This document shows, one piece after another, positions 1 through 38,934 of a DNA stretch of 38,934 nucleotides (positions within the stretch are counted from its first letter, which is position 1; each line of letters starts with the position of its first letter). Origin of the DNA: a virus; IMG/VR virus record IMGVR_UViG_3300046500_000231, positions 74,070 to 113,003 of that record; one strand, given 5' to 3'. The notes beneath the pieces were generated by a model. It had not been told where the DNA came from. It made no database searches and worked only from the letters and a program-made list of their open reading frames with translations. The translations under genes and the position numbers were made by a program.

Positions 1-779
1 TCCTCGCCTTCTTCTTCTTCGCCTTCGTCTGACGCGCTGCCCTTGCCCCTACCCTTCGCACCGGCTTTGGCCGCACCGCCCGTCGATTTCTTTTTCTTCT
101 TGGTGGCACCCCCACCACCGCCGGACCCACCGCCCGCACCGAGCGCCTTCAGCACTTCTTCGGCGACTGCGACCGCATCGGCGGTCGAGGCGCAGTTCTC
201 GATCTGCGAGGCGAGGTGTTCGATCTTGGCGAGCTCCTCCTCGACCGCTTCGGCGTAGTCGGGGTGGTTGCTCATGAACTCCTTGAAAATCTGCTGGCCC
301 GCCATCGCGCGGATCGCGGGGACCATGACGGCGGCTTTCACGCCGTTCGCGTCGCCCTTCTTGGCGCACTCCTCGACGTGGCGCTTGGTGTATTTCTCGA
401 GGAAGAAGCGTCCGACCGTGGAGATATTGGCACCGGACCCTGCAAAGCGCTGTGCCATCGCCTTTTCGATGCGGGCATCTTCGATCAGGTTCGCCATGTT
501 GTGCAGCGAGGGGCTGCGGCGACCCGCTTCATTCATCGCCTTGAAGTCGGTGAAGAGGATATGCGCGACTTCGTGGTCGAGAAAGCCCTGGATCGCGTCG
601 ATCAGTTCATCGGTGGCGTTATCCGGGATGAAGGGCAGGTTCACACGCTGCGGCTCGCCATCCGGGCCCGGTTCGACATAAGCCTGCACCCCTTGCTGCG
701 TGACGCGCACGCCCTTACCGGCAAGCATCTGCGTGAGCTTGACGACCGCCTCACGCATCACTGCAACACGTTCATTCAT
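1..779 (-). CDS. CobT-like phage metallopeptidase, C-terminus cut by window edge
   Basis: The reading frame starts at the ATG at 779-777 and stays open to the window edge, so the C-terminal part is missing (259 codons visible). Residues 69-73 form an HEVAH zinc-metallopeptidase motif (HExxH) followed by ILFTDF, and an acidic IEDARIE segment about 30 residues later could give a third metal ligand. A Gly/Lys-rich linker and a Glu-rich tail end the visible part. Large phages often carry proteins of this kind, annotated as CobT-like with a C-terminal VWA domain; that domain would lie outside the window. Role in the phage is unknown. It sits downstream of a TTGCGT-17-TACAAT promoter flanked by two AGTCA-type operators, so it is probably a regulated phage gene. 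Confidence 0.8.
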   Translation of the reverse strand, partial: MNERVAVMREAVVKLTQMLAGKGVRVTQQGVQAYVEPGPDGEPQRVNLPFIPDNATDELIDAIQGFLDHEVAHILFTDFKAMNEAGRRSPSLHNMANLIEDARIEKAMAQRFAGSGANISTVGRFFLEKYTKRHVEECAKKGDANGVKAAVMVPAIRAMAGQQIFKEFMSNHPDYAEAVEEELAKIEHLASQIENCASTADAVAVAEEVLKALGAGGGSGGGGGATKKKKKSTGGAAKAGAKGRGKGSASDEGEEEEGE

Positions 780-800
780 CGCATACCCCTTTTGTTAGTG

Positions 801-814
801 TGTCAATACTGACT
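801..814. promoter_or_regulatory. Operator site 1 (TGTCA-ATAC-TGACT)
   Basis: This 14-bp imperfect palindrome matches the recurrent AGTCA-N4-TGACT element at nine of ten arm positions. It lies 22 bp upstream of the CobT-like start codon, just downstream of the predicted transcription start, where a bound repressor would block elongation or initiation. Function is inferred from recurrence across the window. Confidence 0.6.
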
Positions 815-825
815 GAACAAGTGCA

Positions 826-854
826 ATTGTAGAGACGCATTTCAGGGCACGCAA
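826..854 (-). promoter_or_regulatory. Promoter for CobT-like gene
   Basis: On the minus strand a TTGCGT -35 box (854-849) is separated by 17 bp from a TACAAT -10 box (831-826). The promoter is bracketed by operator sites at 856-869 and 801-814, which suggests joint repression from both flanks. Confidence 0.5.
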
Positions 855-855
855 C

Positions 856-869
856 AGTTATTACTGACT
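856..869. promoter_or_regulatory. Operator site 2 (AGTTA-TTAC-TGACT)
   Basis: A variant of the recurrent palindrome with one arm mismatch, directly upstream of the -35 box of the leftward promoter at 826-854. Longer outer symmetry (ACAG...CTGT) extends the palindrome. Confidence 0.55.
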
Positions 870-880
870 GTTGTTCTGGC

Positions 881-906
881 AAAAAAAACGGCGTCCGAAG
901 ACGCCG
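881..906 (-). terminator. Rho-independent terminator of gene 928-1152
   Basis: On the minus strand a perfect 7-bp stem (CGGCGTC, loop TTCG, GACGCCG) at 906-889 is followed by eight T residues. It lies 22 bp after the stop codon of the small gene at 928-1152 and closes that transcript. Confidence 0.9.
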
Positions 907-927
907 CAAGACTCGCAGGTAAGACTG

Positions 928-1152
928 TTACATGAGCGGGATGAGGGCGGTCGCTCCTGAGTCAGTGCTGATGAGCAAGATGGCTCCCAACGCCGGATGA
1001 ATCATCTTGCTAATCAAGGACGAACCGAGGTCCAGACGCGACACCTGCGACGACTGCTCCAGGTATTCGACGTATTGGTCAGGCTCGATCAGGGCGCCCA
1101 GTTGGGTTGCGGCCGATGCTGCGATGTGTGCTTGCGTGTTACCCGTGTTCAT
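928..1152 (-). CDS. Small hypothetical protein, own operator and terminator
   Basis: Encodes 74 aa of unknown function with no motif I recognise. The N-terminal half is polar (IEPDQYVEYLEQSSQ) and the C-terminal half is hydrophobic (HPALGAILLISTDSGATALIPLM), possibly membrane-associated or a packed helix. I chose the ATG at 1152 because a GGAGAG ribosome site lies 8 nt upstream; the longer frame to 1212 would start inside the promoter. It is a one-gene transcription unit: promoter and palindromic operator at 1202-1220, strong terminator at 881-906. Its isolated placement opposite the XRE regulator gene suggests a regulatory or early role, but nothing in the sequence proves this. Confidence 0.7.
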   Translation of the reverse strand: MNTGNTQAHIAASAATQLGALIEPDQYVEYLEQSSQVSRLDLGSSLISKMIHPALGAILLISTDSGATALIPLM

Positions 1153-1201
1153 TGAGGGAACTCTCCAGAAACTTTTAAACAGTTTGATGCGTTGCTGAAA
1201 C

Positions 1202-1220
1202 ATTATAGTCATCGCTGACT
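1202..1220 (-). promoter_or_regulatory. Promoter with operator site 3 (AGTCA-TCGC-TGACT)
   Basis: On the minus strand TATAAT (1207-1202) abuts a perfect-arm AGTCA-N4-TGACT palindrome (1207-1220). The operator fills the spacer between -10 and -35, as at 17097-17115, so a bound protein would exclude RNA polymerase. It drives the gene at 928-1152. Confidence 0.7.
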
Positions 1221-1309
1221 ATTGTATGTCGATTAGATGCGTCTTTTTTCATCCACTCGGGATTGCATTCGGTAAAAAAGTGAGTAGAATCCGGCACATA
1301 GGCATTGTC

Positions 1310-1323
1310 AGTCAGCACTGACA
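1310..1323. promoter_or_regulatory. Operator site 4 (AGTCA-GCAC-TGACA)
   Basis: A copy of the recurrent palindrome with one arm change. It overlaps a second symmetric reading, TGTCAGT-N4-ACTGACA (1306-1323, within a base). It lies in the divergent region between the gene at 928-1152 and the XRE gene at 1437. Confidence 0.6.
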
Positions 1324-1356
1324 ACCAGCCCAAATGCGATATCTCCCACCAAGTTC

Positions 1357-1386
1357 AGTCAGTAGTTATTACTAGCTGACTATAAT
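1357..1386 (+). promoter_or_regulatory. Autoregulated promoter of XRE gene with wide operator (site 5)
   Basis: AGTCAG at 1357 and CTGACT ending at 1381 are inverted arms set 13 bp apart, with inner near-symmetric TAGT/ACTA pieces. The second arm runs straight into TATAAT (1381-1386), the likely -10 box for the regulator gene at 1437. No good -35 is seen. This is the same arm-to-(-10) geometry as at the minus-strand promoters but with wider spacing, which suggests autoregulation with a different affinity. Confidence 0.6.
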
Positions 1387-1402
1387 CGACTCAACAGAAT
1401 AC

Positions 1403-1416
1403 GCGGGACGTCCCGC
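1403..1416. repeat. Perfect 14-bp palindrome in the regulator leader
   Basis: GCGGGACGTCCCGC is a perfect palindrome in the presumed 5' leader of the XRE gene, between its -10 box and ribosome site. It could form a small hairpin in RNA or bind a dimeric protein. It is unlike the AGTCA family. Confidence 0.5.
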
Positions 1417-1436
1417 ACCGATAAGGAGAGAACAAA

Positions 1437-1859
1437 ATGACCACGAAGAAGAAGCCCGAAGCAATGACTGTCGCCGAATACTTCGATGCACAGGTCGCGC
1501 TACGTCAAATGACGCTGGCACAACTGAGCAAGGACATTGGCGGTGTGCTCAAGCCGAACATGCTGTCGATGATTCGCCAGGGGCACTCGAAGCTGCCGTT
1601 GATTCACGTTGGCCGCGTAGCGCGAGCGCTGGGCGTGGACCCGGTGTTCCTGCTGAAGCTGTGCATGAACGAATACCAACCGGAGAACTGGAAGGCGATT
1701 CAAGAAGTTTTCAGCGAACAGCCGATTCTGACGCGCAACGAGATTGCACTGATCAAGGCGATCCGCGACGCGAACCCGAATAACCCGAAGCTGAGCACGA
1801 AGGCCGACGAGCACAAGTTCACGCAAGTCGTCGCGGCGCTGGGCGGCGATAACGAGTGA
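1437..1859 (+). CDS. XRE-family HTH regulator, candidate master regulator
   Basis: Encodes 140 aa. Residues about 20-75 read as a helix-turn-helix of the XRE/Cro-CI kind (LAQLSKDIGG, then LSMIRQGHSKLPLIHVGRVARALGVD), followed by a 60-residue tail with a second basic/polar helical region. There is no peptidase domain, so it is not a LexA/CI-type self-cleaving repressor. AAGGAGAG lies 7 nt before the ATG. The gene has its own promoter carrying the AGTCA/TGACT arms and a perfect terminator at 1903-1926. It faces the leftward phage genes and sits inside the densest cluster of the palindromes, which makes it the best candidate for the protein that binds them. Repressor or activator action cannot be told from sequence. 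Confidence 0.85.
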   Translation: MTTKKKPEAMTVAEYFDAQVALRQMTLAQLSKDIGGVLKPNMLSMIRQGHSKLPLIHVGRVARALGVDPVFLLKLCMNEYQPENWKAIQEVFSEQPILTRNEIALIKAIRDANPNNPKLSTKADEHKFTQVVAALGGDNE

Positions 1860-1902
1860 GAAGGCGGTAGTCGGTTTCATAGCAGTTCGGTTGGCTTAAA
1901 GA

Positions 1903-1926
1903 AGCGCCCACGAGGGCGCTTTTTTT
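1903..1926 (+). terminator. Rho-independent terminator of XRE gene
   Basis: A perfect 7-bp stem AGCGCCC / GGGCGCT with a four-base ACGA loop is followed by seven T residues, 44 bp after the stop codon. Between here and 2069 I see only a weak inverted repeat (ACTGT...ACAGT, near 1961-1978). Confidence 0.92.
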
Positions 1927-2069
1927 ATGGCTGTATTACAGGGGCTTGCGTCGTCGCCTTACTGTGCATTCATACAGTGGCGAGTCAGTGATGGAATTGT
2001 ATGAGCCTTGAAGGCGAAAGACAACTGGCAGTTACTTTTTTGTTAAAAAATGTTTGCGAGGTGTTACTT

Positions 2070-2093
2070 AAAAAAGACGGCAAAATTTGCCGG
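2070..2093 (-). terminator. Terminator of HTH-PAS gene
   Basis: On the minus strand CGGCAAA and TTTGCCG arms at 2092-2078 form a hairpin followed by TCTTTTTT. It begins at the stop codon of the gene at 2094. Confidence 0.7.
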
Positions 2094-2774
2094 TTATTCC
2101 GCCCTTTTGGTCGCTTCGAAGTGCGGACACCTGCTAACGCCTATCAAACGAATCGGTTGACCCCGATCATTGCGGTAAATTTGAAAGACTATCTCCACTT
2201 TGGGACATAATGCGTCCCTTGGTCGCACCAAAAGTGTGGCTCGCTCGGAAGACTCCAACAGGGTGCGATTGTAGAAATCATCAACCAACGGTTTACAATC
2301 ATCAGATAATAAAGCGCGAAAGCTGTCGTGGGACGGGAGGATCTCGGAGGGAGCGTTTAAGTGTCGGCGTGCGGGGTCGTTCCAATAGCACTTCCCTGTT
2401 AGCAGGTCTTCCTCAATGACACCGACGTCCAATAGATTGATAGCGACTGAGAGCCGCTCCTCATTGGCGATGACTTGTTCGACAAACTCTCTGCGGCGCT
2501 GTCCAAAGGTCTCTTGGGATCGTTGTTCTTCTAAGGACCGCAGCGCTGCGTCACCATAGCGTAGCCAAACCCAATTGACGCCAAGATGGTTGGCTACCTT
2601 CTGTAGCACTTCAAAGCCTATGTCCCCACCTTTGAGCCACTTGCCCACAGCTTGGGGAGTCACTGCAATGGCGCGCGCCAGCCCGGCCGCTGTCTCGTGC
2701 CTGTCATCCAAAGACTTTCTTAACCTATCGGGAAAGCCGGAGCCCTTGAAGTGGGCCGGAATTTTAGGTGTCAA
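2094..2774 (-). CDS. HTH-PAS fusion regulator (putative sensory repressor)
   Basis: Encodes 226 aa from a TTG codon at 2774, supported by AGAGGA 6-7 nt upstream; no ATG lies near. Residues 14-75 form an XRE-type helix-turn-helix (AAGLARAIAVTPQAVGKWLKG). Residues about 105-217 look like a PAS fold: LLDVGVIEEDLLTGKCYWND near 113-132 and a closing strand pair EIVFQIYRND...PIRLIGVSRC near 194-216. PAS domains commonly sense small ligands, redox state or mediate dimers. Phage repressors usually carry a peptidase or a simple dimer domain, so this architecture is uncommon. It lies divergent from parA and may control the partition/replication module or the lysogeny decision; targets are not visible. 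It has its own terminator. Confidence 0.75.
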   Translation of the reverse strand: MTPKIPAHFKGSGFPDRLRKSLDDRHETAAGLARAIAVTPQAVGKWLKGGDIGFEVLQKVANHLGVNWVWLRYGDAALRSLEEQRSQETFGQRRREFVEQVIANEERLSVAINLLDVGVIEEDLLTGKCYWNDPARRHLNAPSEILPSHDSFRALLSDDCKPLVDDFYNRTLLESSERATLLVRPRDALCPKVEIVFQIYRNDRGQPIRLIGVSRCPHFEATKRAE

Positions 2775-3106
2775 ACTCTGTCCTCTTGATAGTTATTTTC
2801 GAAACGTTGCCAAGCTCTTTTAGGGGTAGTTTGTAACGAATTATATTTGAGGACTGATATCGGTTTAGTTGTAATTGTGCAAAGGTTGCCTTCTTTAGAT
2901 TGATGCACCTATCGTGCAAGTATTGTTGATCCCGAGCATAATGGAAAGCAACCTCGTCATGGACAAAAGTTGATACAAAACTTGATAGCTTGATACCAAG
3001 GTATCAACATACCAAGGTATCGAACGTGCTGTTCGGCTTGCAATGTTTCTTGTATGAACATCCACTATGGATTACGCTACCGGCAAAACTTCGTATGGAG
3101 AAGGCT
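2775..3106. other. Divergent intergenic region between HTH-PAS gene and parA
   Basis: This 332-bp gap is AT-richer than its flanks. It holds possible promoters: TATAAT on the minus strand at 2845-2840, and on the plus strand TTGAGG (2847-2852), 17 bp, TGTAAT (2870-2875). The right part carries the TTGATACC repeat cluster at 2970-3021. The open frame upstream of the parA ATG covers the repeats and has no good start. Confidence 0.6.
2970..3021. repeat. Candidate parS centromere / parA operator
   Basis: TTGATACCAAGGTATCAA at 2990-3007 is a perfect 18-bp palindrome. Its core ATACCAAGGTATC recurs at 3009-3021, exactly 16 bp from the copy at 2993, and TTGATA half-sites also occur at 2970 and 2982. 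Such clusters ahead of parA are typical of binding sites for the partition partner protein, serving as centromere and as autoregulatory operator. The site lies 86 bp before the parA start. Confidence 0.7.
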
Positions 3107-3778
3107 ATGAAAAAAGCTAGGTCCGTAACTATGGTGGGAACAGAAAAGGGAGGTGTGGGCAAATCTACCTTTACACAAAACTTGGCATCAATCCGGTCGG
3201 GGCAGGGGCGGCGGGTCGCCGTGTTCGATCTGGACGGCCAGAATTCGACGTTCAAGTGGGCTGCCGACCGACGTGAGGCAGGCGGTTTGCCCGAGGTCCA
3301 CGTCAAGCGTATTGCAAAGGGAAAGAAGCTCGACGAGGACGAGTTTGCCGAGGAATTGGGCGAACTGACCGAGGAATATGAGGACGTTTTCATTGACGTC
3401 GGCGGGCAGGACTCGGACGTGTTCCGGTGGGGACTCGCGGTGGCCGATCACGTCGTCGTGCCGCTCATTCCATCGCCCGCGGACCTCAACACCGTGCCCG
3501 ATCTGTTCGATCTGGTCGGCACCTACACCAAGAAAATCCCGATCCAAATCGTGCTCAATCAGGCCGATAAAAGGAAACTGATGACGCAGGCGATGATCGC
3601 TCAGATCGAGCCTTTCGAGCACCGGCTGCCGCGCATGAAGATGCTGGTGGCGGCTCGCGAGAGCTACAAGTTTGCGATGGCGCAGGGCAGGGGAGTGGCG
3701 GAGTTGACTGGCCGGTATTGGGACGCGGCGGCCGCCAACGAGATGAAAGACCTTTATTTGGGAGTGTTCTCGTTATGA
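3107..3778 (+). CDS. parA: ParA-family partition ATPase
   Basis: Encodes 223 aa, the size of short plasmid ParA proteins without an N-terminal HTH. A deviant Walker A KGGVGKST lies at residues 14-21, DLDGQNS (Walker A') at 41-47 and FIDVGGQDS (Walker B) at 95-103. It drives plasmid segregation by ATP-dependent positioning on the nucleoid together with a centromere-bound partner. The ATG at 3107 is preceded by GGAGAAGG; an in-frame ATG at 3095 lies upstream but lacks a ribosome site. The stop overlaps the start of the ribbon-helix-helix gene at 3775 (ATGA), so the two are co-translated. The absence of an N-terminal DNA-binding domain fits the partner being the repressor of the operon. Confidence 0.9.
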   Translation: MKKARSVTMVGTEKGGVGKSTFTQNLASIRSGQGRRVAVFDLDGQNSTFKWAADRREAGGLPEVHVKRIAKGKKLDEDEFAEELGELTEEYEDVFIDVGGQDSDVFRWGLAVADHVVVPLIPSPADLNTVPDLFDLVGTYTKKIPIQIVLNQADKRKLMTQAMIAQIEPFEHRLPRMKMLVAARESYKFAMAQGRGVAELTGRYWDAAAANEMKDLYLGVFSL

Positions 3779-4128
3779 TCAAATCAGTCATGGGTCCGCC
3801 CCGGCGCAAAAGCGATGAGTTTCGCGAGCAACTGCGGGAGCAGGCCGGCGCCATTGAAGCGTTGCACGAACCAGAGCCCGCAGTCGAACCGGCGGCCGTT
3901 GAGGTGACCGCGCCGGCACGCTCGGGCAAGGGACTCAACCTGCAGGCGATCCGAGCGCAGCAGCCGGCCAAAGAGGTGCCGGTGCAGCAGCCGGTGAGGG
4001 TGCCGCCCTCGCTCAAAGAAGACTTGGATCTGATCTGCTTTGCGCTCAAGAAAACCAAGAACGACTTCATCGTCGAGGCGTTGAAGAAGGAAGTGGCGCG
4101 CGAGAAGAAGCGTCTGGGCTTCGAGTAA
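3775..4128 (+). CDS. Ribbon-helix-helix partition partner (ParB/ParG-like role)
   Basis: Encodes 117 aa. Residues 1-72 are a charged, Pro/Glu-rich, probably flexible region; residues about 73-117 (VRVPPSLKEDLDLICFALKK, TKNDFIVEALKKEVARE) have the strand-helix-helix pattern of CopG/Arc-type DNA-binding domains. In type Ib partition systems a small RHH protein binds the centromere and its disordered tail stimulates ParA; here the order of domains is tail first. The ATG overlaps the parA stop by 4 nt; ATG 3790 is a possible alternative. It most likely binds the TTGATACC repeats at 2970-3021. It is not a classical HTH ParB. Confidence 0.75.
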   Translation: MIKSVMGPPRRKSDEFREQLREQAGAIEALHEPEPAVEPAAVEVTAPARSGKGLNLQAIRAQQPAKEVPVQQPVRVPPSLKEDLDLICFALKKTKNDFIVEALKKEVAREKKRLGFE

Positions 4129-4172
4129 CCGTCTTCTTGCAGACGCTTTTCGGGTTTTCAGATGCGCCTGGG

Positions 4173-4193
4173 CTATTGGGAGGATTTTCAAGT
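4173..4193 (+). repeat. Outlying iteron
   Basis: CTATTGGGAGGATTTTCAAG starts here; it matches the inverted copies near the initiator gene more closely than the tandem array does. It lies over 110 bp upstream of the array and 22 bp before a DnaA box. Confidence 0.75.
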
Positions 4194-4214
4194 TGGCACT
4201 TGGGTGGGCCAACC

Positions 4215-4223
4215 TTATGCACA
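4215..4223 (+). promoter_or_regulatory. DnaA box TTATGCACA
   Basis: Matches the accepted DnaA box consensus TTATNCACA, within the iteron origin and in the same orientation as the box at 4402-4410. Confidence 0.65.
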
Positions 4224-4306
4224 ATCCTCTCGCGCGCGGTTTGTAGACGTTTGTAAACCCGTTTGTATACGCCTCAAACCCTTGCTGGATAAGGCGTTGC
4301 GAGACG

Positions 4307-4393
4307 CTATTGGGAGAAAAGCCAAGTCAAATGGGAGGATTTCCCAGTCAAATGGGAGGAAAGCCCAGTCGGTATTGGGAGGAAAGCCAAGTC
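4307..4393 (+). repeat. Tandem iteron array (four copies)
   Basis: Four direct repeats begin at 4307, 4329, 4350 and 4372, a 21-22 bp period that puts them on one DNA face. Each has a TGGGAG core and ends in CCAAGTC or CCCAGTC. The two middle copies read AAATGGGAGG in place of CTATTGGGAGG. Expected binding sites for the initiator at 4550. Confidence 0.88.
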
Positions 4394-4401
4394 ATCGCCG
4401 G

Positions 4402-4410
4402 TTATGCACA
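4402..4410 (+). promoter_or_regulatory. DnaA box TTATGCACA
   Basis: Second DnaA box of the origin, lying between the direct iteron array and the first inverted iteron. Confidence 0.65.
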
Positions 4411-4412
4411 TG

Positions 4413-4548
4413 GAAAATCCTCCCAATAGCAGAACGAGGGACAGACAGACTTGAAAATCCTCCCAGTGACAACGCCAAAATGGGGGTGCAGAATGCCACC
4501 ACTCCCAATGTGACCCGCATCCTGGCAACCTGAAAATCCTCCCAATAG
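4413..4548 (-). repeat. Inverted iterons before repB
   Basis: Three copies in reverse orientation (GAAAATCCTCCCAATAG type) lie at 4413-4429, 4451-4468 and 4530-4548, with degenerate pieces near 4480 and 4500. The last copy ends one base before the initiator ATG and occupies the place of a Shine-Dalgarno site, so initiator binding there would directly shut off its own gene. Confidence 0.8.
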
Positions 4549-4549
4549 C

Positions 4550-5332
4550 ATGAAGCTCAAGCACGCCACCACTGGGCCGAGCCTGGTTGATCGACATGTG
4601 TCCATGCACAATGACCTGCTCGCGGCGTCGCACGGGCTCAAAACGGTCGCCGAGCAGCGGATCGTCAAGTCATGCGCCGCGAAGCTCGACAGCGTGCGCC
4701 TAGACAGTCATAACCGCTACAAGGTGCGTTTGACGGCCCAGGAGTATGCCGACACCTTCGAGATCGACATGTCCACGGCCTACATTCAACTGAAGTCGGG
4801 ATGCGAGTCGCTCGCCGAGCGCTGGATCACGTGGAGCGAGCCGGTGCAGCGCGGTGCGGTTGCCGTGCATAAGGACCGGTGGGTGAGTGGGGCGACGTAT
4901 GTCGAGAAGGCCGGATGGGTCGAATTGCGGTTCTCGCCCGAAGCAACGCCGTATTTGATGGTCTTGCGCGGCAACCACACGACCTACTTACTCAAACAGG
5001 CTTCGGGGCTTCGCTCGATCTACTCGTGGCGACTGCTCGAGCTCCTCATGCAATTCAAAGACACCGGCTGGCGGCAGATGCCGATCCGCGAGTTCCTGCA
5101 CGCGATGGATGCAAAGCCGAGTCATCTCCAGAACTTCAAGGATGCGCGTCGCCAGATCATCGAGGTGGCTGTCGAGGAGCTCCAAAAGAAAGACGGCTGG
5201 CTTATCAACTGGTCGACGATCAAGGAGGGCCGCAAGGTCACGCAAATCCGCTTCGAGTTTTCGCGCAACCCGCAGGGTCAACTGGCGCTCGAGGACACCA
5301 GCCCGCCGGTAGAGGCGGAGCAATGCAACTAA
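4550..5332 (+). CDS. repB: Rep_3-family plasmid replication initiator (RepB-like)
   Basis: Encodes 260 aa, the usual length for Rep_3 initiators with two winged-helix domains. The first spans about residues 10-125 (LLAASHGLKTVAEQRIV, AQEYADTFEIDMSTAYIQLK) and the second about 140-245 (SGLRSIYSWRLLELLMQF, then LQNFKDARRQIIEVAVEEL and KVTQIRFEF). The protein binds iterons and recruits host DnaA/DnaB for plasmid replication. The first ATG is used here; it has no clear ribosome site because an iteron abuts it, and an ATG at 4604 is possible. Iterons upstream and DnaA boxes on both sides support the role. Together with parA it gives the phage a plasmid prophage state. Confidence 0.92.
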   Translation: MKLKHATTGPSLVDRHVSMHNDLLAASHGLKTVAEQRIVKSCAAKLDSVRLDSHNRYKVRLTAQEYADTFEIDMSTAYIQLKSGCESLAERWITWSEPVQRGAVAVHKDRWVSGATYVEKAGWVELRFSPEATPYLMVLRGNHTTYLLKQASGLRSIYSWRLLELLMQFKDTGWRQMPIREFLHAMDAKPSHLQNFKDARRQIIEVAVEELQKKDGWLINWSTIKEGRKVTQIRFEFSRNPQGQLALEDTSPPVEAEQCN

Positions 5333-5352
5333 TGGTCTTCCGCGCACACGCC

Positions 5353-5392
5353 TTGCTTATCCACAGAAAACGTGGATAACCCTGTGGAGCAA
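5353..5392. promoter_or_regulatory. Paired DnaA boxes in a hairpin after repB
   Basis: A perfect TTATCCACA box at 5357-5365 faces an inverted near-perfect one (GTGGATAA, 5372-5379). The outer flanks, CTTGCT...CCACAG and CTGTGG AGCAAG, are also inverted, so the whole stretch can fold into a long imperfect hairpin. It lies 20 bp after the repB stop and is probably part of the origin. Confidence 0.75.
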
Positions 5393-5394
5393 GC

Positions 5395-5622
5395 ATGCAG
5401 CCTGTCATGAAGGTGGCGCACCGTGAGTGGGAGATTCGCTCCTTTCCCGAGCGTAAGGGCTTTCTCTGGCACGCGTGGGTCGAGGTCGAGCGTGGTCCGT
5501 GGGAAGACGAGGACGACGGCCAGATATTCAACTTCACCGACATTGGCTACTACGACACGGAAGCGGCCGCCGCTCAGCGTGGCGTCGATTGGGCGAAGGC
5601 ATGGCTCGACAGCAACTACTGA
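5395..5622 (+). CDS. Small acidic hypothetical protein
   Basis: Encodes 75 aa of unknown function. It is rich in aromatic residues (HREWEIRSFPERKGFLWHAW) with an acidic stretch (WEDEDDGQIF) and reads like a single compact beta-rich domain ending in a helix (AAAAQRGVDWAKAWLDSNY). ATG 5407 is an alternative start. Its stop overlaps the start of the next gene by one base. Such small genes are common beside plasmid replication genes; no role can be assigned. Confidence 0.65.
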   Translation: MQPVMKVAHREWEIRSFPERKGFLWHAWVEVERGPWEDEDDGQIFNFTDIGYYDTEAAAAQRGVDWAKAWLDSNY

Positions 5623-5879
5623 TGAGAAAGCCGGGTGCCGTTGCGTTAGGTGATGTGGCCGCCCGCGCGAGCCATCTCGACGTGGCATGTTCGCGCTGTG
5701 AGCGCCGCGGTCACTTTCAACTCGCGCGGCTGGTCGCGCGTTTTGGGCCGGACTTCCCGATGACGGACCTGGGCGACCGGCTGGCGAGCTGTCCGCACCG
5801 CAATGCGGCGGATTTCGGGCAGCGCTGCGACGTCCATTTCCCGGGCCTTGCCAACCTCATGAGCGACGACGAGGCGTGA
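5622..5879 (+). CDS. Small Cys-containing protein, zinc-binding candidate
   Basis: Encodes 85 aa, starting at an ATG that shares a base with the preceding stop codon. CSRCERRG near residues 23-30 and CPHR near 57-60, plus a later Cys and His residues, suggest a small zinc ribbon. The core HFQLARLVARFGPDFPMTDL has an amphipathic helix pattern. Function unknown; possibly nucleic-acid or protein binding. Confidence 0.6.
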   Translation: MRKPGAVALGDVAARASHLDVACSRCERRGHFQLARLVARFGPDFPMTDLGDRLASCPHRNAADFGQRCDVHFPGLANLMSDDEA

Positions 5880-5884
5880 CGTTG

Positions 5885-6523
5885 CTACATGCGGCCCCAT
5901 CCGAGCGCGGCAGGTCGGCTGTAATGCGGGTTCTTCATTTTGAGCCAGTCGCGTGTGCGGCCGGCGGTGTAGGGCGCATCGAGCCGCTTTGCCATCACAC
6001 CCTCGAGGTCGAGCGTCGCCGCGTGCTGGAACGCGAGTTCCCCATGTTCTTCGACGCCGCCCGTATAGACGATGACCTTCGTGTCCATGAAGCTCTCACG
6101 CAGCATCGCCTTGCGCTCAAGCAGCCGCATGCGTCGCACGTCCTCTCGACCGGAGGCGAGCATATCGAACACGTAGAGCCTGGCTGGCTGTTCACGAGCA
6201 GCAGCGCGCACCCGCAATGGAACCCGAATGCGCGCCCGCTGCTGGAGGAGCTCGAACGACGGCCGCCCATCCGCTTCGTCCACCGTGAGTTCGGCATCCC
6301 ACACGAAACTGCCCGGCACCGCCTCAAGCGCGGCGACGATATCGGGAAACGAGCCGTTCAGCGAGTTGCCGTTGCGGGACACGAGCGCCACCTGATCGCC
6401 ATCCTTGCGCACCAGCGCGCGGTAGCCGTCGTATTTGATTTCGAAGATCCAGCCTTCGCGCGTGAACGGCGCCCGGGCGAGCGTCGCCAGCATCAGATGC
6501 GTATGGTCAATTGGCGGGATCAT
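5885..6523 (-). CDS. Minimal ATP-dependent DNA ligase, LigD-type adenylation domain only
   Basis: Encodes 212 aa. The nucleotidyltransferase motifs are present: motif I EIKYDGYR with nucleophile K30, motif III VWDAEL at 74-79, motif IV EGVMAKR at 174-180 and motif V WLKMKN at 193-198. The protein ends 14 residues after motif V, so the C-terminal OB-fold that normally completes ligases is absent; the usual length for this family is about 300 aa. It may act with a partner, on nicks only, or be a truncated gene. The ATG at 6523 overlaps the end of the upstream gene (6507-6707) by 17 nt. A second, unrelated T4-type ligase lies at 10279-11667. Confidence 0.85.
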   Translation of the reverse strand: MIPPIDHTHLMLATLARAPFTREGWIFEIKYDGYRALVRKDGDQVALVSRNGNSLNGSFPDIVAALEAVPGSFVWDAELTVDEADGRPSFELLQQRARIRVPLRVRAAAREQPARLYVFDMLASGREDVRRMRLLERKAMLRESFMDTKVIVYTGGVEEHGELAFQHAATLDLEGVMAKRLDAPYTAGRTRDWLKMKNPHYSRPAALGWGRM

Positions 6524-6707
6524 TGACCGCTTCCGGCAGACGAGCACTGACGAAAGCGAGCTTCGCCCAGGCGTTTGTCGGGTCGCAGCCGGAGTAAGCG
6601 CAAAAGTGCTCAAAGTCCTCGAGCACCGTATGACCGCCAGCGTTGCGTTTGAGCACGCGGCCCTCCAGAATGTTCGCAAGCATGGCAGACGGGTCTTTGT
6701 AGCACAT
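6507..6707 (-). CDS. Small hypothetical protein upstream of minimal ligase
   Basis: Encodes 66 aa. The ATG at 6707 is chosen because GGAGG lies 6 nt upstream; longer starts lack one. The sequence (LANILEGRVLKRNAGGHTVL, then FEHFCAYSGCDPTNAWAKL) shows no family I recognise. Its 3' end overlaps the ligase start by 17 nt, so the two are probably translated together and may work together. It is divergent from the zinc-ribbon gene at 6784. Confidence 0.65.
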   Translation of the reverse strand: MCYKDPSAMLANILEGRVLKRNAGGHTVLEDFEHFCAYSGCDPTNAWAKLAFVSARLPEAVNDPAN

Positions 6708-6783
6708 GGCGTCCTCCGCACGGTTACGCTTACTATGAGCAAACTGGATTCCATGCCAGAAAATGCGCCAACCGGGAGGCAGC

Positions 6784-6948
6784 ATGGCAGAGAAATGGAC
6801 CTGCACGCTCTGCGGCTACACAGCCGAGGACATTGAGGAATTCCATGCCGCGCACCATCGGGACGATGGACTCTACATGGAGGAGCCGATCTGTCCGAAC
6901 TGCGGAGCCGAAGATTCGGCAGTTCGTGTCGGCCCGATTCCAGAGTGA
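6784..6948 (+). CDS. Zinc-ribbon mini-protein
   Basis: Encodes 54 aa with two CxxC knuckles: CTLCGY near residues 6-11 and CPNCGAED near 36-43, separated by an acidic/histidine-rich linker. This resembles rubredoxin-like or zinc-ribbon proteins. GGGAGG lies 4 nt before the ATG, which sets the start. It is divergent from the gene at 6507-6707. Function unknown. Confidence 0.7.
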   Translation: MAEKWTCTLCGYTAEDIEEFHAAHHRDDGLYMEEPICPNCGAEDSAVRVGPIPE

Positions 6949-6960
6949 TAATCATTATTA
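6946..6960. promoter_or_regulatory. AT-rich palindrome ahead of the toxin-antitoxin operon
   Basis: TGATAATCATTATTA is nearly symmetric and overlaps the stop codon of the zinc-ribbon gene. It matches a 7-1-7 Fur-box pattern at almost all positions, but could equally be the antitoxin operator or a -10 region for the toxin-antitoxin genes starting 72 bp downstream. Role undecided. Confidence 0.4.
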
Positions 6961-7031
6961 TGTCAATCGAGGCATTCGATGACGCGCCGACGTGCCCGCG
7001 CTATCATCGGGAATGATCCAGGGTGACTGAG

Positions 7032-7202
7032 ATGGCCGACGAAGCAGACGCCTACAATGAGTGGCTGATTGCGAAGCTCCAGCGCGCGATGGCAAATCGC
7101 GACGGTCCGCTCACCGAACACGAGGCCGTGTTCGATGAAATTGACGCGATAATCGAAGCCGAGCCAGAAAAGGATGATCGAAATGGGAAATATCTGGACT
7201 GA
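7032..7202 (+). CDS. Antitoxin paralogue 1
   Basis: Encodes 56 aa. DAYNEWLIAKLQRAMANRDG and LTEHEAVFDEIDAII match in order and spacing the second antitoxin (EAYDKWFREEVQAGIAEADA, LTPHDQVVAEMRAY), so the two genes are tandem paralogues. It overlaps the second antitoxin by 20 nt. The C-terminus differs (EKDDRNGKYLD), which may mean it does not neutralise the toxin at 7373 or neutralises another one. No DNA-binding motif is obvious. Confidence 0.7.
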   Translation: MADEADAYNEWLIAKLQRAMANRDGPLTEHEAVFDEIDAIIEAEPEKDDRNGKYLD

Positions 7203-7383
7203 GCCCGCCGTCAGCGGGCACGACACGAAGGAAGAAGCCGAAGCCTACGACAAGTGGTTTCGGGAGGAAGTCCAGGCGGGCATCGCCGAAGCTGACGCGG
7301 GCCTGTTGACACCGCACGATCAGGTGGTAGCCGAAATGCGCGCATATCAGGAAAAGAAGCGTCGGGAGCGCAATGACCGTTAA
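7183..7383 (+). CDS. Type II antitoxin (partner of RelE/ParE-like toxin)
   Basis: Encodes 66 aa, with the EAYDKWFREEV...HDQVVAEMRAY pattern of short antitoxins found next to RelE/ParE-family toxins, and a very basic tail (EKKRRERNDR). The ATG at 7183 has AGGA at a normal distance; ATG 7174 is too close to it. Its last 11 nt overlap the toxin start, the usual antitoxin-first coupling. By known family behaviour it would bind and block the toxin and help repress the operon. Confidence 0.8.
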   Translation: MGNIWTEPAVSGHDTKEEAEAYDKWFREEVQAGIAEADAGLLTPHDQVVAEMRAYQEKKRRERNDR

Positions 7384-7642
7384 CTGGACCGACAGAGCGA
7401 AAAACCGACTCCAGTTCTACCACGATCAGATTTGGCAAGACTCACCGGGCGCGGCCGACTTCGTGATGGACGCGATACTCGCGGCGGCCGCCGCCCTGCC
7501 TGACCATCCCCAAATCTACCGCGAGGGGCGCAAGCCGAATACCCGCGAGATGGTCGTGCTTCCAAACTACATTGTCGTCTATCGGATCAGGTCTGATCGC
7601 ATCGACATTCTGAACGTGCTTCACGCCCGGCAGCGCCGATGA
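7373..7642 (+). CDS. RelE/ParE-family toxin
   Basis: Encodes 89 aa, the normal size of this toxin superfamily. WTDRAKNRLQFYHDQI forms the typical first helices, and the end REMVVLPNYIVVYRIRSDRI then DILNVLHARQRR is the conserved strand-rich core with terminal HARQ seen in ParE/RelE toxins. Whether it cuts mRNA on ribosomes (RelE) or poisons gyrase (ParE) cannot be told from this. Beside par and rep genes it most likely adds plasmid maintenance by post-segregational killing, or phage exclusion. Confidence 0.88.
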   Translation: MTVNWTDRAKNRLQFYHDQIWQDSPGAADFVMDAILAAAAALPDHPQIYREGRKPNTREMVVLPNYIVVYRIRSDRIDILNVLHARQRR

Positions 7643-7669
7643 AAAAGCCGCCCTTGAGGCGGCTTTCGT
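7641..7669. terminator. Bidirectional terminator between toxin and leftward phage operon
   Basis: AAGCCGCC and GGCGGCTT form a perfect 8-bp stem around CTTGA, with A residues before and T residues after, so it can end transcripts from both sides. It separates the plus-strand accessory block from the minus-strand phage genes. Confidence 0.88.
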
Positions 7670-7672
7670 TTA

Positions 7673-8305
7673 TCACTCCGACAACCACCTCGCGCGCTCG
7701 ATCTGCGGGTCCAGTTTGATGATGGTGCGATAGGCTTCGCGCAACTCCGGCCACTCCAGGTCAAACACGTCGGCGAGCTCCAGCGACAGACCAAAGAGCG
7801 GCGCCACCTTGTCGTCGATCTCCTGCCAGAACACATAGTGGGTGCGGATATGACGCGGTGCTGCCTTCAAAATCTCGTTAGCGAGCGGCGTGAGGCGCCC
7901 GTCGCGGCGAAAATTCAGTGCTCGCTCCCACTTGAGCGTGATGAGGTCATCAATCGGCATGTCGAGCTCGAGGCCAAAGAGGACGGCGGCCGGTCGGGGC
8001 TGCGTCAGTGCTTCTAAACCGACGCGCAGTTCGCCAAGCGTCATGCGCTCTTGCGGAATAGCGAAGCGCAGCAATGGCACGTCTGCAATCTCGCCTCGTG
8101 CGTGCGCTTGTCGCACCTGCATGAGCACAGTCTCAATGATCGACTTGCCCTCTTCGTCTTGGGCGTCGAGCTTCAGTCGCGTGAGAAAAGCGTGGAGCTG
8201 AACCGGGTGAATCCTGTCCAGCGGAGTCTCCCACATGGGAGAGGAAGCGAGGGGCGTATTGCCCAGGAGGGAAGACAACTCCCCAATGTCTTTGAGCGCC
8301 TGCAT
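7673..8305 (-). CDS. Hypothetical phage protein
   Basis: Encodes 210 aa and is the last gene of the long leftward early operon. The part DDLITLKWERALNFRRDG...LTPLANEILKAAPRHIRTHY is loosely reminiscent of the catalytic half of tyrosine recombinases, but the R-HxxR-Y residues are not there, so I do not call it an integrase. GGAG lies upstream of the ATG at 8305. The leucine-rich N-terminus is mostly helical. Confidence 0.6.
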   Translation of the reverse strand: MQALKDIGELSSLLGNTPLASSPMWETPLDRIHPVQLHAFLTRLKLDAQDEEGKSIIETVLMQVRQAHARGEIADVPLLRFAIPQERMTLGELRVGLEALTQPRPAAVLFGLELDMPIDDLITLKWERALNFRRDGRLTPLANEILKAAPRHIRTHYVFWQEIDDKVAPLFGLSLELADVFDLEWPELREAYRTIIKLDPQIERARWLSE

Positions 8306-8345
8306 GAATGTTCTCCAGAGGCGCTCAAAGATACCACAGGGTCGG

Positions 8346-8621
8346 TCACTGCTGGCGCTCTCGAACCTCCTCCTTGAGTTCTTCGAGCGTGGCCTGGCGC
8401 GCGGCGGACTGCCGGCTCAGTTCCATGAACTGCGTGCGCAGATGCACGATCTGGCCGCTGTAGATCGCCCTCGCGCCTAGCGAGAGGGAGAGCGCGGCCG
8501 CGAGCGTCATGAAGCAGAGAATCGCAGCCTGCGAGGACTCGAGCCCGACCGACAGTAGACAGGCAAGCTGCACGGCGACGATGACGACAAACAGCACGCC
8601 ATAGAACAGGCGGTTGCTCAT
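8346..8621 (-). CDS. Small membrane protein with coiled-coil tail
   Basis: Encodes 91 aa. Two membrane helices (about residues 5-25 and 30-50) are followed by a charged helix (FMELSRQSAARQATLEELKEEVRERQQ style) predicted as coiled coil facing the cytoplasm. The ATG overlaps the stop of the kinase gene (ATGA). Function unknown; superinfection or envelope roles are possible but unproven. Confidence 0.7.
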   Translation of the reverse strand: MSNRLFYGVLFVVIVAVQLACLLSVGLESSQAAILCFMTLAAALSLSLGARAIYSGQIVHLRTQFMELSRQSAARQATLEELKEEVRERQQ

Positions 8622-9283
8622 GCCGCCACCTGCTGAATCGGATGCACGCCGGCGAGACCCAGCACCTTCGACTTGATGACGCGGATCACCGACTCCTCGT
8701 TCTCCCGCTCGAAGACCGGCACGTAGAGGTCGATCACGTCGGACCCGGCCGTTTCCGCCCAGCGCTGCTCGGTGGTGAGCATTTCCTTCAGCCGCCCGGC
8801 GTAGTTCTTGACCATCGCCGCGGTGTCGTCGGGGCTCTTGTGGATCATCGCTTCGGCGATATCGATGCCGGCGCGCTTCAGAAAGCGCTCCGCGATCACC
8901 TGCGGCGGATTGTCGACGTAGACGGCAACGTGCGGCACTCCGTTCGCTTGGGCCCATTTGCGGATCTGGGCGAGGCCGATCGGCTCACAGACGAGCACCA
9001 CGTCCTTGCCCTGCGTGAACTTGTCTTTGACTTCCTTCACAGACAGGCCGTAGCGGTTACCGCCGAACTTCACTTCCTCGATGAAAGCGCCCTGCACCGA
9101 CAGCCGGTTGAACATGCTGTTATCGATGAAGTGGTAGCTCTGGCCGTCGACCTCCCCTTCGCGCGGCTGCCGCGTGGTGGTGCTCGTGAGTGCGGCGAAG
9201 CCTTCCGCGCGCAGCAACCCTTCGAGCGTGGTCTTGCCCGAGCAGGTCGGGCCCGTGAGTGTGACGATGGTGCGCTTACGCAT
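8618..9283 (-). CDS. Guanylate-kinase-like nucleotide kinase
   Basis: Encodes 221 aa. The P-loop GPTCSGKTT is at residues 11-19 and the guanylate-kinase signature TTTRQPREGEVDGQSYHF near 35-52 supplies the GMP-binding Arg and Glu. It would phosphorylate (d)GMP or another phage nucleotide to raise precursor supply for DNA synthesis; substrate is not certain. It overlaps both neighbours by a few bases, in an operon with ligase and small unknown genes. Confidence 0.82.
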   Translation of the reverse strand: MRKRTIVTLTGPTCSGKTTLEGLLRAEGFAALTSTTTRQPREGEVDGQSYHFIDNSMFNRLSVQGAFIEEVKFGGNRYGLSVKEVKDKFTQGKDVVLVCEPIGLAQIRKWAQANGVPHVAVYVDNPPQVIAERFLKRAGIDIAEAMIHKSPDDTAAMVKNYAGRLKEMLTTEQRWAETAGSDVIDLYVPVFERENEESVIRVIKSKVLGLAGVHPIQQVAA

Positions 9284-9488
9284 TGGTTGACTCCTGTGCC
9301 GGTGCCGACTTCGCAGCCAGCTTGGTCGTGATGACTTCGAGGAAGCGGCACATTGTGATCAAATCCACTTCCTGGTTGTGTTTGTTAAGCACGACGATGC
9401 GCGTGCCGATCATGCCGCGATCGAACGGCATCACGACGTGGCGCCAGGGCATCGTCGCCTGAATTGCTTTGAACTCAACCTCGTCCAT
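9276..9488 (-). CDS. Small hypothetical protein
   Basis: Encodes 70 aa and overlaps the kinase start by 8 nt. MPWRHVVMPFDRGMIGTRIVV then LITMCRFLEVITTKL suggests a small mixed alpha/beta domain. No family recognised. The start at 9488 shares one base with the stop of the membrane protein gene upstream. Confidence 0.65.
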   Translation of the reverse strand: MDEVEFKAIQATMPWRHVVMPFDRGMIGTRIVVLNKHNQEVDLITMCRFLEVITTKLAAKSAPAQESTNA

Positions 9489-9670
9489 CACCAGACTCCG
9501 AACCAGATGCCAATGCCGTGAATGATGGCGACCGGAAACATCAGCGCGCCTGCGATGAGGAAGCCCCACTTGCCGTGATCGAGGCAGTTGACGATGTGCG
9601 TGAGCCACGCCACCGCGAACGCCACGAACAGGAGCACGGCGATCGACGCGTTACCAAGTTGCTTTTTCAT
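9488..9670 (-). CDS. Small two-helix membrane protein
   Basis: Encodes 60 aa. Two hydrophobic helices (about residues 9-28 and 36-57) with a short polar loop CLDHGKWG. The stop and the next start overlap (TGATG). Function unknown; it sits among cytosolic nucleotide-metabolism genes, as often seen for small phage membrane proteins that act on the host. Confidence 0.65.
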   Translation of the reverse strand: MKKQLGNASIAVLLFVAFAVAWLTHIVNCLDHGKWGFLIAGALMFPVAIIHGIGIWFGVW

Positions 9671-10091
9671 GTGCTTTCTCCAAAGCCAGTGTGTTGATTT
9701 GAATTTGTTCGTCGGCGGACAGGTCGAGGCCGACGTGCTTCATCGCGATTGCGCGCATGTCGTTTAAATGCGCGCGTGTCGCTGCCAATGCTGCTTCGTG
9801 TGATTGCGTTGCTTCACCGCTCGATGGACGCAACCCTTGCTTGTAGAGCGCGTCAAACAGCACTTGCGCGGCCTTGTGCGTGAGTGTGAACATCGGTTCG
9901 GGTGGCATCATCTGACCGGTCGGGACGTTCTCGACTTCGACCGTGCCAAGCGGGCGGATCACGCCGACTCCGGTTGGGCCGCGGTAGGAGAGTGCGTGAA
10001 CGTCATATCCGCCCACGCCCATGTTCTCGCGCAGCATTGCCTCCTCGAGCCAGAGGGTCGGCACGGCCTTGATGACGGGCGTGGTGCTCAC
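9651..10091 (-). CDS. Hypothetical phage protein, GTG start
   Basis: Encodes 146 aa. The GTG at 10091 overlaps the upstream stop as GTGA, which decides the start over longer in-frame options. The C-terminal half (FTLTHKAAQVLFDALYKQGL, then HEAALAATRAHLNDMRAIAM) is helical and resembles short conserved phage proteins of unknown function. The N-terminal half is beta-rich. Confidence 0.7.
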   Translation of the reverse strand: MSTTPVIKAVPTLWLEEAMLRENMGVGGYDVHALSYRGPTGVGVIRPLGTVEVENVPTGQMMPPEPMFTLTHKAAQVLFDALYKQGLRPSSGEATQSHEAALAATRAHLNDMRAIAMKHVGLDLSADEQIQINTLALEKAHEKATW

Positions 10092-10282
10092 TTCTTCGGC
10101 TCCTCGTGAATGACTTCGCCCAGCGCCGAGTCGATGCGCAGCACCATACCGCCCGGCGGGCACTGAGCGACAGCCTGATAGCGGCGCACATACACCTTCA
10201 CGCCGCTATAGCGCTTGTGCTGCTCGCCTTGCTCGTTGAGCACGATGAAGAGTTCCTTGATGGGGCTTTTGGCGACTTTCAT
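10088..10282 (-). CDS. Small hypothetical protein after the T4-type ligase
   Basis: Encodes 64 aa. Strand-rich pattern (ELFIVLNEQG, VKVYVRRYQAVA, GMVLRID). It overlaps the ligase stop (ATGA) and the next gene's start (GTGA), so it is translationally coupled on both sides. No function can be assigned. Confidence 0.65.
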   Translation of the reverse strand: MKVAKSPIKELFIVLNEQGEQHKRYSGVKVYVRRYQAVAQCPPGGMVLRIDSALGEVIHEEPKK

Positions 10283-11667
10283 GCCGTCTCCTCGACCTTC
10301 TTGCCGGTGACTGCGTTGGCGCGAGCAGCCAGCACGTCTTCAAGGCTGTCGGCGGCGTATTTGTCGATGCGATACCAGTCTTCGGCCATGCGCGGCAGAA
10401 AGAGGCTATGCAGCGGGTTGCTGTCGGAGGGATACATGACCTCGTTGAAGCGCACCGGCCAAATGCGGTCGAGGAACGCTTCGCGATTCGCGTCGATGGC
10501 ATCGCGCAGCTTTTCGTTTTTCACCGCCACATAAACGCGCAGCTTGTCGTCGCGGGTGCGCATGCCCACGCGCCCTGCCCGGCCTTCGTTCTTCGTGCCT
10601 GCTTCGCCGTCGAGGATCTCGAACGACTCCAGATCGACGTCGATCTCCAGCTTGAGCTTGACCACATCGGGGTTGCCGCTGGAGGTGTCTTTCCAGCCAC
10701 CGTCGCCGTTCTTAATGACCGTGCCTTCCTTGCCTTCGATCTGCAGGCTTGCGCAGTGCGCATAGGCTTCGTCAAGCGAATGAACGACCTTCGTCGGGAT
10801 CAGTCTGACCGCCTGATTGTCACGCCCGTGCAACTGCTGGATCAGTCGTGTAATGCGACGGCGATATGGCGTATCGACCTTACCCTTCGGCACCGCCGCT
10901 TCGAGCGGGATTTGATCCCACGCATAGAACACCGGCAATTCATTTGCCGCGAAACTCCCGCCGGCAAGCACACTGTTCAGAATGCCGTTACCGGTGGCAC
11001 GGTCCGCAATCACGCCGTCGATAAGCACGACGATTTCGCCGTGTGTTTGCGTGCCCTTGTTGAACGTCTCGCGGATTTCGGCTTCCATCTCCGGGAAAGC
11101 CTCGATCGGCAGTTCATTACCCTGGCGCGTGGTCAGACGCACGATACCTGCGTTGTCGTGGTCGACGTTCGTGAAGGCGCCGTCAGCCTTGTGCTGACTG
11201 AAGACACCCTCTTCCCACGTCCACTTGTCGAACTTAGCCTTCTCCGGCAGCACGCAGCGCATATAGGGGAACGCGCGAATCGTGCCCTTCTTCGCCTTGT
11301 TGGCGGTTTCCGCCGAGAAGCCTGCGCGCAGGTCTTTCTTGATGATTCGCCAGAAGAGTTCGGATGATTCCGGCTCCAGGCGAATCATTTCGCCCGTGAC
11401 AGCCATGATCGCGTTGTTGCCGGTCACGCGGCGCTCTGCCAGATCAGCGATGAGACGCCAGGTGCCATCGTCAAACAGTTCGTCGCCGATCGCGCCTGCG
11501 ACCGGGCGCTTGCTGATGCCGTAGCTCACGAGCGGGTCGAGTGAGGCGACGAGCACGCGCTCAAAGTCGGCGTCGACGAGATAGGCGGAGACGAGCGCCT
11601 GCTTGTCGTTCTTGCTGCTGGTTCTGGCGATCAGGTCGATCACCTGAAAAATGTCCTTCGAGTTCAT
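10279..11667 (-). CDS. T4 gp30-like ATP-dependent DNA ligase
   Basis: Encodes 462 aa, close to T4 DNA ligase in length. After an alpha-helical N-terminal domain come motif I HKADGAF with nucleophile K160, motif III THGEIVVLIDG near 208-218, motif IV EGTVIKN at 314-320 and motif V VKLKLEID at 336-343; the C-terminal part carries the OB-fold. It seals nicks during phage DNA replication and repair. It lies in the operon controlled from the operator at 13203, upstream of small genes and the nucleotide kinase. It is the second ligase of the window and is complete, unlike that at 5885-6523. Confidence 0.9.
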   Translation of the reverse strand: MNSKDIFQVIDLIARTSSKNDKQALVSAYLVDADFERVLVASLDPLVSYGISKRPVAGAIGDELFDDGTWRLIADLAERRVTGNNAIMAVTGEMIRLEPESSELFWRIIKKDLRAGFSAETANKAKKGTIRAFPYMRCVLPEKAKFDKWTWEEGVFSQHKADGAFTNVDHDNAGIVRLTTRQGNELPIEAFPEMEAEIRETFNKGTQTHGEIVVLIDGVIADRATGNGILNSVLAGGSFAANELPVFYAWDQIPLEAAVPKGKVDTPYRRRITRLIQQLHGRDNQAVRLIPTKVVHSLDEAYAHCASLQIEGKEGTVIKNGDGGWKDTSSGNPDVVKLKLEIDVDLESFEILDGEAGTKNEGRAGRVGMRTRDDKLRVYVAVKNEKLRDAIDANREAFLDRIWPVRFNEVMYPSDSNPLHSLFLPRMAEDWYRIDKYAADSLEDVLAARANAVTGKKVEETA

Positions 11668-11677
11668 AGCTCTCCCT

Positions 11678-12379
11678 TTAGTGTGTGGTTTGTGCGGCTT
11701 CTTTCTCTTTGAGCGCGCGAACGCGCTTGGCGAAATCGAGCATCGTTTCGCCCGGCAGCATCTTGGGCGGGGCGATCGTTGCTCGCGGGGGTTCTGCGGC
11801 GACAGCCGCAGCGGGTGTTGGTGTGGGCATGACTGGTAGTTGCGTTTTCGCCTTCGAACGCTCAGCCGCCTCGACCATGATTGAGGTCACGGCGGCCGTG
11901 AGTGCGTCCGCATAACCGCCGCTACCGACGACCACGCTGGGCGTAACCTGCGGTGCGGTTTTTGTGACGGGAGGCGGCGTGGCGCCCTTCTTCGCCTCAC
12001 GCTCGGCGCGCGCTTCCTTGCTCGCGGCCTTGAGCTCGTCGAGGAACGCCGACGTGATGGGCGCCTTCGCTTGCGCGTTGAAGAATTCGAGTTGCTTGGC
12101 GCGGTCGATGTAGAACATCGCGCGGCCTTCGAGCTGCTCCTGAGCGCGCATGGAGAGCGCCGGGCAGGTCTTGCCTTCGATCGCCGTCGTGCAGCCCGAG
12201 AACACGCTCGGCATCCGGCCTTCCTCGACCGCGGCGACCTTGTTCAGACACACCGCATAACCGGGACGGCAGCCGCCCGCCGCGCAGTAATCCATGTAGT
12301 AGGCGTTCGTGCCCGCTGCGGACTGTGCCGGCGGGTAATACGTGTCGTCTTTGAAGACGGGCTTCTCGATCTGAGCCAT
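11678..12379 (-). CDS. Hypothetical protein with conserved-looking Cys pattern
   Basis: Encodes 233 aa. The N-terminal region holds at least five cysteines (YCAAGGCRPGYAVC, then SGCTTAIEGKTC), possibly metal binding. A charged helix (LDELKAASKEARAEREAKKG) is followed by a Pro/Ala/Thr-rich, probably unstructured stretch and a helical tail (DFAKRVRALKEKEAA). GGGAGAG sits just before the ATG at 12379 and decides it over the longer frame. Function unknown; operon context suggests DNA metabolism. Confidence 0.7.
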   Translation of the reverse strand: MAQIEKPVFKDDTYYPPAQSAAGTNAYYMDYCAAGGCRPGYAVCLNKVAAVEEGRMPSVFSGCTTAIEGKTCPALSMRAQEQLEGRAMFYIDRAKQLEFFNAQAKAPITSAFLDELKAASKEARAEREAKKGATPPPVTKTAPQVTPSVVVGSGGYADALTAAVTSIMVEAAERSKAKTQLPVMPTPTPAAAVAAEPPRATIAPPKMLPGETMLDFAKRVRALKEKEAAQTTH

Positions 12380-12390
12380 GTGCTCTCCCC

Positions 12391-12663
12391 TTACCAGGTG
12401 CCCCACTCGGGGCGGAATTCTTCGAACTCTTGCCGCGCGTCAGCATGGGCGCGCAGCATGTTGGCGAATGTGTTGATGACGGCCTTCTTCTCGGCGGCCT
12501 GGCGGATCACGCTGTTGAGGCGAAACTTCGCGTCGAACTCGACCAGCTTTCGAACGTCAGGCGACATGCCGGCGAGCAGTTCTTCTGCACCCTCACGGCG
12601 TCCGTCATCGCGGCCCTCGTAATACGCCGCGTTCTCTGCTTCGAACGGATCAGGCTCAATCAC
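12391..12663 (-). CDS. Small helical hypothetical protein
   Basis: Encodes 90 aa. I chose the GTG at 12663 because it overlaps the stop of the WGR-like gene as GTGA, an arrangement repeated elsewhere in this operon; a GTG at 12675 would add four residues. The protein is highly charged and helical (GRDDGRREGAEELLAGMSP, then QAAEKKAVINTFANMLRAHA). No family recognised. Confidence 0.65.
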   Translation of the reverse strand: MIEPDPFEAENAAYYEGRDDGRREGAEELLAGMSPDVRKLVEFDAKFRLNSVIRQAAEKKAVINTFANMLRAHADARQEFEEFRPEWGTW

Positions 12664-13127
12664 CACGACCCCCACGCTTCGCCGCGATCGACGTTCTCCT
12701 CGACAGCGGGCTTACGCGCCGGACGTGCTTCAATCGGCACGTCGGCCGTCGCATCAAGCGCCAACTTCGTGAATAGCGCCTCGCGCGTGGCGGGTCCGGT
12801 GTAGTGCCGCTCCTTCTTGAGCGCGTTCGAATCCCATGTGCCGCCCTTTGAGCTGGCGATGTAGCCGAACGTGGTCGAGCGATCGATTTGGTAGTCGCCC
12901 TTCTGCTTGGCGTTAAATTGCCTGGCCGCGCTGTCTGTCATGGCCGGGCCGGAGTCGTGCTCGATGATCTTCATCTGCCCGCCGCCGGACTTCATCTGCG
13001 CGACCGGACCCCAGCGGCGCACTTCGACATAGCGACGCGCGATCGGGTTGGTGAACGCGATGATTTCGTAAAACTTAGTCCCGCCCGAGTGAATCTGCAG
13101 TGTAGGGCTAACAGTGATCGTTGACAT
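12660..13127 (-). CDS. WGR-domain-like protein
   Basis: Encodes 155 aa. KFYEIIAFTNPIARRYVEVR RWG, then GGGQMKIIEHDSGPAM near residues 18-65, resembles the WGR domain (strand pairs around a Trp-Gly-x followed by a Gly-rich turn), a nucleic-acid-associated fold known in PARP and some bacterial and phage proteins; the Arg of WGR is Pro here. The C-terminal half is less conserved-looking. AGAGGA lies before the ATG at 13127. It is the first gene of the leftward operon starting at the operator at 13203, which leads into the T4-type ligase, so a DNA-end or repair role is an inference. Confidence 0.6.
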   Translation of the reverse strand: MSTITVSPTLQIHSGGTKFYEIIAFTNPIARRYVEVRRWGPVAQMKSGGGQMKIIEHDSGPAMTDSAARQFNAKQKGDYQIDRSTTFGYIASSKGGTWDSNALKKERHYTGPATREALFTKLALDATADVPIEARPARKPAVEENVDRGEAWGSW

Positions 13128-13197
13128 TGATCGTTCCTCTTTCGCGCTAGACGTTGCGCGTCTCAATGAAATTCATTCTACGGTGCGCACATCGGGA

Positions 13198-13216
13198 AGT
13201 ATAGTCAGTAATGACT
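13198..13216 (-). promoter_or_regulatory. Promoter with operator site 6 (AGTCA-GTAA-TGACT)
   Basis: On the minus strand TATACT (13203-13198) abuts a perfect-arm palindrome at 13203-13216. No good -35 is seen at 16-18 bp. It heads the operon 13127 to 7673 (WGR-like, ligase, kinase and others), 71 bp before the first start codon and 18 bp after the primase stop. Confidence 0.75.
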
Positions 13217-13233
13217 ATTGCCTAGAATAAAAT

Positions 13234-14310
13234 TTAACGCCCCTTCGTGAGTCTCATGCGCGTCGCAGTCAGCGGATTGATGGTGGTGGCTTTCCAGAAG
13301 GCGTCGCGCACGACAGACGGCGGCACTTCGTTGGGATCGCGCCCTTCCGGGAGCACCGCCACGCGCGCAGTCAGCCCGATCGATTTCACCTTCAGCGCCG
13401 CCTCAATGGCCGCGTCGATCGCTTTGGGTTCGCCATCCCACATGAACGTAACCGCCTCCAGCCCGCGCTCCCTGAGCGTGGCGAGCTTTGCCATCTGCGA
13501 GGCGTCGTCGCCGTGCGAGAGGTGCTTGCCGAAGCTGCCCACCGGCACCACGTCGCGCAGTTCCGCCTGCTCATCGAGCGCGATCTTGGTGGCGGCGACG
13601 TCGAACACCCCTTCGCCGATCACGATGTGCTTGGCGTTGAGCGCGTTCTGGCCGTTGTAGAGGACCGAGCCCGTCGAGGCGAAGCCCGGCGGGAACAGGT
13701 ATTTCTTGTCCGCCTCGCCGGTGGTGTCGCGCCCCTGGAAGGTCACGAGGTCGCCCTCGAGGTCGAAGACGGGAATGATCACGCGATGGGCGTAGTTCTG
13801 CGCACGCGTTTTGCCGTCATCATCCTTGTAGAAGAACTTGCCGTCGAGCGAGAAGCGCAGATGGAAGTATTGAGCGATGCGCGCCGTGATGTTGCGGTTG
13901 TCCAGATACTTGAGGTTGCGCCCGTTGTGCGGCAGCGCGATCGACTTCGGCAGCTTCAGTTCCGTGTCCAGGTTCACCGCGACGGCGACTTTCTTCTTCG
14001 GCCGCCAGCCTTGCGTGCGCGCAAATGAGGTGATGTGGTCGATCACCTCACGATTGCTGTCCATGCCAAGCTGCGCCCGAATGAGCGTGAACTTGTTGAA
14101 CTTTTCTTCGCACACGAAGCAGTTGCCAAGACCCGTCTCCAGCCCTACGTAGACTTTCCAGCTTGAATTGCCGCAGCATGGGCACTCCTTGATATTGGCC
14201 TGGCGACCGCGAGCCCCACGAGTCTGCTTATAGGCGATACCCTGGTCATCGAGCCAATATTCAATATCGAGGCTCTCAAGCGCCTCTTGCAAATCGCCTC
14301 GATCGTTCAC
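13234..14310 (-). CDS. DNA primase (zinc finger plus TOPRIM)
   Basis: Encodes 358 aa. A zinc-binding region CPCC near residues 43-46 and CFVC at 64-67 is followed by the TOPRIM core: VIGEGVFD near 230-237 (catalytic Glu) and MWDGEPKA near 290-297 (metal-binding Asp). This is the DnaG/T7-type primase layout without a fused helicase; the helicase is separate at 15204. It makes RNA primers for phage DNA synthesis. The GTG at 14310 overlaps the stop of the HNH gene as GTGA, so its translation depends on that gene being read. Confidence 0.88.
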   Translation of the reverse strand: MNDRGDLQEALESLDIEYWLDDQGIAYKQTRGARGRQANIKECPCCGNSSWKVYVGLETGLGNCFVCEEKFNKFTLIRAQLGMDSNREVIDHITSFARTQGWRPKKKVAVAVNLDTELKLPKSIALPHNGRNLKYLDNRNITARIAQYFHLRFSLDGKFFYKDDDGKTRAQNYAHRVIIPVFDLEGDLVTFQGRDTTGEADKKYLFPPGFASTGSVLYNGQNALNAKHIVIGEGVFDVAATKIALDEQAELRDVVPVGSFGKHLSHGDDASQMAKLATLRERGLEAVTFMWDGEPKAIDAAIEAALKVKSIGLTARVAVLPEGRDPNEVPPSVVRDAFWKATTINPLTATRMRLTKGR

Positions 14311-14825
14311 CACGTCGCCCCTCGCTTAATTTTGCTCACAGTCGCTTGCGTGACGTCATGTGCGGCCGCAATAAGGCGCTGCAGCTCTCCTTCCGCGAGC
14401 CGACGACGAATATCGGCCACCGCTTCTTCGTTCAACTTGGCAGACGGATTTCTCTCGCCCTTCGGGTCCGTTCCGTGCAGTGCGCGATCCATCGCATTCT
14501 CGAGGCGCGTGCCATACCGGAGATTGCTCAGGACGTTGTTACCCTTGTTGCCGTCACCGTGACACACCTCAAGCCCTTCAGGGCACGGGCCTTCGAAGGT
14601 GAGCATTACGAGAATATGGACGGCCCACACCTTCTGGCCGTTGTTATGCAGCGTAACCATGTGATAGTTCCAGCTATTCGGCGCGGCCTTTAGAACCCTG
14701 CCCGCCTGCAATCTGTGACCGCCGTGCCACAGTCGTTGCATACGGTCGAGACTTCTAATTCTCCCGAGATTGGACGCTTGATAAAGCCCTTCATACCCCG
14801 GAATGTCGCGCCATTCTTCGATCAT
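14307..14825 (-). CDS. HNH homing endonuclease (NUMOD4-type)
   Basis: Encodes 172 aa. NUMOD4-like WRDIPGYEGLYQASNLGRIR at residues 5-24 is followed by an HNH_3-type core with H70 and VCHGDGNKGNNVLSNLRYGT near 87-106 (H89 and N residues), and a C-terminal helix-turn-helix LIAAAHDVTQATVSKIKRG near 151-169. Such free-standing genes spread by cutting related genomes lacking them. It sits between helicase and primase genes, a typical target neighbourhood, but overlaps the primase start as GTGA, so it is woven into the operon. A hairpin terminator lies 31 bp upstream of its start. No strong ribosome site is visible. Confidence 0.85.
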   Translation of the reverse strand: MIEEWRDIPGYEGLYQASNLGRIRSLDRMQRLWHGGHRLQAGRVLKAAPNSWNYHMVTLHNNGQKVWAVHILVMLTFEGPCPEGLEVCHGDGNKGNNVLSNLRYGTRLENAMDRALHGTDPKGERNPSAKLNEEAVADIRRRLAEGELQRLIAAAHDVTQATVSKIKRGATW

Positions 14826-14867
14826 TTTTCACACCGTTTTAGAACACATGCGCGCACGATACGCGCT

Positions 14868-14894
14868 GAAAACAGGGGTTTGTGCAACCCCTGT
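14868..14894 (-). terminator. Hairpin terminator or attenuator before HNH-primase genes region boundary
   Basis: ACAGGGGTT and AACCCCTGT form a perfect 9-bp stem with a five-base loop; on the minus strand it is followed by TTTTC. It lies just after the 33-aa gene and before the HNH gene, so it may end or weaken the helicase transcript and lower primase expression. Confidence 0.6.
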
Positions 14895-14902
14895 GAAATC
14901 AC

Positions 14903-15004
14903 CTAACTACACGCCACGGCGAGCAGGGTGATAAGGATGGGCACCGTGATGCGCCCGCCGGTGAAAATGATCATCAGGAGCAAGAAGACCCAGGGGTGGC
15001 TCAT
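14903..15004 (-). CDS. 33-aa single-span membrane peptide
   Basis: Encodes 33 aa that are almost wholly one hydrophobic helix (WVFLLLMIIFTGG, then VPILITLLAVACS). The ATG at 15004 overlaps the upstream stop (ATGA), which supports it being real despite its size. Function unknown. Confidence 0.55.
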   Translation of the reverse strand: MSHPWVFLLLMIIFTGGRITVPILITLLAVACS

Positions 15005-15204
15005 GCCGGCCGTCCGCTGACCTGGCCGGCCGTGTCCAGCAATTCGCCGATGCGGCGGCTCACTTCGGCGGCCGCGCCGACGGCATGAGGGTTGCCGCGG
15101 TTTTCTTCCATGACGTCCTCGCAGGTCGCCTGCCCTTGCGCAAGCCCAATCTCGTAGCCTTGCGCGAAGCACTCCATTTCCTTTTTGTGGTTGAAAACGC
15201 CCAT
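15001..15204 (-). CDS. Small hypothetical protein after helicase
   Basis: Encodes 67 aa, mostly helical (ECFAQGYEIGLAQGQATCED and VGAAAEVSRRIGELLDTAG). Its ATG shares one base with the helicase stop (TAATG) and its stop overlaps the next ATG, so it is in a coupled series. No family recognised. Confidence 0.65.
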   Translation of the reverse strand: MGVFNHKKEMECFAQGYEIGLAQGQATCEDVMEENRGNPHAVGAAAEVSRRIGELLDTAGQVSGRPA

Positions 15205-16613
15205 TACTCGACCCTCAAAATGCTCTTGATGAACGTCATCGTCGCCATGTCCTGTTGGATGAACACGGTGAAGCCCGACTCCTGATTTCGAGACGCCGCG
15301 AAATACAGCCGCGCCTCGTTCTTGCTGCGCTCCTCGTCGGTGATGTTGATGGAGATCACCAAGTCGGCAATACGAATGCGGTTGAAGTCTTCCGCCACGT
15401 GCTCAGCTTTCGCCACCGTCGACTTGAAGCCTTCACGGTTGGTCTGCGTCGCAGACAGCATGGCGAAACCCTCGACCAGCGCGATATCGCGCATGTCCGT
15501 ATAAATCGACTTCGAGTTCTCCACCGTGTCGGGCGTGCGGATATTCGGCGACATAATGTCCAGGTAGTCGCACACCACAATGTCGAAGATCACGCCCTTC
15601 GCCTTGTAGCGGTCGATCAACGCCTGCATCTTGTTGGGCGTGAACTTGCCCGCCGGGTGGACGCTGATCTTGAGCATCCCGGCCTTCGCCCGCAGCGCCT
15701 TGATCTTGCTGTCGGTGTCGTGGATGGCCTTGCCGAGCTCCTTGATCTTGTTCTCGGCGATGGACGCGTCGAGACGCATGGAGATGATTTCTTCCTGCAG
15801 CTCCAGCGACACGTAGAGGACGTTCTTGCCGGCGAGCGACGCGTTCTTGGCGAAGTTGAGCAGCGCCGTCGACTTACCGGCCTTCGCCCCGCCCATGAAC
15901 AGCGTCAATTCGCGCCGCCCCCAGCCCTTGTGCATCAGCAGTTCGTCGAGCTTGGGCAAGCCGCTCGAAATCCCCTTCGGCGGCGTCTTGCCGCTCGCGG
16001 CGTCCAGGCGGTCTTCCGTTCGGGCCTCGATGCCGCCCCAGTAGTCGTAGTCGTCGTCATCCTCGTTCAAGCCGACGTCATACGCGTCCTTAATGGCCTT
16101 CAGGATCGGATCGAACTTCTTCTTCTCCAGAAGGCTCACCGAGGACAGGATTGCGTTGCTCACCGCCTGGTGCCGGGCGAACTCCGCAACCTTCTCAGCC
16201 ACGTAGTCACGATCGCCCACGTCGCCGTCCTTGAGCACCTTGAGCACGCGCACCACTTCGCCGGCGAAGTCTTTCTTCATCCGGCCGCTGGTGATTTCGT
16301 CTCGCAGCAGTGTCGAGATAACCGGGAACTCGGGCACGCGCTTGAACCGATCGAAATAGCGCTTGATCAGATCCACGAGCCCCGCTTCACCGGCATTCTC
16401 GAAGTAGTCGGGCTTGAGCAGGTGCGAGGTGCGGCGCATGAATTCCGTATCGCGCAGCACGAGCGTGGCGATCTTCGACTGGAATTCCTCGTCGAACTCG
16501 AACTTGGCGACTTCCTCCGACTCAGGTGCGACCTCAACGGCTGCACCGCTGAAGGCCTTGCCGACCATTTCCGCGACCGACTCCTCGACGCTCGGAATGG
16601 TGGCGTCGCTCAT
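15204..16613 (-). CDS. DnaB-like replicative helicase
   Basis: Encodes 469 aa, near the length of DnaB and T4 gp41. An N-terminal helical domain (about 40-180) is followed by the RecA-like core: Walker A GGAKAGKST at 241-249, the YVSLELQEE region near 267-275, Walker B IVVCDYLD at 345-352 and LSATQTNREG (motif H3) near 385-395. It unwinds DNA at the replication fork, working with the primase at 13234. The start overlaps the Hfq-like stop (ATGA). Encoding its own helicase and primase while also carrying an iteron initiator suggests two replication modes, plasmid and lytic. Confidence 0.9.
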   Translation of the reverse strand: MSDATIPSVEESVAEMVGKAFSGAAVEVAPESEEVAKFEFDEEFQSKIATLVLRDTEFMRRTSHLLKPDYFENAGEAGLVDLIKRYFDRFKRVPEFPVISTLLRDEITSGRMKKDFAGEVVRVLKVLKDGDVGDRDYVAEKVAEFARHQAVSNAILSSVSLLEKKKFDPILKAIKDAYDVGLNEDDDDYDYWGGIEARTEDRLDAASGKTPPKGISSGLPKLDELLMHKGWGRRELTLFMGGAKAGKSTALLNFAKNASLAGKNVLYVSLELQEEIISMRLDASIAENKIKELGKAIHDTDSKIKALRAKAGMLKISVHPAGKFTPNKMQALIDRYKAKGVIFDIVVCDYLDIMSPNIRTPDTVENSKSIYTDMRDIALVEGFAMLSATQTNREGFKSTVAKAEHVAEDFNRIRIADLVISINITDEERSKNEARLYFAASRNQESGFTVFIQQDMATMTFIKSILRVE

Positions 16614-17041
16614 TGGTAGTGGCCTTCTTCTGCGCGCTCGGCGACTTCAGCGACGGGAGCCAGCTGCACACGCGGGCGCGGCAGGGGCTTGAAGCGCTGG
16701 ATCGCGTGTTTGAAAATCACGTGCGTGTCGCCCGAGACTTCCAGCGAGATCGTGTATTTGTCGTGCGCCCGAATCTTGCCGGTCAGAATTTCTTCCTCGT
16801 CGCGCATGTAGACGACGATCTGTGCGCCCGACTCGTGCAGCGCCTTCAAGAACGCTTCGTGACCGGTCGGGGCGCCCTTGACCTTCGGCCGGGCGGGACG
16901 TTGCGCGCGGGTGCCGACGTAATCCGGGCGAGCGGTCAGGCGCGGGCGGCTCGACGGGATGGAATCGTCATCGCAACGGGCCATGTTGCGGCCTTCGCGC
17001 AGTTGCTCGGCACGTGCTTGTTCGGGGGTGAGGTAGCTCAT
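16610..17041 (-). CDS. Hfq-like (Sm-fold) protein of phage origin
   Basis: Encodes 143 aa. Residues 61-120 align by eye along the whole core of bacterial Hfq: HEAFLKALHESGAQIVVYMR (for the N-terminal helix and Sm1 start), then GKIRAHDKYTISLEVSGD and VIFKHAIQRFKP. The Hfq signature YKHA appears as FKHA (K111, H112), and the FDQF turn as HDKY. A 60-residue Arg/Pro-rich, likely disordered N-terminus and a short acidic C-terminus are extra. Hfq binds U-rich and A-rich RNA as a hexamer and pairs small RNAs with messages. GGAGAG before ATG 17041 decides the start. It opens the replication operon controlled at 17097-17124. Confidence 0.8.
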   Translation of the reverse strand: MSYLTPEQARAEQLREGRNMARCDDDSIPSSRPRLTARPDYVGTRAQRPARPKVKGAPTGHEAFLKALHESGAQIVVYMRDEEEILTGKIRAHDKYTISLEVSGDTHVIFKHAIQRFKPLPRPRVQLAPVAEVAERAEEGHYQ

Positions 17042-17096
17042 GAAACTCTCCAACAACGGGTATGGGGTGAAATCGAACGTCGAAACTGACACTCAC

Positions 17097-17124
17097 ATTA
17101 TAGTCAGTAATGACTATTGCTCAA
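17097..17124 (-). promoter_or_regulatory. Promoter with operator site 7 (AGTCA-GTAA-TGACT)
   Basis: The clearest example of the set. On the minus strand TTGAGC (17124-17119), a 16-bp spacer and TATAAT (17102-17097) form a sigma70-like promoter whose spacer is filled by a perfect-arm palindrome (17102-17115). The stop codon of the upstream gene (17114-17116) lies inside the operator. It drives the Hfq-like, helicase and following genes. Confidence 0.82.
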
Positions 17125-17854
17125 TGCTCGCGTATGTGATGGCCTGCTCGACGACTCCCGGAGGAAACTCGCGCAGCGCGGCTTCGATGCGCAGCACCCC
17201 GTGCGTGTAGAGCGCGGCCGCAAGTGCGTAGTGGTGGTGCCGGCGCTGCTTGATCTGCGCAACGAGAAACGCTTCATAGGCGATCTGGTCGGCGTGACCG
17301 AACCAGTTTTCGGCCCGATACCGCTCGTCGTGGCAAATCTGCAGGCTATTGCGGCACTCCTCCTCCCAGGCGAGCACGAGGTCCGCGAGCATCTCCTCGT
17401 TGGTGTTCATGTGCGAGGGGCGCGGCGCGTGGTGCCAGTTGTGGGCGATCTTCCAGTTCATGGCAAAGCGCAGAAAGAAGTCGTAGCGCACGCCGAGCTG
17501 GTCGGCCGTCTGCCGGAGCTGCCAGAGCGATTTCTTCTCGCGGGCTTCCAGCACGTCGGGGCCGCCCTTGAACGGCTTCATGAAGCGGCCGCGCTCGTGA
17601 TCGAGCGTGACGATCATGAAGTTCTGATACGCCTTCTGGTAGCACTGGGCGAACAGGTAAGTCGCCTTTGTCGGGTGCATGCGCCGGTAGTCGAACCACT
17701 TAGTCGTGAGCAGTTCGGGTTCCCGTTTCAGGAGCCGCCCTTCGATGTTCGCAATCGCCTTGACCTCGCAGTGCAGGAATGACAGATCGTGGCCGTAGAA
17801 GTCCCCGAACCATTCCGCGAGCTTGGGTTCGTCGACTTGGGTAACTTGGGTCAT
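17114..17854 (-). CDS. Hypothetical phage protein, Trp/His-rich
   Basis: Encodes 246 aa of unknown function. It is rich in Trp, His and Tyr, mostly helical, with possible metal-binding His clusters (NWKIAHNWHHAPRPSHM near 132-148 and QRRHHHYALAAALYTHG near 204-220). I see no enzyme motif. Its promoter region differs from the others: an AT-rich stretch with TTAATACTTA repeats instead of the AGTCA palindrome. It sits alone between PhoH and the replication operon. Confidence 0.65.
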   Translation of the reverse strand: MTQVTQVDEPKLAEWFGDFYGHDLSFLHCEVKAIANIEGRLLKREPELLTTKWFDYRRMHPTKATYLFAQCYQKAYQNFMIVTLDHERGRFMKPFKGGPDVLEAREKKSLWQLRQTADQLGVRYDFFLRFAMNWKIAHNWHHAPRPSHMNTNEEMLADLVLAWEEECRNSLQICHDERYRAENWFGHADQIAYEAFLVAQIKQRRHHHYALAAALYTHGVLRIEAALREFPPGVVEQAITYASIEQ

Positions 17855-17877
17855 CCTTCGCCTCTCGTATATAAAAC

Positions 17878-17917
17878 TTAATACTTAGAATGTAGATTGA
17901 ATAACTATTAATACTTA
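17878..17917 (-). repeat. AT-rich promoter region with direct repeat TTAATACTTA
   Basis: TTAATACTTA occurs at 17878-17887 and 17908-17917, exactly 30 bp apart (about three helical turns), in the only strongly AT-rich gap of the phage block. Seen on the minus strand as TAAGTATTAA, it lies 24 bp upstream of the start at 17854. Possible activator-dependent promoter. Confidence 0.5.
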
Positions 17918-17981
17918 CGGGAGCGCATTGGGAGCCCAAGTGGCGGCCCCGCGTTACCCGTGTCCCATCAGAGACGAATAT

Positions 17982-18008
17982 GGGCGGACCCGAGAACCGG
18001 ACCCGCCC
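17982..18008 (-). terminator. GC-rich hairpin after PhoH gene
   Basis: GGGCGG at the left and CCGCCC at the right of this 27-bp stretch pair, with a further CCG/CGG pairing inside. It lies 33 bp after the PhoH stop. It lacks a T-run on the minus strand, so it is a weak or factor-dependent terminator at best. Confidence 0.35.
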
Positions 18009-18041
18009 TTGACCTTTCTTATCGGATCGGCCAGAGGTCGC

Positions 18042-18797
18042 TCATGCCGCCTCCCGCTCGTAGCTCTCGACGATCTCCTGAACCAGCCCCGAGCGCACCA
18101 CGTCCGCTTTCGAGAACTCGACGTGCCCAACTGCCGGAATCCAGGTCACGCGCTTCAGGGCGTCTTCCAGACCGGAGGGTCCGTGAATGTCCTTCTGGCG
18201 AATGTCACCGTTGACCACGACCTTGCAGTCCTCGCCGATGCGCGTGAGGAACATCTTCATGCCGACCGGCGTGGTGTTCTGGGCTTCGTCGAGGATGACG
18301 AACGCGTCGCGGAACGTGCGGCCGCGCATGAAAGCAAGCGGCACGGCCTCGATGTTGCCCATGCGCATGTGGTATTCGAACGCTCCGGTGCCGAGGCGCT
18401 CGATCAGCACTTCCTTGAACGGCACGAGATACGGGTCGAACTTCTCGCTCAGGTCGCCCGGCAGGAAGCCCATCTCCTCACCCGCTTCCACCGCGGGGCG
18501 CGTGATGATGATCTTTTCGACGCGCTTGTCGCGCAGGGCATCTGCTGCAAGCGCGGTCACAACCCACGTTTTGCCGGTGCCAGCGGGCCCAGTCGCAAAC
18601 GTCAGTGTCTTGCCCTTGATGGACGCGATATAGCGCTTCTGAGCGCTTGTGCGGGCTTCAATCGGCTCGAAGCACGCACGCACCACCTTGCGCTGCTCGG
18701 ATTGAGCGGCGGCGTCGTGGAGCTTGGCATGGTCCTCATGTTGCCGACGATCGGCGCGGGCTTTCTGGCGGGTCTGGTGAGGCTGCTTGCGGGGCAT
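18042..18797 (-). CDS. phoH: PhoH-like ATPase
   Basis: Encodes 251 aa. Walker A GPAGTGKT is at residues 70-77, IITRPAVEAGEEMGFLPGDL near 97-116 is the strongly conserved PhoH block, and Walker B FVILDEAQN is at 166-174. PhoH is common in phages; it is an ATPase of the superfamily 1 helicase type, with RNA-linked roles proposed. The basic N-terminus (MPRKQPHQTRQKARADRR) could bind nucleic acid. A one-gene transcription unit with its own operator and promoter at 18830-18850. It stands next to a metallophosphoesterase, though in a separate unit. Confidence 0.92.
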   Translation of the reverse strand: MPRKQPHQTRQKARADRRQHEDHAKLHDAAAQSEQRKVVRACFEPIEARTSAQKRYIASIKGKTLTFATGPAGTGKTWVVTALAADALRDKRVEKIIITRPAVEAGEEMGFLPGDLSEKFDPYLVPFKEVLIERLGTGAFEYHMRMGNIEAVPLAFMRGRTFRDAFVILDEAQNTTPVGMKMFLTRIGEDCKVVVNGDIRQKDIHGPSGLEDALKRVTWIPAVGHVEFSKADVVRSGLVQEIVESYEREAA

Positions 18798-18829
18798 GAG
18801 GGCGTCCTTGGGGAGTTCTAGGAAAGGCC

Positions 18830-18850
18830 ATTATATAGTCAGTTCTGACT
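18830..18850 (-). promoter_or_regulatory. Promoter with operator site 8 (AGTCA-GTTC-TGACT)
   Basis: On the minus strand TATAAT (18835-18830) is followed upstream by a perfect-arm palindrome (18837-18850). The -35 area is taken by one arm of a GCCTCT-N6-AGAGGC hairpin (18853-18870), giving at best GAGGCA. It drives the PhoH gene. Confidence 0.75.
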
Positions 18851-18910
18851 GTGCCTCTATAAGCAGAGGCAAAGTCAAAACTGCTATTTGTGTCGGCTGC
18901 GGCTCCCGTT

Positions 18911-20212
18911 TCAGTGGATGAGGGGCTTGACCACCGAGTGATCGATCTCGTGGCCCTCTCGGTGATACCACTTGCCGCCCGAGACGGCGAAGTCCGTCAC
19001 CGCCACGTAGTCGAAGTTGGTTGAGCGCGTGGCCGTGTCGACATTCACCAGCACAAAGCCGTTGTGCCAGCGCTCGCCCTCGCAGTAGGAGGCGGAGCGC
19101 TTGTGGCCGCTGCCGAGCTGATGCCATTCGTAGGCGCCGTAGATGGGGCTAAAGTGGCTCCAGACCTGATGCCGGTGGTGATGACCGTTCACGCCCGGCA
19201 GGCCCATGTTGCGCGCGTGCGGGAAGTGGTGGCAGAGGACCGTATCGAAGTAGACCTTGTAGTTGTTGCCGAGCTCCTTCTCGAAGTCGCGCTTGGTGAA
19301 AGCTGCGAGGTCCGCCTTGGCGATGTAGTTGATTTCGAACTGCTCCAGCCCCAGGAGCTTAGAAACCGTCATGCCGTGCAGGTCCGAGAGCACCGAGCGC
19401 AGCGCCGGCGTGGCGTCGCTCAGGTGACGCAACAGACGCGCTTCGTGGTTGCCTTCGATGAAGTCGATCTGCGCGTTCGGACAGGCGCGGCGCAATGGTC
19501 CGAGGATCTGGTCGTGCGTGAACTTGATGCGGCCGGTGACGTCCCACTCGCGCGGATCGACGCCGTATTTGCCGAACTCTGGCAGATCGAAGATATCGCC
19601 GTTCAAGACGATCACGTCCGGCTGCACGCGCTTGGCCGTGTCTACCAGCACGCGCAGGTAAAAGAGGTCGATTTCCTTGTCGTGCAGGTCCGAGCACACG
19701 AGGATCGTCTTGAAGCGGTTTGGGTTGGTGCGCACATAGCGCTCGGCCCAATCGCGGCGGTCATCGTTAGCGCGCCGGTAGTGGTCGACCGAGACGTGCT
19801 TGGCGATCTGGCGCTCCAGCGTGTGCTGCTGGCGGGAAAGCTGCAGTGCCGCCTGGCGCTTGAATTCGAGAAAGGAGCCGAAGTGACAATTCCAGGCCGA
19901 CTCGGCGAGCGGCCCGTATTTGCGGAAGGTGTCGCGCGTAACGGGCTTTTCGGGGTTCAGCAGCGCAAACGAGCGCAGCGCGTCGATGCACTGCTCGGCG
20001 GTCGCCTCGCGAATCCGCTCGACGTTCTCCGACATGGGGAGCTCCACGCCGTTGCGGTTGATGATCTTGCCCGCGTAGTCCTTGGTGCGGCGCAGGGAAA
20101 CGGCTTTGTTCTTCACCGTCTGCACCGAGAGACCAAGCTCCCGCGCGACGTCCTGCATGGTGGGGAACTCTCGGGTGTTGTTAAACACCATCACGAATTG
20201 ATCTTGCGTCAT
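18911..20212 (-). CDS. HTH-fused calcineurin-like metallophosphoesterase
   Basis: Encodes 433 aa. Residues about 15-45 form a helix-turn-helix (TMQDVARELGLSVQTVKNKA) and about 75-130 may be a second small DNA-binding region. The phosphoesterase motifs run SDLHDKE 174-180, NGDIFD 204-209, EGNHE 253-257, HHF 328-330 and GHHHRH 343-348, giving a complete set of dimetal ligands. Relatives include Mre11/SbcD nucleases and protein or nucleotide phosphatases; with a DNA-binding N-terminus, a DNA or nucleotide substrate is likelier. No SbcC partner is in the window. It follows the spanin genes in the lysis-headed transcript. Confidence 0.82.
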   Translation of the reverse strand: MTQDQFVMVFNNTREFPTMQDVARELGLSVQTVKNKAVSLRRTKDYAGKIINRNGVELPMSENVERIREATAEQCIDALRSFALLNPEKPVTRDTFRKYGPLAESAWNCHFGSFLEFKRQAALQLSRQQHTLERQIAKHVSVDHYRRANDDRRDWAERYVRTNPNRFKTILVCSDLHDKEIDLFYLRVLVDTAKRVQPDVIVLNGDIFDLPEFGKYGVDPREWDVTGRIKFTHDQILGPLRRACPNAQIDFIEGNHEARLLRHLSDATPALRSVLSDLHGMTVSKLLGLEQFEINYIAKADLAAFTKRDFEKELGNNYKVYFDTVLCHHFPHARNMGLPGVNGHHHRHQVWSHFSPIYGAYEWHQLGSGHKRSASYCEGERWHNGFVLVNVDTATRSTNFDYVAVTDFAVSGGKWYHREGHEIDHSVVKPLIH

Positions 20213-20236
20213 TCGGTCTCTCGGGCAGTGGTTGGG

Positions 20237-20563
20237 TTATTGGGCTTTGGCCTGTTGGTCGAGGATCTGGAGCACCCAATCGACCAACGCATCGTGATAC
20301 GTCGCCAGCTCGTGGTAGTCGCCGACGATTTCGAGGTCGTTATCGACGAACTCCTTGACCGTCGGCACGTGATCCTCCGGCAGCAGGGGCAGCGCTTTGG
20401 ACTTCTGCAGCGCCGCTGCCGGCGGCATCAATAGCGATGCCTTTACGGGCGGCGTTGAGCAGCCGCACAGTGTCGAGATCGAAAGGCATAGGCTGATCGC
20501 CAACAGTGAGGCTTTGGACTTCAGCGACCGCGCTTGCGGCTTGGTTCGTTGTGGCGAGTGCAT
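20237..20563 (-). CDS. Rz1-like outer-membrane spanin lipoprotein
   Basis: Encodes 108 aa. A basic N-terminus and hydrophobic stretch (LLAISLCLSISTLCGC) end in a lipobox L-C-G-C, so signal peptidase II would cut before C35. The gene starts inside the Rz-like gene in another frame and runs about 100 bp past its stop, the classic Rz/Rz1 arrangement. It would link to the inner-membrane spanin to fuse the membranes in the last step of lysis. The 74-aa mature part is longer than lambda Rz1 and less Pro-rich. Confidence 0.82.
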   Translation of the reverse strand: MHSPQRTKPQARSLKSKASLLAISLCLSISTLCGCSTPPVKASLLMPPAAALQKSKALPLLPEDHVPTVKEFVDNDLEIVGDYHELATYHDALVDWVLQILDQQAKAQ

Positions 20564-20843
20564 GTGAGAGCGCCTTGGTTTGTGCAGAGGGTGCCGGGGC
20601 GGCGAGCTTCTTGTCGACGGCTGCCGTAATCGTCGTGACCGCGGCTTGGCTTGCGGCCGCCGCTGCCTGGATCTGGTCGCTCGCGGCGATCGATTTGGGG
20701 ATCTCCGCGGCGGTTTGCTTCACTTCCTTCTTCACTGCTGCCACCTGCGAGGCCAGCACGAACTTGTGCTCGGTGTAGAAGCCCGCGCCAAAGGCGAGCG
20801 CCGCGACGATGGCAAGAAGGCCGATCTTGGTGAGTGGGTTCAT
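20340..20843 (-). CDS. Rz-like inner-membrane spanin
   Basis: Encodes 167 aa. An N-terminal membrane helix (LTKIGLLAIVAALAFGAGFY, residues 4-23) anchors a long Ala/Gln-rich periplasmic helix (about 30-130). The last part overlaps the Rz1-like gene in another frame. GGAG lies before the ATG at 20843, four bases after the holin candidate's stop. Works with the lipoprotein at 20237-20563 to disrupt the outer membrane. Confidence 0.8.
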   Translation of the reverse strand: MNPLTKIGLLAIVAALAFGAGFYTEHKFVLASQVAAVKKEVKQTAAEIPKSIAASDQIQAAAAASQAAVTTITAAVDKKLAAPAPSAQTKALSHALATTNQAASAVAEVQSLTVGDQPMPFDLDTVRLLNAARKGIAIDAAGSGAAEVQSAAPAAGGSRADGQGVRR

Positions 20844-20846
20844 GGC

Positions 20847-21095
20847 TTACTCCGGTTTGGGCGGGATGGGCGCACTCTCCTTCTTCATCGACATCCACAC
20901 GCCGATTCCGGCGAACAGTGCCGCGGCGCCTGTGCCGAACGCGGTGGCCGAGAAAGGCACCTTGTTCGCCACCGTGTCCCACGTCTGGTTGAAAATGAAG
21001 TCGGCCGCGGTGATGGCCGCGGCATACTTGGCAAGGTCCGGGGTGTGGTTGTTCACCTCGGAGAACATGCTGTGGAAGAATGTCTTGACGCTCAT
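20847..21095 (-). CDS. Putative holin
   Basis: Encodes 82 aa. Two hydrophobic segments (about residues 22-40 and 50-70, the second FSATAFGTGAAALFAGIGVW) are followed by a charged tail MKKESAPIPPKPE, the usual holin layout. The ATG at 21095 overlaps the endolysin stop (ATGA); longer in-frame starts lie within the endolysin gene. Position between endolysin and spanins supports the call; sequence alone does not prove it. Confidence 0.65.
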   Translation of the reverse strand: MSVKTFFHSMFSEVNNHTPDLAKYAAAITAADFIFNQTWDTVANKVPFSATAFGTGAAALFAGIGVWMSMKKESAPIPPKPE

Positions 21096-21658
21096 GCCGT
21101 CACACCTTCGATGAGGGGTTGCGGGGTGAGAAAGAGCTTCTTTTCGGCCTGGCGCCGGCGCAGCAGACCCGCGATGTGCTTGCCGCCTGCCATGTCCCAC
21201 TTCTCGAACTCGTTGGCGGCTGCCGCGTCGTTGGTGGAATTGAGGTAGCGCAAGAGGCTCGAGCCCGCGAAGTTGCCCGCGCCGATGTTGAACACGAGAT
21301 CCACGAGCGCGTCGAATTCGTTTTGCGTGAGGCCGTTCTGTTGCTTGGAGAGAATCACCAGACGGTTGACGGTCGCTTCAGCGCCGGCAATGTCGGCGAG
21401 CAGTTGTGTGTCGGCCTGCTCCTGAGTCCACGTGAGGCCGTAACGCACTTCCGGGCCGGTATGCCCTACGCCGATCGTCCAAGGTGCGCCTGAGAGCTTG
21501 AGCAGCGCGGAGGCGATCACGCCCGTTTTGAGCGCGTTCTGCCACATTCCAAGACGCTGAAGCTCTTTGCCAAGCGGCGACGCGGGATCGGGGTAGGCGT
21601 GCAGGTAGCAGCCTTCAGCGCTCTCGGTGAGCGCGATACCGGTTTTGGAATATTTCAT
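21092..21658 (-). CDS. Endolysin, GH24 (T4-lysozyme-type) muramidase
   Basis: Encodes 188 aa. The GH24 catalytic triad is visible: E15 in AEGCYLHAYPD, D24, and T61 in WTIGVGHTG, with an insertion of about 30 residues (26-59) between Asp and Thr compared with T4 lysozyme. ALVDLVFNIGAGNFAGSSLL near 118-137 is the second conserved block. It cuts the glycan chains of peptidoglycan. No signal peptide is seen, so release depends on the holin. A GTG at 21661 would add one residue. Confidence 0.9.
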   Translation of the reverse strand: MKYSKTGIALTESAEGCYLHAYPDPASPLGKELQRLGMWQNALKTGVIASALLKLSGAPWTIGVGHTGPEVRYGLTWTQEQADTQLLADIAGAEATVNRLVILSKQQNGLTQNEFDALVDLVFNIGAGNFAGSSLLRYLNSTNDAAAANEFEKWDMAGGKHIAGLLRRRQAEKKLFLTPQPLIEGVTA

Positions 21659-21663
21659 CACGG

Positions 21664-22014
21664 TCAGTGCGCGAGCTTGGCGATGATGGCGATTGCACCG
21701 CTACCCACGAGCCCAGCCAGAAGCGTGTAGACCACCTTCAGGGTGCTGGACATGCCCTTGACCATTGCCACGTGCTCGATGTTGGTTTCGTTGAGCTTCG
21801 TGACGGCCTTGTTGGTCTCGACCAGGCGGTCTTCGACTTTTTCAACCCGCACCTGGGTCGCCTGGTGGCGCTCCTCGAGGATTGCGAGTTTGGTCAGTGC
21901 CGACGCGATTTGCGTCAAGGCGCCTTTCATTTCGCCAACGTCGTGCTGGACGGTGTTGACTTGGAGTTCCAGGACTTCAAGATCGACAGGCATGTCATCG
22001 TTCCCAATGGTCAT
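21664..22014 (-). CDS. Coiled-coil protein with C-terminal membrane anchor
   Basis: Encodes 116 aa. A long coiled coil (about residues 10-85, with VEKVEDRLVETNKAVTKLNE) is followed by one membrane helix (LKVVYTLLAGLVGSGAIAII, about 92-111). The layout resembles XhlA-type lysis accessory proteins and some antiholins. It is the first gene of the lysis transcript, 5 bp before the endolysin gene and just after the twin operators at 22065-22100. A role in lysis timing is inferred. Confidence 0.65.
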   Translation of the reverse strand: MTIGNDDMPVDLEVLELQVNTVQHDVGEMKGALTQIASALTKLAILEERHQATQVRVEKVEDRLVETNKAVTKLNETNIEHVAMVKGMSSTLKVVYTLLAGLVGSGAIAIIAKLAH

Positions 22015-22058
22015 TTCGCTGATTTCCCTTGTCTGTCTCTTGCAAAGGCCAAGACGGC

Positions 22059-22100
22059 ATGATAAGTCAGTTCTGACTGTTTAGCCAGTCAAATCTGACT
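22059..22100 (-). promoter_or_regulatory. Twin operator sites 9 and 10 ahead of lysis genes
   Basis: AGTCA-GTTC-TGACT (22065-22078) and AGTCA-AATC-TGACT (22087-22100) both have perfect arms and lie 22 bp apart, on one DNA face, which would favour cooperative binding. On the minus strand TATCAT (22064-22059) next to the first site is the likely -10. A double site here suggests the tightest control falls on the lysis operon. Confidence 0.8.
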
Positions 22101-22123
22101 ATCGTGCCGCTTGGATCTCCCGT

Positions 22124-22456
22124 TTAGACGATTTCGCCGCCTGCGAGCGCGTAGCGCGAGAGCATCAGACCCGCAATGGCCGGCTGTGCTTCGACCGTGC
22201 CTTCGGGCATCGGCTCGATGAGCGCCTTCTCGGCAAACTCGAACACGTCCTCGCCCGCTTCGGGCAGGCCCGCAATGGCAATGGAGCCTGCGAACGACAC
22301 CGGCTGCTTGCCCGCCTTGTAGGTGTCTTCCGAGACGTAGCTCTGGATCTGCACCATCGTGTTCTTCATCACGCGGTCGATCGTGGCGTGCGTGAGGTAG
22401 TGAAAGCCTGCGGTGCCGCCGGTGGTCTCGAGGGTGACGTCTTTCTTGATGCTCAT
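22124..22456 (-). CDS. Hypothetical protein between fibre and lysis genes
   Basis: Encodes 110 aa. The pattern KKDVTLETTGGTAGFHYLTH, then VMKNTMVQIQSYVSEDTYKA suggests a beta-rich structural or chaperone-like domain. GGAG lies 9 nt before the ATG at 22456. It is flanked by operators on both sides (22065-22100 and 22483-22496), so it may be its own transcription unit. Unknown function; structural protein is a guess. Confidence 0.65.
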   Translation of the reverse strand: MSIKKDVTLETTGGTAGFHYLTHATIDRVMKNTMVQIQSYVSEDTYKAGKQPVSFAGSIAIAGLPEAGEDVFEFAEKALIEPMPEGTVEAQPAIAGLMLSRYALAGGEIV

Positions 22457-22477
22457 GTAGAACTCCAGTTGAGGGGT

Positions 22478-22496
22478 TGAATAGTCAGTTCTGAGT
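22478..22496 (-). promoter_or_regulatory. Operator site 11 (AGTCA-GTTC-TGAGT) with weak -10
   Basis: One arm position differs from the perfect palindrome (22483-22496). On the minus strand TATTCA (22483-22478) sits where the -10 lies at the other sites. It precedes the gene at 22124-22456 by 26 bp. Confidence 0.6.
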
Positions 22497-22500
22497 GTAA

Positions 22501-22980
22501 CTAGGCTGACAAGGAAACGCCAGCTTCTTGTTGCGCGGGCGCGACCGACGATTGGATGACCGCAGCGAAGGTGTTCGGGTCGTAGCGCCAGGCATCGCGG
22601 TAGCCGAGCGCGGCCGCGACGGCTTCGCTGCAGAACCACTTGTCCTTGTCGCCTTCGTAGTGACGCCAGGCGAAGCCCAGCAAGCCCAGCGTGTCATACG
22701 CTTGACCCTTATGCTGCTCGAACCAGGCAAGCGCAGCGCTTGCTTGTGCGGGCGTCACGCGGATTTCAAAGACGTCCCAGTCCGCGGGGTCGAGCACAAG
22801 TTCGGCGCGGCGCACGCCGCCATCGAGGTAGGTCGAGCTCCAGCAGACGCTCTTGCCGTCGGCTGTCTGACCCACCACGAGCTCGGCGTGGCTGTAGGGG
22901 CCATCGGTCCACCACTTCGTAGCGACCCCGAGCCAGCCTTTGACGCCGGGGTGCCGGCCTTTGAAAAATGCGACTTTCAT
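22501..22980 (-). CDS. Permuted papain-like (NlpC/P60-type) enzyme
   Basis: Encodes 159 aa. The order His first (YSHAELVV, H31) and Cys later (KWFCSEAVAAALG, C117) is that of circularly permuted NlpC/P60 enzymes such as the YiiX group, which hydrolyse amide or ester bonds. AGGAGA precedes the ATG at 22980. Located after the tail fibre genes and before the lysis block, it might act on cell wall during entry or on host lipids or proteins; substrate unknown. It is not related in sequence order to the NlpC/P60 protein at 34228. Confidence 0.72.
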   Translation of the reverse strand: MKVAFFKGRHPGVKGWLGVATKWWTDGPYSHAELVVGQTADGKSVCWSSTYLDGGVRRAELVLDPADWDVFEIRVTPAQASAALAWFEQHKGQAYDTLGLLGFAWRHYEGDKDKWFCSEAVAAALGYRDAWRYDPNTFAAVIQSSVAPAQQEAGVSLSA

Positions 22981-22988
22981 GGTCTCCT

Positions 22989-23519
22989 TCACTGGATCTG
23001 TGCTGCGGTTGCGTCGATCTTGGCGACGATATCGTCGTAGGCGGCTTGTGCCACTACAGCGTCGGCCGCACCGAGGATCTCGTATTTGCGCATGCGCAAG
23101 GCGCCCAGCGTCGCAAGTGCCCCGTTGAGCATTACGGACTGCGCGAGGATCAGGTCGGTGGCTTCCTGGTTGGTCTTGCCGGCGGGCACGGCGAACGCCG
23201 TCACCCATGCGCCAGGGTCGCCCACGTAGCCCGCGTCCTTGAAGGCTTGGGCGGCCGCTTCTCGTTCGAGATACTCCTGAGAGAAGCGCATCCAGTTCGA
23301 GTAGATATCGGCCACCTTCGAGTCGATCGCATCGGCGAGCCGAGCCTTGCACGCGGCAAGCGTCTCGGCCGGGGTGATGGCGTTTTCGGGAATGCCGCCC
23401 GCCACGAGCCATTCGAAGAAGGCTGCGTATTCGGGGGTGTTAGCCTTCAGAGCGGTTACGGTGCCATCTTCGGCAACTTGCTCCGCTCCTGCGTTGGTCA
23501 TGCGATAAGTAGTGGTCAT
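22989..23519 (-). CDS. Probable tail fibre accessory protein
   Basis: Encodes 176 aa. The ATG shares a base with the tail fibre stop (TGATG). A short beta region (TYRMTNAGAEQVAEDGTVTA) is followed by long helices (CKARLADAIDSKVADIYSNW; YDDIVAKIDATAAQIQ). Genes of this size and pattern just after a fibre gene are often assembly chaperones or fibre-bound proteins; that is inferred from position. Confidence 0.65.
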   Translation of the reverse strand: MTTTYRMTNAGAEQVAEDGTVTALKANTPEYAAFFEWLVAGGIPENAITPAETLAACKARLADAIDSKVADIYSNWMRFSQEYLEREAAAQAFKDAGYVGDPGAWVTAFAVPAGKTNQEATDLILAQSVMLNGALATLGALRMRKYEILGAADAVVAQAAYDDIVAKIDATAAQIQ

Positions 23520-26500
23520 CAGTTCACCTTCAAAACCGTGCATTGCATCTGGCCTTCACCCATCACGCCGCCGCCGCCACCCGTGATCGTGAAGCCAATG
23601 TCGATGTATGTGCCGTCGCCAGCGTTGCCAATCATCGTGCACACCAGCCAGTTCGTGCCGTTCGAGATCGATGAACCCGTGACGATGATCGAGTGCGTGG
23701 CGAACGCAAAAGGCTCGCTCAGCCAGATGCGCAGTCGCCCGGTCGAGAGCCAGGTCGCCGAGCAGTTGTATGCCGCCTGCGGGCTGTTCGGCGTTGAGGA
23801 GTTACCGGACCAATGCGCGGACACGACCGCAGCATTGCGGTTGAGAATCTTCGGAATGCCGCTATCCATCTGTGCGGCAGTCGCGGTGATCAACCCCTTC
23901 GAGCGTCCGCTGCTTCCCATGACCATCCAGACGCCGCCCGTCGTGCCGTCATTCCACATTTCGGTGTAGGTGTCGTTGGTCGTGGTGTTACCTGTCTTCG
24001 TAGCGAAGATGGCCGAGGGCGTGATGAAGGACGTAGCCTGCCCGGCGCCCGGCCCAACCGTTACCGTGCTCGCTGAGTTGATACCGCCCGTGGTTGTGAG
24101 AGTCGTGAACTTGCCAGTGCTGGGTGTCGTCGCGCCGATAGCCGGAGGCGTAGCAAAGTTGAGGTTGCTCGAGTCCCAAGGCGTCGCACCGTTAAACGTC
24201 GGGCGAGCCGAGAAGGTCGAGGTGCCGGTCACGCTGATACCGCCGCTTGCAGTGAGCAACCCAGTCACGCCGAGCGTGCTGCCAAAGCTCGACGCGCCCG
24301 CGATCGCGCCACCGCCCACCGAGTCGATCGCCTGACGCCACGCCGAAGGCGTGCCGTTGTAGATCGCGCGCGTGTAGACCACGCCGGTGTTGTAGACCGT
24401 GTAGCGCTGATAGGTCATGCTCGAGGACGAATACACCTCGAGCATGCCACCGCTCGCCACCGGGTAGTTCGTGCCCGAGCTGGCGTTGGCGTTAGTCGGC
24501 TGGTGATACGTGCCGGTCGAGGTGATCGTGTTTAGATCGACCGAGCCGCCGAGCGGCGCGCGCTGTGGGATCGCGTTGGCGAGCACGAAGGCGGTCGTCG
24601 CGCTGTTCGTGCTGTTGTCATAGAGCGCGGCAGTGGGATGAACCGGCGTCTGCGTGAACGTGCCAACGCCGGTCGCGACGGCGAACGACAGCGGGTTGTC
24701 GATGAACGTGCCTGCCGAATCGAAACGGCTGATGTTGAAGTTGTTCGCCGTGCTCTTTTGCAGGCTCCAACGCGTGACGCCGTTCGACTGAAAGCGCACA
24801 TCGGCAAATCCGGTGCCGCTCGTGTCGTTCAGGTAGCTGATCGGGTTGGCGTAGCCCGTGACGGTCTGACCGCCGAACTTGGTCGAGCCGCTCACCTGCA
24901 AGCGATCGGTGCCGTTGTCGGTCGTCGTGCCCACAAGCAGGTTGCCGGCGCTCGTGATGCGCGCCTTCTCCGCGTTGTTCGCCATGAACAGCAGGTTGCC
25001 TGCCGTCGAGCCGACCATCGCGTCGTTGTAGGTCTGGAAGTAGCCCTTCGTCGCATCAGCCCACATCCATGCACCGCTCGACCCTGCCGGTTGCGCCGTG
25101 ATCGTGCCGATGCTCTTGACGTTGCCACCGACCTGCAGCGCGTTCGCGGCGTCGTCGACCGCCCCGCCTGCCGGGTTGATCGAGACGTTGCCGCTCTGGA
25201 AGACCTTCACGACGGTGGTGTTGAGCACCTTGAAGTTGATGCCGACCGTGCCGCTGGTCGGTGTCGTGCCCGCTTCATCGGTGGTCGCGTGAATATAGAT
25301 CGGCTTGGCCGCGGTCGCCGGCGAGTAGCCTACGATCTTGTGATCGTTCGGCGCGTTCGTGTCCAGACCCGTGTTCGAGCCAAGCGCGAGGTATTGCGTC
25401 GTGCTCGCGTTGCGGCGAATCGTCAGACCGTGGCCGGTCGCCGGGTTGTTGATCTGCACCTGCGACGAGCCATCATCGGTCGTGCCACCATACAGCGTGC
25501 GCCCGTTGAGGTAGTTCAGCGCGGAACCGCTCATGTAGAGGTTCCACTTGTTCGTGCCCGAGTTCATCAGGCCGCGATAGGCGATGTTGGTCGCCCCGGC
25601 GCTGCTATCGCTGACGTGGACGCCGGTGTAGGTCGTAACCGTCGCGCTCGCACCAACCGTGGGGTTCTGCGCGATGAAGCCGATCAAATTCGGCAGCGTG
25701 AACGCCGCGTCCTTGACCTTCGGCACAGACGAATACGCGTAAGCGGCGCCCGTGGAGGTTTCGTTGAACTCGGCGTTCATCTGCGCGCCGTAGTTCGTCG
25801 TGCCCGTGCCCACGTGCGTGCCGCGCATGTAGATCATCGCGTTAGCCGACAGGCTGCCGCCAAGCGACATATAGCCGTCGCCGTGGATGCCGACCATGTA
25901 GCTGCCGAAGGTGCCAAGTGCTGCCGTGGTGTCGTTCGAGAGCTGCCACGAGCCGTCGTTGTAGAGCATGCGACCGTCGCGCGCGCTCGTGCTGCGGTCG
26001 ATGAATTGGATGAGCGGCTGATACGCCTCGATCGACAGACCACCGGAGGTCGCGCTGCCCGCATCGATGATGCGCATGGTGGGCGCGTTATAGACCGGCG
26101 CTTGCGCGAGAGTTGCGCCCGACGGGTTCACCTGAATAGCGGATACGCCGTCGTCGTTGGCCGAGCCAAAGAGATAGCGGCCCTTGTTCAGATAGAACCG
26201 GCTCTGGATGGCCGCGCTCGAATCGCGCGAGAAAAGCGCGAGCATCATCGAGCCATCGGTGTTCGCGTAGCCGTGAATGTCCGCGCCGGTCGCACCCGCC
26301 AGCACGTCGCTCGTCGTCGAGCCCCAACGCCAGTTGATCGAGCCAACGTCGGTCTGTGCCGCCGGCGGGCTTGCCACCTTCAACGGCGTGTTCGTGATGA
26401 CCATGTAGGGCGAAAAGCCCGTTGCCGAGCTACGCGCGATGCCGATGCGATAGTTCGCGCCGAACGTGCGCTGATTCGTATCGACGTCCAGCGCATTGCC

Positions 26501-27919
26501 GACCCACAGGTCACCATTGACCGTATCGCCATCCTTTGACACCGGGTTGCCGATCGTCGCCGCCACGGCGTCCGCATGCGCGGCGGAAGCGGCCGCATTT
26601 GTCTCGCTGGTCTTGGCGTTGTTCTCGCTGGTCTTCGAGTTCGTCTCGGAGGTCTTCGAGTTCGTTTCGCTGGTCTTGCTATTTGTTTCCGAGGTCTTCG
26701 CTGCGTTTTGCGAGGCAAGCGCCGCCGCCGCCGACGAAGCGGCGTTCAGTTCGCTGGTGTGGGCATTTGCGGCGGAGGTCGCCGCCCCCGAGGCGGAACC
26801 TGCCGCAGCCGAGGCGCTGGCCGTCGCGTTCACCGCCTGGGTTTGGGCGTCCGCATCGTAGTCCTTCCAGCCGGTGCTGGTGTAGACGCGAAGGAGTTGC
26901 TTCGTGGTGTCGAAGTATTCCGCGCCCTGCACGAGCGGATTGCCGCTGTTGTCGACCGTCGGCGCCGTGGCCTTGTTGCCCAGATACAGCGCATTCATCG
27001 TCGTGAGAATGCCCTGCACCGTCGCGCGATCAGCCGCAGCCGACGAGGCCGAACCTGCCGCAGCCGTTGCGGAACCGGCCGCCGCTGTCTTGCTTGCAGC
27101 GGCGTTCGTCTCGCTCGTCTTCGAATTCGTCTCGCTGGTCTTGCTATTCGTTTCCGAGGTCTTCGCCGCATTCTGCGATGCGAGCGCCGCAGCAGCGGAA
27201 GCCGCCGCGTTCGTTTCCGAAGTGCCCGCATTGGTCTTCGAAGTCGCCGCCGCAGCGGCGGATGCAGCGCTATTGGTCTCGGACGTCTTTGCGGCATTTT
27301 GCGAAGCGAGCGCCGCTGCGGCGGATGCCGCGCTATTGGTCTCGCTGGTCTTCGAATTCGTCTCGCTGGTCTTGCTGTTGGTCTCGGACGTCTTCGCGTT
27401 AGTCGCGGAGGTCGCCGCCGCAGTCTTGCTCGACGCGGCGTTGGTCTCAGAGGTCTTGGAATTGGTCTCGCTGGTCTTGGCTGCCGTCTGCGAGGCGAGC
27501 GCCGCACTTTGCGAAGCCTGAGCAGCAGCCAGGTCGGCACGAATCTCGTTGACAGCATCCACCAAGCCTGACGGGCTCACCTGCGCCATCAAGTCCTGGA
27601 TCTTATACATGGTGTTCGTCCAGATTGCGGCCGTGCCGACGTCGCCCTGGCTGATAAGCGGCAGCATGTCGGGCATCGTGAAGTCGGTCACGAAGTTGCC
27701 GGTGGCGGCCGCGCTCGTTGCACCCTGGTAAGCGCCCGTGAGCAGCACCACCGTGTTCGCGCCATCAAAGGTCGCGTCAGCGGCGATCACGTAAGGCACG
27801 AGGTCCGGCGTGATCATGAAGATGTGGTTCTTCTTGATCCGGTAGGCGACGTTGTTGCCGATCACCGTAACCGTCTGACTGCCGTTCGTGACGGTGACTG
27901 TCTGCTTCAGTTGTGCCAT
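23519..27919 (-). CDS. Long repeat-rich tail fibre
   Basis: Encodes 1466 aa. Residues 1-130 look like a particle-attachment domain (VTVTNGSQTVTVIGNNVAYR). Residues about 130-450 are heptad-like copies of TSETNSK/AASAAAAL typical of trimeric fibre shafts, split near 316-370 by a small non-repetitive domain. Residues 450-1466 form a long beta-rich shaft and tip with many short Gly/Ser/Thr-rich modules (AGNLLVGTTTDNGTDRLQVSG). The end is GGGGG-MGEGQMQCTVLKVN; no S74 self-cleaving chaperone motif is seen. It would recognise host surface polysaccharide or protein. Operator site 12 lies 43 bp upstream. Confidence 0.9.
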   Translation of the reverse strand: MAQLKQTVTVTNGSQTVTVIGNNVAYRIKKNHIFMITPDLVPYVIAADATFDGANTVVLLTGAYQGATSAAATGNFVTDFTMPDMLPLISQGDVGTAAIWTNTMYKIQDLMAQVSPSGLVDAVNEIRADLAAAQASQSAALASQTAAKTSETNSKTSETNAASSKTAAATSATNAKTSETNSKTSETNSKTSETNSAASAAAALASQNAAKTSETNSAASAAAAATSKTNAGTSETNAAASAAAALASQNAAKTSETNSKTSETNSKTSETNAAASKTAAAGSATAAAGSASSAAADRATVQGILTTMNALYLGNKATAPTVDNSGNPLVQGAEYFDTTKQLLRVYTSTGWKDYDADAQTQAVNATASASAAAGSASGAATSAANAHTSELNAASSAAAALASQNAAKTSETNSKTSETNSKTSETNSKTSENNAKTSETNAAASAAHADAVAATIGNPVSKDGDTVNGDLWVGNALDVDTNQRTFGANYRIGIARSSATGFSPYMVITNTPLKVASPPAAQTDVGSINWRWGSTTSDVLAGATGADIHGYANTDGSMMLALFSRDSSAAIQSRFYLNKGRYLFGSANDDGVSAIQVNPSGATLAQAPVYNAPTMRIIDAGSATSGGLSIEAYQPLIQFIDRSTSARDGRMLYNDGSWQLSNDTTAALGTFGSYMVGIHGDGYMSLGGSLSANAMIYMRGTHVGTGTTNYGAQMNAEFNETSTGAAYAYSSVPKVKDAAFTLPNLIGFIAQNPTVGASATVTTYTGVHVSDSSAGATNIAYRGLMNSGTNKWNLYMSGSALNYLNGRTLYGGTTDDGSSQVQINNPATGHGLTIRRNASTTQYLALGSNTGLDTNAPNDHKIVGYSPATAAKPIYIHATTDEAGTTPTSGTVGINFKVLNTTVVKVFQSGNVSINPAGGAVDDAANALQVGGNVKSIGTITAQPAGSSGAWMWADATKGYFQTYNDAMVGSTAGNLLFMANNAEKARITSAGNLLVGTTTDNGTDRLQVSGSTKFGGQTVTGYANPISYLNDTSGTGFADVRFQSNGVTRWSLQKSTANNFNISRFDSAGTFIDNPLSFAVATGVGTFTQTPVHPTAALYDNSTNSATTAFVLANAIPQRAPLGGSVDLNTITSTGTYHQPTNANASSGTNYPVASGGMLEVYSSSSMTYQRYTVYNTGVVYTRAIYNGTPSAWRQAIDSVGGGAIAGASSFGSTLGVTGLLTASGGISVTGTSTFSARPTFNGATPWDSSNLNFATPPAIGATTPSTGKFTTLTTTGGINSASTVTVGPGAGQATSFITPSAIFATKTGNTTTNDTYTEMWNDGTTGGVWMVMGSSGRSKGLITATAAQMDSGIPKILNRNAAVVSAHWSGNSSTPNSPQAAYNCSATWLSTGRLRIWLSEPFAFATHSIIVTGSSISNGTNWLVCTMIGNAGDGTYIDIGFTITGGGGGVMGEGQMQCTVLKVN
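26570..27530 (-). repeat. Coding heptad repeats of the tail fibre
   Basis: About 20 or more imperfect 21-bp units encode variants of TSETNSK, in two blocks parted by a unique stretch at roughly 26810-27010. The DNA copies are similar enough to recombine, so array length is likely variable. This also makes assembly from short reads risky here. Confidence 0.85.
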
Positions 27920-27954
27920 GCGTGTGCTCGATTAAAAATCGTCCAGGTTGGCCG

Positions 27955-27975
27955 ATTATACAGTCAGAACTGACT
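27955..27975 (-). promoter_or_regulatory. Promoter with operator site 12 (AGTCA-GAAC-TGACT)
   Basis: On the minus strand TATAAT (27960-27955), then a perfect-arm palindrome (27962-27975). TTGGAT at 27984-27979 is a possible -35 with 18-bp spacing. It drives the tail fibre gene and its followers. Confidence 0.78.
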
Positions 27976-27985
27976 GTTATCCAAC

Positions 27986-28177
27986 TCAATCGAGCTTCGG
28001 ATGCGCCGCCTTTACAGCCTTACATTTCTCGACCCAGGCGAGCGTTTCCGCAGGCAACGCCACGCCCTGTTCGATCAGCGCTGCGAAGCCCTTCATGATC
28101 GCGTCAAGCGCCTCGCCCATCGACGGATATTCGGCGGCGCGGCGCGGCGCAACATCGACTTTGTGGTGTAGTTTCAT
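27986..28177 (-). CDS. Small hypothetical protein before the fibre operon
   Basis: Encodes 63 aa, helical and rich in Ala and Lys (MGEALDAIMKGFAALIEQGV, AETLAWVEKCKAVKAAHP). The ATG overlaps the preceding stop (ATGA), which supports it. It ends the gpJ transcript just before the next operator. No function known. Confidence 0.65.
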   Translation of the reverse strand: MKLHHKVDVAPRRAAEYPSMGEALDAIMKGFAALIEQGVALPAETLAWVEKCKAVKAAHPKLD

Positions 28178-28557
28178 GCTTGAGTCACCTCGAAAGTGGC
28201 ATCCAGATACGGGAACGCCGCAACCTTTACGGTGTAGGTGCCCGCGTGGGAAAAGGACAGCTCGCAGGTCGCGTCCGTGCAGGCGTGATCAGCGCCGTCG
28301 AGCGTGATCGTGCAGGGGTTCGGCAGGTTTTCGAGCGTCATGCCATTCAGCGTCGCAGGGCTCGCCGGGCGCGGCACGATTGCACCGCCCTTCACATAGT
28401 CGGTGTCCCAGTGCCCGTCGCCGATGACGAGACTGCCGCCGGCGGGCGGCGTCTGAATGTCGATCATCCAGCGCGGCATGCTGCCGGTGCTCAGAATGCG
28501 GCCGCTCGCATCGGCCGTCACGTAGGTGGTTTGTGTGGTGTCGGTGGTGTTGTTCAT
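28174..28557 (-). CDS. Hypothetical tail-associated protein
   Basis: Encodes 127 aa. The start at 28557 overlaps the gpJ-like stop as ATGA. The C-terminal half (CTITLDGADHACTD, then FSHAGTYTVKVAAFPYLDAT) has an Ig-like strand pattern; the N-terminal half (SGRILSTGSMPRWMIDIQTP) resembles small tail fibre-attached domains. Probably structural, by location. Confidence 0.62.
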   Translation of the reverse strand: MNNTTDTTQTTYVTADASGRILSTGSMPRWMIDIQTPPAGGSLVIGDGHWDTDYVKGGAIVPRPASPATLNGMTLENLPNPCTITLDGADHACTDATCELSFSHAGTYTVKVAAFPYLDATFEVTQA

Positions 28558-31500
28558 CGGAGGCATTCAAGAACAGTAAGAGTCATGACGGTGCCCGTGC
28601 CAGTCGAGCCCGAAATGGTGTGATTGCCCGCGCCCAGATAGCCGCACCAGGTCACCGCACCGCTACCGCTGCCACCGAAGTTGCCATCGATGTTGATATC
28701 GCAGTAGTCGGCGTTGGCGTTACCAATGATCAGGCAGATGCCGCCCCTGGACCCGTAGGTAAATTGCGCGAAGGTGGCGCTCGAGGTCGTCACCATCGTC
28801 GTCACGGCGTTACCGGCGATGCGCAGCGTGTCGATCTGGGCGGTGCCGATGTGGGCGGTCAGAATATTGGCCGACGCGATCTTGGCCGCCGTGATCTGCG
28901 CATCACCGATCTTGGCGTTGTCGATCGAGGCGTCGCCAATGAGCGCGTTGCTGATGATCACGCGCGGCGTGCCATAGACCGCACCGATGGTGAACGGGCG
29001 CACGCTCGAATAGCCCGGCAGCACCACCGAGAAGGTGTCGCTGCGCACAATGAATTCCGAGCGCGGCGCACCGTTGACGACTGTCGAGGCGAGGCCAAAC
29101 CCCGTCACGTAGCCGTTGTTGTCGACCTTGACCGTGTATTGCGCGCTCAGCCCATTGATCGAGCTTGTTTGCTGGCTAATGGTCGTGGTATGGCTGCCAA
29201 CGGTCGTCGTGAGGTTCGTGATCGACGTCGCGTTCGCCTGGTCGCCCGCAACCCGCGCGTTCGTCTCGGTCTGCACGTTCGCGTTGGTCGTGCCCAGCGA
29301 CGCGTTGACGCTATCAATGCGCGTCGAAAGCGCGCTGTCGGCCGCAGCAAGCGCGGTCTGCGCGGTGCTGATTGCCGCCATTGCCGGCTGCACCTGGTTC
29401 ATCGGGCGCCATTCGACGTCCGTGAAATACCAGCGGTTGTTTTCGTCGGTGCCGCTGATGCCGATGTTCGTCCACAGCGTCAACTGGTTCACGCCCGCGG
29501 GCACCGTCACCGAGCCGGAGATACGCGTCCAGGTGGTCGTCGCCGTCTGCGTGGCGGCAGCCAGATAGCTCACCGTGCCCGAGGGCGTGCTGAACTTCGC
29601 GCCGATCTTGAACGCGGCGGCCGCCACGGGCGAGGCGCAGTAGCACTCGAAGTAGTGCTGCTGGCCGGGCGACACGTCCACCGTGCGGCCCGAGAAGAAG
29701 TTGTCCTTCGTGTTCTGCTTGAACACGTTCAGCGACGGCGCGCCCGTGGGCACATCGCTTAGTGCCTTGGATACGACCGTCACCGCGCTCCAGCCCGTCG
29801 TGCCATTGTTCGCCACGGGATTTGCACACAGATTCGTCGCATCAAAGCCGAAGCTCGCGGCAACCGTGTTGATCTGTGTGGCAAGCGCGGAGTCGGCTGC
29901 GGTGCGGGCTGCCGCTTCGGTCTGCACGGCGGCGGTGTTATTGCCCGTGTTGGCCGAAACCGTGTCGATGCGGGTGGAGAGCGCATTGTCCGCGCTCGTG
30001 CGGGCGGTGGCCTCGCTCGTGATGGCCGCAGTGTTGGACGCGGTGCTCGCCACTACCGTGTCGATGCGAGTCGAGAGCGCCCCGTCTGCATTGGCGCGCG
30101 CCGTCTGTTCGGACTGAATCGCCGCGGCGTTGCCGCTGTTGCTCGCCACCACCGTATCGATGCGCGAGGACAGCGAGCCGTCGGCGGCCACGCGCGAGGT
30201 TTGCTCGGTCGTGATCGCCGCCGTGTTCGTGGCAATCGCTGTGTTGAGCACGTCCTTGGCGGTGTTGATGCGCTCGTTGACCGAACCGATGATCGAGGGC
30301 GGCGCGTCCACCAGGTTGATGCGCGTTTGCAGGCCCGGAATGAGCTGGCTGTCCTTGAGCACGCCGTCGGCGATCGCCGCGACGTCCATGTAGGTCGTGC
30401 GGGCGTGAAACTCCTGCGTCGGGATCGTCTCGTCCAGACCGAACGCGTCATACGGGACGATGGTGAAGTAATAGTCCGAGTTGAACATCAGGTTGGTGAG
30501 CAACACTGATGTGTCCGGGCCATCGTAGGCAGGCGTGGTCGAGATTTCGAGGTCGCCCGACCAGCGCAGGAAGATTTGCGCGCCCGCGTAGTCGGTGTCT
30601 TCGGTGTGGTTGAAGTTCACCTGCAGACGGTCAAACGACGAGCTCGTGGTGACCGCCGTCACCTGCGGCGGCGGGTTGTAGGCATCGAGCACCGCCGGGC
30701 TGCCGACATTGTTGAAAATGTCGCGCACGGCAATTTCGAAGGTCAGGCGCCGGTGCGTGCCGTCGGCGACGTTCTTCTCGTAGGTGTAGATATACGAGTT
30801 GTCGGTCGTGTGTTCGGTGCGCAGGAGCTTGCCGTCATGGTCCTTGACGCGCACCTCGTAGTCCTGGAAGTGGGCGTCGCGCGTGCCCGAGTCGGCGCCG
30901 TTGGGCTCGCTGCCGAATTCGAAGCTCGCGGTGGTGGCGTTGTAGTTCCAGAAAACCTTGCAGTCGCGCCCCGCCCAGATGAAGTCCGCGCCCGAGACGT
31001 CGGCGACCTGAATGTTGCCGACATAGCCCACTACCGTGTAGCTCATGGAGGGCGCGTTGTCATACGAGGCGCGCTTGCCCCAGAGGTCGTAGGCGACCAC
31101 TTTGACGACGAGCTTGTCGCCGGCGCTCGCGCCCGCAACCACGTAGCTCGTGGCCGCCTGCACGCTCTGGCGCAGGGTCATCGCCCCGCCATTGACCGAG
31201 ACGTAGACGTCCGCGCCCGCATACGAGCCCACCTGCGGGGTGTTCCACGCCGCGCGCACGTCCGAGAGGATCTGCGTGCCGGCGACGTAGGTTTCCTCAT
31301 ACACGGAGAGCGACTGCACCTGCGAGATCGCCGCGGCTTCGGCCGGCAGCGTCGGGGCGACGAGCGTGGAGGTGACGTCCGCGTAGCTGGAGAGGTCGTA
31401 GACCGCCGGGTTGTATTCGAGCGCGGTGATGTGGCGATTCAGGCTCGAAGTCGCAAGCGTGATCGACTTGATGCGAAACGGCTTCTTGACCTTGGTCGCT

Positions 31501-34250
31501 TCACCGAACATGTAGTTGGTGAACTGCTCGGGCGCGTAGCCGATCGCGTTCTTGAGCGTGATGGTGTCGCTGGTGCCCTCGACCGTCACCACGTCCGCAT
31601 CGGTCACCACGTCCGTGTCAAAGAGCGTGACCATCTGGCCGGCAGCAAAGCCCGTGATATCGTCGACGTAGACGCCATCGGGCACGATCGACAGAATCGC
31701 GGTCTCCTGCCCGCCGGCGGCGCGAATGCGGTTCACGCGCACGGCCGAATTGACGCCGCCTGCGATCTGCACGAAGTTGCCGATCACGCTTTGCACTACG
31801 GGCGTTGCGCGCACGACATAGTTCGTGAGCAGCAGCACCTTGTAGTTCGCGCCCGCGACCATCGTGACGGGCTTGTCGAGCTTGAGCACGCTTGCGGTGG
31901 AGCCCACTTCGAGACGTCCCGACTGCGCCCAGGCCGGCATGTCATGCTGCACCAGCACCACGTCGCCCGGCGTGCAGGCAATCGCCTCCACCGGCGCCTC
32001 GAAATCCACCGTCTGGGTGAGGTAGCGGTTCAGGTTGAGCTGGAACGCGCCTTCCTTGTAGGCGGTGGTGATGTTGTCCACGCCGTAGAGCGTGATAGCC
32101 GAGACGTTTTGCGCATTGCCCGCGAGCGCGAGCGTCGGGTCGGTGACCTTGACCGTGTGGGCGCGGTTGTTGTCCGTCTTGTCGTAATAGGTGACGTCGA
32201 TTTCGGTGGCGCGGTCCTTCTGCCCGAGCCACGTCATCTTGAACGTGTCCTTGATGATGTTGCCCATGCCGAACATCATCACGGGGTCCGCCGGCGCCTC
32301 GGTCGTCACGTAATAGCGCGTGCCGACCTGGATCACCTGAGCGTGGCCCACGCGCAGAATGAGCGCGGAGGCATCCCAGAAATTCATCACCTGATCGAGC
32401 GGGCCGTTCCAGGTGAGGCCAGCCGAGTCGCAATACGCCGCCCACGCATAGATCGAGTCCATGTCCAGGCGTGCGATATCGAGCCCCGCGCCGTAGATCG
32501 GGTTGGTGGCCGCGTCGAGCCAGATCCACGCCGGGTTGGTCGAGGGCAACTGCGCGGTCATGGTCGTGCCGTCGGTGCGGCTGTAGACCGTGATGAGCTT
32601 GCCGCCGTGCTGAAACGACACGCTCGGGATGCCCGAGAGCTGGTCGTCCATCTGCACCCGCAAGGCCAAAAGCGCCGTGTGGTTGTAGGCGACGCCATCG
32701 AAGGTGATTTCGTTCAGGTCCGCGAGAAAGGTGTCGGAGGCCGCGGAGTCGGACGTGTCAGTCGGAAAGGACGTGAGCACGCCGTTGCCCGACGGATCGT
32801 AGGTCTGGATCGCGTAGTTGACGTCGCGGCGCACCCGAATCTCGTATTTGCCGAGCGCGAGTTGCGGCGAGGCGAAGCTGCGGCGCACGGTGGAGCGCAG
32901 GTTGTCGGTGATGTGCAGCGCGGTCGCCGTGCCCGTGTGCTGCACGGTCAGCGAGACGGCGGTGGCATCGCTCATCGAAATTGAGCCCGGCCAGGCCGCG
33001 AGCGGCCGCCCCACGTAGCCGCCGTATTTGTTGTAGGCGTTCGACACATCGGTCGCATCGCCATTGGCACCCGTTTGCGCATCCGACACCGTGAGCCCGC
33101 CGATCACTTCCGTGCCGGTGTAGCCCTCGCGCGAAAACACGGTCGCGCCATTAACGATCGGATAGACGTTGACGGTCTTGTAGGTGCTGGTCGTGGTGGA
33201 GCCCATCGGAATCCAGTCACCGGTGCTGCCAAGCGGGCGGTAGTCCACGTCGAGCGAGACGGAGTTCGCCTTGAAGGCGCCCGATTTCTGATCGACCGTA
33301 TAGAGGCCTGCCGGACAGGTGAAGTCCAGACGGAACTGCTCGACGTCCGAGAGCGTGGAGACCGTGATGTAGTCGCCGTTGGAGGGAAGCTGGACGTTCT
33401 TGCTAACGGGGCTGATTACCTTGCTGAACCAGTCGATCGGCGCTTGCGTGGCGTAGCCCAGGCGCGTTTGCACCGTGACGTTGGCGAATTCGTTGATCGG
33501 ACGATCGTTCAGGCGCACGTCGGAGATCGAGGCAATCGGCCCCTCCCCGGCGTTGATCAACATGTAGAGGAACTGGTTGTTGCCGTTCAAGGCAGCATCC
33601 GAGCCACTCATGTTGTTCTCGGTATACATGCCGATGATGTTGCCGGCCGTGCGAAAGCCGTTGCCGTAGATCACCGGCACGGGCACGCCTTCAGCGCTCG
33701 TGTTCTTGGCCCCGTCCGCCCCGTAGGAGGCGGAATTGGACATGTCCGAGCCCGAATTGGTCGCAGTCGGCGGGGGCAGCAGCGCGTTGACGAGCAGCGA
33801 GCCCGCCACCGTCACGGCAACGGCCACCGCGCCCTGCACGATCGCAGCGCCCGTGGCAGCGGAGACGCCAAGCGTGGCGCCCATTGCTGCGCCGTAGGCG
33901 GCGGCTGCCGCACCTGCTGTCACCACCGAGGCGACCGCCACCGCGATCATGGCGACGATGCGGAAGATGCCCTTGCCGCCACCACCACGCGGGATCGGGC
34001 ACATCACCACGTAGTCGTCGGGCTGCAGGTAGGTCTTGGCGAGCTCAGCCGGCGCGATGATGCCGCCATTGACAGAGATGACGTGATCCTCCAGCGACAG
34101 CACCTTGGGCAGATACGCCGCGAGCGACTTGTTCTTGCGATAGGCCCACTGCTCGACCTCGACCGCGCGAAGCGGCTCAAACGGGTTGGTGACCCGGCGA
34201 GCGGTGACGAACTTCTTGGCGCGGGGCTTACGAGGCTTGGCAGTATTCAT
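28554..34250 (-). CDS. gpJ-like tail tip / host specificity protein
   Basis: Encodes 1898 aa. A hydrophobic, Ala/Gly-rich segment (about residues 95-160) precedes EGVPVPVIYGNGFRTAGNII near 190-210 and the LNDRPI region that match the lambda gpJ core. Fibronectin-type strands follow (about 1000-1280), then about four SRIDTV...AAIQTEQTAR coiled-coil repeats, a carbohydrate-binding-like beta domain and a Gly-rich end. It forms the central tail tip and contacts the receptor. The ATG at 34250 overlaps the NlpC/P60 gene by 23 nt; a TTG start at 34292 is less likely. Confidence 0.9.
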   Translation of the reverse strand: MNTAKPRKPRAKKFVTARRVTNPFEPLRAVEVEQWAYRKNKSLAAYLPKVLSLEDHVISVNGGIIAPAELAKTYLQPDDYVVMCPIPRGGGGKGIFRIVAMIAVAVASVVTAGAAAAAYGAAMGATLGVSAATGAAIVQGAVAVAVTVAGSLLVNALLPPPTATNSGSDMSNSASYGADGAKNTSAEGVPVPVIYGNGFRTAGNIIGMYTENNMSGSDAALNGNNQFLYMLINAGEGPIASISDVRLNDRPINEFANVTVQTRLGYATQAPIDWFSKVISPVSKNVQLPSNGDYITVSTLSDVEQFRLDFTCPAGLYTVDQKSGAFKANSVSLDVDYRPLGSTGDWIPMGSTTTSTYKTVNVYPIVNGATVFSREGYTGTEVIGGLTVSDAQTGANGDATDVSNAYNKYGGYVGRPLAAWPGSISMSDATAVSLTVQHTGTATALHITDNLRSTVRRSFASPQLALGKYEIRVRRDVNYAIQTYDPSGNGVLTSFPTDTSDSAASDTFLADLNEITFDGVAYNHTALLALRVQMDDQLSGIPSVSFQHGGKLITVYSRTDGTTMTAQLPSTNPAWIWLDAATNPIYGAGLDIARLDMDSIYAWAAYCDSAGLTWNGPLDQVMNFWDASALILRVGHAQVIQVGTRYYVTTEAPADPVMMFGMGNIIKDTFKMTWLGQKDRATEIDVTYYDKTDNNRAHTVKVTDPTLALAGNAQNVSAITLYGVDNITTAYKEGAFQLNLNRYLTQTVDFEAPVEAIACTPGDVVLVQHDMPAWAQSGRLEVGSTASVLKLDKPVTMVAGANYKVLLLTNYVVRATPVVQSVIGNFVQIAGGVNSAVRVNRIRAAGGQETAILSIVPDGVYVDDITGFAAGQMVTLFDTDVVTDADVVTVEGTSDTITLKNAIGYAPEQFTNYMFGEATKVKKPFRIKSITLATSSLNRHITALEYNPAVYDLSSYADVTSTLVAPTLPAEAAAISQVQSLSVYEETYVAGTQILSDVRAAWNTPQVGSYAGADVYVSVNGGAMTLRQSVQAATSYVVAGASAGDKLVVKVVAYDLWGKRASYDNAPSMSYTVVGYVGNIQVADVSGADFIWAGRDCKVFWNYNATTASFEFGSEPNGADSGTRDAHFQDYEVRVKDHDGKLLRTEHTTDNSYIYTYEKNVADGTHRRLTFEIAVRDIFNNVGSPAVLDAYNPPPQVTAVTTSSSFDRLQVNFNHTEDTDYAGAQIFLRWSGDLEISTTPAYDGPDTSVLLTNLMFNSDYYFTIVPYDAFGLDETIPTQEFHARTTYMDVAAIADGVLKDSQLIPGLQTRINLVDAPPSIIGSVNERINTAKDVLNTAIATNTAAITTEQTSRVAADGSLSSRIDTVVASNSGNAAAIQSEQTARANADGALSTRIDTVVASTASNTAAITSEATARTSADNALSTRIDTVSANTGNNTAAVQTEAAARTAADSALATQINTVAASFGFDATNLCANPVANNGTTGWSAVTVVSKALSDVPTGAPSLNVFKQNTKDNFFSGRTVDVSPGQQHYFECYCASPVAAAAFKIGAKFSTPSGTVSYLAAATQTATTTWTRISGSVTVPAGVNQLTLWTNIGISGTDENNRWYFTDVEWRPMNQVQPAMAAISTAQTALAAADSALSTRIDSVNASLGTTNANVQTETNARVAGDQANATSITNLTTTVGSHTTTISQQTSSINGLSAQYTVKVDNNGYVTGFGLASTVVNGAPRSEFIVRSDTFSVVLPGYSSVRPFTIGAVYGTPRVIISNALIGDASIDNAKIGDAQITAAKIASANILTAHIGTAQIDTLRIAGNAVTTMVTTSSATFAQFTYGSRGGICLIIGNANADYCDINIDGNFGGSGSGAVTWCGYLGAGNHTISGSTGTGTVMTLTVLECLR

Positions 34251-34608
34251 AAAATCCGACGATCCGTTGCTTCCAGTGGTCGAGACGCTCAATCACCACA
34301 CCCCCGGATTGCTCCCAGGTGTGAATAAAGCGAGAGTCAGGAATGACTATCCCGCAGTGCGCAATAAAGCGCCCTGTCTTGAACATGACGAGCGTGCCCT
34401 CCTTGGGGTGCTCGATGCGCTTCCAGAACTCACGCGAACCCACCATCAGCGCGTGAATCATCCCCGCATCTTCCGGCGCCCCGTAGTCGGGTGGCGTCAC
34501 ACCCGTATCGCGCGCGATGATGTAGCGGCACAGGCCATAACAGTCGAAACTGTCAGGGCCGCGGCCGCCGCGCTCGAAGGGAATGCCGATCAGTTCAGTG
34601 TTCGTCAT
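34228..34608 (-). CDS. NlpC/P60 tail tip peptidase (gpK-like)
   Basis: Encodes 126 aa. Catalytic C23 lies in FDCYGLCRY and H84 in FIAHCGIVI, with H96 as third-residue candidate. Such enzymes sit in the tail tip between gpL and gpJ genes and cut peptidoglycan cross-links during DNA entry. Unlike lambda gpK there is no N-terminal JAB domain. No separate gpI-like gene is seen between it and gpJ. The operator-like site at 34616 ends 8 bases before the ATG and there is no clear ribosome site. Confidence 0.85.
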   Translation of the reverse strand: MTNTELIGIPFERGGRGPDSFDCYGLCRYIIARDTGVTPPDYGAPEDAGMIHALMVGSREFWKRIEHPKEGTLVMFKTGRFIAHCGIVIPDSRFIHTWEQSGGVVIERLDHWKQRIVGFYEYCQAS

Positions 34609-34615
34609 GGTGGAT

Positions 34616-34629
34616 AGTCAGAATTGCCT
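34616..34629. promoter_or_regulatory. Operator-like site 13 (AGTCA-GAAT-TGCCT)
   Basis: One arm base differs from the perfect palindrome. On the minus strand TATCCA takes the -10 place, but this would put the transcription start at or past the ATG at 34608. The site may bind protein without being a promoter, for example as a roadblock. Confidence 0.5.
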
Positions 34630-34635
34630 GTTATT

Positions 34636-35271
34636 CTACCTATAAACGCTGCCCGAAGGAACCAGATTGGGCATGCCGCCGAAGTTCACCACGTTCGCGT
34701 GCGCGCGGCACCCGAGCGTGCCGTCGAGTGTGTGGTCGCACGACTTGAGCGCGCCCGTATAGCGGCAGGTGTTCACGTCCTTGTAGACCCAGGGGCAGAA
34801 GTCGCGGCGCTGGATGCGCTTGGGGAATTGCTTGGTGAGCGCGTTCTCGGCGCCCAGGGTAAAAGCCACCTGGTAGTTGGTGGCCGAGGCCGACACCACC
34901 TGGAAATATTCCGTCACCTCCGGCTCGCCGTTCAGGTTGTTCGAGGCGATCACTGACACCTGCACATTGAAGCCCACGCCGCCCGCATACTGCTCCATCT
35001 TCGAGAGCACTTCCTGCGAGTAGTCGAAAAACGAAAGCTGGATCTGCGGCGACTCGCCCGAGCTTGATTGCAACTCCAGCGAAAACTGCACCGCCACGTA
35101 GTTGTGCCCACCCACCACCACGTCTTCGGTGTTGTTCACATAGCGCAGCGTCTCGATGATGGCGCCCGTGGTCGGGTCCGGCACGTCGATAGCGAGCAGC
35201 GCCAGGTAGGCGACGTCCGAGGCGATGCGGTTTTTCTCGATGACTGAGGCGATCGAAATCTTGTTGCTCAT
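34636..35271 (-). CDS. gpL-like minor tail protein with four cysteines
   Basis: Encodes 211 aa. An N-terminal beta domain is followed by cysteines at 159, 169, 178 and 188 (FCPWVYKD, TCRYTG, SCDHTLDG, GCRAHAN) ending in NFGGMPNLVP. The four-Cys C-terminus is a known feature of lambda gpL, where it binds an iron-sulfur cluster. AGGAGG lies before the ATG. Part of the tail tip between gpM-like and peptidase genes. Confidence 0.85.
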   Translation of the reverse strand: MSNKISIASVIEKNRIASDVAYLALLAIDVPDPTTGAIIETLRYVNNTEDVVVGGHNYVAVQFSLELQSSSGESPQIQLSFFDYSQEVLSKMEQYAGGVGFNVQVSVIASNNLNGEPEVTEYFQVVSASATNYQVAFTLGAENALTKQFPKRIQRRDFCPWVYKDVNTCRYTGALKSCDHTLDGTLGCRAHANVVNFGGMPNLVPSGSVYR

Positions 35272-35637
35272 TTAAGCCTCCTGCACTTTGAAGCTGACGT
35301 CGTAGCGGCGCGTGGCGCCCGCACCCGAATAGGTGAAGGCGAGCTTGGTGTCGGTCGTAAAGCGCACCGCGATCACCGCGCCGTCAGTGGGGTTGGTCCA
35401 GTTGAAAATCACGCTGCCGCCATAGACCGAATCGAAAAACGCCTGCAGCGCGGTCTTCTGGGTTTCGGTCAGGCTCGTGAAGCCCGACGAGAAGGTCTTG
35501 CGCGGGCGGCGCGTGTGGCGCGGGCGCGTGGCGACGTAGCCGCCCTCCATCGAGGAGGCGAGCGCCTGGTTTTCCTGCTCGACCCCGTATTTGCTGGAGT
35601 CTTGCAGGTCCATGTAGGGCATGGAGGTGTAGCTCAT
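35272..35637 (-). CDS. gpM-like minor tail protein
   Basis: Encodes 121 aa. Beta-rich with a central helix (TSLTETQKTALQAFFDSVYG) and a strand pair (SVIFNWTNPTDGAVIAVRFT) that match small minor tail proteins placed between tape measure and gpL in lambda-like phages. AAGGAG precedes the ATG at 35637. It ends one base before the gpL-like start. Confidence 0.8.
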   Translation of the reverse strand: MSYTSMPYMDLQDSSKYGVEQENQALASSMEGGYVATRPRHTRRPRKTFSSGFTSLTETQKTALQAFFDSVYGGSVIFNWTNPTDGAVIAVRFTTDTKLAFTYSGAGATRRYDVSFKVQEA

Positions 35638-35649
35638 GCGTGTGCTCCT

Positions 35650-38600
35650 TTATTTCATTGCGCTTTTCATACCGTCGCGGAAGTTGCCGGGGCTTTGAGC
35701 CGCGGTCAGCACCACGTCGAGAATCAGTTGCTTGCCATCAAAGCGCGGGCCGTTTTGCTGCGCGCCCACAGACTGGCCGGTCTGGTTGATGACGTTCACG
35801 GTCACGGCGGGTGCGGCCCCGCTGCTCGCGTTTGCGTTGTTGCCCGAGTTGCCCTGTGTTTTGAGCGTGACAGGGATCGAGCGCCCGTCGGGCAGCGGCA
35901 CGTAGGCTTCGGCCATCGAGCCTTCGCCGTAGAGCGCAAGCTGCGGGCTGTTGGCGATGCCGCCGTTGGCGTATTTGCGAAGCTGAGCGACGCCGCGGCT
36001 AGTCATGATCCCGCCGTTAGCGAAGGCGCCCAGGCCCATGCCGGCGCTCGTGCCAAAGAGCGCGCCCGAGCCTTCGATGGAGGCGGAGTTCGGCATCGTG
36101 AAGCTGTAGCCGCCGGCGCTGCCCGCGTTTGAGGCGCTAAAGAGCCCACCGATTGCGCCGCCGATGCCCGAGGAGCCGCTGCCGCCCGCGACCTGAGCGA
36201 GCGCCGATGCGGCAGCCATTGCGGCGTTAGCGAGCGTGCCGAGGGAGCTGGTGGTCGCGCCCTGCACGCTGCCCTGTGTGACCATCTGCGCGACTTGATT
36301 GCTCATCGCCTGGGTGGTCTGTTGCACGCCCTGGGTCTGAAGCGCGCTGAAGCTGTATTTGAGGGCGTTGGCGTTGGTGTCGAGCCCCATCAGCGCGTCC
36401 TCGCCCGTCGCAGCGGCAGCGTTGACCGCGCCGGTGCCGGAGGCTGTCGACGCGTTCGGGAAGACGAGCTTGTTGATGCCGCTCGTGAGCGCGTCCAGGC
36501 CGTTCTTGAGCGGCGTGGAGAAGCTCTCCTGCAGCTTGATCTTGAGCACGTCGAGCGCCATGCTTTCGGCGAGCTTGCCCAGGTGGAAGTTGCCCGTCTG
36601 CACAAACTCCATCATCGCGTCGATGACGCTATTGGCCCAAGAGGCTTCGGCCTGCTTCATCTCCTCGAGCGTGTCGTTCCAGTTGCGAACGAGCGCATCC
36701 ATCGGCGTTTCCAGGATGCGCTGGCGCTGCGCGGCGACCACCTGGAGGTGCTGGTTGAACTGCTGCTCGGCCTGAAGCTCAAGGTCGATACCTTGCTGGT
36801 AGCGCTTGGCCTTCTCCTGCGGGTCCGTCTCGGCATCCACGGCCGCCGCGTTCGACTCGCGCAGCGCGCGCATGTCGAGGTTGTATTGGTCGAGATCCTT
36901 GCTGTTCTTCGCGTCGAACTCGGCGGTGGCGCGCTGGCTTGCGAACGGCAAGAGACCCTGCATCGTCTTGTCGTCGCTCTCCTTAAAGCTCGAGGTGAAG
37001 TTCAGGAGGTCCGCGCCGGCGCGGTTGGCGAGCGCCTCGTTCTTGCGCTTGTTCCATTCTTCCCAGCCCTTGGCGCCCTTGCCCAGCCGTTCTTCGGCGC
37101 GCGCAAGCTCACGCTCCAGCGCCCGCATTTCACGGGTCTGTTTGGCCGCGCCGTTCTCGGTGGCGTTCTCCTGCGCCGCCTGCAGGTCGTTCTCGGTGGA
37201 GGCGAGGCGCTCGTTCACAAAGACGATGGCCTTTTTCTGCTCCTCGAGCTCCTTGTTCTTGGCAATCAGGTCGATCGCCGCCTTCACCTGCGCGTTGCTC
37301 GTGTCGAGCGACCCGTCGGCGTTCTTGAACTGGCGGTTGCGCGGATCGTGCGCCTTGTCGAAGTCGCCGCCCTTCCACTTCGCGGTGAATTCAGCCAGTG
37401 CGTCGGCGCGCAGTGCGTCCGCACCCTTGGGGTTGCGCGTGAGCAGCGCACCGAGGTCAGAACCCACGACGCCGTTCTTGGCCTTCAACTGCTCCATGAA
37501 CTTGACAAACGGGTCTTCGAACTCGCGCGTCTTGTGCCCGCCGTTGGCAATCGCGTTCTTGATCGACGCGTCCGAGTCGCCCAGTGCCGGAATGTTGATC
37601 GGCGGCGTTGCGTCCGTGGGCTTGAGCGGTCCCATGAGCGCGCCGTTACCCTTGACCGACACGCCTGCCGCGAAGTCGGCTTCACGCTTGCGCGCGCCTT
37701 CCTTGACGTCTTCCCAGCCTGCGTCCGTGCCGCCCGTAAAGGCTTTCTTGACGCCATCCCACCACGAGCCGTTCTGGTTGACCTTCGCGTGAATCTTGCC
37801 CTTGTCGGCATCGCTCCCGCCCGCGGCTTCACCTGCCACCATCTGGCCCGCGACACCCTTCCACTGCGACGGGTCAAACTTCCAGCTCGCAATGTCGGAG
37901 AACACCCGCTTCATCTGCGTCCAGAAGTTGCCGGCGTTCAGCAGGATCGAGTCGAACCAATGGACGAACCAGTCGGAGACCGTGTGGCCGCCTACCTCAA
38001 GACTCCCCACGAGCTTTGCCAGATCCCATGCGACGATTAGCAGACCGACGAAGGGAATGGCACGCATGAACAAGGCGCCCGCACCGGCAACGAAGCCGCC
38101 AATCGTGCCCAGAAGTCCCGTGAATGCACCGCCCGCGGTGGCCGCGGTGGTGACGGCTGCGCCCGAAAAGAGACCGAAGCCCGTGACAAGCCCGCGCAGT
38201 GCCGCGCCGATGGTGCCAATCAAGCCCGTGCCGAGAAAGCCGCGCAGCGCGAGCGACAAGCCGCCGATGGCCGCCCCGATCGTGGTGATCTTGGTGAGCA
38301 TCGGGTTTTCACGTGCGAAGGCCGCGGCCTGGAGCGCGAAGTCGCGCAAGCCCTGCAGGAGCTTGGTGACTTCCGGCAACACCGACTGGCCGATGGCGAT
38401 ACCCAGATCCTTCACCGATGCCTTGAACGTATCGACAGACGTCCCGTAGGTCTGCATCAGGTCGGCGGAGACGCCGTTGACGTCCTTGCCCTGCTTGGTG
38501 AATTCGCGCTGTTCGTTGATGCGACGGGCCGAAGCCGGGTCCGCGGCCTGCGCCATTGCAGAAGCGGCGGTCGTCTGGATGCCGAGCGCGGCGAGGAGCT

Positions 38601-38934
38601 TGGCGAACGCAAGACCCTGCGCGTGCGGGTCGTTCATGTCGCCGTCTTCGTAATACTTTTTCTGGTTCTCTTTCTTCTGCGTAAAGGCGAGCAGTTGCGC
38701 GTAGTGCTTCTGCAGCCACGCAACCGGGTCGCTCATGGCGAGATCGCCATCGATCAGGCCCGCGTGCTTGGCCTGGCGCTTGATCTGACGCGGATCGTTA
38801 GACGTCACCGCACCCGTGTTGAGCAGCCCCGAGTCGAGGAAGATGCCGGTCGCCTGATCGGTCATCTGCTTGCCCAGCGCGTATTGCTGGAACATTTTGA
38901 AGGACGTGCCCACGCGCGAGACACCGGCGCCCCC
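35650..38934 (-). CDS. Tail tape measure protein, N-terminus cut by window edge
   Basis: The frame is open through the right edge (1094 residues visible); the GTG at 38913 is internal, since GAGVSRVGTSF runs on upstream. Helical, Ala/Gln-rich stretches alternate with hydrophobic segments (about 230-320 of the visible part, LSLALRGFLGTGLIGTIGAA and FVAGAGALFMRAIPFVGLLI). A central coiled coil (ELEEQKKAIVFVNERLASTE region) and a Gly/Ala-rich C-terminus with GGIMTSRGVAQLRKYANGGI follow. It sets tail length and is ejected ahead of the DNA. The predicted size suggests a tail over 150 nm if the missing part is substantial. Confidence 0.9.
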   Translation of the reverse strand, partial: GGAGVSRVGTSFKMFQQYALGKQMTDQATGIFLDSGLLNTGAVTSNDPRQIKRQAKHAGLIDGDLAMSDPVAWLQKHYAQLLAFTQKKENQKKYYEDGDMNDPHAQGLAFAKLLAALGIQTTAASAMAQAADPASARRINEQREFTKQGKDVNGVSADLMQTYGTSVDTFKASVKDLGIAIGQSVLPEVTKLLQGLRDFALQAAAFARENPMLTKITTIGAAIGGLSLALRGFLGTGLIGTIGAALRGLVTGFGLFSGAAVTTAATAGGAFTGLLGTIGGFVAGAGALFMRAIPFVGLLIVAWDLAKLVGSLEVGGHTVSDWFVHWFDSILLNAGNFWTQMKRVFSDIASWKFDPSQWKGVAGQMVAGEAAGGSDADKGKIHAKVNQNGSWWDGVKKAFTGGTDAGWEDVKEGARKREADFAAGVSVKGNGALMGPLKPTDATPPINIPALGDSDASIKNAIANGGHKTREFEDPFVKFMEQLKAKNGVVGSDLGALLTRNPKGADALRADALAEFTAKWKGGDFDKAHDPRNRQFKNADGSLDTSNAQVKAAIDLIAKNKELEEQKKAIVFVNERLASTENDLQAAQENATENGAAKQTREMRALERELARAEERLGKGAKGWEEWNKRKNEALANRAGADLLNFTSSFKESDDKTMQGLLPFASQRATAEFDAKNSKDLDQYNLDMRALRESNAAAVDAETDPQEKAKRYQQGIDLELQAEQQFNQHLQVVAAQRQRILETPMDALVRNWNDTLEEMKQAEASWANSVIDAMMEFVQTGNFHLGKLAESMALDVLKIKLQESFSTPLKNGLDALTSGINKLVFPNASTASGTGAVNAAAATGEDALMGLDTNANALKYSFSALQTQGVQQTTQAMSNQVAQMVTQGSVQGATTSSLGTLANAAMAAASALAQVAGGSGSSGIGGAIGGLFSASNAGSAGGYSFTMPNSASIEGSGALFGTSAGMGLGAFANGGIMTSRGVAQLRKYANGGIANSPQLALYGEGSMAEAYVPLPDGRSIPVTLKTQGNSGNNANASSGAAPAVTVNVINQTGQSVGAQQNGPRFDGKQLILDVVLTAAQSPGNFRDGMKSAMK

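Follow-up and report, generated by a model that had tools for sequence, protein, structure and literature searches.

It is very probable that the dispersed palindrome AGTCA-N4-TGACT binds a single small switch protein, encoded by the phage, which keeps the phage dormant. More precisely, we put at about 85% the probability that the palindrome is the operator of a 140-aa XRE protein encoded by the same element, and that this protein represses the whole lytic programme. The window analysed here is a stretch of 38,934 nucleotides from a 113,003-bp IMG/VR virus record (IMGVR_UViG_3300046500_000231, positions 74,070 to 113,003). The sites, where they lie, how well they are conserved and how protein and half-site co-vary were all computed, and they suggest the following mechanism. 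A dimer of the 140-aa protein would use its recognition helix to contact both half-sites (5 bp each) of the palindrome, 14 bp in all, and would overlap or adjoin the promoters that drive capsid, tail, lysis, replication, repair and accessory operons. RNA polymerase would be blocked, and the lytic programme of the plasmid-borne prophage would stay silent under a single protein, which could also set its own level by binding its own divergent promoter. Loss or inactivation of the repressor would then release all of these operons at once. A preliminary description of the window had already proposed that dispersed operons are governed by one regulator that the element itself encodes, recalling the C1 regulon of the phage-plasmid P1, and enrichment, conservation and co-variation now support that proposal.

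Distribution of the palindrome

The 113-kb element carries 29 copies with perfect arms, against 0.035 per shuffle (maximum 2 in 200 shuffles), and 19 more with one mismatch; in the window, there are 8 perfect copies against 0.012 (maximum 1 in 500 shuffles). The spacer is strict, since every other length from 0 to 15 gives either no perfect copy or one. When two mismatches are allowed, the window holds 18 copies against 9.6 by shuffle, and we therefore trust only copies with zero or one mismatch. All twelve copies listed in the preliminary description are present, seven with perfect arms, as had been claimed, and five with one arm mismatch, and so are the split arms (1357-1361 and 1377-1381); an eighth perfect copy, at 34335, had been overlooked (Table 1). 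In this and eight related records, AGTCA-N4-TGACT is the top-ranked palindrome with 5-bp arms, and 167 of the 180 perfect copies are intergenic (26 of 29 in the 113-kb element). Sites precede genes on both strands, 43 of the 166 genes called by our own script have one (zero or one mismatch) within 200 bp upstream, and none lies in the partition/replication stretch on the plus strand (about 2990-5380). Of the related records, G002, G008 and G011 have the copy at 34335 in the same place, and so has G005, though with one mismatch. Parts of the window searched by megablast had no match among phages and plasmids.

Table 1. Regulator gene, partner gene and candidate operators in the window (centres are given relative to the promoter)
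Feature	Position	Strand	Context
XRE/Cro-CI-type regulator, 140 aa, proposed master repressor	1437..1859	+	recognition helix 40-48, K39 just before
74-aa gene, small partner	928..1152	-	divergent from XRE gene; orthologs 38-66% in four relatives
Candidate operator, 1 mismatch	801..814	-	CobT-like gene, conserved promoter; centre +11.5
Candidate operator, 1 mismatch	856..869	-	same CobT-like gene promoter; centre -43.5
Candidate operator, perfect	1207..1220	-	abuts TATAAT of 74-aa gene; centre -18.5
Candidate operator, 1 mismatch	1310..1323	+	divergent region ahead of XRE gene; no conserved promoter placed (p=0.195)
Split arms AGTCA/TGACT	1357..1381	+	second arm overlaps TATAAT of XRE promoter
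Candidate operator, perfect	13203..13216	-	WGR/ligase operon; centre -41.5, alternative -18.5 scores nearly equal
Candidate operator, perfect	17102..17115	-	Hfq-domain gene (PF17209) and helicase; centre -18.5
Candidate operator, perfect	18837..18850	-	phoH; centre -19.5
Candidate operator, perfect	22065..22078	-	nearer of pair ahead of 116-aa gene, lysis operon; promoter placement uncertain
Candidate operator, perfect	22087..22100	-	second of pair ahead of the same 116-aa gene; centre -41.5
Candidate operator, 1 mismatch	22483..22496	-	110-aa gene; centre -2.5, promoter alignment p=0.03
Candidate operator, perfect	27962..27975	-	1466-aa tail-fibre gene; centre -20.5
Candidate operator, perfect	34335..34348	-	inside 126-aa tail-peptidase gene, 85 bp upstream of 1898-aa tail gene; no conserved promoter (alignment p=0.315)
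Candidate operator, 1 mismatch	34616..34629	-	126-aa tail-peptidase gene; centre +3.5

Could such words be partition or packaging sites, or be due to chance? Dispersed short palindromes of a plasmid could serve as centromere sites, and the control with host genomes is mixed, since several whole-genome counts equal those of the reversed pattern (for instance, 11 against 10 in Photobacterium). In three host genomes, however, the contig of the relative alone holds all of the matches (19/19, 13/13 and 3/3). In the relative G025, the reversed pattern occurs 14 times, 11 of them overlapping perfect sites, because the flanks there extend the palindrome, so this is not a failed control. The shuffles exclude chance, and the spread over both strands and the co-variation with a transcription factor also lead us to reject this family of explanations, to which we give practically no weight.

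Position of the sites at promoters

Sites were retained in 132 of 169 ortholog pairs. Promoter alignments, which left out the relatives G025 and G018, placed 18 of the 34 site groups on a conserved promoter at p<=0.01 (15 promoters in all) and found none at that threshold for the remaining 16. Site centres on these promoters range from -43.5 to +12.5, with seven groups at -40.5 to -43.5, six at -18.5 to -20.5 and five at +3.5 to +12.5, and this range favours repression.

It is improbable, but deserves some weight, that the 140-aa protein acts mainly as an activator, or has a dual role, activating from sites near -41.5 and from -18.5 to -20.5 and repressing only a few promoters, like a late-gene activator. 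Sites at -41.5 could also activate, thirteen of the 18 groups fall in the two upstream classes, several of them with a poor -35, and the head-gene promoter combines a conserved extended -10 with a site at -41.5 in six genomes (p=0.055). The other five groups, nevertheless, lie over or below the start point, and such positions are not those of activators. Furthermore, the promoter at site 12062 of G000, with its site centred at -43.5, has TTGACA 17 bp from the -10 in all six members, and the CobT-like promoter carries sites on both sides of its start. The -35 scores are alike in the three classes (means of 2.97, 2.01 and 2.18 bits), with no fall in the upstream class; in this test for activation through -35 loss, the classes comprise groups with p<=0.03 and two more, and the -42.5 placement of 22065 is doubtful (its -10 is poor in two of five members). 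In the phage-plasmid Cyrano, the ortholog CYRAN_45 is called a 'putative repressor' and appears among the genes expressed in the lysogen in Table 1 of PMC9928086, while none of the 11 other site-preceded genes (by a loose rule) is in that list as far as the source was available; as the list holds only 14 of 123 genes, finding none of 11 there differs little from chance, and this counts only weakly against activation.

The geometry also bears on whether the palindrome is a promoter element for RNA polymerase carrying the element's own sigma factor. A sigma-70/ECF-type protein is indeed encoded next to the MoxR-like gene (G000 70900-71547), and an annotated sigma gene occupies that position in RHEph10 and in Acinetobacter ZW85p2 as well. 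A strict dyad with a fixed spacer, however, is typical of a dimeric regulator, and the distance to the conserved -10 boxes spans 56 bp, which no promoter element does. We consider this reading highly improbable and have rejected it.

The regulator and its changing half-site

The regulator is almost certainly the 140-aa protein. Its HTH_3 match (E 1.5e-4, 22.2 bits) is just below the gathering score of 23, and its AlphaFold model (pLDDT 91.6) has helices at 27-33 and 40-48. A fold search gave no match with E <= 0.001, with 434 Cro at rank 4 (E 0.0074, TM 0.83 by target) and P22 c2 at rank 16, while a profile search found the immunity repressor chain 8bny (E 3.5e-6) and 434 Cro (E 0.004). Given that no C-terminal S24 peptidase domain was found in Pfam or NCBIfam (E <= 0.05), an SOS route of induction is not evident. 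Each of the six relatives with the neighbouring CobT-like gene has the XRE gene too, and candidate operators stand at the latter's own promoter (1310 and the split arms) and ahead of its divergent neighbour (1207); in G011 and G020, a one-mismatch site lies 10 bp ahead of the same TATAAT of the XRE gene.

Two other proteins from the same control region, both conserved in near relatives, could instead bind the palindrome, namely a second XRE protein of 226 aa (2097-2774) and the 74-aa protein. The former was not found in G025, with 28 perfect sites, or in G018, with 8, and the latter, searched within a reading frame of 94 aa, hit no Pfam or PHROGs family. Moreover, neither would account for the link between the half-site and positions 39 and 45 of the 140-aa protein, and we regard another regulator as very unlikely.

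The element belongs to the SSU5/AB_1 supergroup of phage-plasmids, siphoviruses of about 110 kb with plasmid replication and partition genes, as judged from Rep3, ParA, capsid (55% to SSU5), portal, terminase and a syntenic MoxR/CobT/small ORF/XRE locus. Phage-plasmids of this type from Rhizobium, Methylobacterium, Acinetobacter and enterobacteria carry XRE orthologs in the same slot, and each has its own dispersed 14-bp palindrome, with AGTCA, AGTAA, AATCA or GGTAA as half-site. The genes behind the sites are shared between the element and seven of eight others at p<0.02, and with pJN2-26 only at p=0.065. SSU5 itself lacks the XRE gene yet keeps sites (GTAA-N4-TTAC, 9 against 1.0). The palindrome AAACAANTTGTTT of enterobacterial relatives was treated as a separate system, and Yersinia pestis pMT1, a relative by the literature, was left out of the comparison. 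A small ORF of 64-82 aa occupies the slot of the 74-aa gene in distant phage-plasmids, and profile comparisons of these ORFs between clades scored too weakly to claim homology.

Across 37 protein clusters, residues K39 and M45, at the recognition helix, are the best predictors of the half-site class, and K or R at position 39 goes with a TCA half-site in 24 of 24. This supports the preliminary description's choice of the protein at 1437-1859. The exceptions are two N39 clusters with TCA operators (L170 and L239) and L214, which has T39 and four AGTAA sites and was excluded as a fragment by a 60-bit cut. Loci were collected through the neighbouring MoxR-like protein, as the XRE alignment has no conserved stretch for searching; 25 of 100 had no XRE match and were dropped before counting, three (L177-L179) are the records G002, G004 and G011 again, eight matches below 60 bits were left out, and seven of the 83 kept rows have no class or a tied one. 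Among the rows left out, L234, with K39 and three AGTCA sites, would fit the pattern; the helices of L175 and L238, with two AGTAA each, are matched too poorly to read. The key residue was defined from 16 reference proteins, and clusters free of them are therefore reported apart: there, p is 0.013 and M45 ranks only fifth. When at least two sites are also required, a single TAA cluster remains (p=0.14) and the top seven columns include neither 39 nor 45, so the co-variation is not visible in this strictest subset, which is powerless. On the protein tree, well-supported branches force only one class change, while the best tree needs seven, and we give no formal phylogenetic p-value because the independent-pairs test yields one pair on supported branches.

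We read the XRE protein as the master lysogeny repressor of this supergroup; that the system extends across the supergroup, and that its operator drifts, could not have been seen in the preliminary description. A bolder proposal, which we hold tentatively and rate slightly short of even odds, is that one orthologous repressor governs lysogeny in a supergroup of phage-plasmids that spans the Proteobacteria (kin of SSU5, pKpn, AB_1, Rhizobium, Methylobacterium and many more). Its operator alphabet would have switched repeatedly, partly via residues 39 and 45, while the dozens of sites in each genome changed along with it. A few amino acids would then suffice to tell natural immunity types apart, and the small divergent partner gene would encode an antagonist.

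Significance and comparison with known systems

The SSU5_pHCM2, pKpn, pSLy3 and AB_1 types are the same class of element by synteny and capsid, and in the available portions of the reviews consulted no master repressor or operator is given, and no lysogeny switch named, for them (PMC11652158, PMC9600943, PMC12977533). Nor did the open-licence literature searched contain a description of this regulator and operator, in line with the earlier statement that no match had been described, the nearest being the 'putative repressor' of Cyrano (PMC9928086). The regulator occurs in Klebsiella (305), Acinetobacter (155) and Escherichia (43) among 544 matching plasmid records, and elements that bear it can carry resistance genes. 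With a defined regulator and regulon, and with an operator that can be read in every clade, induction, immunity and incompatibility would become open to testing, and a repressor that changes specificity together with some 15-50 dispersed sites would be a natural experiment.

P1, also a phage-plasmid, has one element-encoded repressor, C1, with operators dispersed over the genome at promoters, including that of the repressor itself, and the arrangement proposed here resembles it in all of these respects. The C1 operator, in contrast, is an asymmetric 17-bp word, whereas ours would be a 14-bp palindrome bound by a 434-Cro-like XRE protein. The HTH_3 fold and the operator length, which is 14 bp in 434-type systems, recall Cro and CI of 434, P22 and lambda; unlike those, the sites are not limited to one control region, and no self-cleaving C-terminal domain was found. 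In the temperate phage SPbeta, a dispersed, repeated intergenic element was likewise found in silico and later shown to bind the master repressor MrpR (YopR), but MrpR has a tyrosine-recombinase fold, with about ten named bound promoter regions, and belongs to an integrated Bacillus prophage (PMC10516654). Cluster A mycobacteriophages, studied as an evolving immunity system, have repressors with numerous stoperators genome-wide; there, a monomeric repressor acts on asymmetric sites through termination of elongation, while the sites here are palindromic and at promoters. Finally, in the XRE-smORF lysis modules of linear plasmid-like phages, an XRE protein together with LuxR activates a small ORF, and the product of this ORF inactivates a distinct cI (PMC10432266). 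Our locus shares with these modules the gene arrangement only, a small ORF oriented away from the XRE gene, and differs in that the XRE protein itself is the best candidate for the master repressor.

A dispersed palindrome and the element that carries it

In the whole 113,003-bp record (G000), the word AGTCA-N4-TGACT occurs with perfect arms 29 times, compared with 0.035 copies per shuffle, and is thus enriched over the whole element; the window, bases 74,070-113,003 of the record, holds 8 of these copies, compared with 0.012 per shuffle. A further 19 copies in the record carry a single mismatch in the arms, and spacers of 0 to 15 other than 4 give only 0 or 1 copy each there. All 12 places that the preliminary description listed for the window were right, as were its seven perfect copies, but an eighth, at 34335, had been overlooked.

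Genes were called with our own script on the rest of the record and on nine related records, one of which, a 34-kb fragment (G003), lacks the word. In G000 and the other eight relatives, 167 of the 180 perfect copies fall between genes, the non-coding share of these records being 6-21% each, and the word is the top-ranked palindrome with 5-bp arms in 9/9. Most sites in G000 lie 1-125 bp upstream of a start codon, and of 169 ortholog pairs, defined by best hits in the relatives, 132 retain a site. The search was extended to 14 whole genomes, each containing a relative. Among the matches listed, all lie on the relative's own contig in Magnetospirillum (19/19), Chitinibacter (13/13), and Roseospira (3/3), while the 34 in Methylocystis are spread over three contigs, one of them the relative's, and one of two in Phyllobacterium lies outside it. 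The remaining genomes have 0 to 11 matches, in most cases no more than the reversed pattern gives as a control (Photobacterium, for instance, has 11 versus 10). Thus, the word appears to be confined to the element where the element uses it, and elsewhere it stays at background level.

The source of the window is a phage-plasmid, with ParA and a Rep3 initiator encoded in the window and genes for capsid, portal, and terminase elsewhere in the record. Its GC content is 60.8%, and its capsid protein shares 55% identity with the one of Salmonella phage SSU5 and 65% with the capsid proteins of two Stenotrophomonas phages. Annotated counterparts of its sigma factor are found in RHEph10 and ZW85p2, and we note that a phage-plasmid here encodes a protein with an Hfq domain. 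Several other repeated words were observed in G000. The operators at 72843 and 47073 are each enclosed by a larger hairpin (GGGAAC...GTTCCC-like), both arms of whose stem vary from relative to relative; a GCAACGTTGC word follows in each case, and a third copy lies at 41431. TTTCACGTGAAA, which is the core of chromosomal parS in bacteria, occurs at 22873 and 23694 (3073 and 3894 in L002, a piece of G000), beside the operators at 22858 and 23707. It is also present in the related records G002 (two copies), G011, G020, and G005 (one each), and was not found in the remaining records tested.

Features of the element (window coordinates unless G000 is stated)
Feature	Coordinates	Strand	Remark
XRE protein, 140 aa	1437-1859	+	candidate regulator
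Second XRE protein, 226 aa	2097-2774	-	convergent with the first XRE gene
ParA	2990-3778		partition
Rep3 initiator	4550-5332		
143-aa protein with Hfq domain (PF17209)	16610-17041	-	behind operator 17102
ParB-like gene	G000 18146-18799		
Sigma-70/ECF-type factor, phage-encoded	G000 70900-71547 (11500-12147 in L004, a piece of G000)		outside the window; adjoins the MoxR-like gene

A candidate regulator and its co-variation with the operator

The 140-aa XRE protein is predicted to bind the palindrome, presumably as a dimer, and may thereby repress and confer immunity; an inducing signal and a role for the small partner gene are likewise presumed. The region separating its gene from the divergent 74-aa gene contains the sites at 1207, 1310, and 1357-1381. 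The XRE gene is found, with 35-74% identity, in the six relatives that hold the neighboring CobT-like gene, and in the three fragments both genes are missing together. The second XRE gene is found only in G002, G004, G020, and G011, and was not found in the related records G025 and G018, which carry 28 and 8 perfect sites. The C-terminal part of its product looks PAS-like by eye, and family searches did not support a PAS domain.

The structure of the first XRE protein is predicted with confidence (mean pLDDT of 91.6), with helices 27-33 and 40-48 forming the HTH. A fold search gave no match at E <= 0.001; 434 Cro ranked 4th (E 0.0074) and P22 c2 16th. Both of these proteins have 14-bp operators as well.

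From 16 reference proteins, we defined a key residue, which is K39 in the window protein and lies two positions before an Asn that is almost invariant in the recognition helix; in these references, K, R, or Q goes with a TCA half-site and N with TAA. The test set comprised 100 loci collected through the neighboring MoxR-like protein, the viral part being the best 80 of 272 matching relatives. An XRE match was present in 75 loci, 67 of them passing 60 bits, and among 83 rows including references, a half-site class could be assigned to 76, forming 37 clusters at 60% identity. K or R accompanies TCA in 24/24 clusters and N accompanies TAA in 6/8, while S, T, or Q goes with TCA in 4/4 and A with TAA in one (N versus the rest, Fisher p = 8e-5 over 37 non-independent clusters). 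A position-blind scan also gave K39 and M45, both at the recognition helix, as the two columns most tied to half-site class.

In the 27 reference-free clusters, K/R goes with TCA in 18/18 and N with TAA in 3/5 (p=0.013), the top columns being P40 and K39, with M45 fifth; when at least two sites are also required, a single TAA cluster is left (p=0.14), and K39 and M45 fall outside the top seven. The exceptions to the rule are L170 (a Photobacterium locus), L239, and L214, the last under the 60-bit cut-off. Half-site class changes seven times on the best tree, only one change being forced by well-supported branches. Lys and Arg recognize G in C-G pairs and Asn recognizes A in A-T pairs, a contact chemistry that fits the pairing of K or R with TCA and of N with TAA.

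Site geometry and the case for repression

For 34 groups of orthologous sites, we sought a sigma-70-type promoter common to all members, using 200 column shuffles of the flanks as the control. Such a promoter was found at p<=0.01, given per single group, in 18 groups at 15 promoters, and was not found at this level in the other 16. Site centers in the 18 groups lie at -40.5 to -43.5 (seven), -18.5 to -20.5 (six), or +3.5 to +12.5 (five), and two promoters have one site above the start and one below it. In G025, a more distant relative, -10-like hexamers are most often placed 7 bp ahead of the site (20% of 40 sites, against 12% each for +14 and -9), and the site therefore tends to cover the start point in this record. 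The quality of the -35 element is similar in the three site classes (means of 2.97, 2.01, and 2.18 bits), and there is thus no sign that upstream sites substitute for it. Activators are not functional at +3 to +12, while repressors tolerate all the observed places. It is mainly because of this geometry, together with the similar -35 quality, that we infer the regulator of AGTCA-N4-TGACT to be a repressor.

Expression data exist for phage-plasmid Cyrano. In E. coli LF82, its XRE ortholog CYRAN_45, listed as a putative repressor, has an expression level 10-fold over background, and ciprofloxacin induces Cyrano 39-fold (PMC9928086). Under a loose rule (<=3 differences from GGTAAGTACTTACC, <=1 in the arms), 12 Cyrano genes have an upstream site, and none of them except CYRAN_45 appears in the published list of expressed genes (PMC9928086). 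This pattern is in line with repression and is close to chance.

Related phage-plasmids and known dispersed operators

The XRE gene lies close to genes for DNA polymerase III alpha and a MoxR/CobS-like ATPase, to the CobT-like gene, and to a small ORF. Its slot recurs in Rhizobium phages RHEph10 and B1VFA, in Klebsiella pJN2-26, and in plasmids of Acinetobacter, Escherichia, Buttiauxella, Cronobacter, and Methylobacterium. The protein is matched by 544 records of the plasmid collection (Klebsiella 305, Acinetobacter 155). No exact copy of the word occurs in SSU5, pJN2-26, ANB28, nickie, or one of the Acinetobacter plasmids, but every clade has a similarly built dispersed palindrome of its own. 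For instance, AGTAA-N4-TTACT occurs 31 times in B1VFA and 12 times in Acinetobacter ZW85p2, and the AGTCA word reappears in Methylobacterium (28) and a second Acinetobacter type (23). RHEph10 has mixed half-sites, AATCA 7 and AGTCA 3 (three exact copies of AGTCA-N4-TGACT). AATCA, a change at half-site position 2, was also observed in the alphaproteobacterial loci L161 and L167, with 5 and 4 perfect copies beside the 7 of RHEph10.

Enterobacterial elements have GGTAAGTACTTACC-like words with a weaker signal than in other clades, outranked by the palindrome AAACAANTTGTTT. The latter is a second dispersed intergenic palindrome, with 10-15 copies each in pJN2-26, SSU5, Buttiauxella, E. coli CT29, and Cronobacter and none in the other records tested. 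Orthologs of the site-preceded genes of G000 tend to be site-preceded elsewhere (p<0.02 in 7/8 comparisons; p=0.065 for pJN2-26). SSU5 has sites and lacks the XRE gene; by annotation, it also lacks the small ORF and integrase of the slot.

In the open-licence literature, we found no description of the XRE regulator as such or of the AGTCA-N4-TGACT operator, and no operator for the SSU5/AB_1 supergroup. Repressors with dispersed operators are an already known kind, and C1 of P1 is one of them. SPbeta MrpR, with its repeated element, is another (PMC10516654). The stoperators of mycobacteriophages form a further such system.

Follow-up and report, generated by a model that had tools for sequence, protein, structure and literature searches.

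The stretch of DNA analysed here (38,934 nucleotides, referred to as the window) comprises the final 39 kb of an uncultured virus record 113 kb in length and contains, next to a replicative helicase gene, a minus-strand gene (16610-17041) whose predicted 143-residue product resembles bacterial Hfq. This arrangement raises the question of whether the protein belongs to the Hfq family and, if so, which use a mobile element would make of an Hfq of its own. A first-pass annotation had described the gene as a phage-encoded Hfq-like RNA chaperone heading the replication operon.

The open reading frame extends from an ATG at 17041 to a stop codon at 16610. If translation began at an in-frame GTG at 17092, the protein would be 17 residues longer; the ATG is, however, the likely start codon, since the GTG is located at or upstream of the transcription start expected from a TATAAT box at 17097-17102 and since the Shine-Dalgarno sequence GGAG preceding the ATG is kept in the relatives. 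The Hfq/Sm core domain occupies approximately residues 59-120 (16682-16867, minus strand), as delimited by the Pfam match and the predicted helix and strands. Residues 62-119 matched the Pfam Hfq model PF17209 with an E-value of 4.1e-10 and 39.5 bits, above the curated cut-off of 27, whereas the match to the NCBIfam Hfq equivalog TIGR02383 remained far under the cut-off (35.4 versus 61.7 bits). A phmmer search against the PDB matched only Hfq or Hfq-like chains (best E-value 4e-5), and a PHROGs search placed the protein near PHROG 5258 and PHROG 19781, both without an assigned function. The AlphaFold2 model, computed from an alignment with nine family members, had a mean pLDDT of 71 and about 90 in the core (residues 61-119), which consists of a helix (61-71) and strands 74-79, 85-93, 97-102, 105-110 and 114-119 and represents the alpha plus five-strand Sm fold. 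All 50 of the 50 matches listed by Foldseek against the PDB were Hfq, including the proteins of Listeria, Bacillus, Caulobacter, E. coli and Aquifex, with target-normalised TM-scores of up to 0.93, at a core identity to host Hfq of only about 21-33% in the Foldseek alignments. The similarity along the full Hfq core and the KHA signature (K111, H112, A113) that had been noticed in the first-pass annotation are confirmed by these data, and neither a fold other than Sm-like nor a failure of the Hfq profile to match was encountered. The protein represents a divergent Hfq paralogue belonging to a lineage of phage-plasmids.

The nature of the element follows from its gene content. The window encodes a Rep_3 plasmid replication initiator (4550-5332, plus strand; Pfam Rep3_N E = 1.7e-34, Rep3_C 6.8e-14) and a ParA/MipZ-type partition ATPase (2990-3778, plus strand; MipZ 5.2e-13, CbiA 7.8e-12, AAA_31 8.6e-12), and the same record carries outside the window a terminase and a PolIII alpha subunit. 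A tape-measure match slightly under cut-off was also obtained. Phage genes (terminase) and plasmid replication and partition genes (Rep_3, ParA) thus reside on one element, so that the designation phage-encoded is appropriate with regard to the phage genes but has to be amended in that the carrier is a phage-plasmid and not a plain phage. Among named records, the nearest DnaB proteins were found on Acinetobacter plasmids of about 110 kb (49.7% identity) and in the Pseudomonas phage nickie (44.5%), followed by Rhizobium phages and SSU5; the DnaB identity across these records ranges from 38 to 50%. The gene order PhoH - phrog_2500 - dnaB - primase - ligase is shared with nickie, RHEph10 and pABTJ2, with no PhoH gene in the stretch of pABTJ2 that was seen. 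The AB_1 phage-plasmids of Acinetobacter are distant relatives of SSU5 (PMC12977533), and host and size suggest that pABTJ2 belongs to the AB_1 group. The element is very likely a phage-plasmid of the broad SSU5/AB_1-related group, with SSU5 and the AB_1 phage-plasmids as distant relatives. Antisense-RNA control of plasmid copy number via the Hfq-like protein was set aside as a role because the Rep_3 initiator is present; Rep_3 replicons are generally iteron-controlled.

Relatives of the Hfq-like protein in viral contigs displayed 38-100% identity, and wherever the flanks were long enough the gene was located between a PHROG 2500 homologue and the DnaB helicase. Gene order also led to the 89-residue protein CNR34_00048 of phage nickie (Pfam E = 4.4e-5), to two relatives of nickie, L042 and L043, which matched Pfam Hfq with E-values of 1.9e-9 and 1.4e-7, and to a member on a contig binned as Chloroflexi (L059). 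A contig from a betaproteobacterial MAG (L058) encodes the same protein as L011. A plasmid search with member L012 yielded ABTJ_RS19485 of Acinetobacter pABTJ2 and its like in 151 records, annotated as hypothetical among the matches listed. A tblastn search of the Hfq-like protein against 50,697 phage records returned nothing at an E-value of 0.01, nor did another family member at 0.1; since the nickie homologue surfaced via gene order, this failure reflects divergence and not absence. Likewise, a scan of genome contigs with the family alignment found none, whereas a scan with DnaB did find members. The records of RHEph10 and RHph_X66 (Rhizobium), SSU5 (Salmonella) and ANB28 (Stenotrophomonas) contain no match to an Hfq model, and in the Rhizobium phage, SSU5 and pJN2-26 records too little space precedes dnaB to accommodate an Hfq-like gene. 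Klebsiella pJN2-26 yielded two weak matches to PF17209 (E about 0.01, one with internal stops), which were dismissed as chance. Small, barely recognisable Sm-looking proteins precede dnaB in a Photobacterium contig (L060:2650-2952, 101 residues) and in ANB28 (L020:3781-3990, 69 residues); they were not accepted as members, as profile comparison gave no support and the Photobacterium protein reached a Pfam E-value of 0.0055 only.

To which extent the functional surfaces of Hfq are retained was deduced from 13 distinct family members. The residue classes of E. coli Hfq were mainly taken from a published description (PMC11770335), to which a few positions were added. In the proximal pore, all 13 members have Lys at K56 and Phe or Tyr at Y55, the F42 position is aromatic in 12 of the 13 (the exception being pABTJ2) and His occupies H57 in 11, with Ser in nickie and L042. 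The protein of the window contributes F110, K111, H112 and Y96 to the pore, and its Q8 position is a His, as in 12 of the 13 members; this His is absent from the host Hfqs aligned here, so the specificity of the pore may differ. At six of the seven interface sites (F11, L12, I24, V54, I59 and V62) the residues are hydrophobic throughout the family, a conservation that would permit rings, be they homomeric or heteromeric. The rim position R16 is basic in none of the members, R17 in two and R19 in three; His, Glu and Gly stand there in the protein of the window, which hence lacks the annealing rim. The distal face of the family is 12% identical to that of E. coli and has no consensus of its own: Y25, G29, I30, L32, Q33 and T61 correspond to Y, E, E, L, T and R in the window, the ARN site is not preserved and the distal loop is the acidic RDEEE. 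According to this alignment, of the RNA-binding surfaces it is the proximal U-pore that is conserved, as a signature of the family, whereas neither the rim arginines nor the A-binding distal face has been retained. It has been described that the annealing activity of Hfq tracks the number of rim arginines, and that U-binding by the proximal pore is a generally conserved function whereas the distal face varies (PMC6561178). The former rim and distal surfaces may also simply contact something other than RNA. Consequently, the proposed RNA chaperone holds as far as the Hfq-like fold is concerned, but it is doubtful whether the protein is a chaperone with all the activities of E. coli Hfq, because the rim arginines and the distal ARN face are lost and the equivalog cut-off is missed. 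Redirection of host small-RNA control, protection of phage RNA and mixed hexamers with host Hfq, as put forward in the first-pass annotation, would be candidate roles.

The same pattern bears on two alternatives. That the gene is a chance resemblance or a decaying relic without RNA function might be suggested by the barely recognisable same-locus proteins of ANB28 and Photobacterium, but it is extremely improbable and largely refuted by the significant Pfam and fold matches, by a reading frame that is open in every member found and by pore residues that are among the most invariant across the 13 members. Interference with host Hfq, in which mixed rings or the soaking up of sRNA 3' ends would shut down host sRNA control during infection, deserves more attention, because a hydrophobic interface and a retained pore combined with the loss of the annealing rim and the distal face are expected for a dominant-negative subunit. 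It has been reported that a monomeric chromosomal Hfq of Bacillus anthracis disrupts E. coli Hfq, and Hfq3, encoded by the B. anthracis plasmid pXO1, is toxic when overexpressed (PMC5348863). The toxicity of Hfq3 is, however, described there as requiring distal-face residues and as independent of host Hfq, whereas the phage-plasmid family has lost this face; mixed rings are uncertain at the low core identity to host Hfq, and the location of the gene in the dnaB operon points to a role in the replication phase rather than an immediate-early one. Interference is therefore considered unlikely.

The region ahead of the core (16868-17041, minus strand) was delimited by secondary structure and pLDDT of the AlphaFold2 model, charge and conserved residues. 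It corresponds to the extra Arg/Pro-rich N-terminal arm of the first-pass annotation and comprises about 59 residues with a net charge of +5, rising to +7 in the last 32, of which a helix (6-21) and a subsequent low-confidence, basic Arg/Pro-rich stretch up to about residue 58 were modelled. R10, E12, Q13 and G17 are invariant across six relatives. The relatives also possess an arm, of variable length (17 to 68 residues), which is net positive in all 11 members measured. Basic rim residues are partly retained in short-armed members (IRDK in nickie, IVRR in L043) and are gone in the clade of the window, a pattern that fits an arm standing in for the lost rim, although few sequences lie behind it.

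The genomic position of the gene provides the second line of evidence. The stop codon of the Hfq-like gene overlaps the start codon of the DnaB-like replicative helicase gene (15204-16613, minus strand; Pfam DnaB_C E = 7.3e-15, PHROG 19 E = 6.4e-76) in the sequence ATGA, and the interval is within a few bases in L002, L004, L005, L006, L011, L012 and L013. A DNA primase gene (13234-14313, PHROG 47 E = 8.2e-53) follows downstream in the same direction, and a PHROG 2500 gene without assigned function (17114-17854, minus strand, E = 1.9e-65) is the invariant upstream neighbour, in an order kept in the relatives, with a syntenic PhoH-like ATPase gene beyond it (18042-18797, minus strand, Pfam PhoH E = 2.5e-76). 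For the hfq-dnaB operon a sigma-70-type promoter was predicted, TTGAGC-16-TATAAT (17097-17124, minus strand, 10 of 12 matches), which is conserved before the gene in L001-L005, L011 and L012 and in a weaker form in L006; the promoter scan as a whole was at chance level, and it is this conservation that supports the assignment. Hence, the Hfq-like gene indeed heads the replication operon, with a conserved promoter of its own.

Two further alternatives arise from this arrangement. An accessory function in replication, in which an Sm ring would act together with co-translated DnaB in the handling of ssDNA, R-loops or primer RNA or in helicase loading, is favoured by the constant neighbourhood of dnaB with overlapping or nearly overlapping frames and by the independent parallel of archaeal plasmids with Hfq-like genes directly beside helicase genes (PMC3543421). 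SSU5, RHEph10 and RHph_X66, however, possess the phrog_2500-dnaB-primase block without an Hfq-like gene, which makes the latter dispensable for that kind of helicase, and DnaB is far more conserved than the Hfq-like protein (93% versus 66% identity to L004). We consider such a function quite unlikely. Autoregulation of the operon, by binding of the protein to its own mRNA and tuning of dnaB translation through the coupled start, would draw on the ATGA overlap and on the reported autoregulation of E. coli hfq (PMC6348989), but the lost distal A-binding face speaks against the usual 5' UTR mode, and this explanation appears highly improbable.

Moreover, the -10 box of the promoter is overlapped by the palindromic operator TAGTCATTACTGACTATAAT (17097-17116, minus strand), a motif with 12 matches in the window versus 0.02 expected. 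The core palindrome AGTCA-N4-TGACT occurs in 29 exact copies in the 113-kb record as compared with 0.08 in shuffled sequences, and 26 of these copies lie in non-coding sequence, which makes up 14% of the record according to a simple codon-usage gene calling. Within the window the copies are located at 1207, 13203, 17102, 18837, 22065, 22087, 27962 and 34335, and 21 more sites are present in the record, mostly directly upstream of minus-strand genes; the consensus on that strand is approximately CAACAGTCARAACTGACTA(T/A)A. The palindrome was also detected in the related records G001-G003 and, as the diverged variant AGTAAGCGCTTACTATAAT, in pABTJ2. By analogy with the C1 operators of P1 and the stoperators of mycobacteriophages, the set looks like genome-wide operators, and the Hfq-like gene is probably controlled by the repressor of the element via the operator in its promoter. 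The candidate for the cognate repressor is a Cro/CI-type HTH protein (1437-1859, plus strand; HTH_3 E = 1.4e-4, 22.2 bits versus a cut-off of 23), as copies or near-copies of the palindrome at 801, 856, 1207 and 1310 surround the divergent gene pair that includes its gene. A second HTH protein is encoded at 2094-2774 (minus strand), and the region 801-1859 represents a candidate immunity region. Searches of the window for Rfam families and for tRNAs returned none. Between the PhoH and PHROG 2500 genes, a non-coding stretch (17855-18041) is about 89% identical to L004, as compared with 75% and 83% for the coding flanks. It contains an AT-rich leader as well as a GC-rich hairpin (GGGCGGGTCC...GGGTCCGCCC) and is a possible terminator/leader or small RNA.

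The reading that we tentatively prefer, as a possibility somewhat short of probable, is that the protein forms a homomeric Sm ring with U-rich 3' ends bound in the pore and the arm serving as a grip on the RNA, and that it handles the element's own transcripts in the replication phase. Its computed part comprises the Hfq fold, the interface, the pore, the lost rim and distal sites, the arm, the overlap with dnaB and the operator-overlapped promoter. Six copies would assemble into the ring, and the proximal pore would grip U-rich 3' ends, with terminator tails as candidates, be they those of sRNAs or of phage or host transcripts. Leaving on the proximal side, the basic arms of the six subunits would hold the body of the RNA and thereby substitute for the rim arginines that were lost. 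Upon release of the repressor, the Hfq-like protein would be made together with the replicative helicase and would act on the 3' ends and the stability of the element's transcripts while the element changes over from plasmid to phage replication. The pairing of sRNAs with mRNAs, as performed by E. coli Hfq, is not the proposed role. A narrower version, namely a replication-dedicated, proximal-only and repressor-switched ring made with DnaB that either handles R-loops or the 3' ends of RNA at the fork or controls the plasmid-to-lytic switch, is very unlikely; if true, it would be a case of convergence with the Hfq-like proteins encoded beside helicases on archaeal plasmids.

A comparison with known systems places the protein more precisely. 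With the Hfq proteins of E. coli, B. subtilis, Listeria and Caulobacter it shares the fold, the KHA signature with K56/H57 and the hydrophobic interface, and it differs from them in the His at Q8, the basic arm and the loss of the rim arginines and the distal ARN site. ABTJ_RS19485 of pABTJ2 occupies the same locus, between a phrog_2500-sized neighbour and dnaB, and likewise has its Hfq-like domain after an N-terminal extension, but this arm is unrelated in detail and the pore is less typical (Tyr at Q8, Glu at F42). In the profiles of PHROG 5258 and PHROG 19781 the Hfq-like part is also at the C-terminal end, and for neither of these nor for ABTJ_RS19485 was an Hfq name found in the sources consulted. 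CNR34_00048 of nickie (Nickievirus) overlaps dnaB at the same locus, but its Pfam match is below the curated cut-off, an 18-residue lead replaces the long arm and Ser is present at H57. Hfq3 of pXO1 is likewise an Hfq paralogue of a mobile element with an altered rim, but retains the distal face, and the available part of the report mentions no link to a helicase operon. The helicase-linked proteins on plasmids of Thermococcus and Methanocaldococcus combine a C-terminal Hfq-like domain with an N-terminal addition (PMC3543421), but they are archaeal, carry a Zn-finger instead of a basic arm and are encoded downstream of the helicase. Phage-encoded Hfq-like folds are also known from mycobacteriophages: gp39 of Adephagia was identified by fold (PMC11373665), and UniProt names proteins of Tonenili and Phabba Hfq-like. 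In the open-access literature, no publication naming Hfq in SSU5/AB_1-type phage-plasmids was found.

When IMG/VR was scanned with a pattern of the E. coli Hfq core, a method that detects close relatives only, the one match obtained looks like a chromosomal gene of Moraxellaceae; Hfq of the host type seems to be nearly missing from viral contigs. Phage Hfq-like proteins and the plasmid-borne Hfq of B. anthracis were already known; what is new is a redesigned Hfq variant in the dnaB operon of phage-plasmids, kept by one lineage as a dedicated gene beside its replicative helicase, including the 151 Acinetobacter plasmid records. The family thereby provides a natural separation of Hfq functions, in that the pore is present whereas the rim and the distal face are lost. 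It also offers a system that can be cultivated, in which the use of a dedicated Hfq by a mobile element could be studied, and it suggests functional labels for PHROG 5258 and PHROG 19781.

Several minor observations concern the replication genes of the element. An HNH (NUMOD4) endonuclease gene (14307-14825) is located between dnaB and the primase gene, and a GIY-YIG-looking gene is present elsewhere in the replication block of L006 (1100-1984) and L004 (7171-7914); these are probably homing endonucleases invading the block. The window contains two different ATP-dependent DNA ligase genes (5885-6955 and 10279-11667) within 6 kb. Finally, residues 972-1070 of the PolIII alpha subunit (L048:6275-9640, minus strand; positions 66275-69640 of the record) match the uracil-DNA glycosylase superfamily (E = 1.7e-8), an unusual C-terminal fusion.
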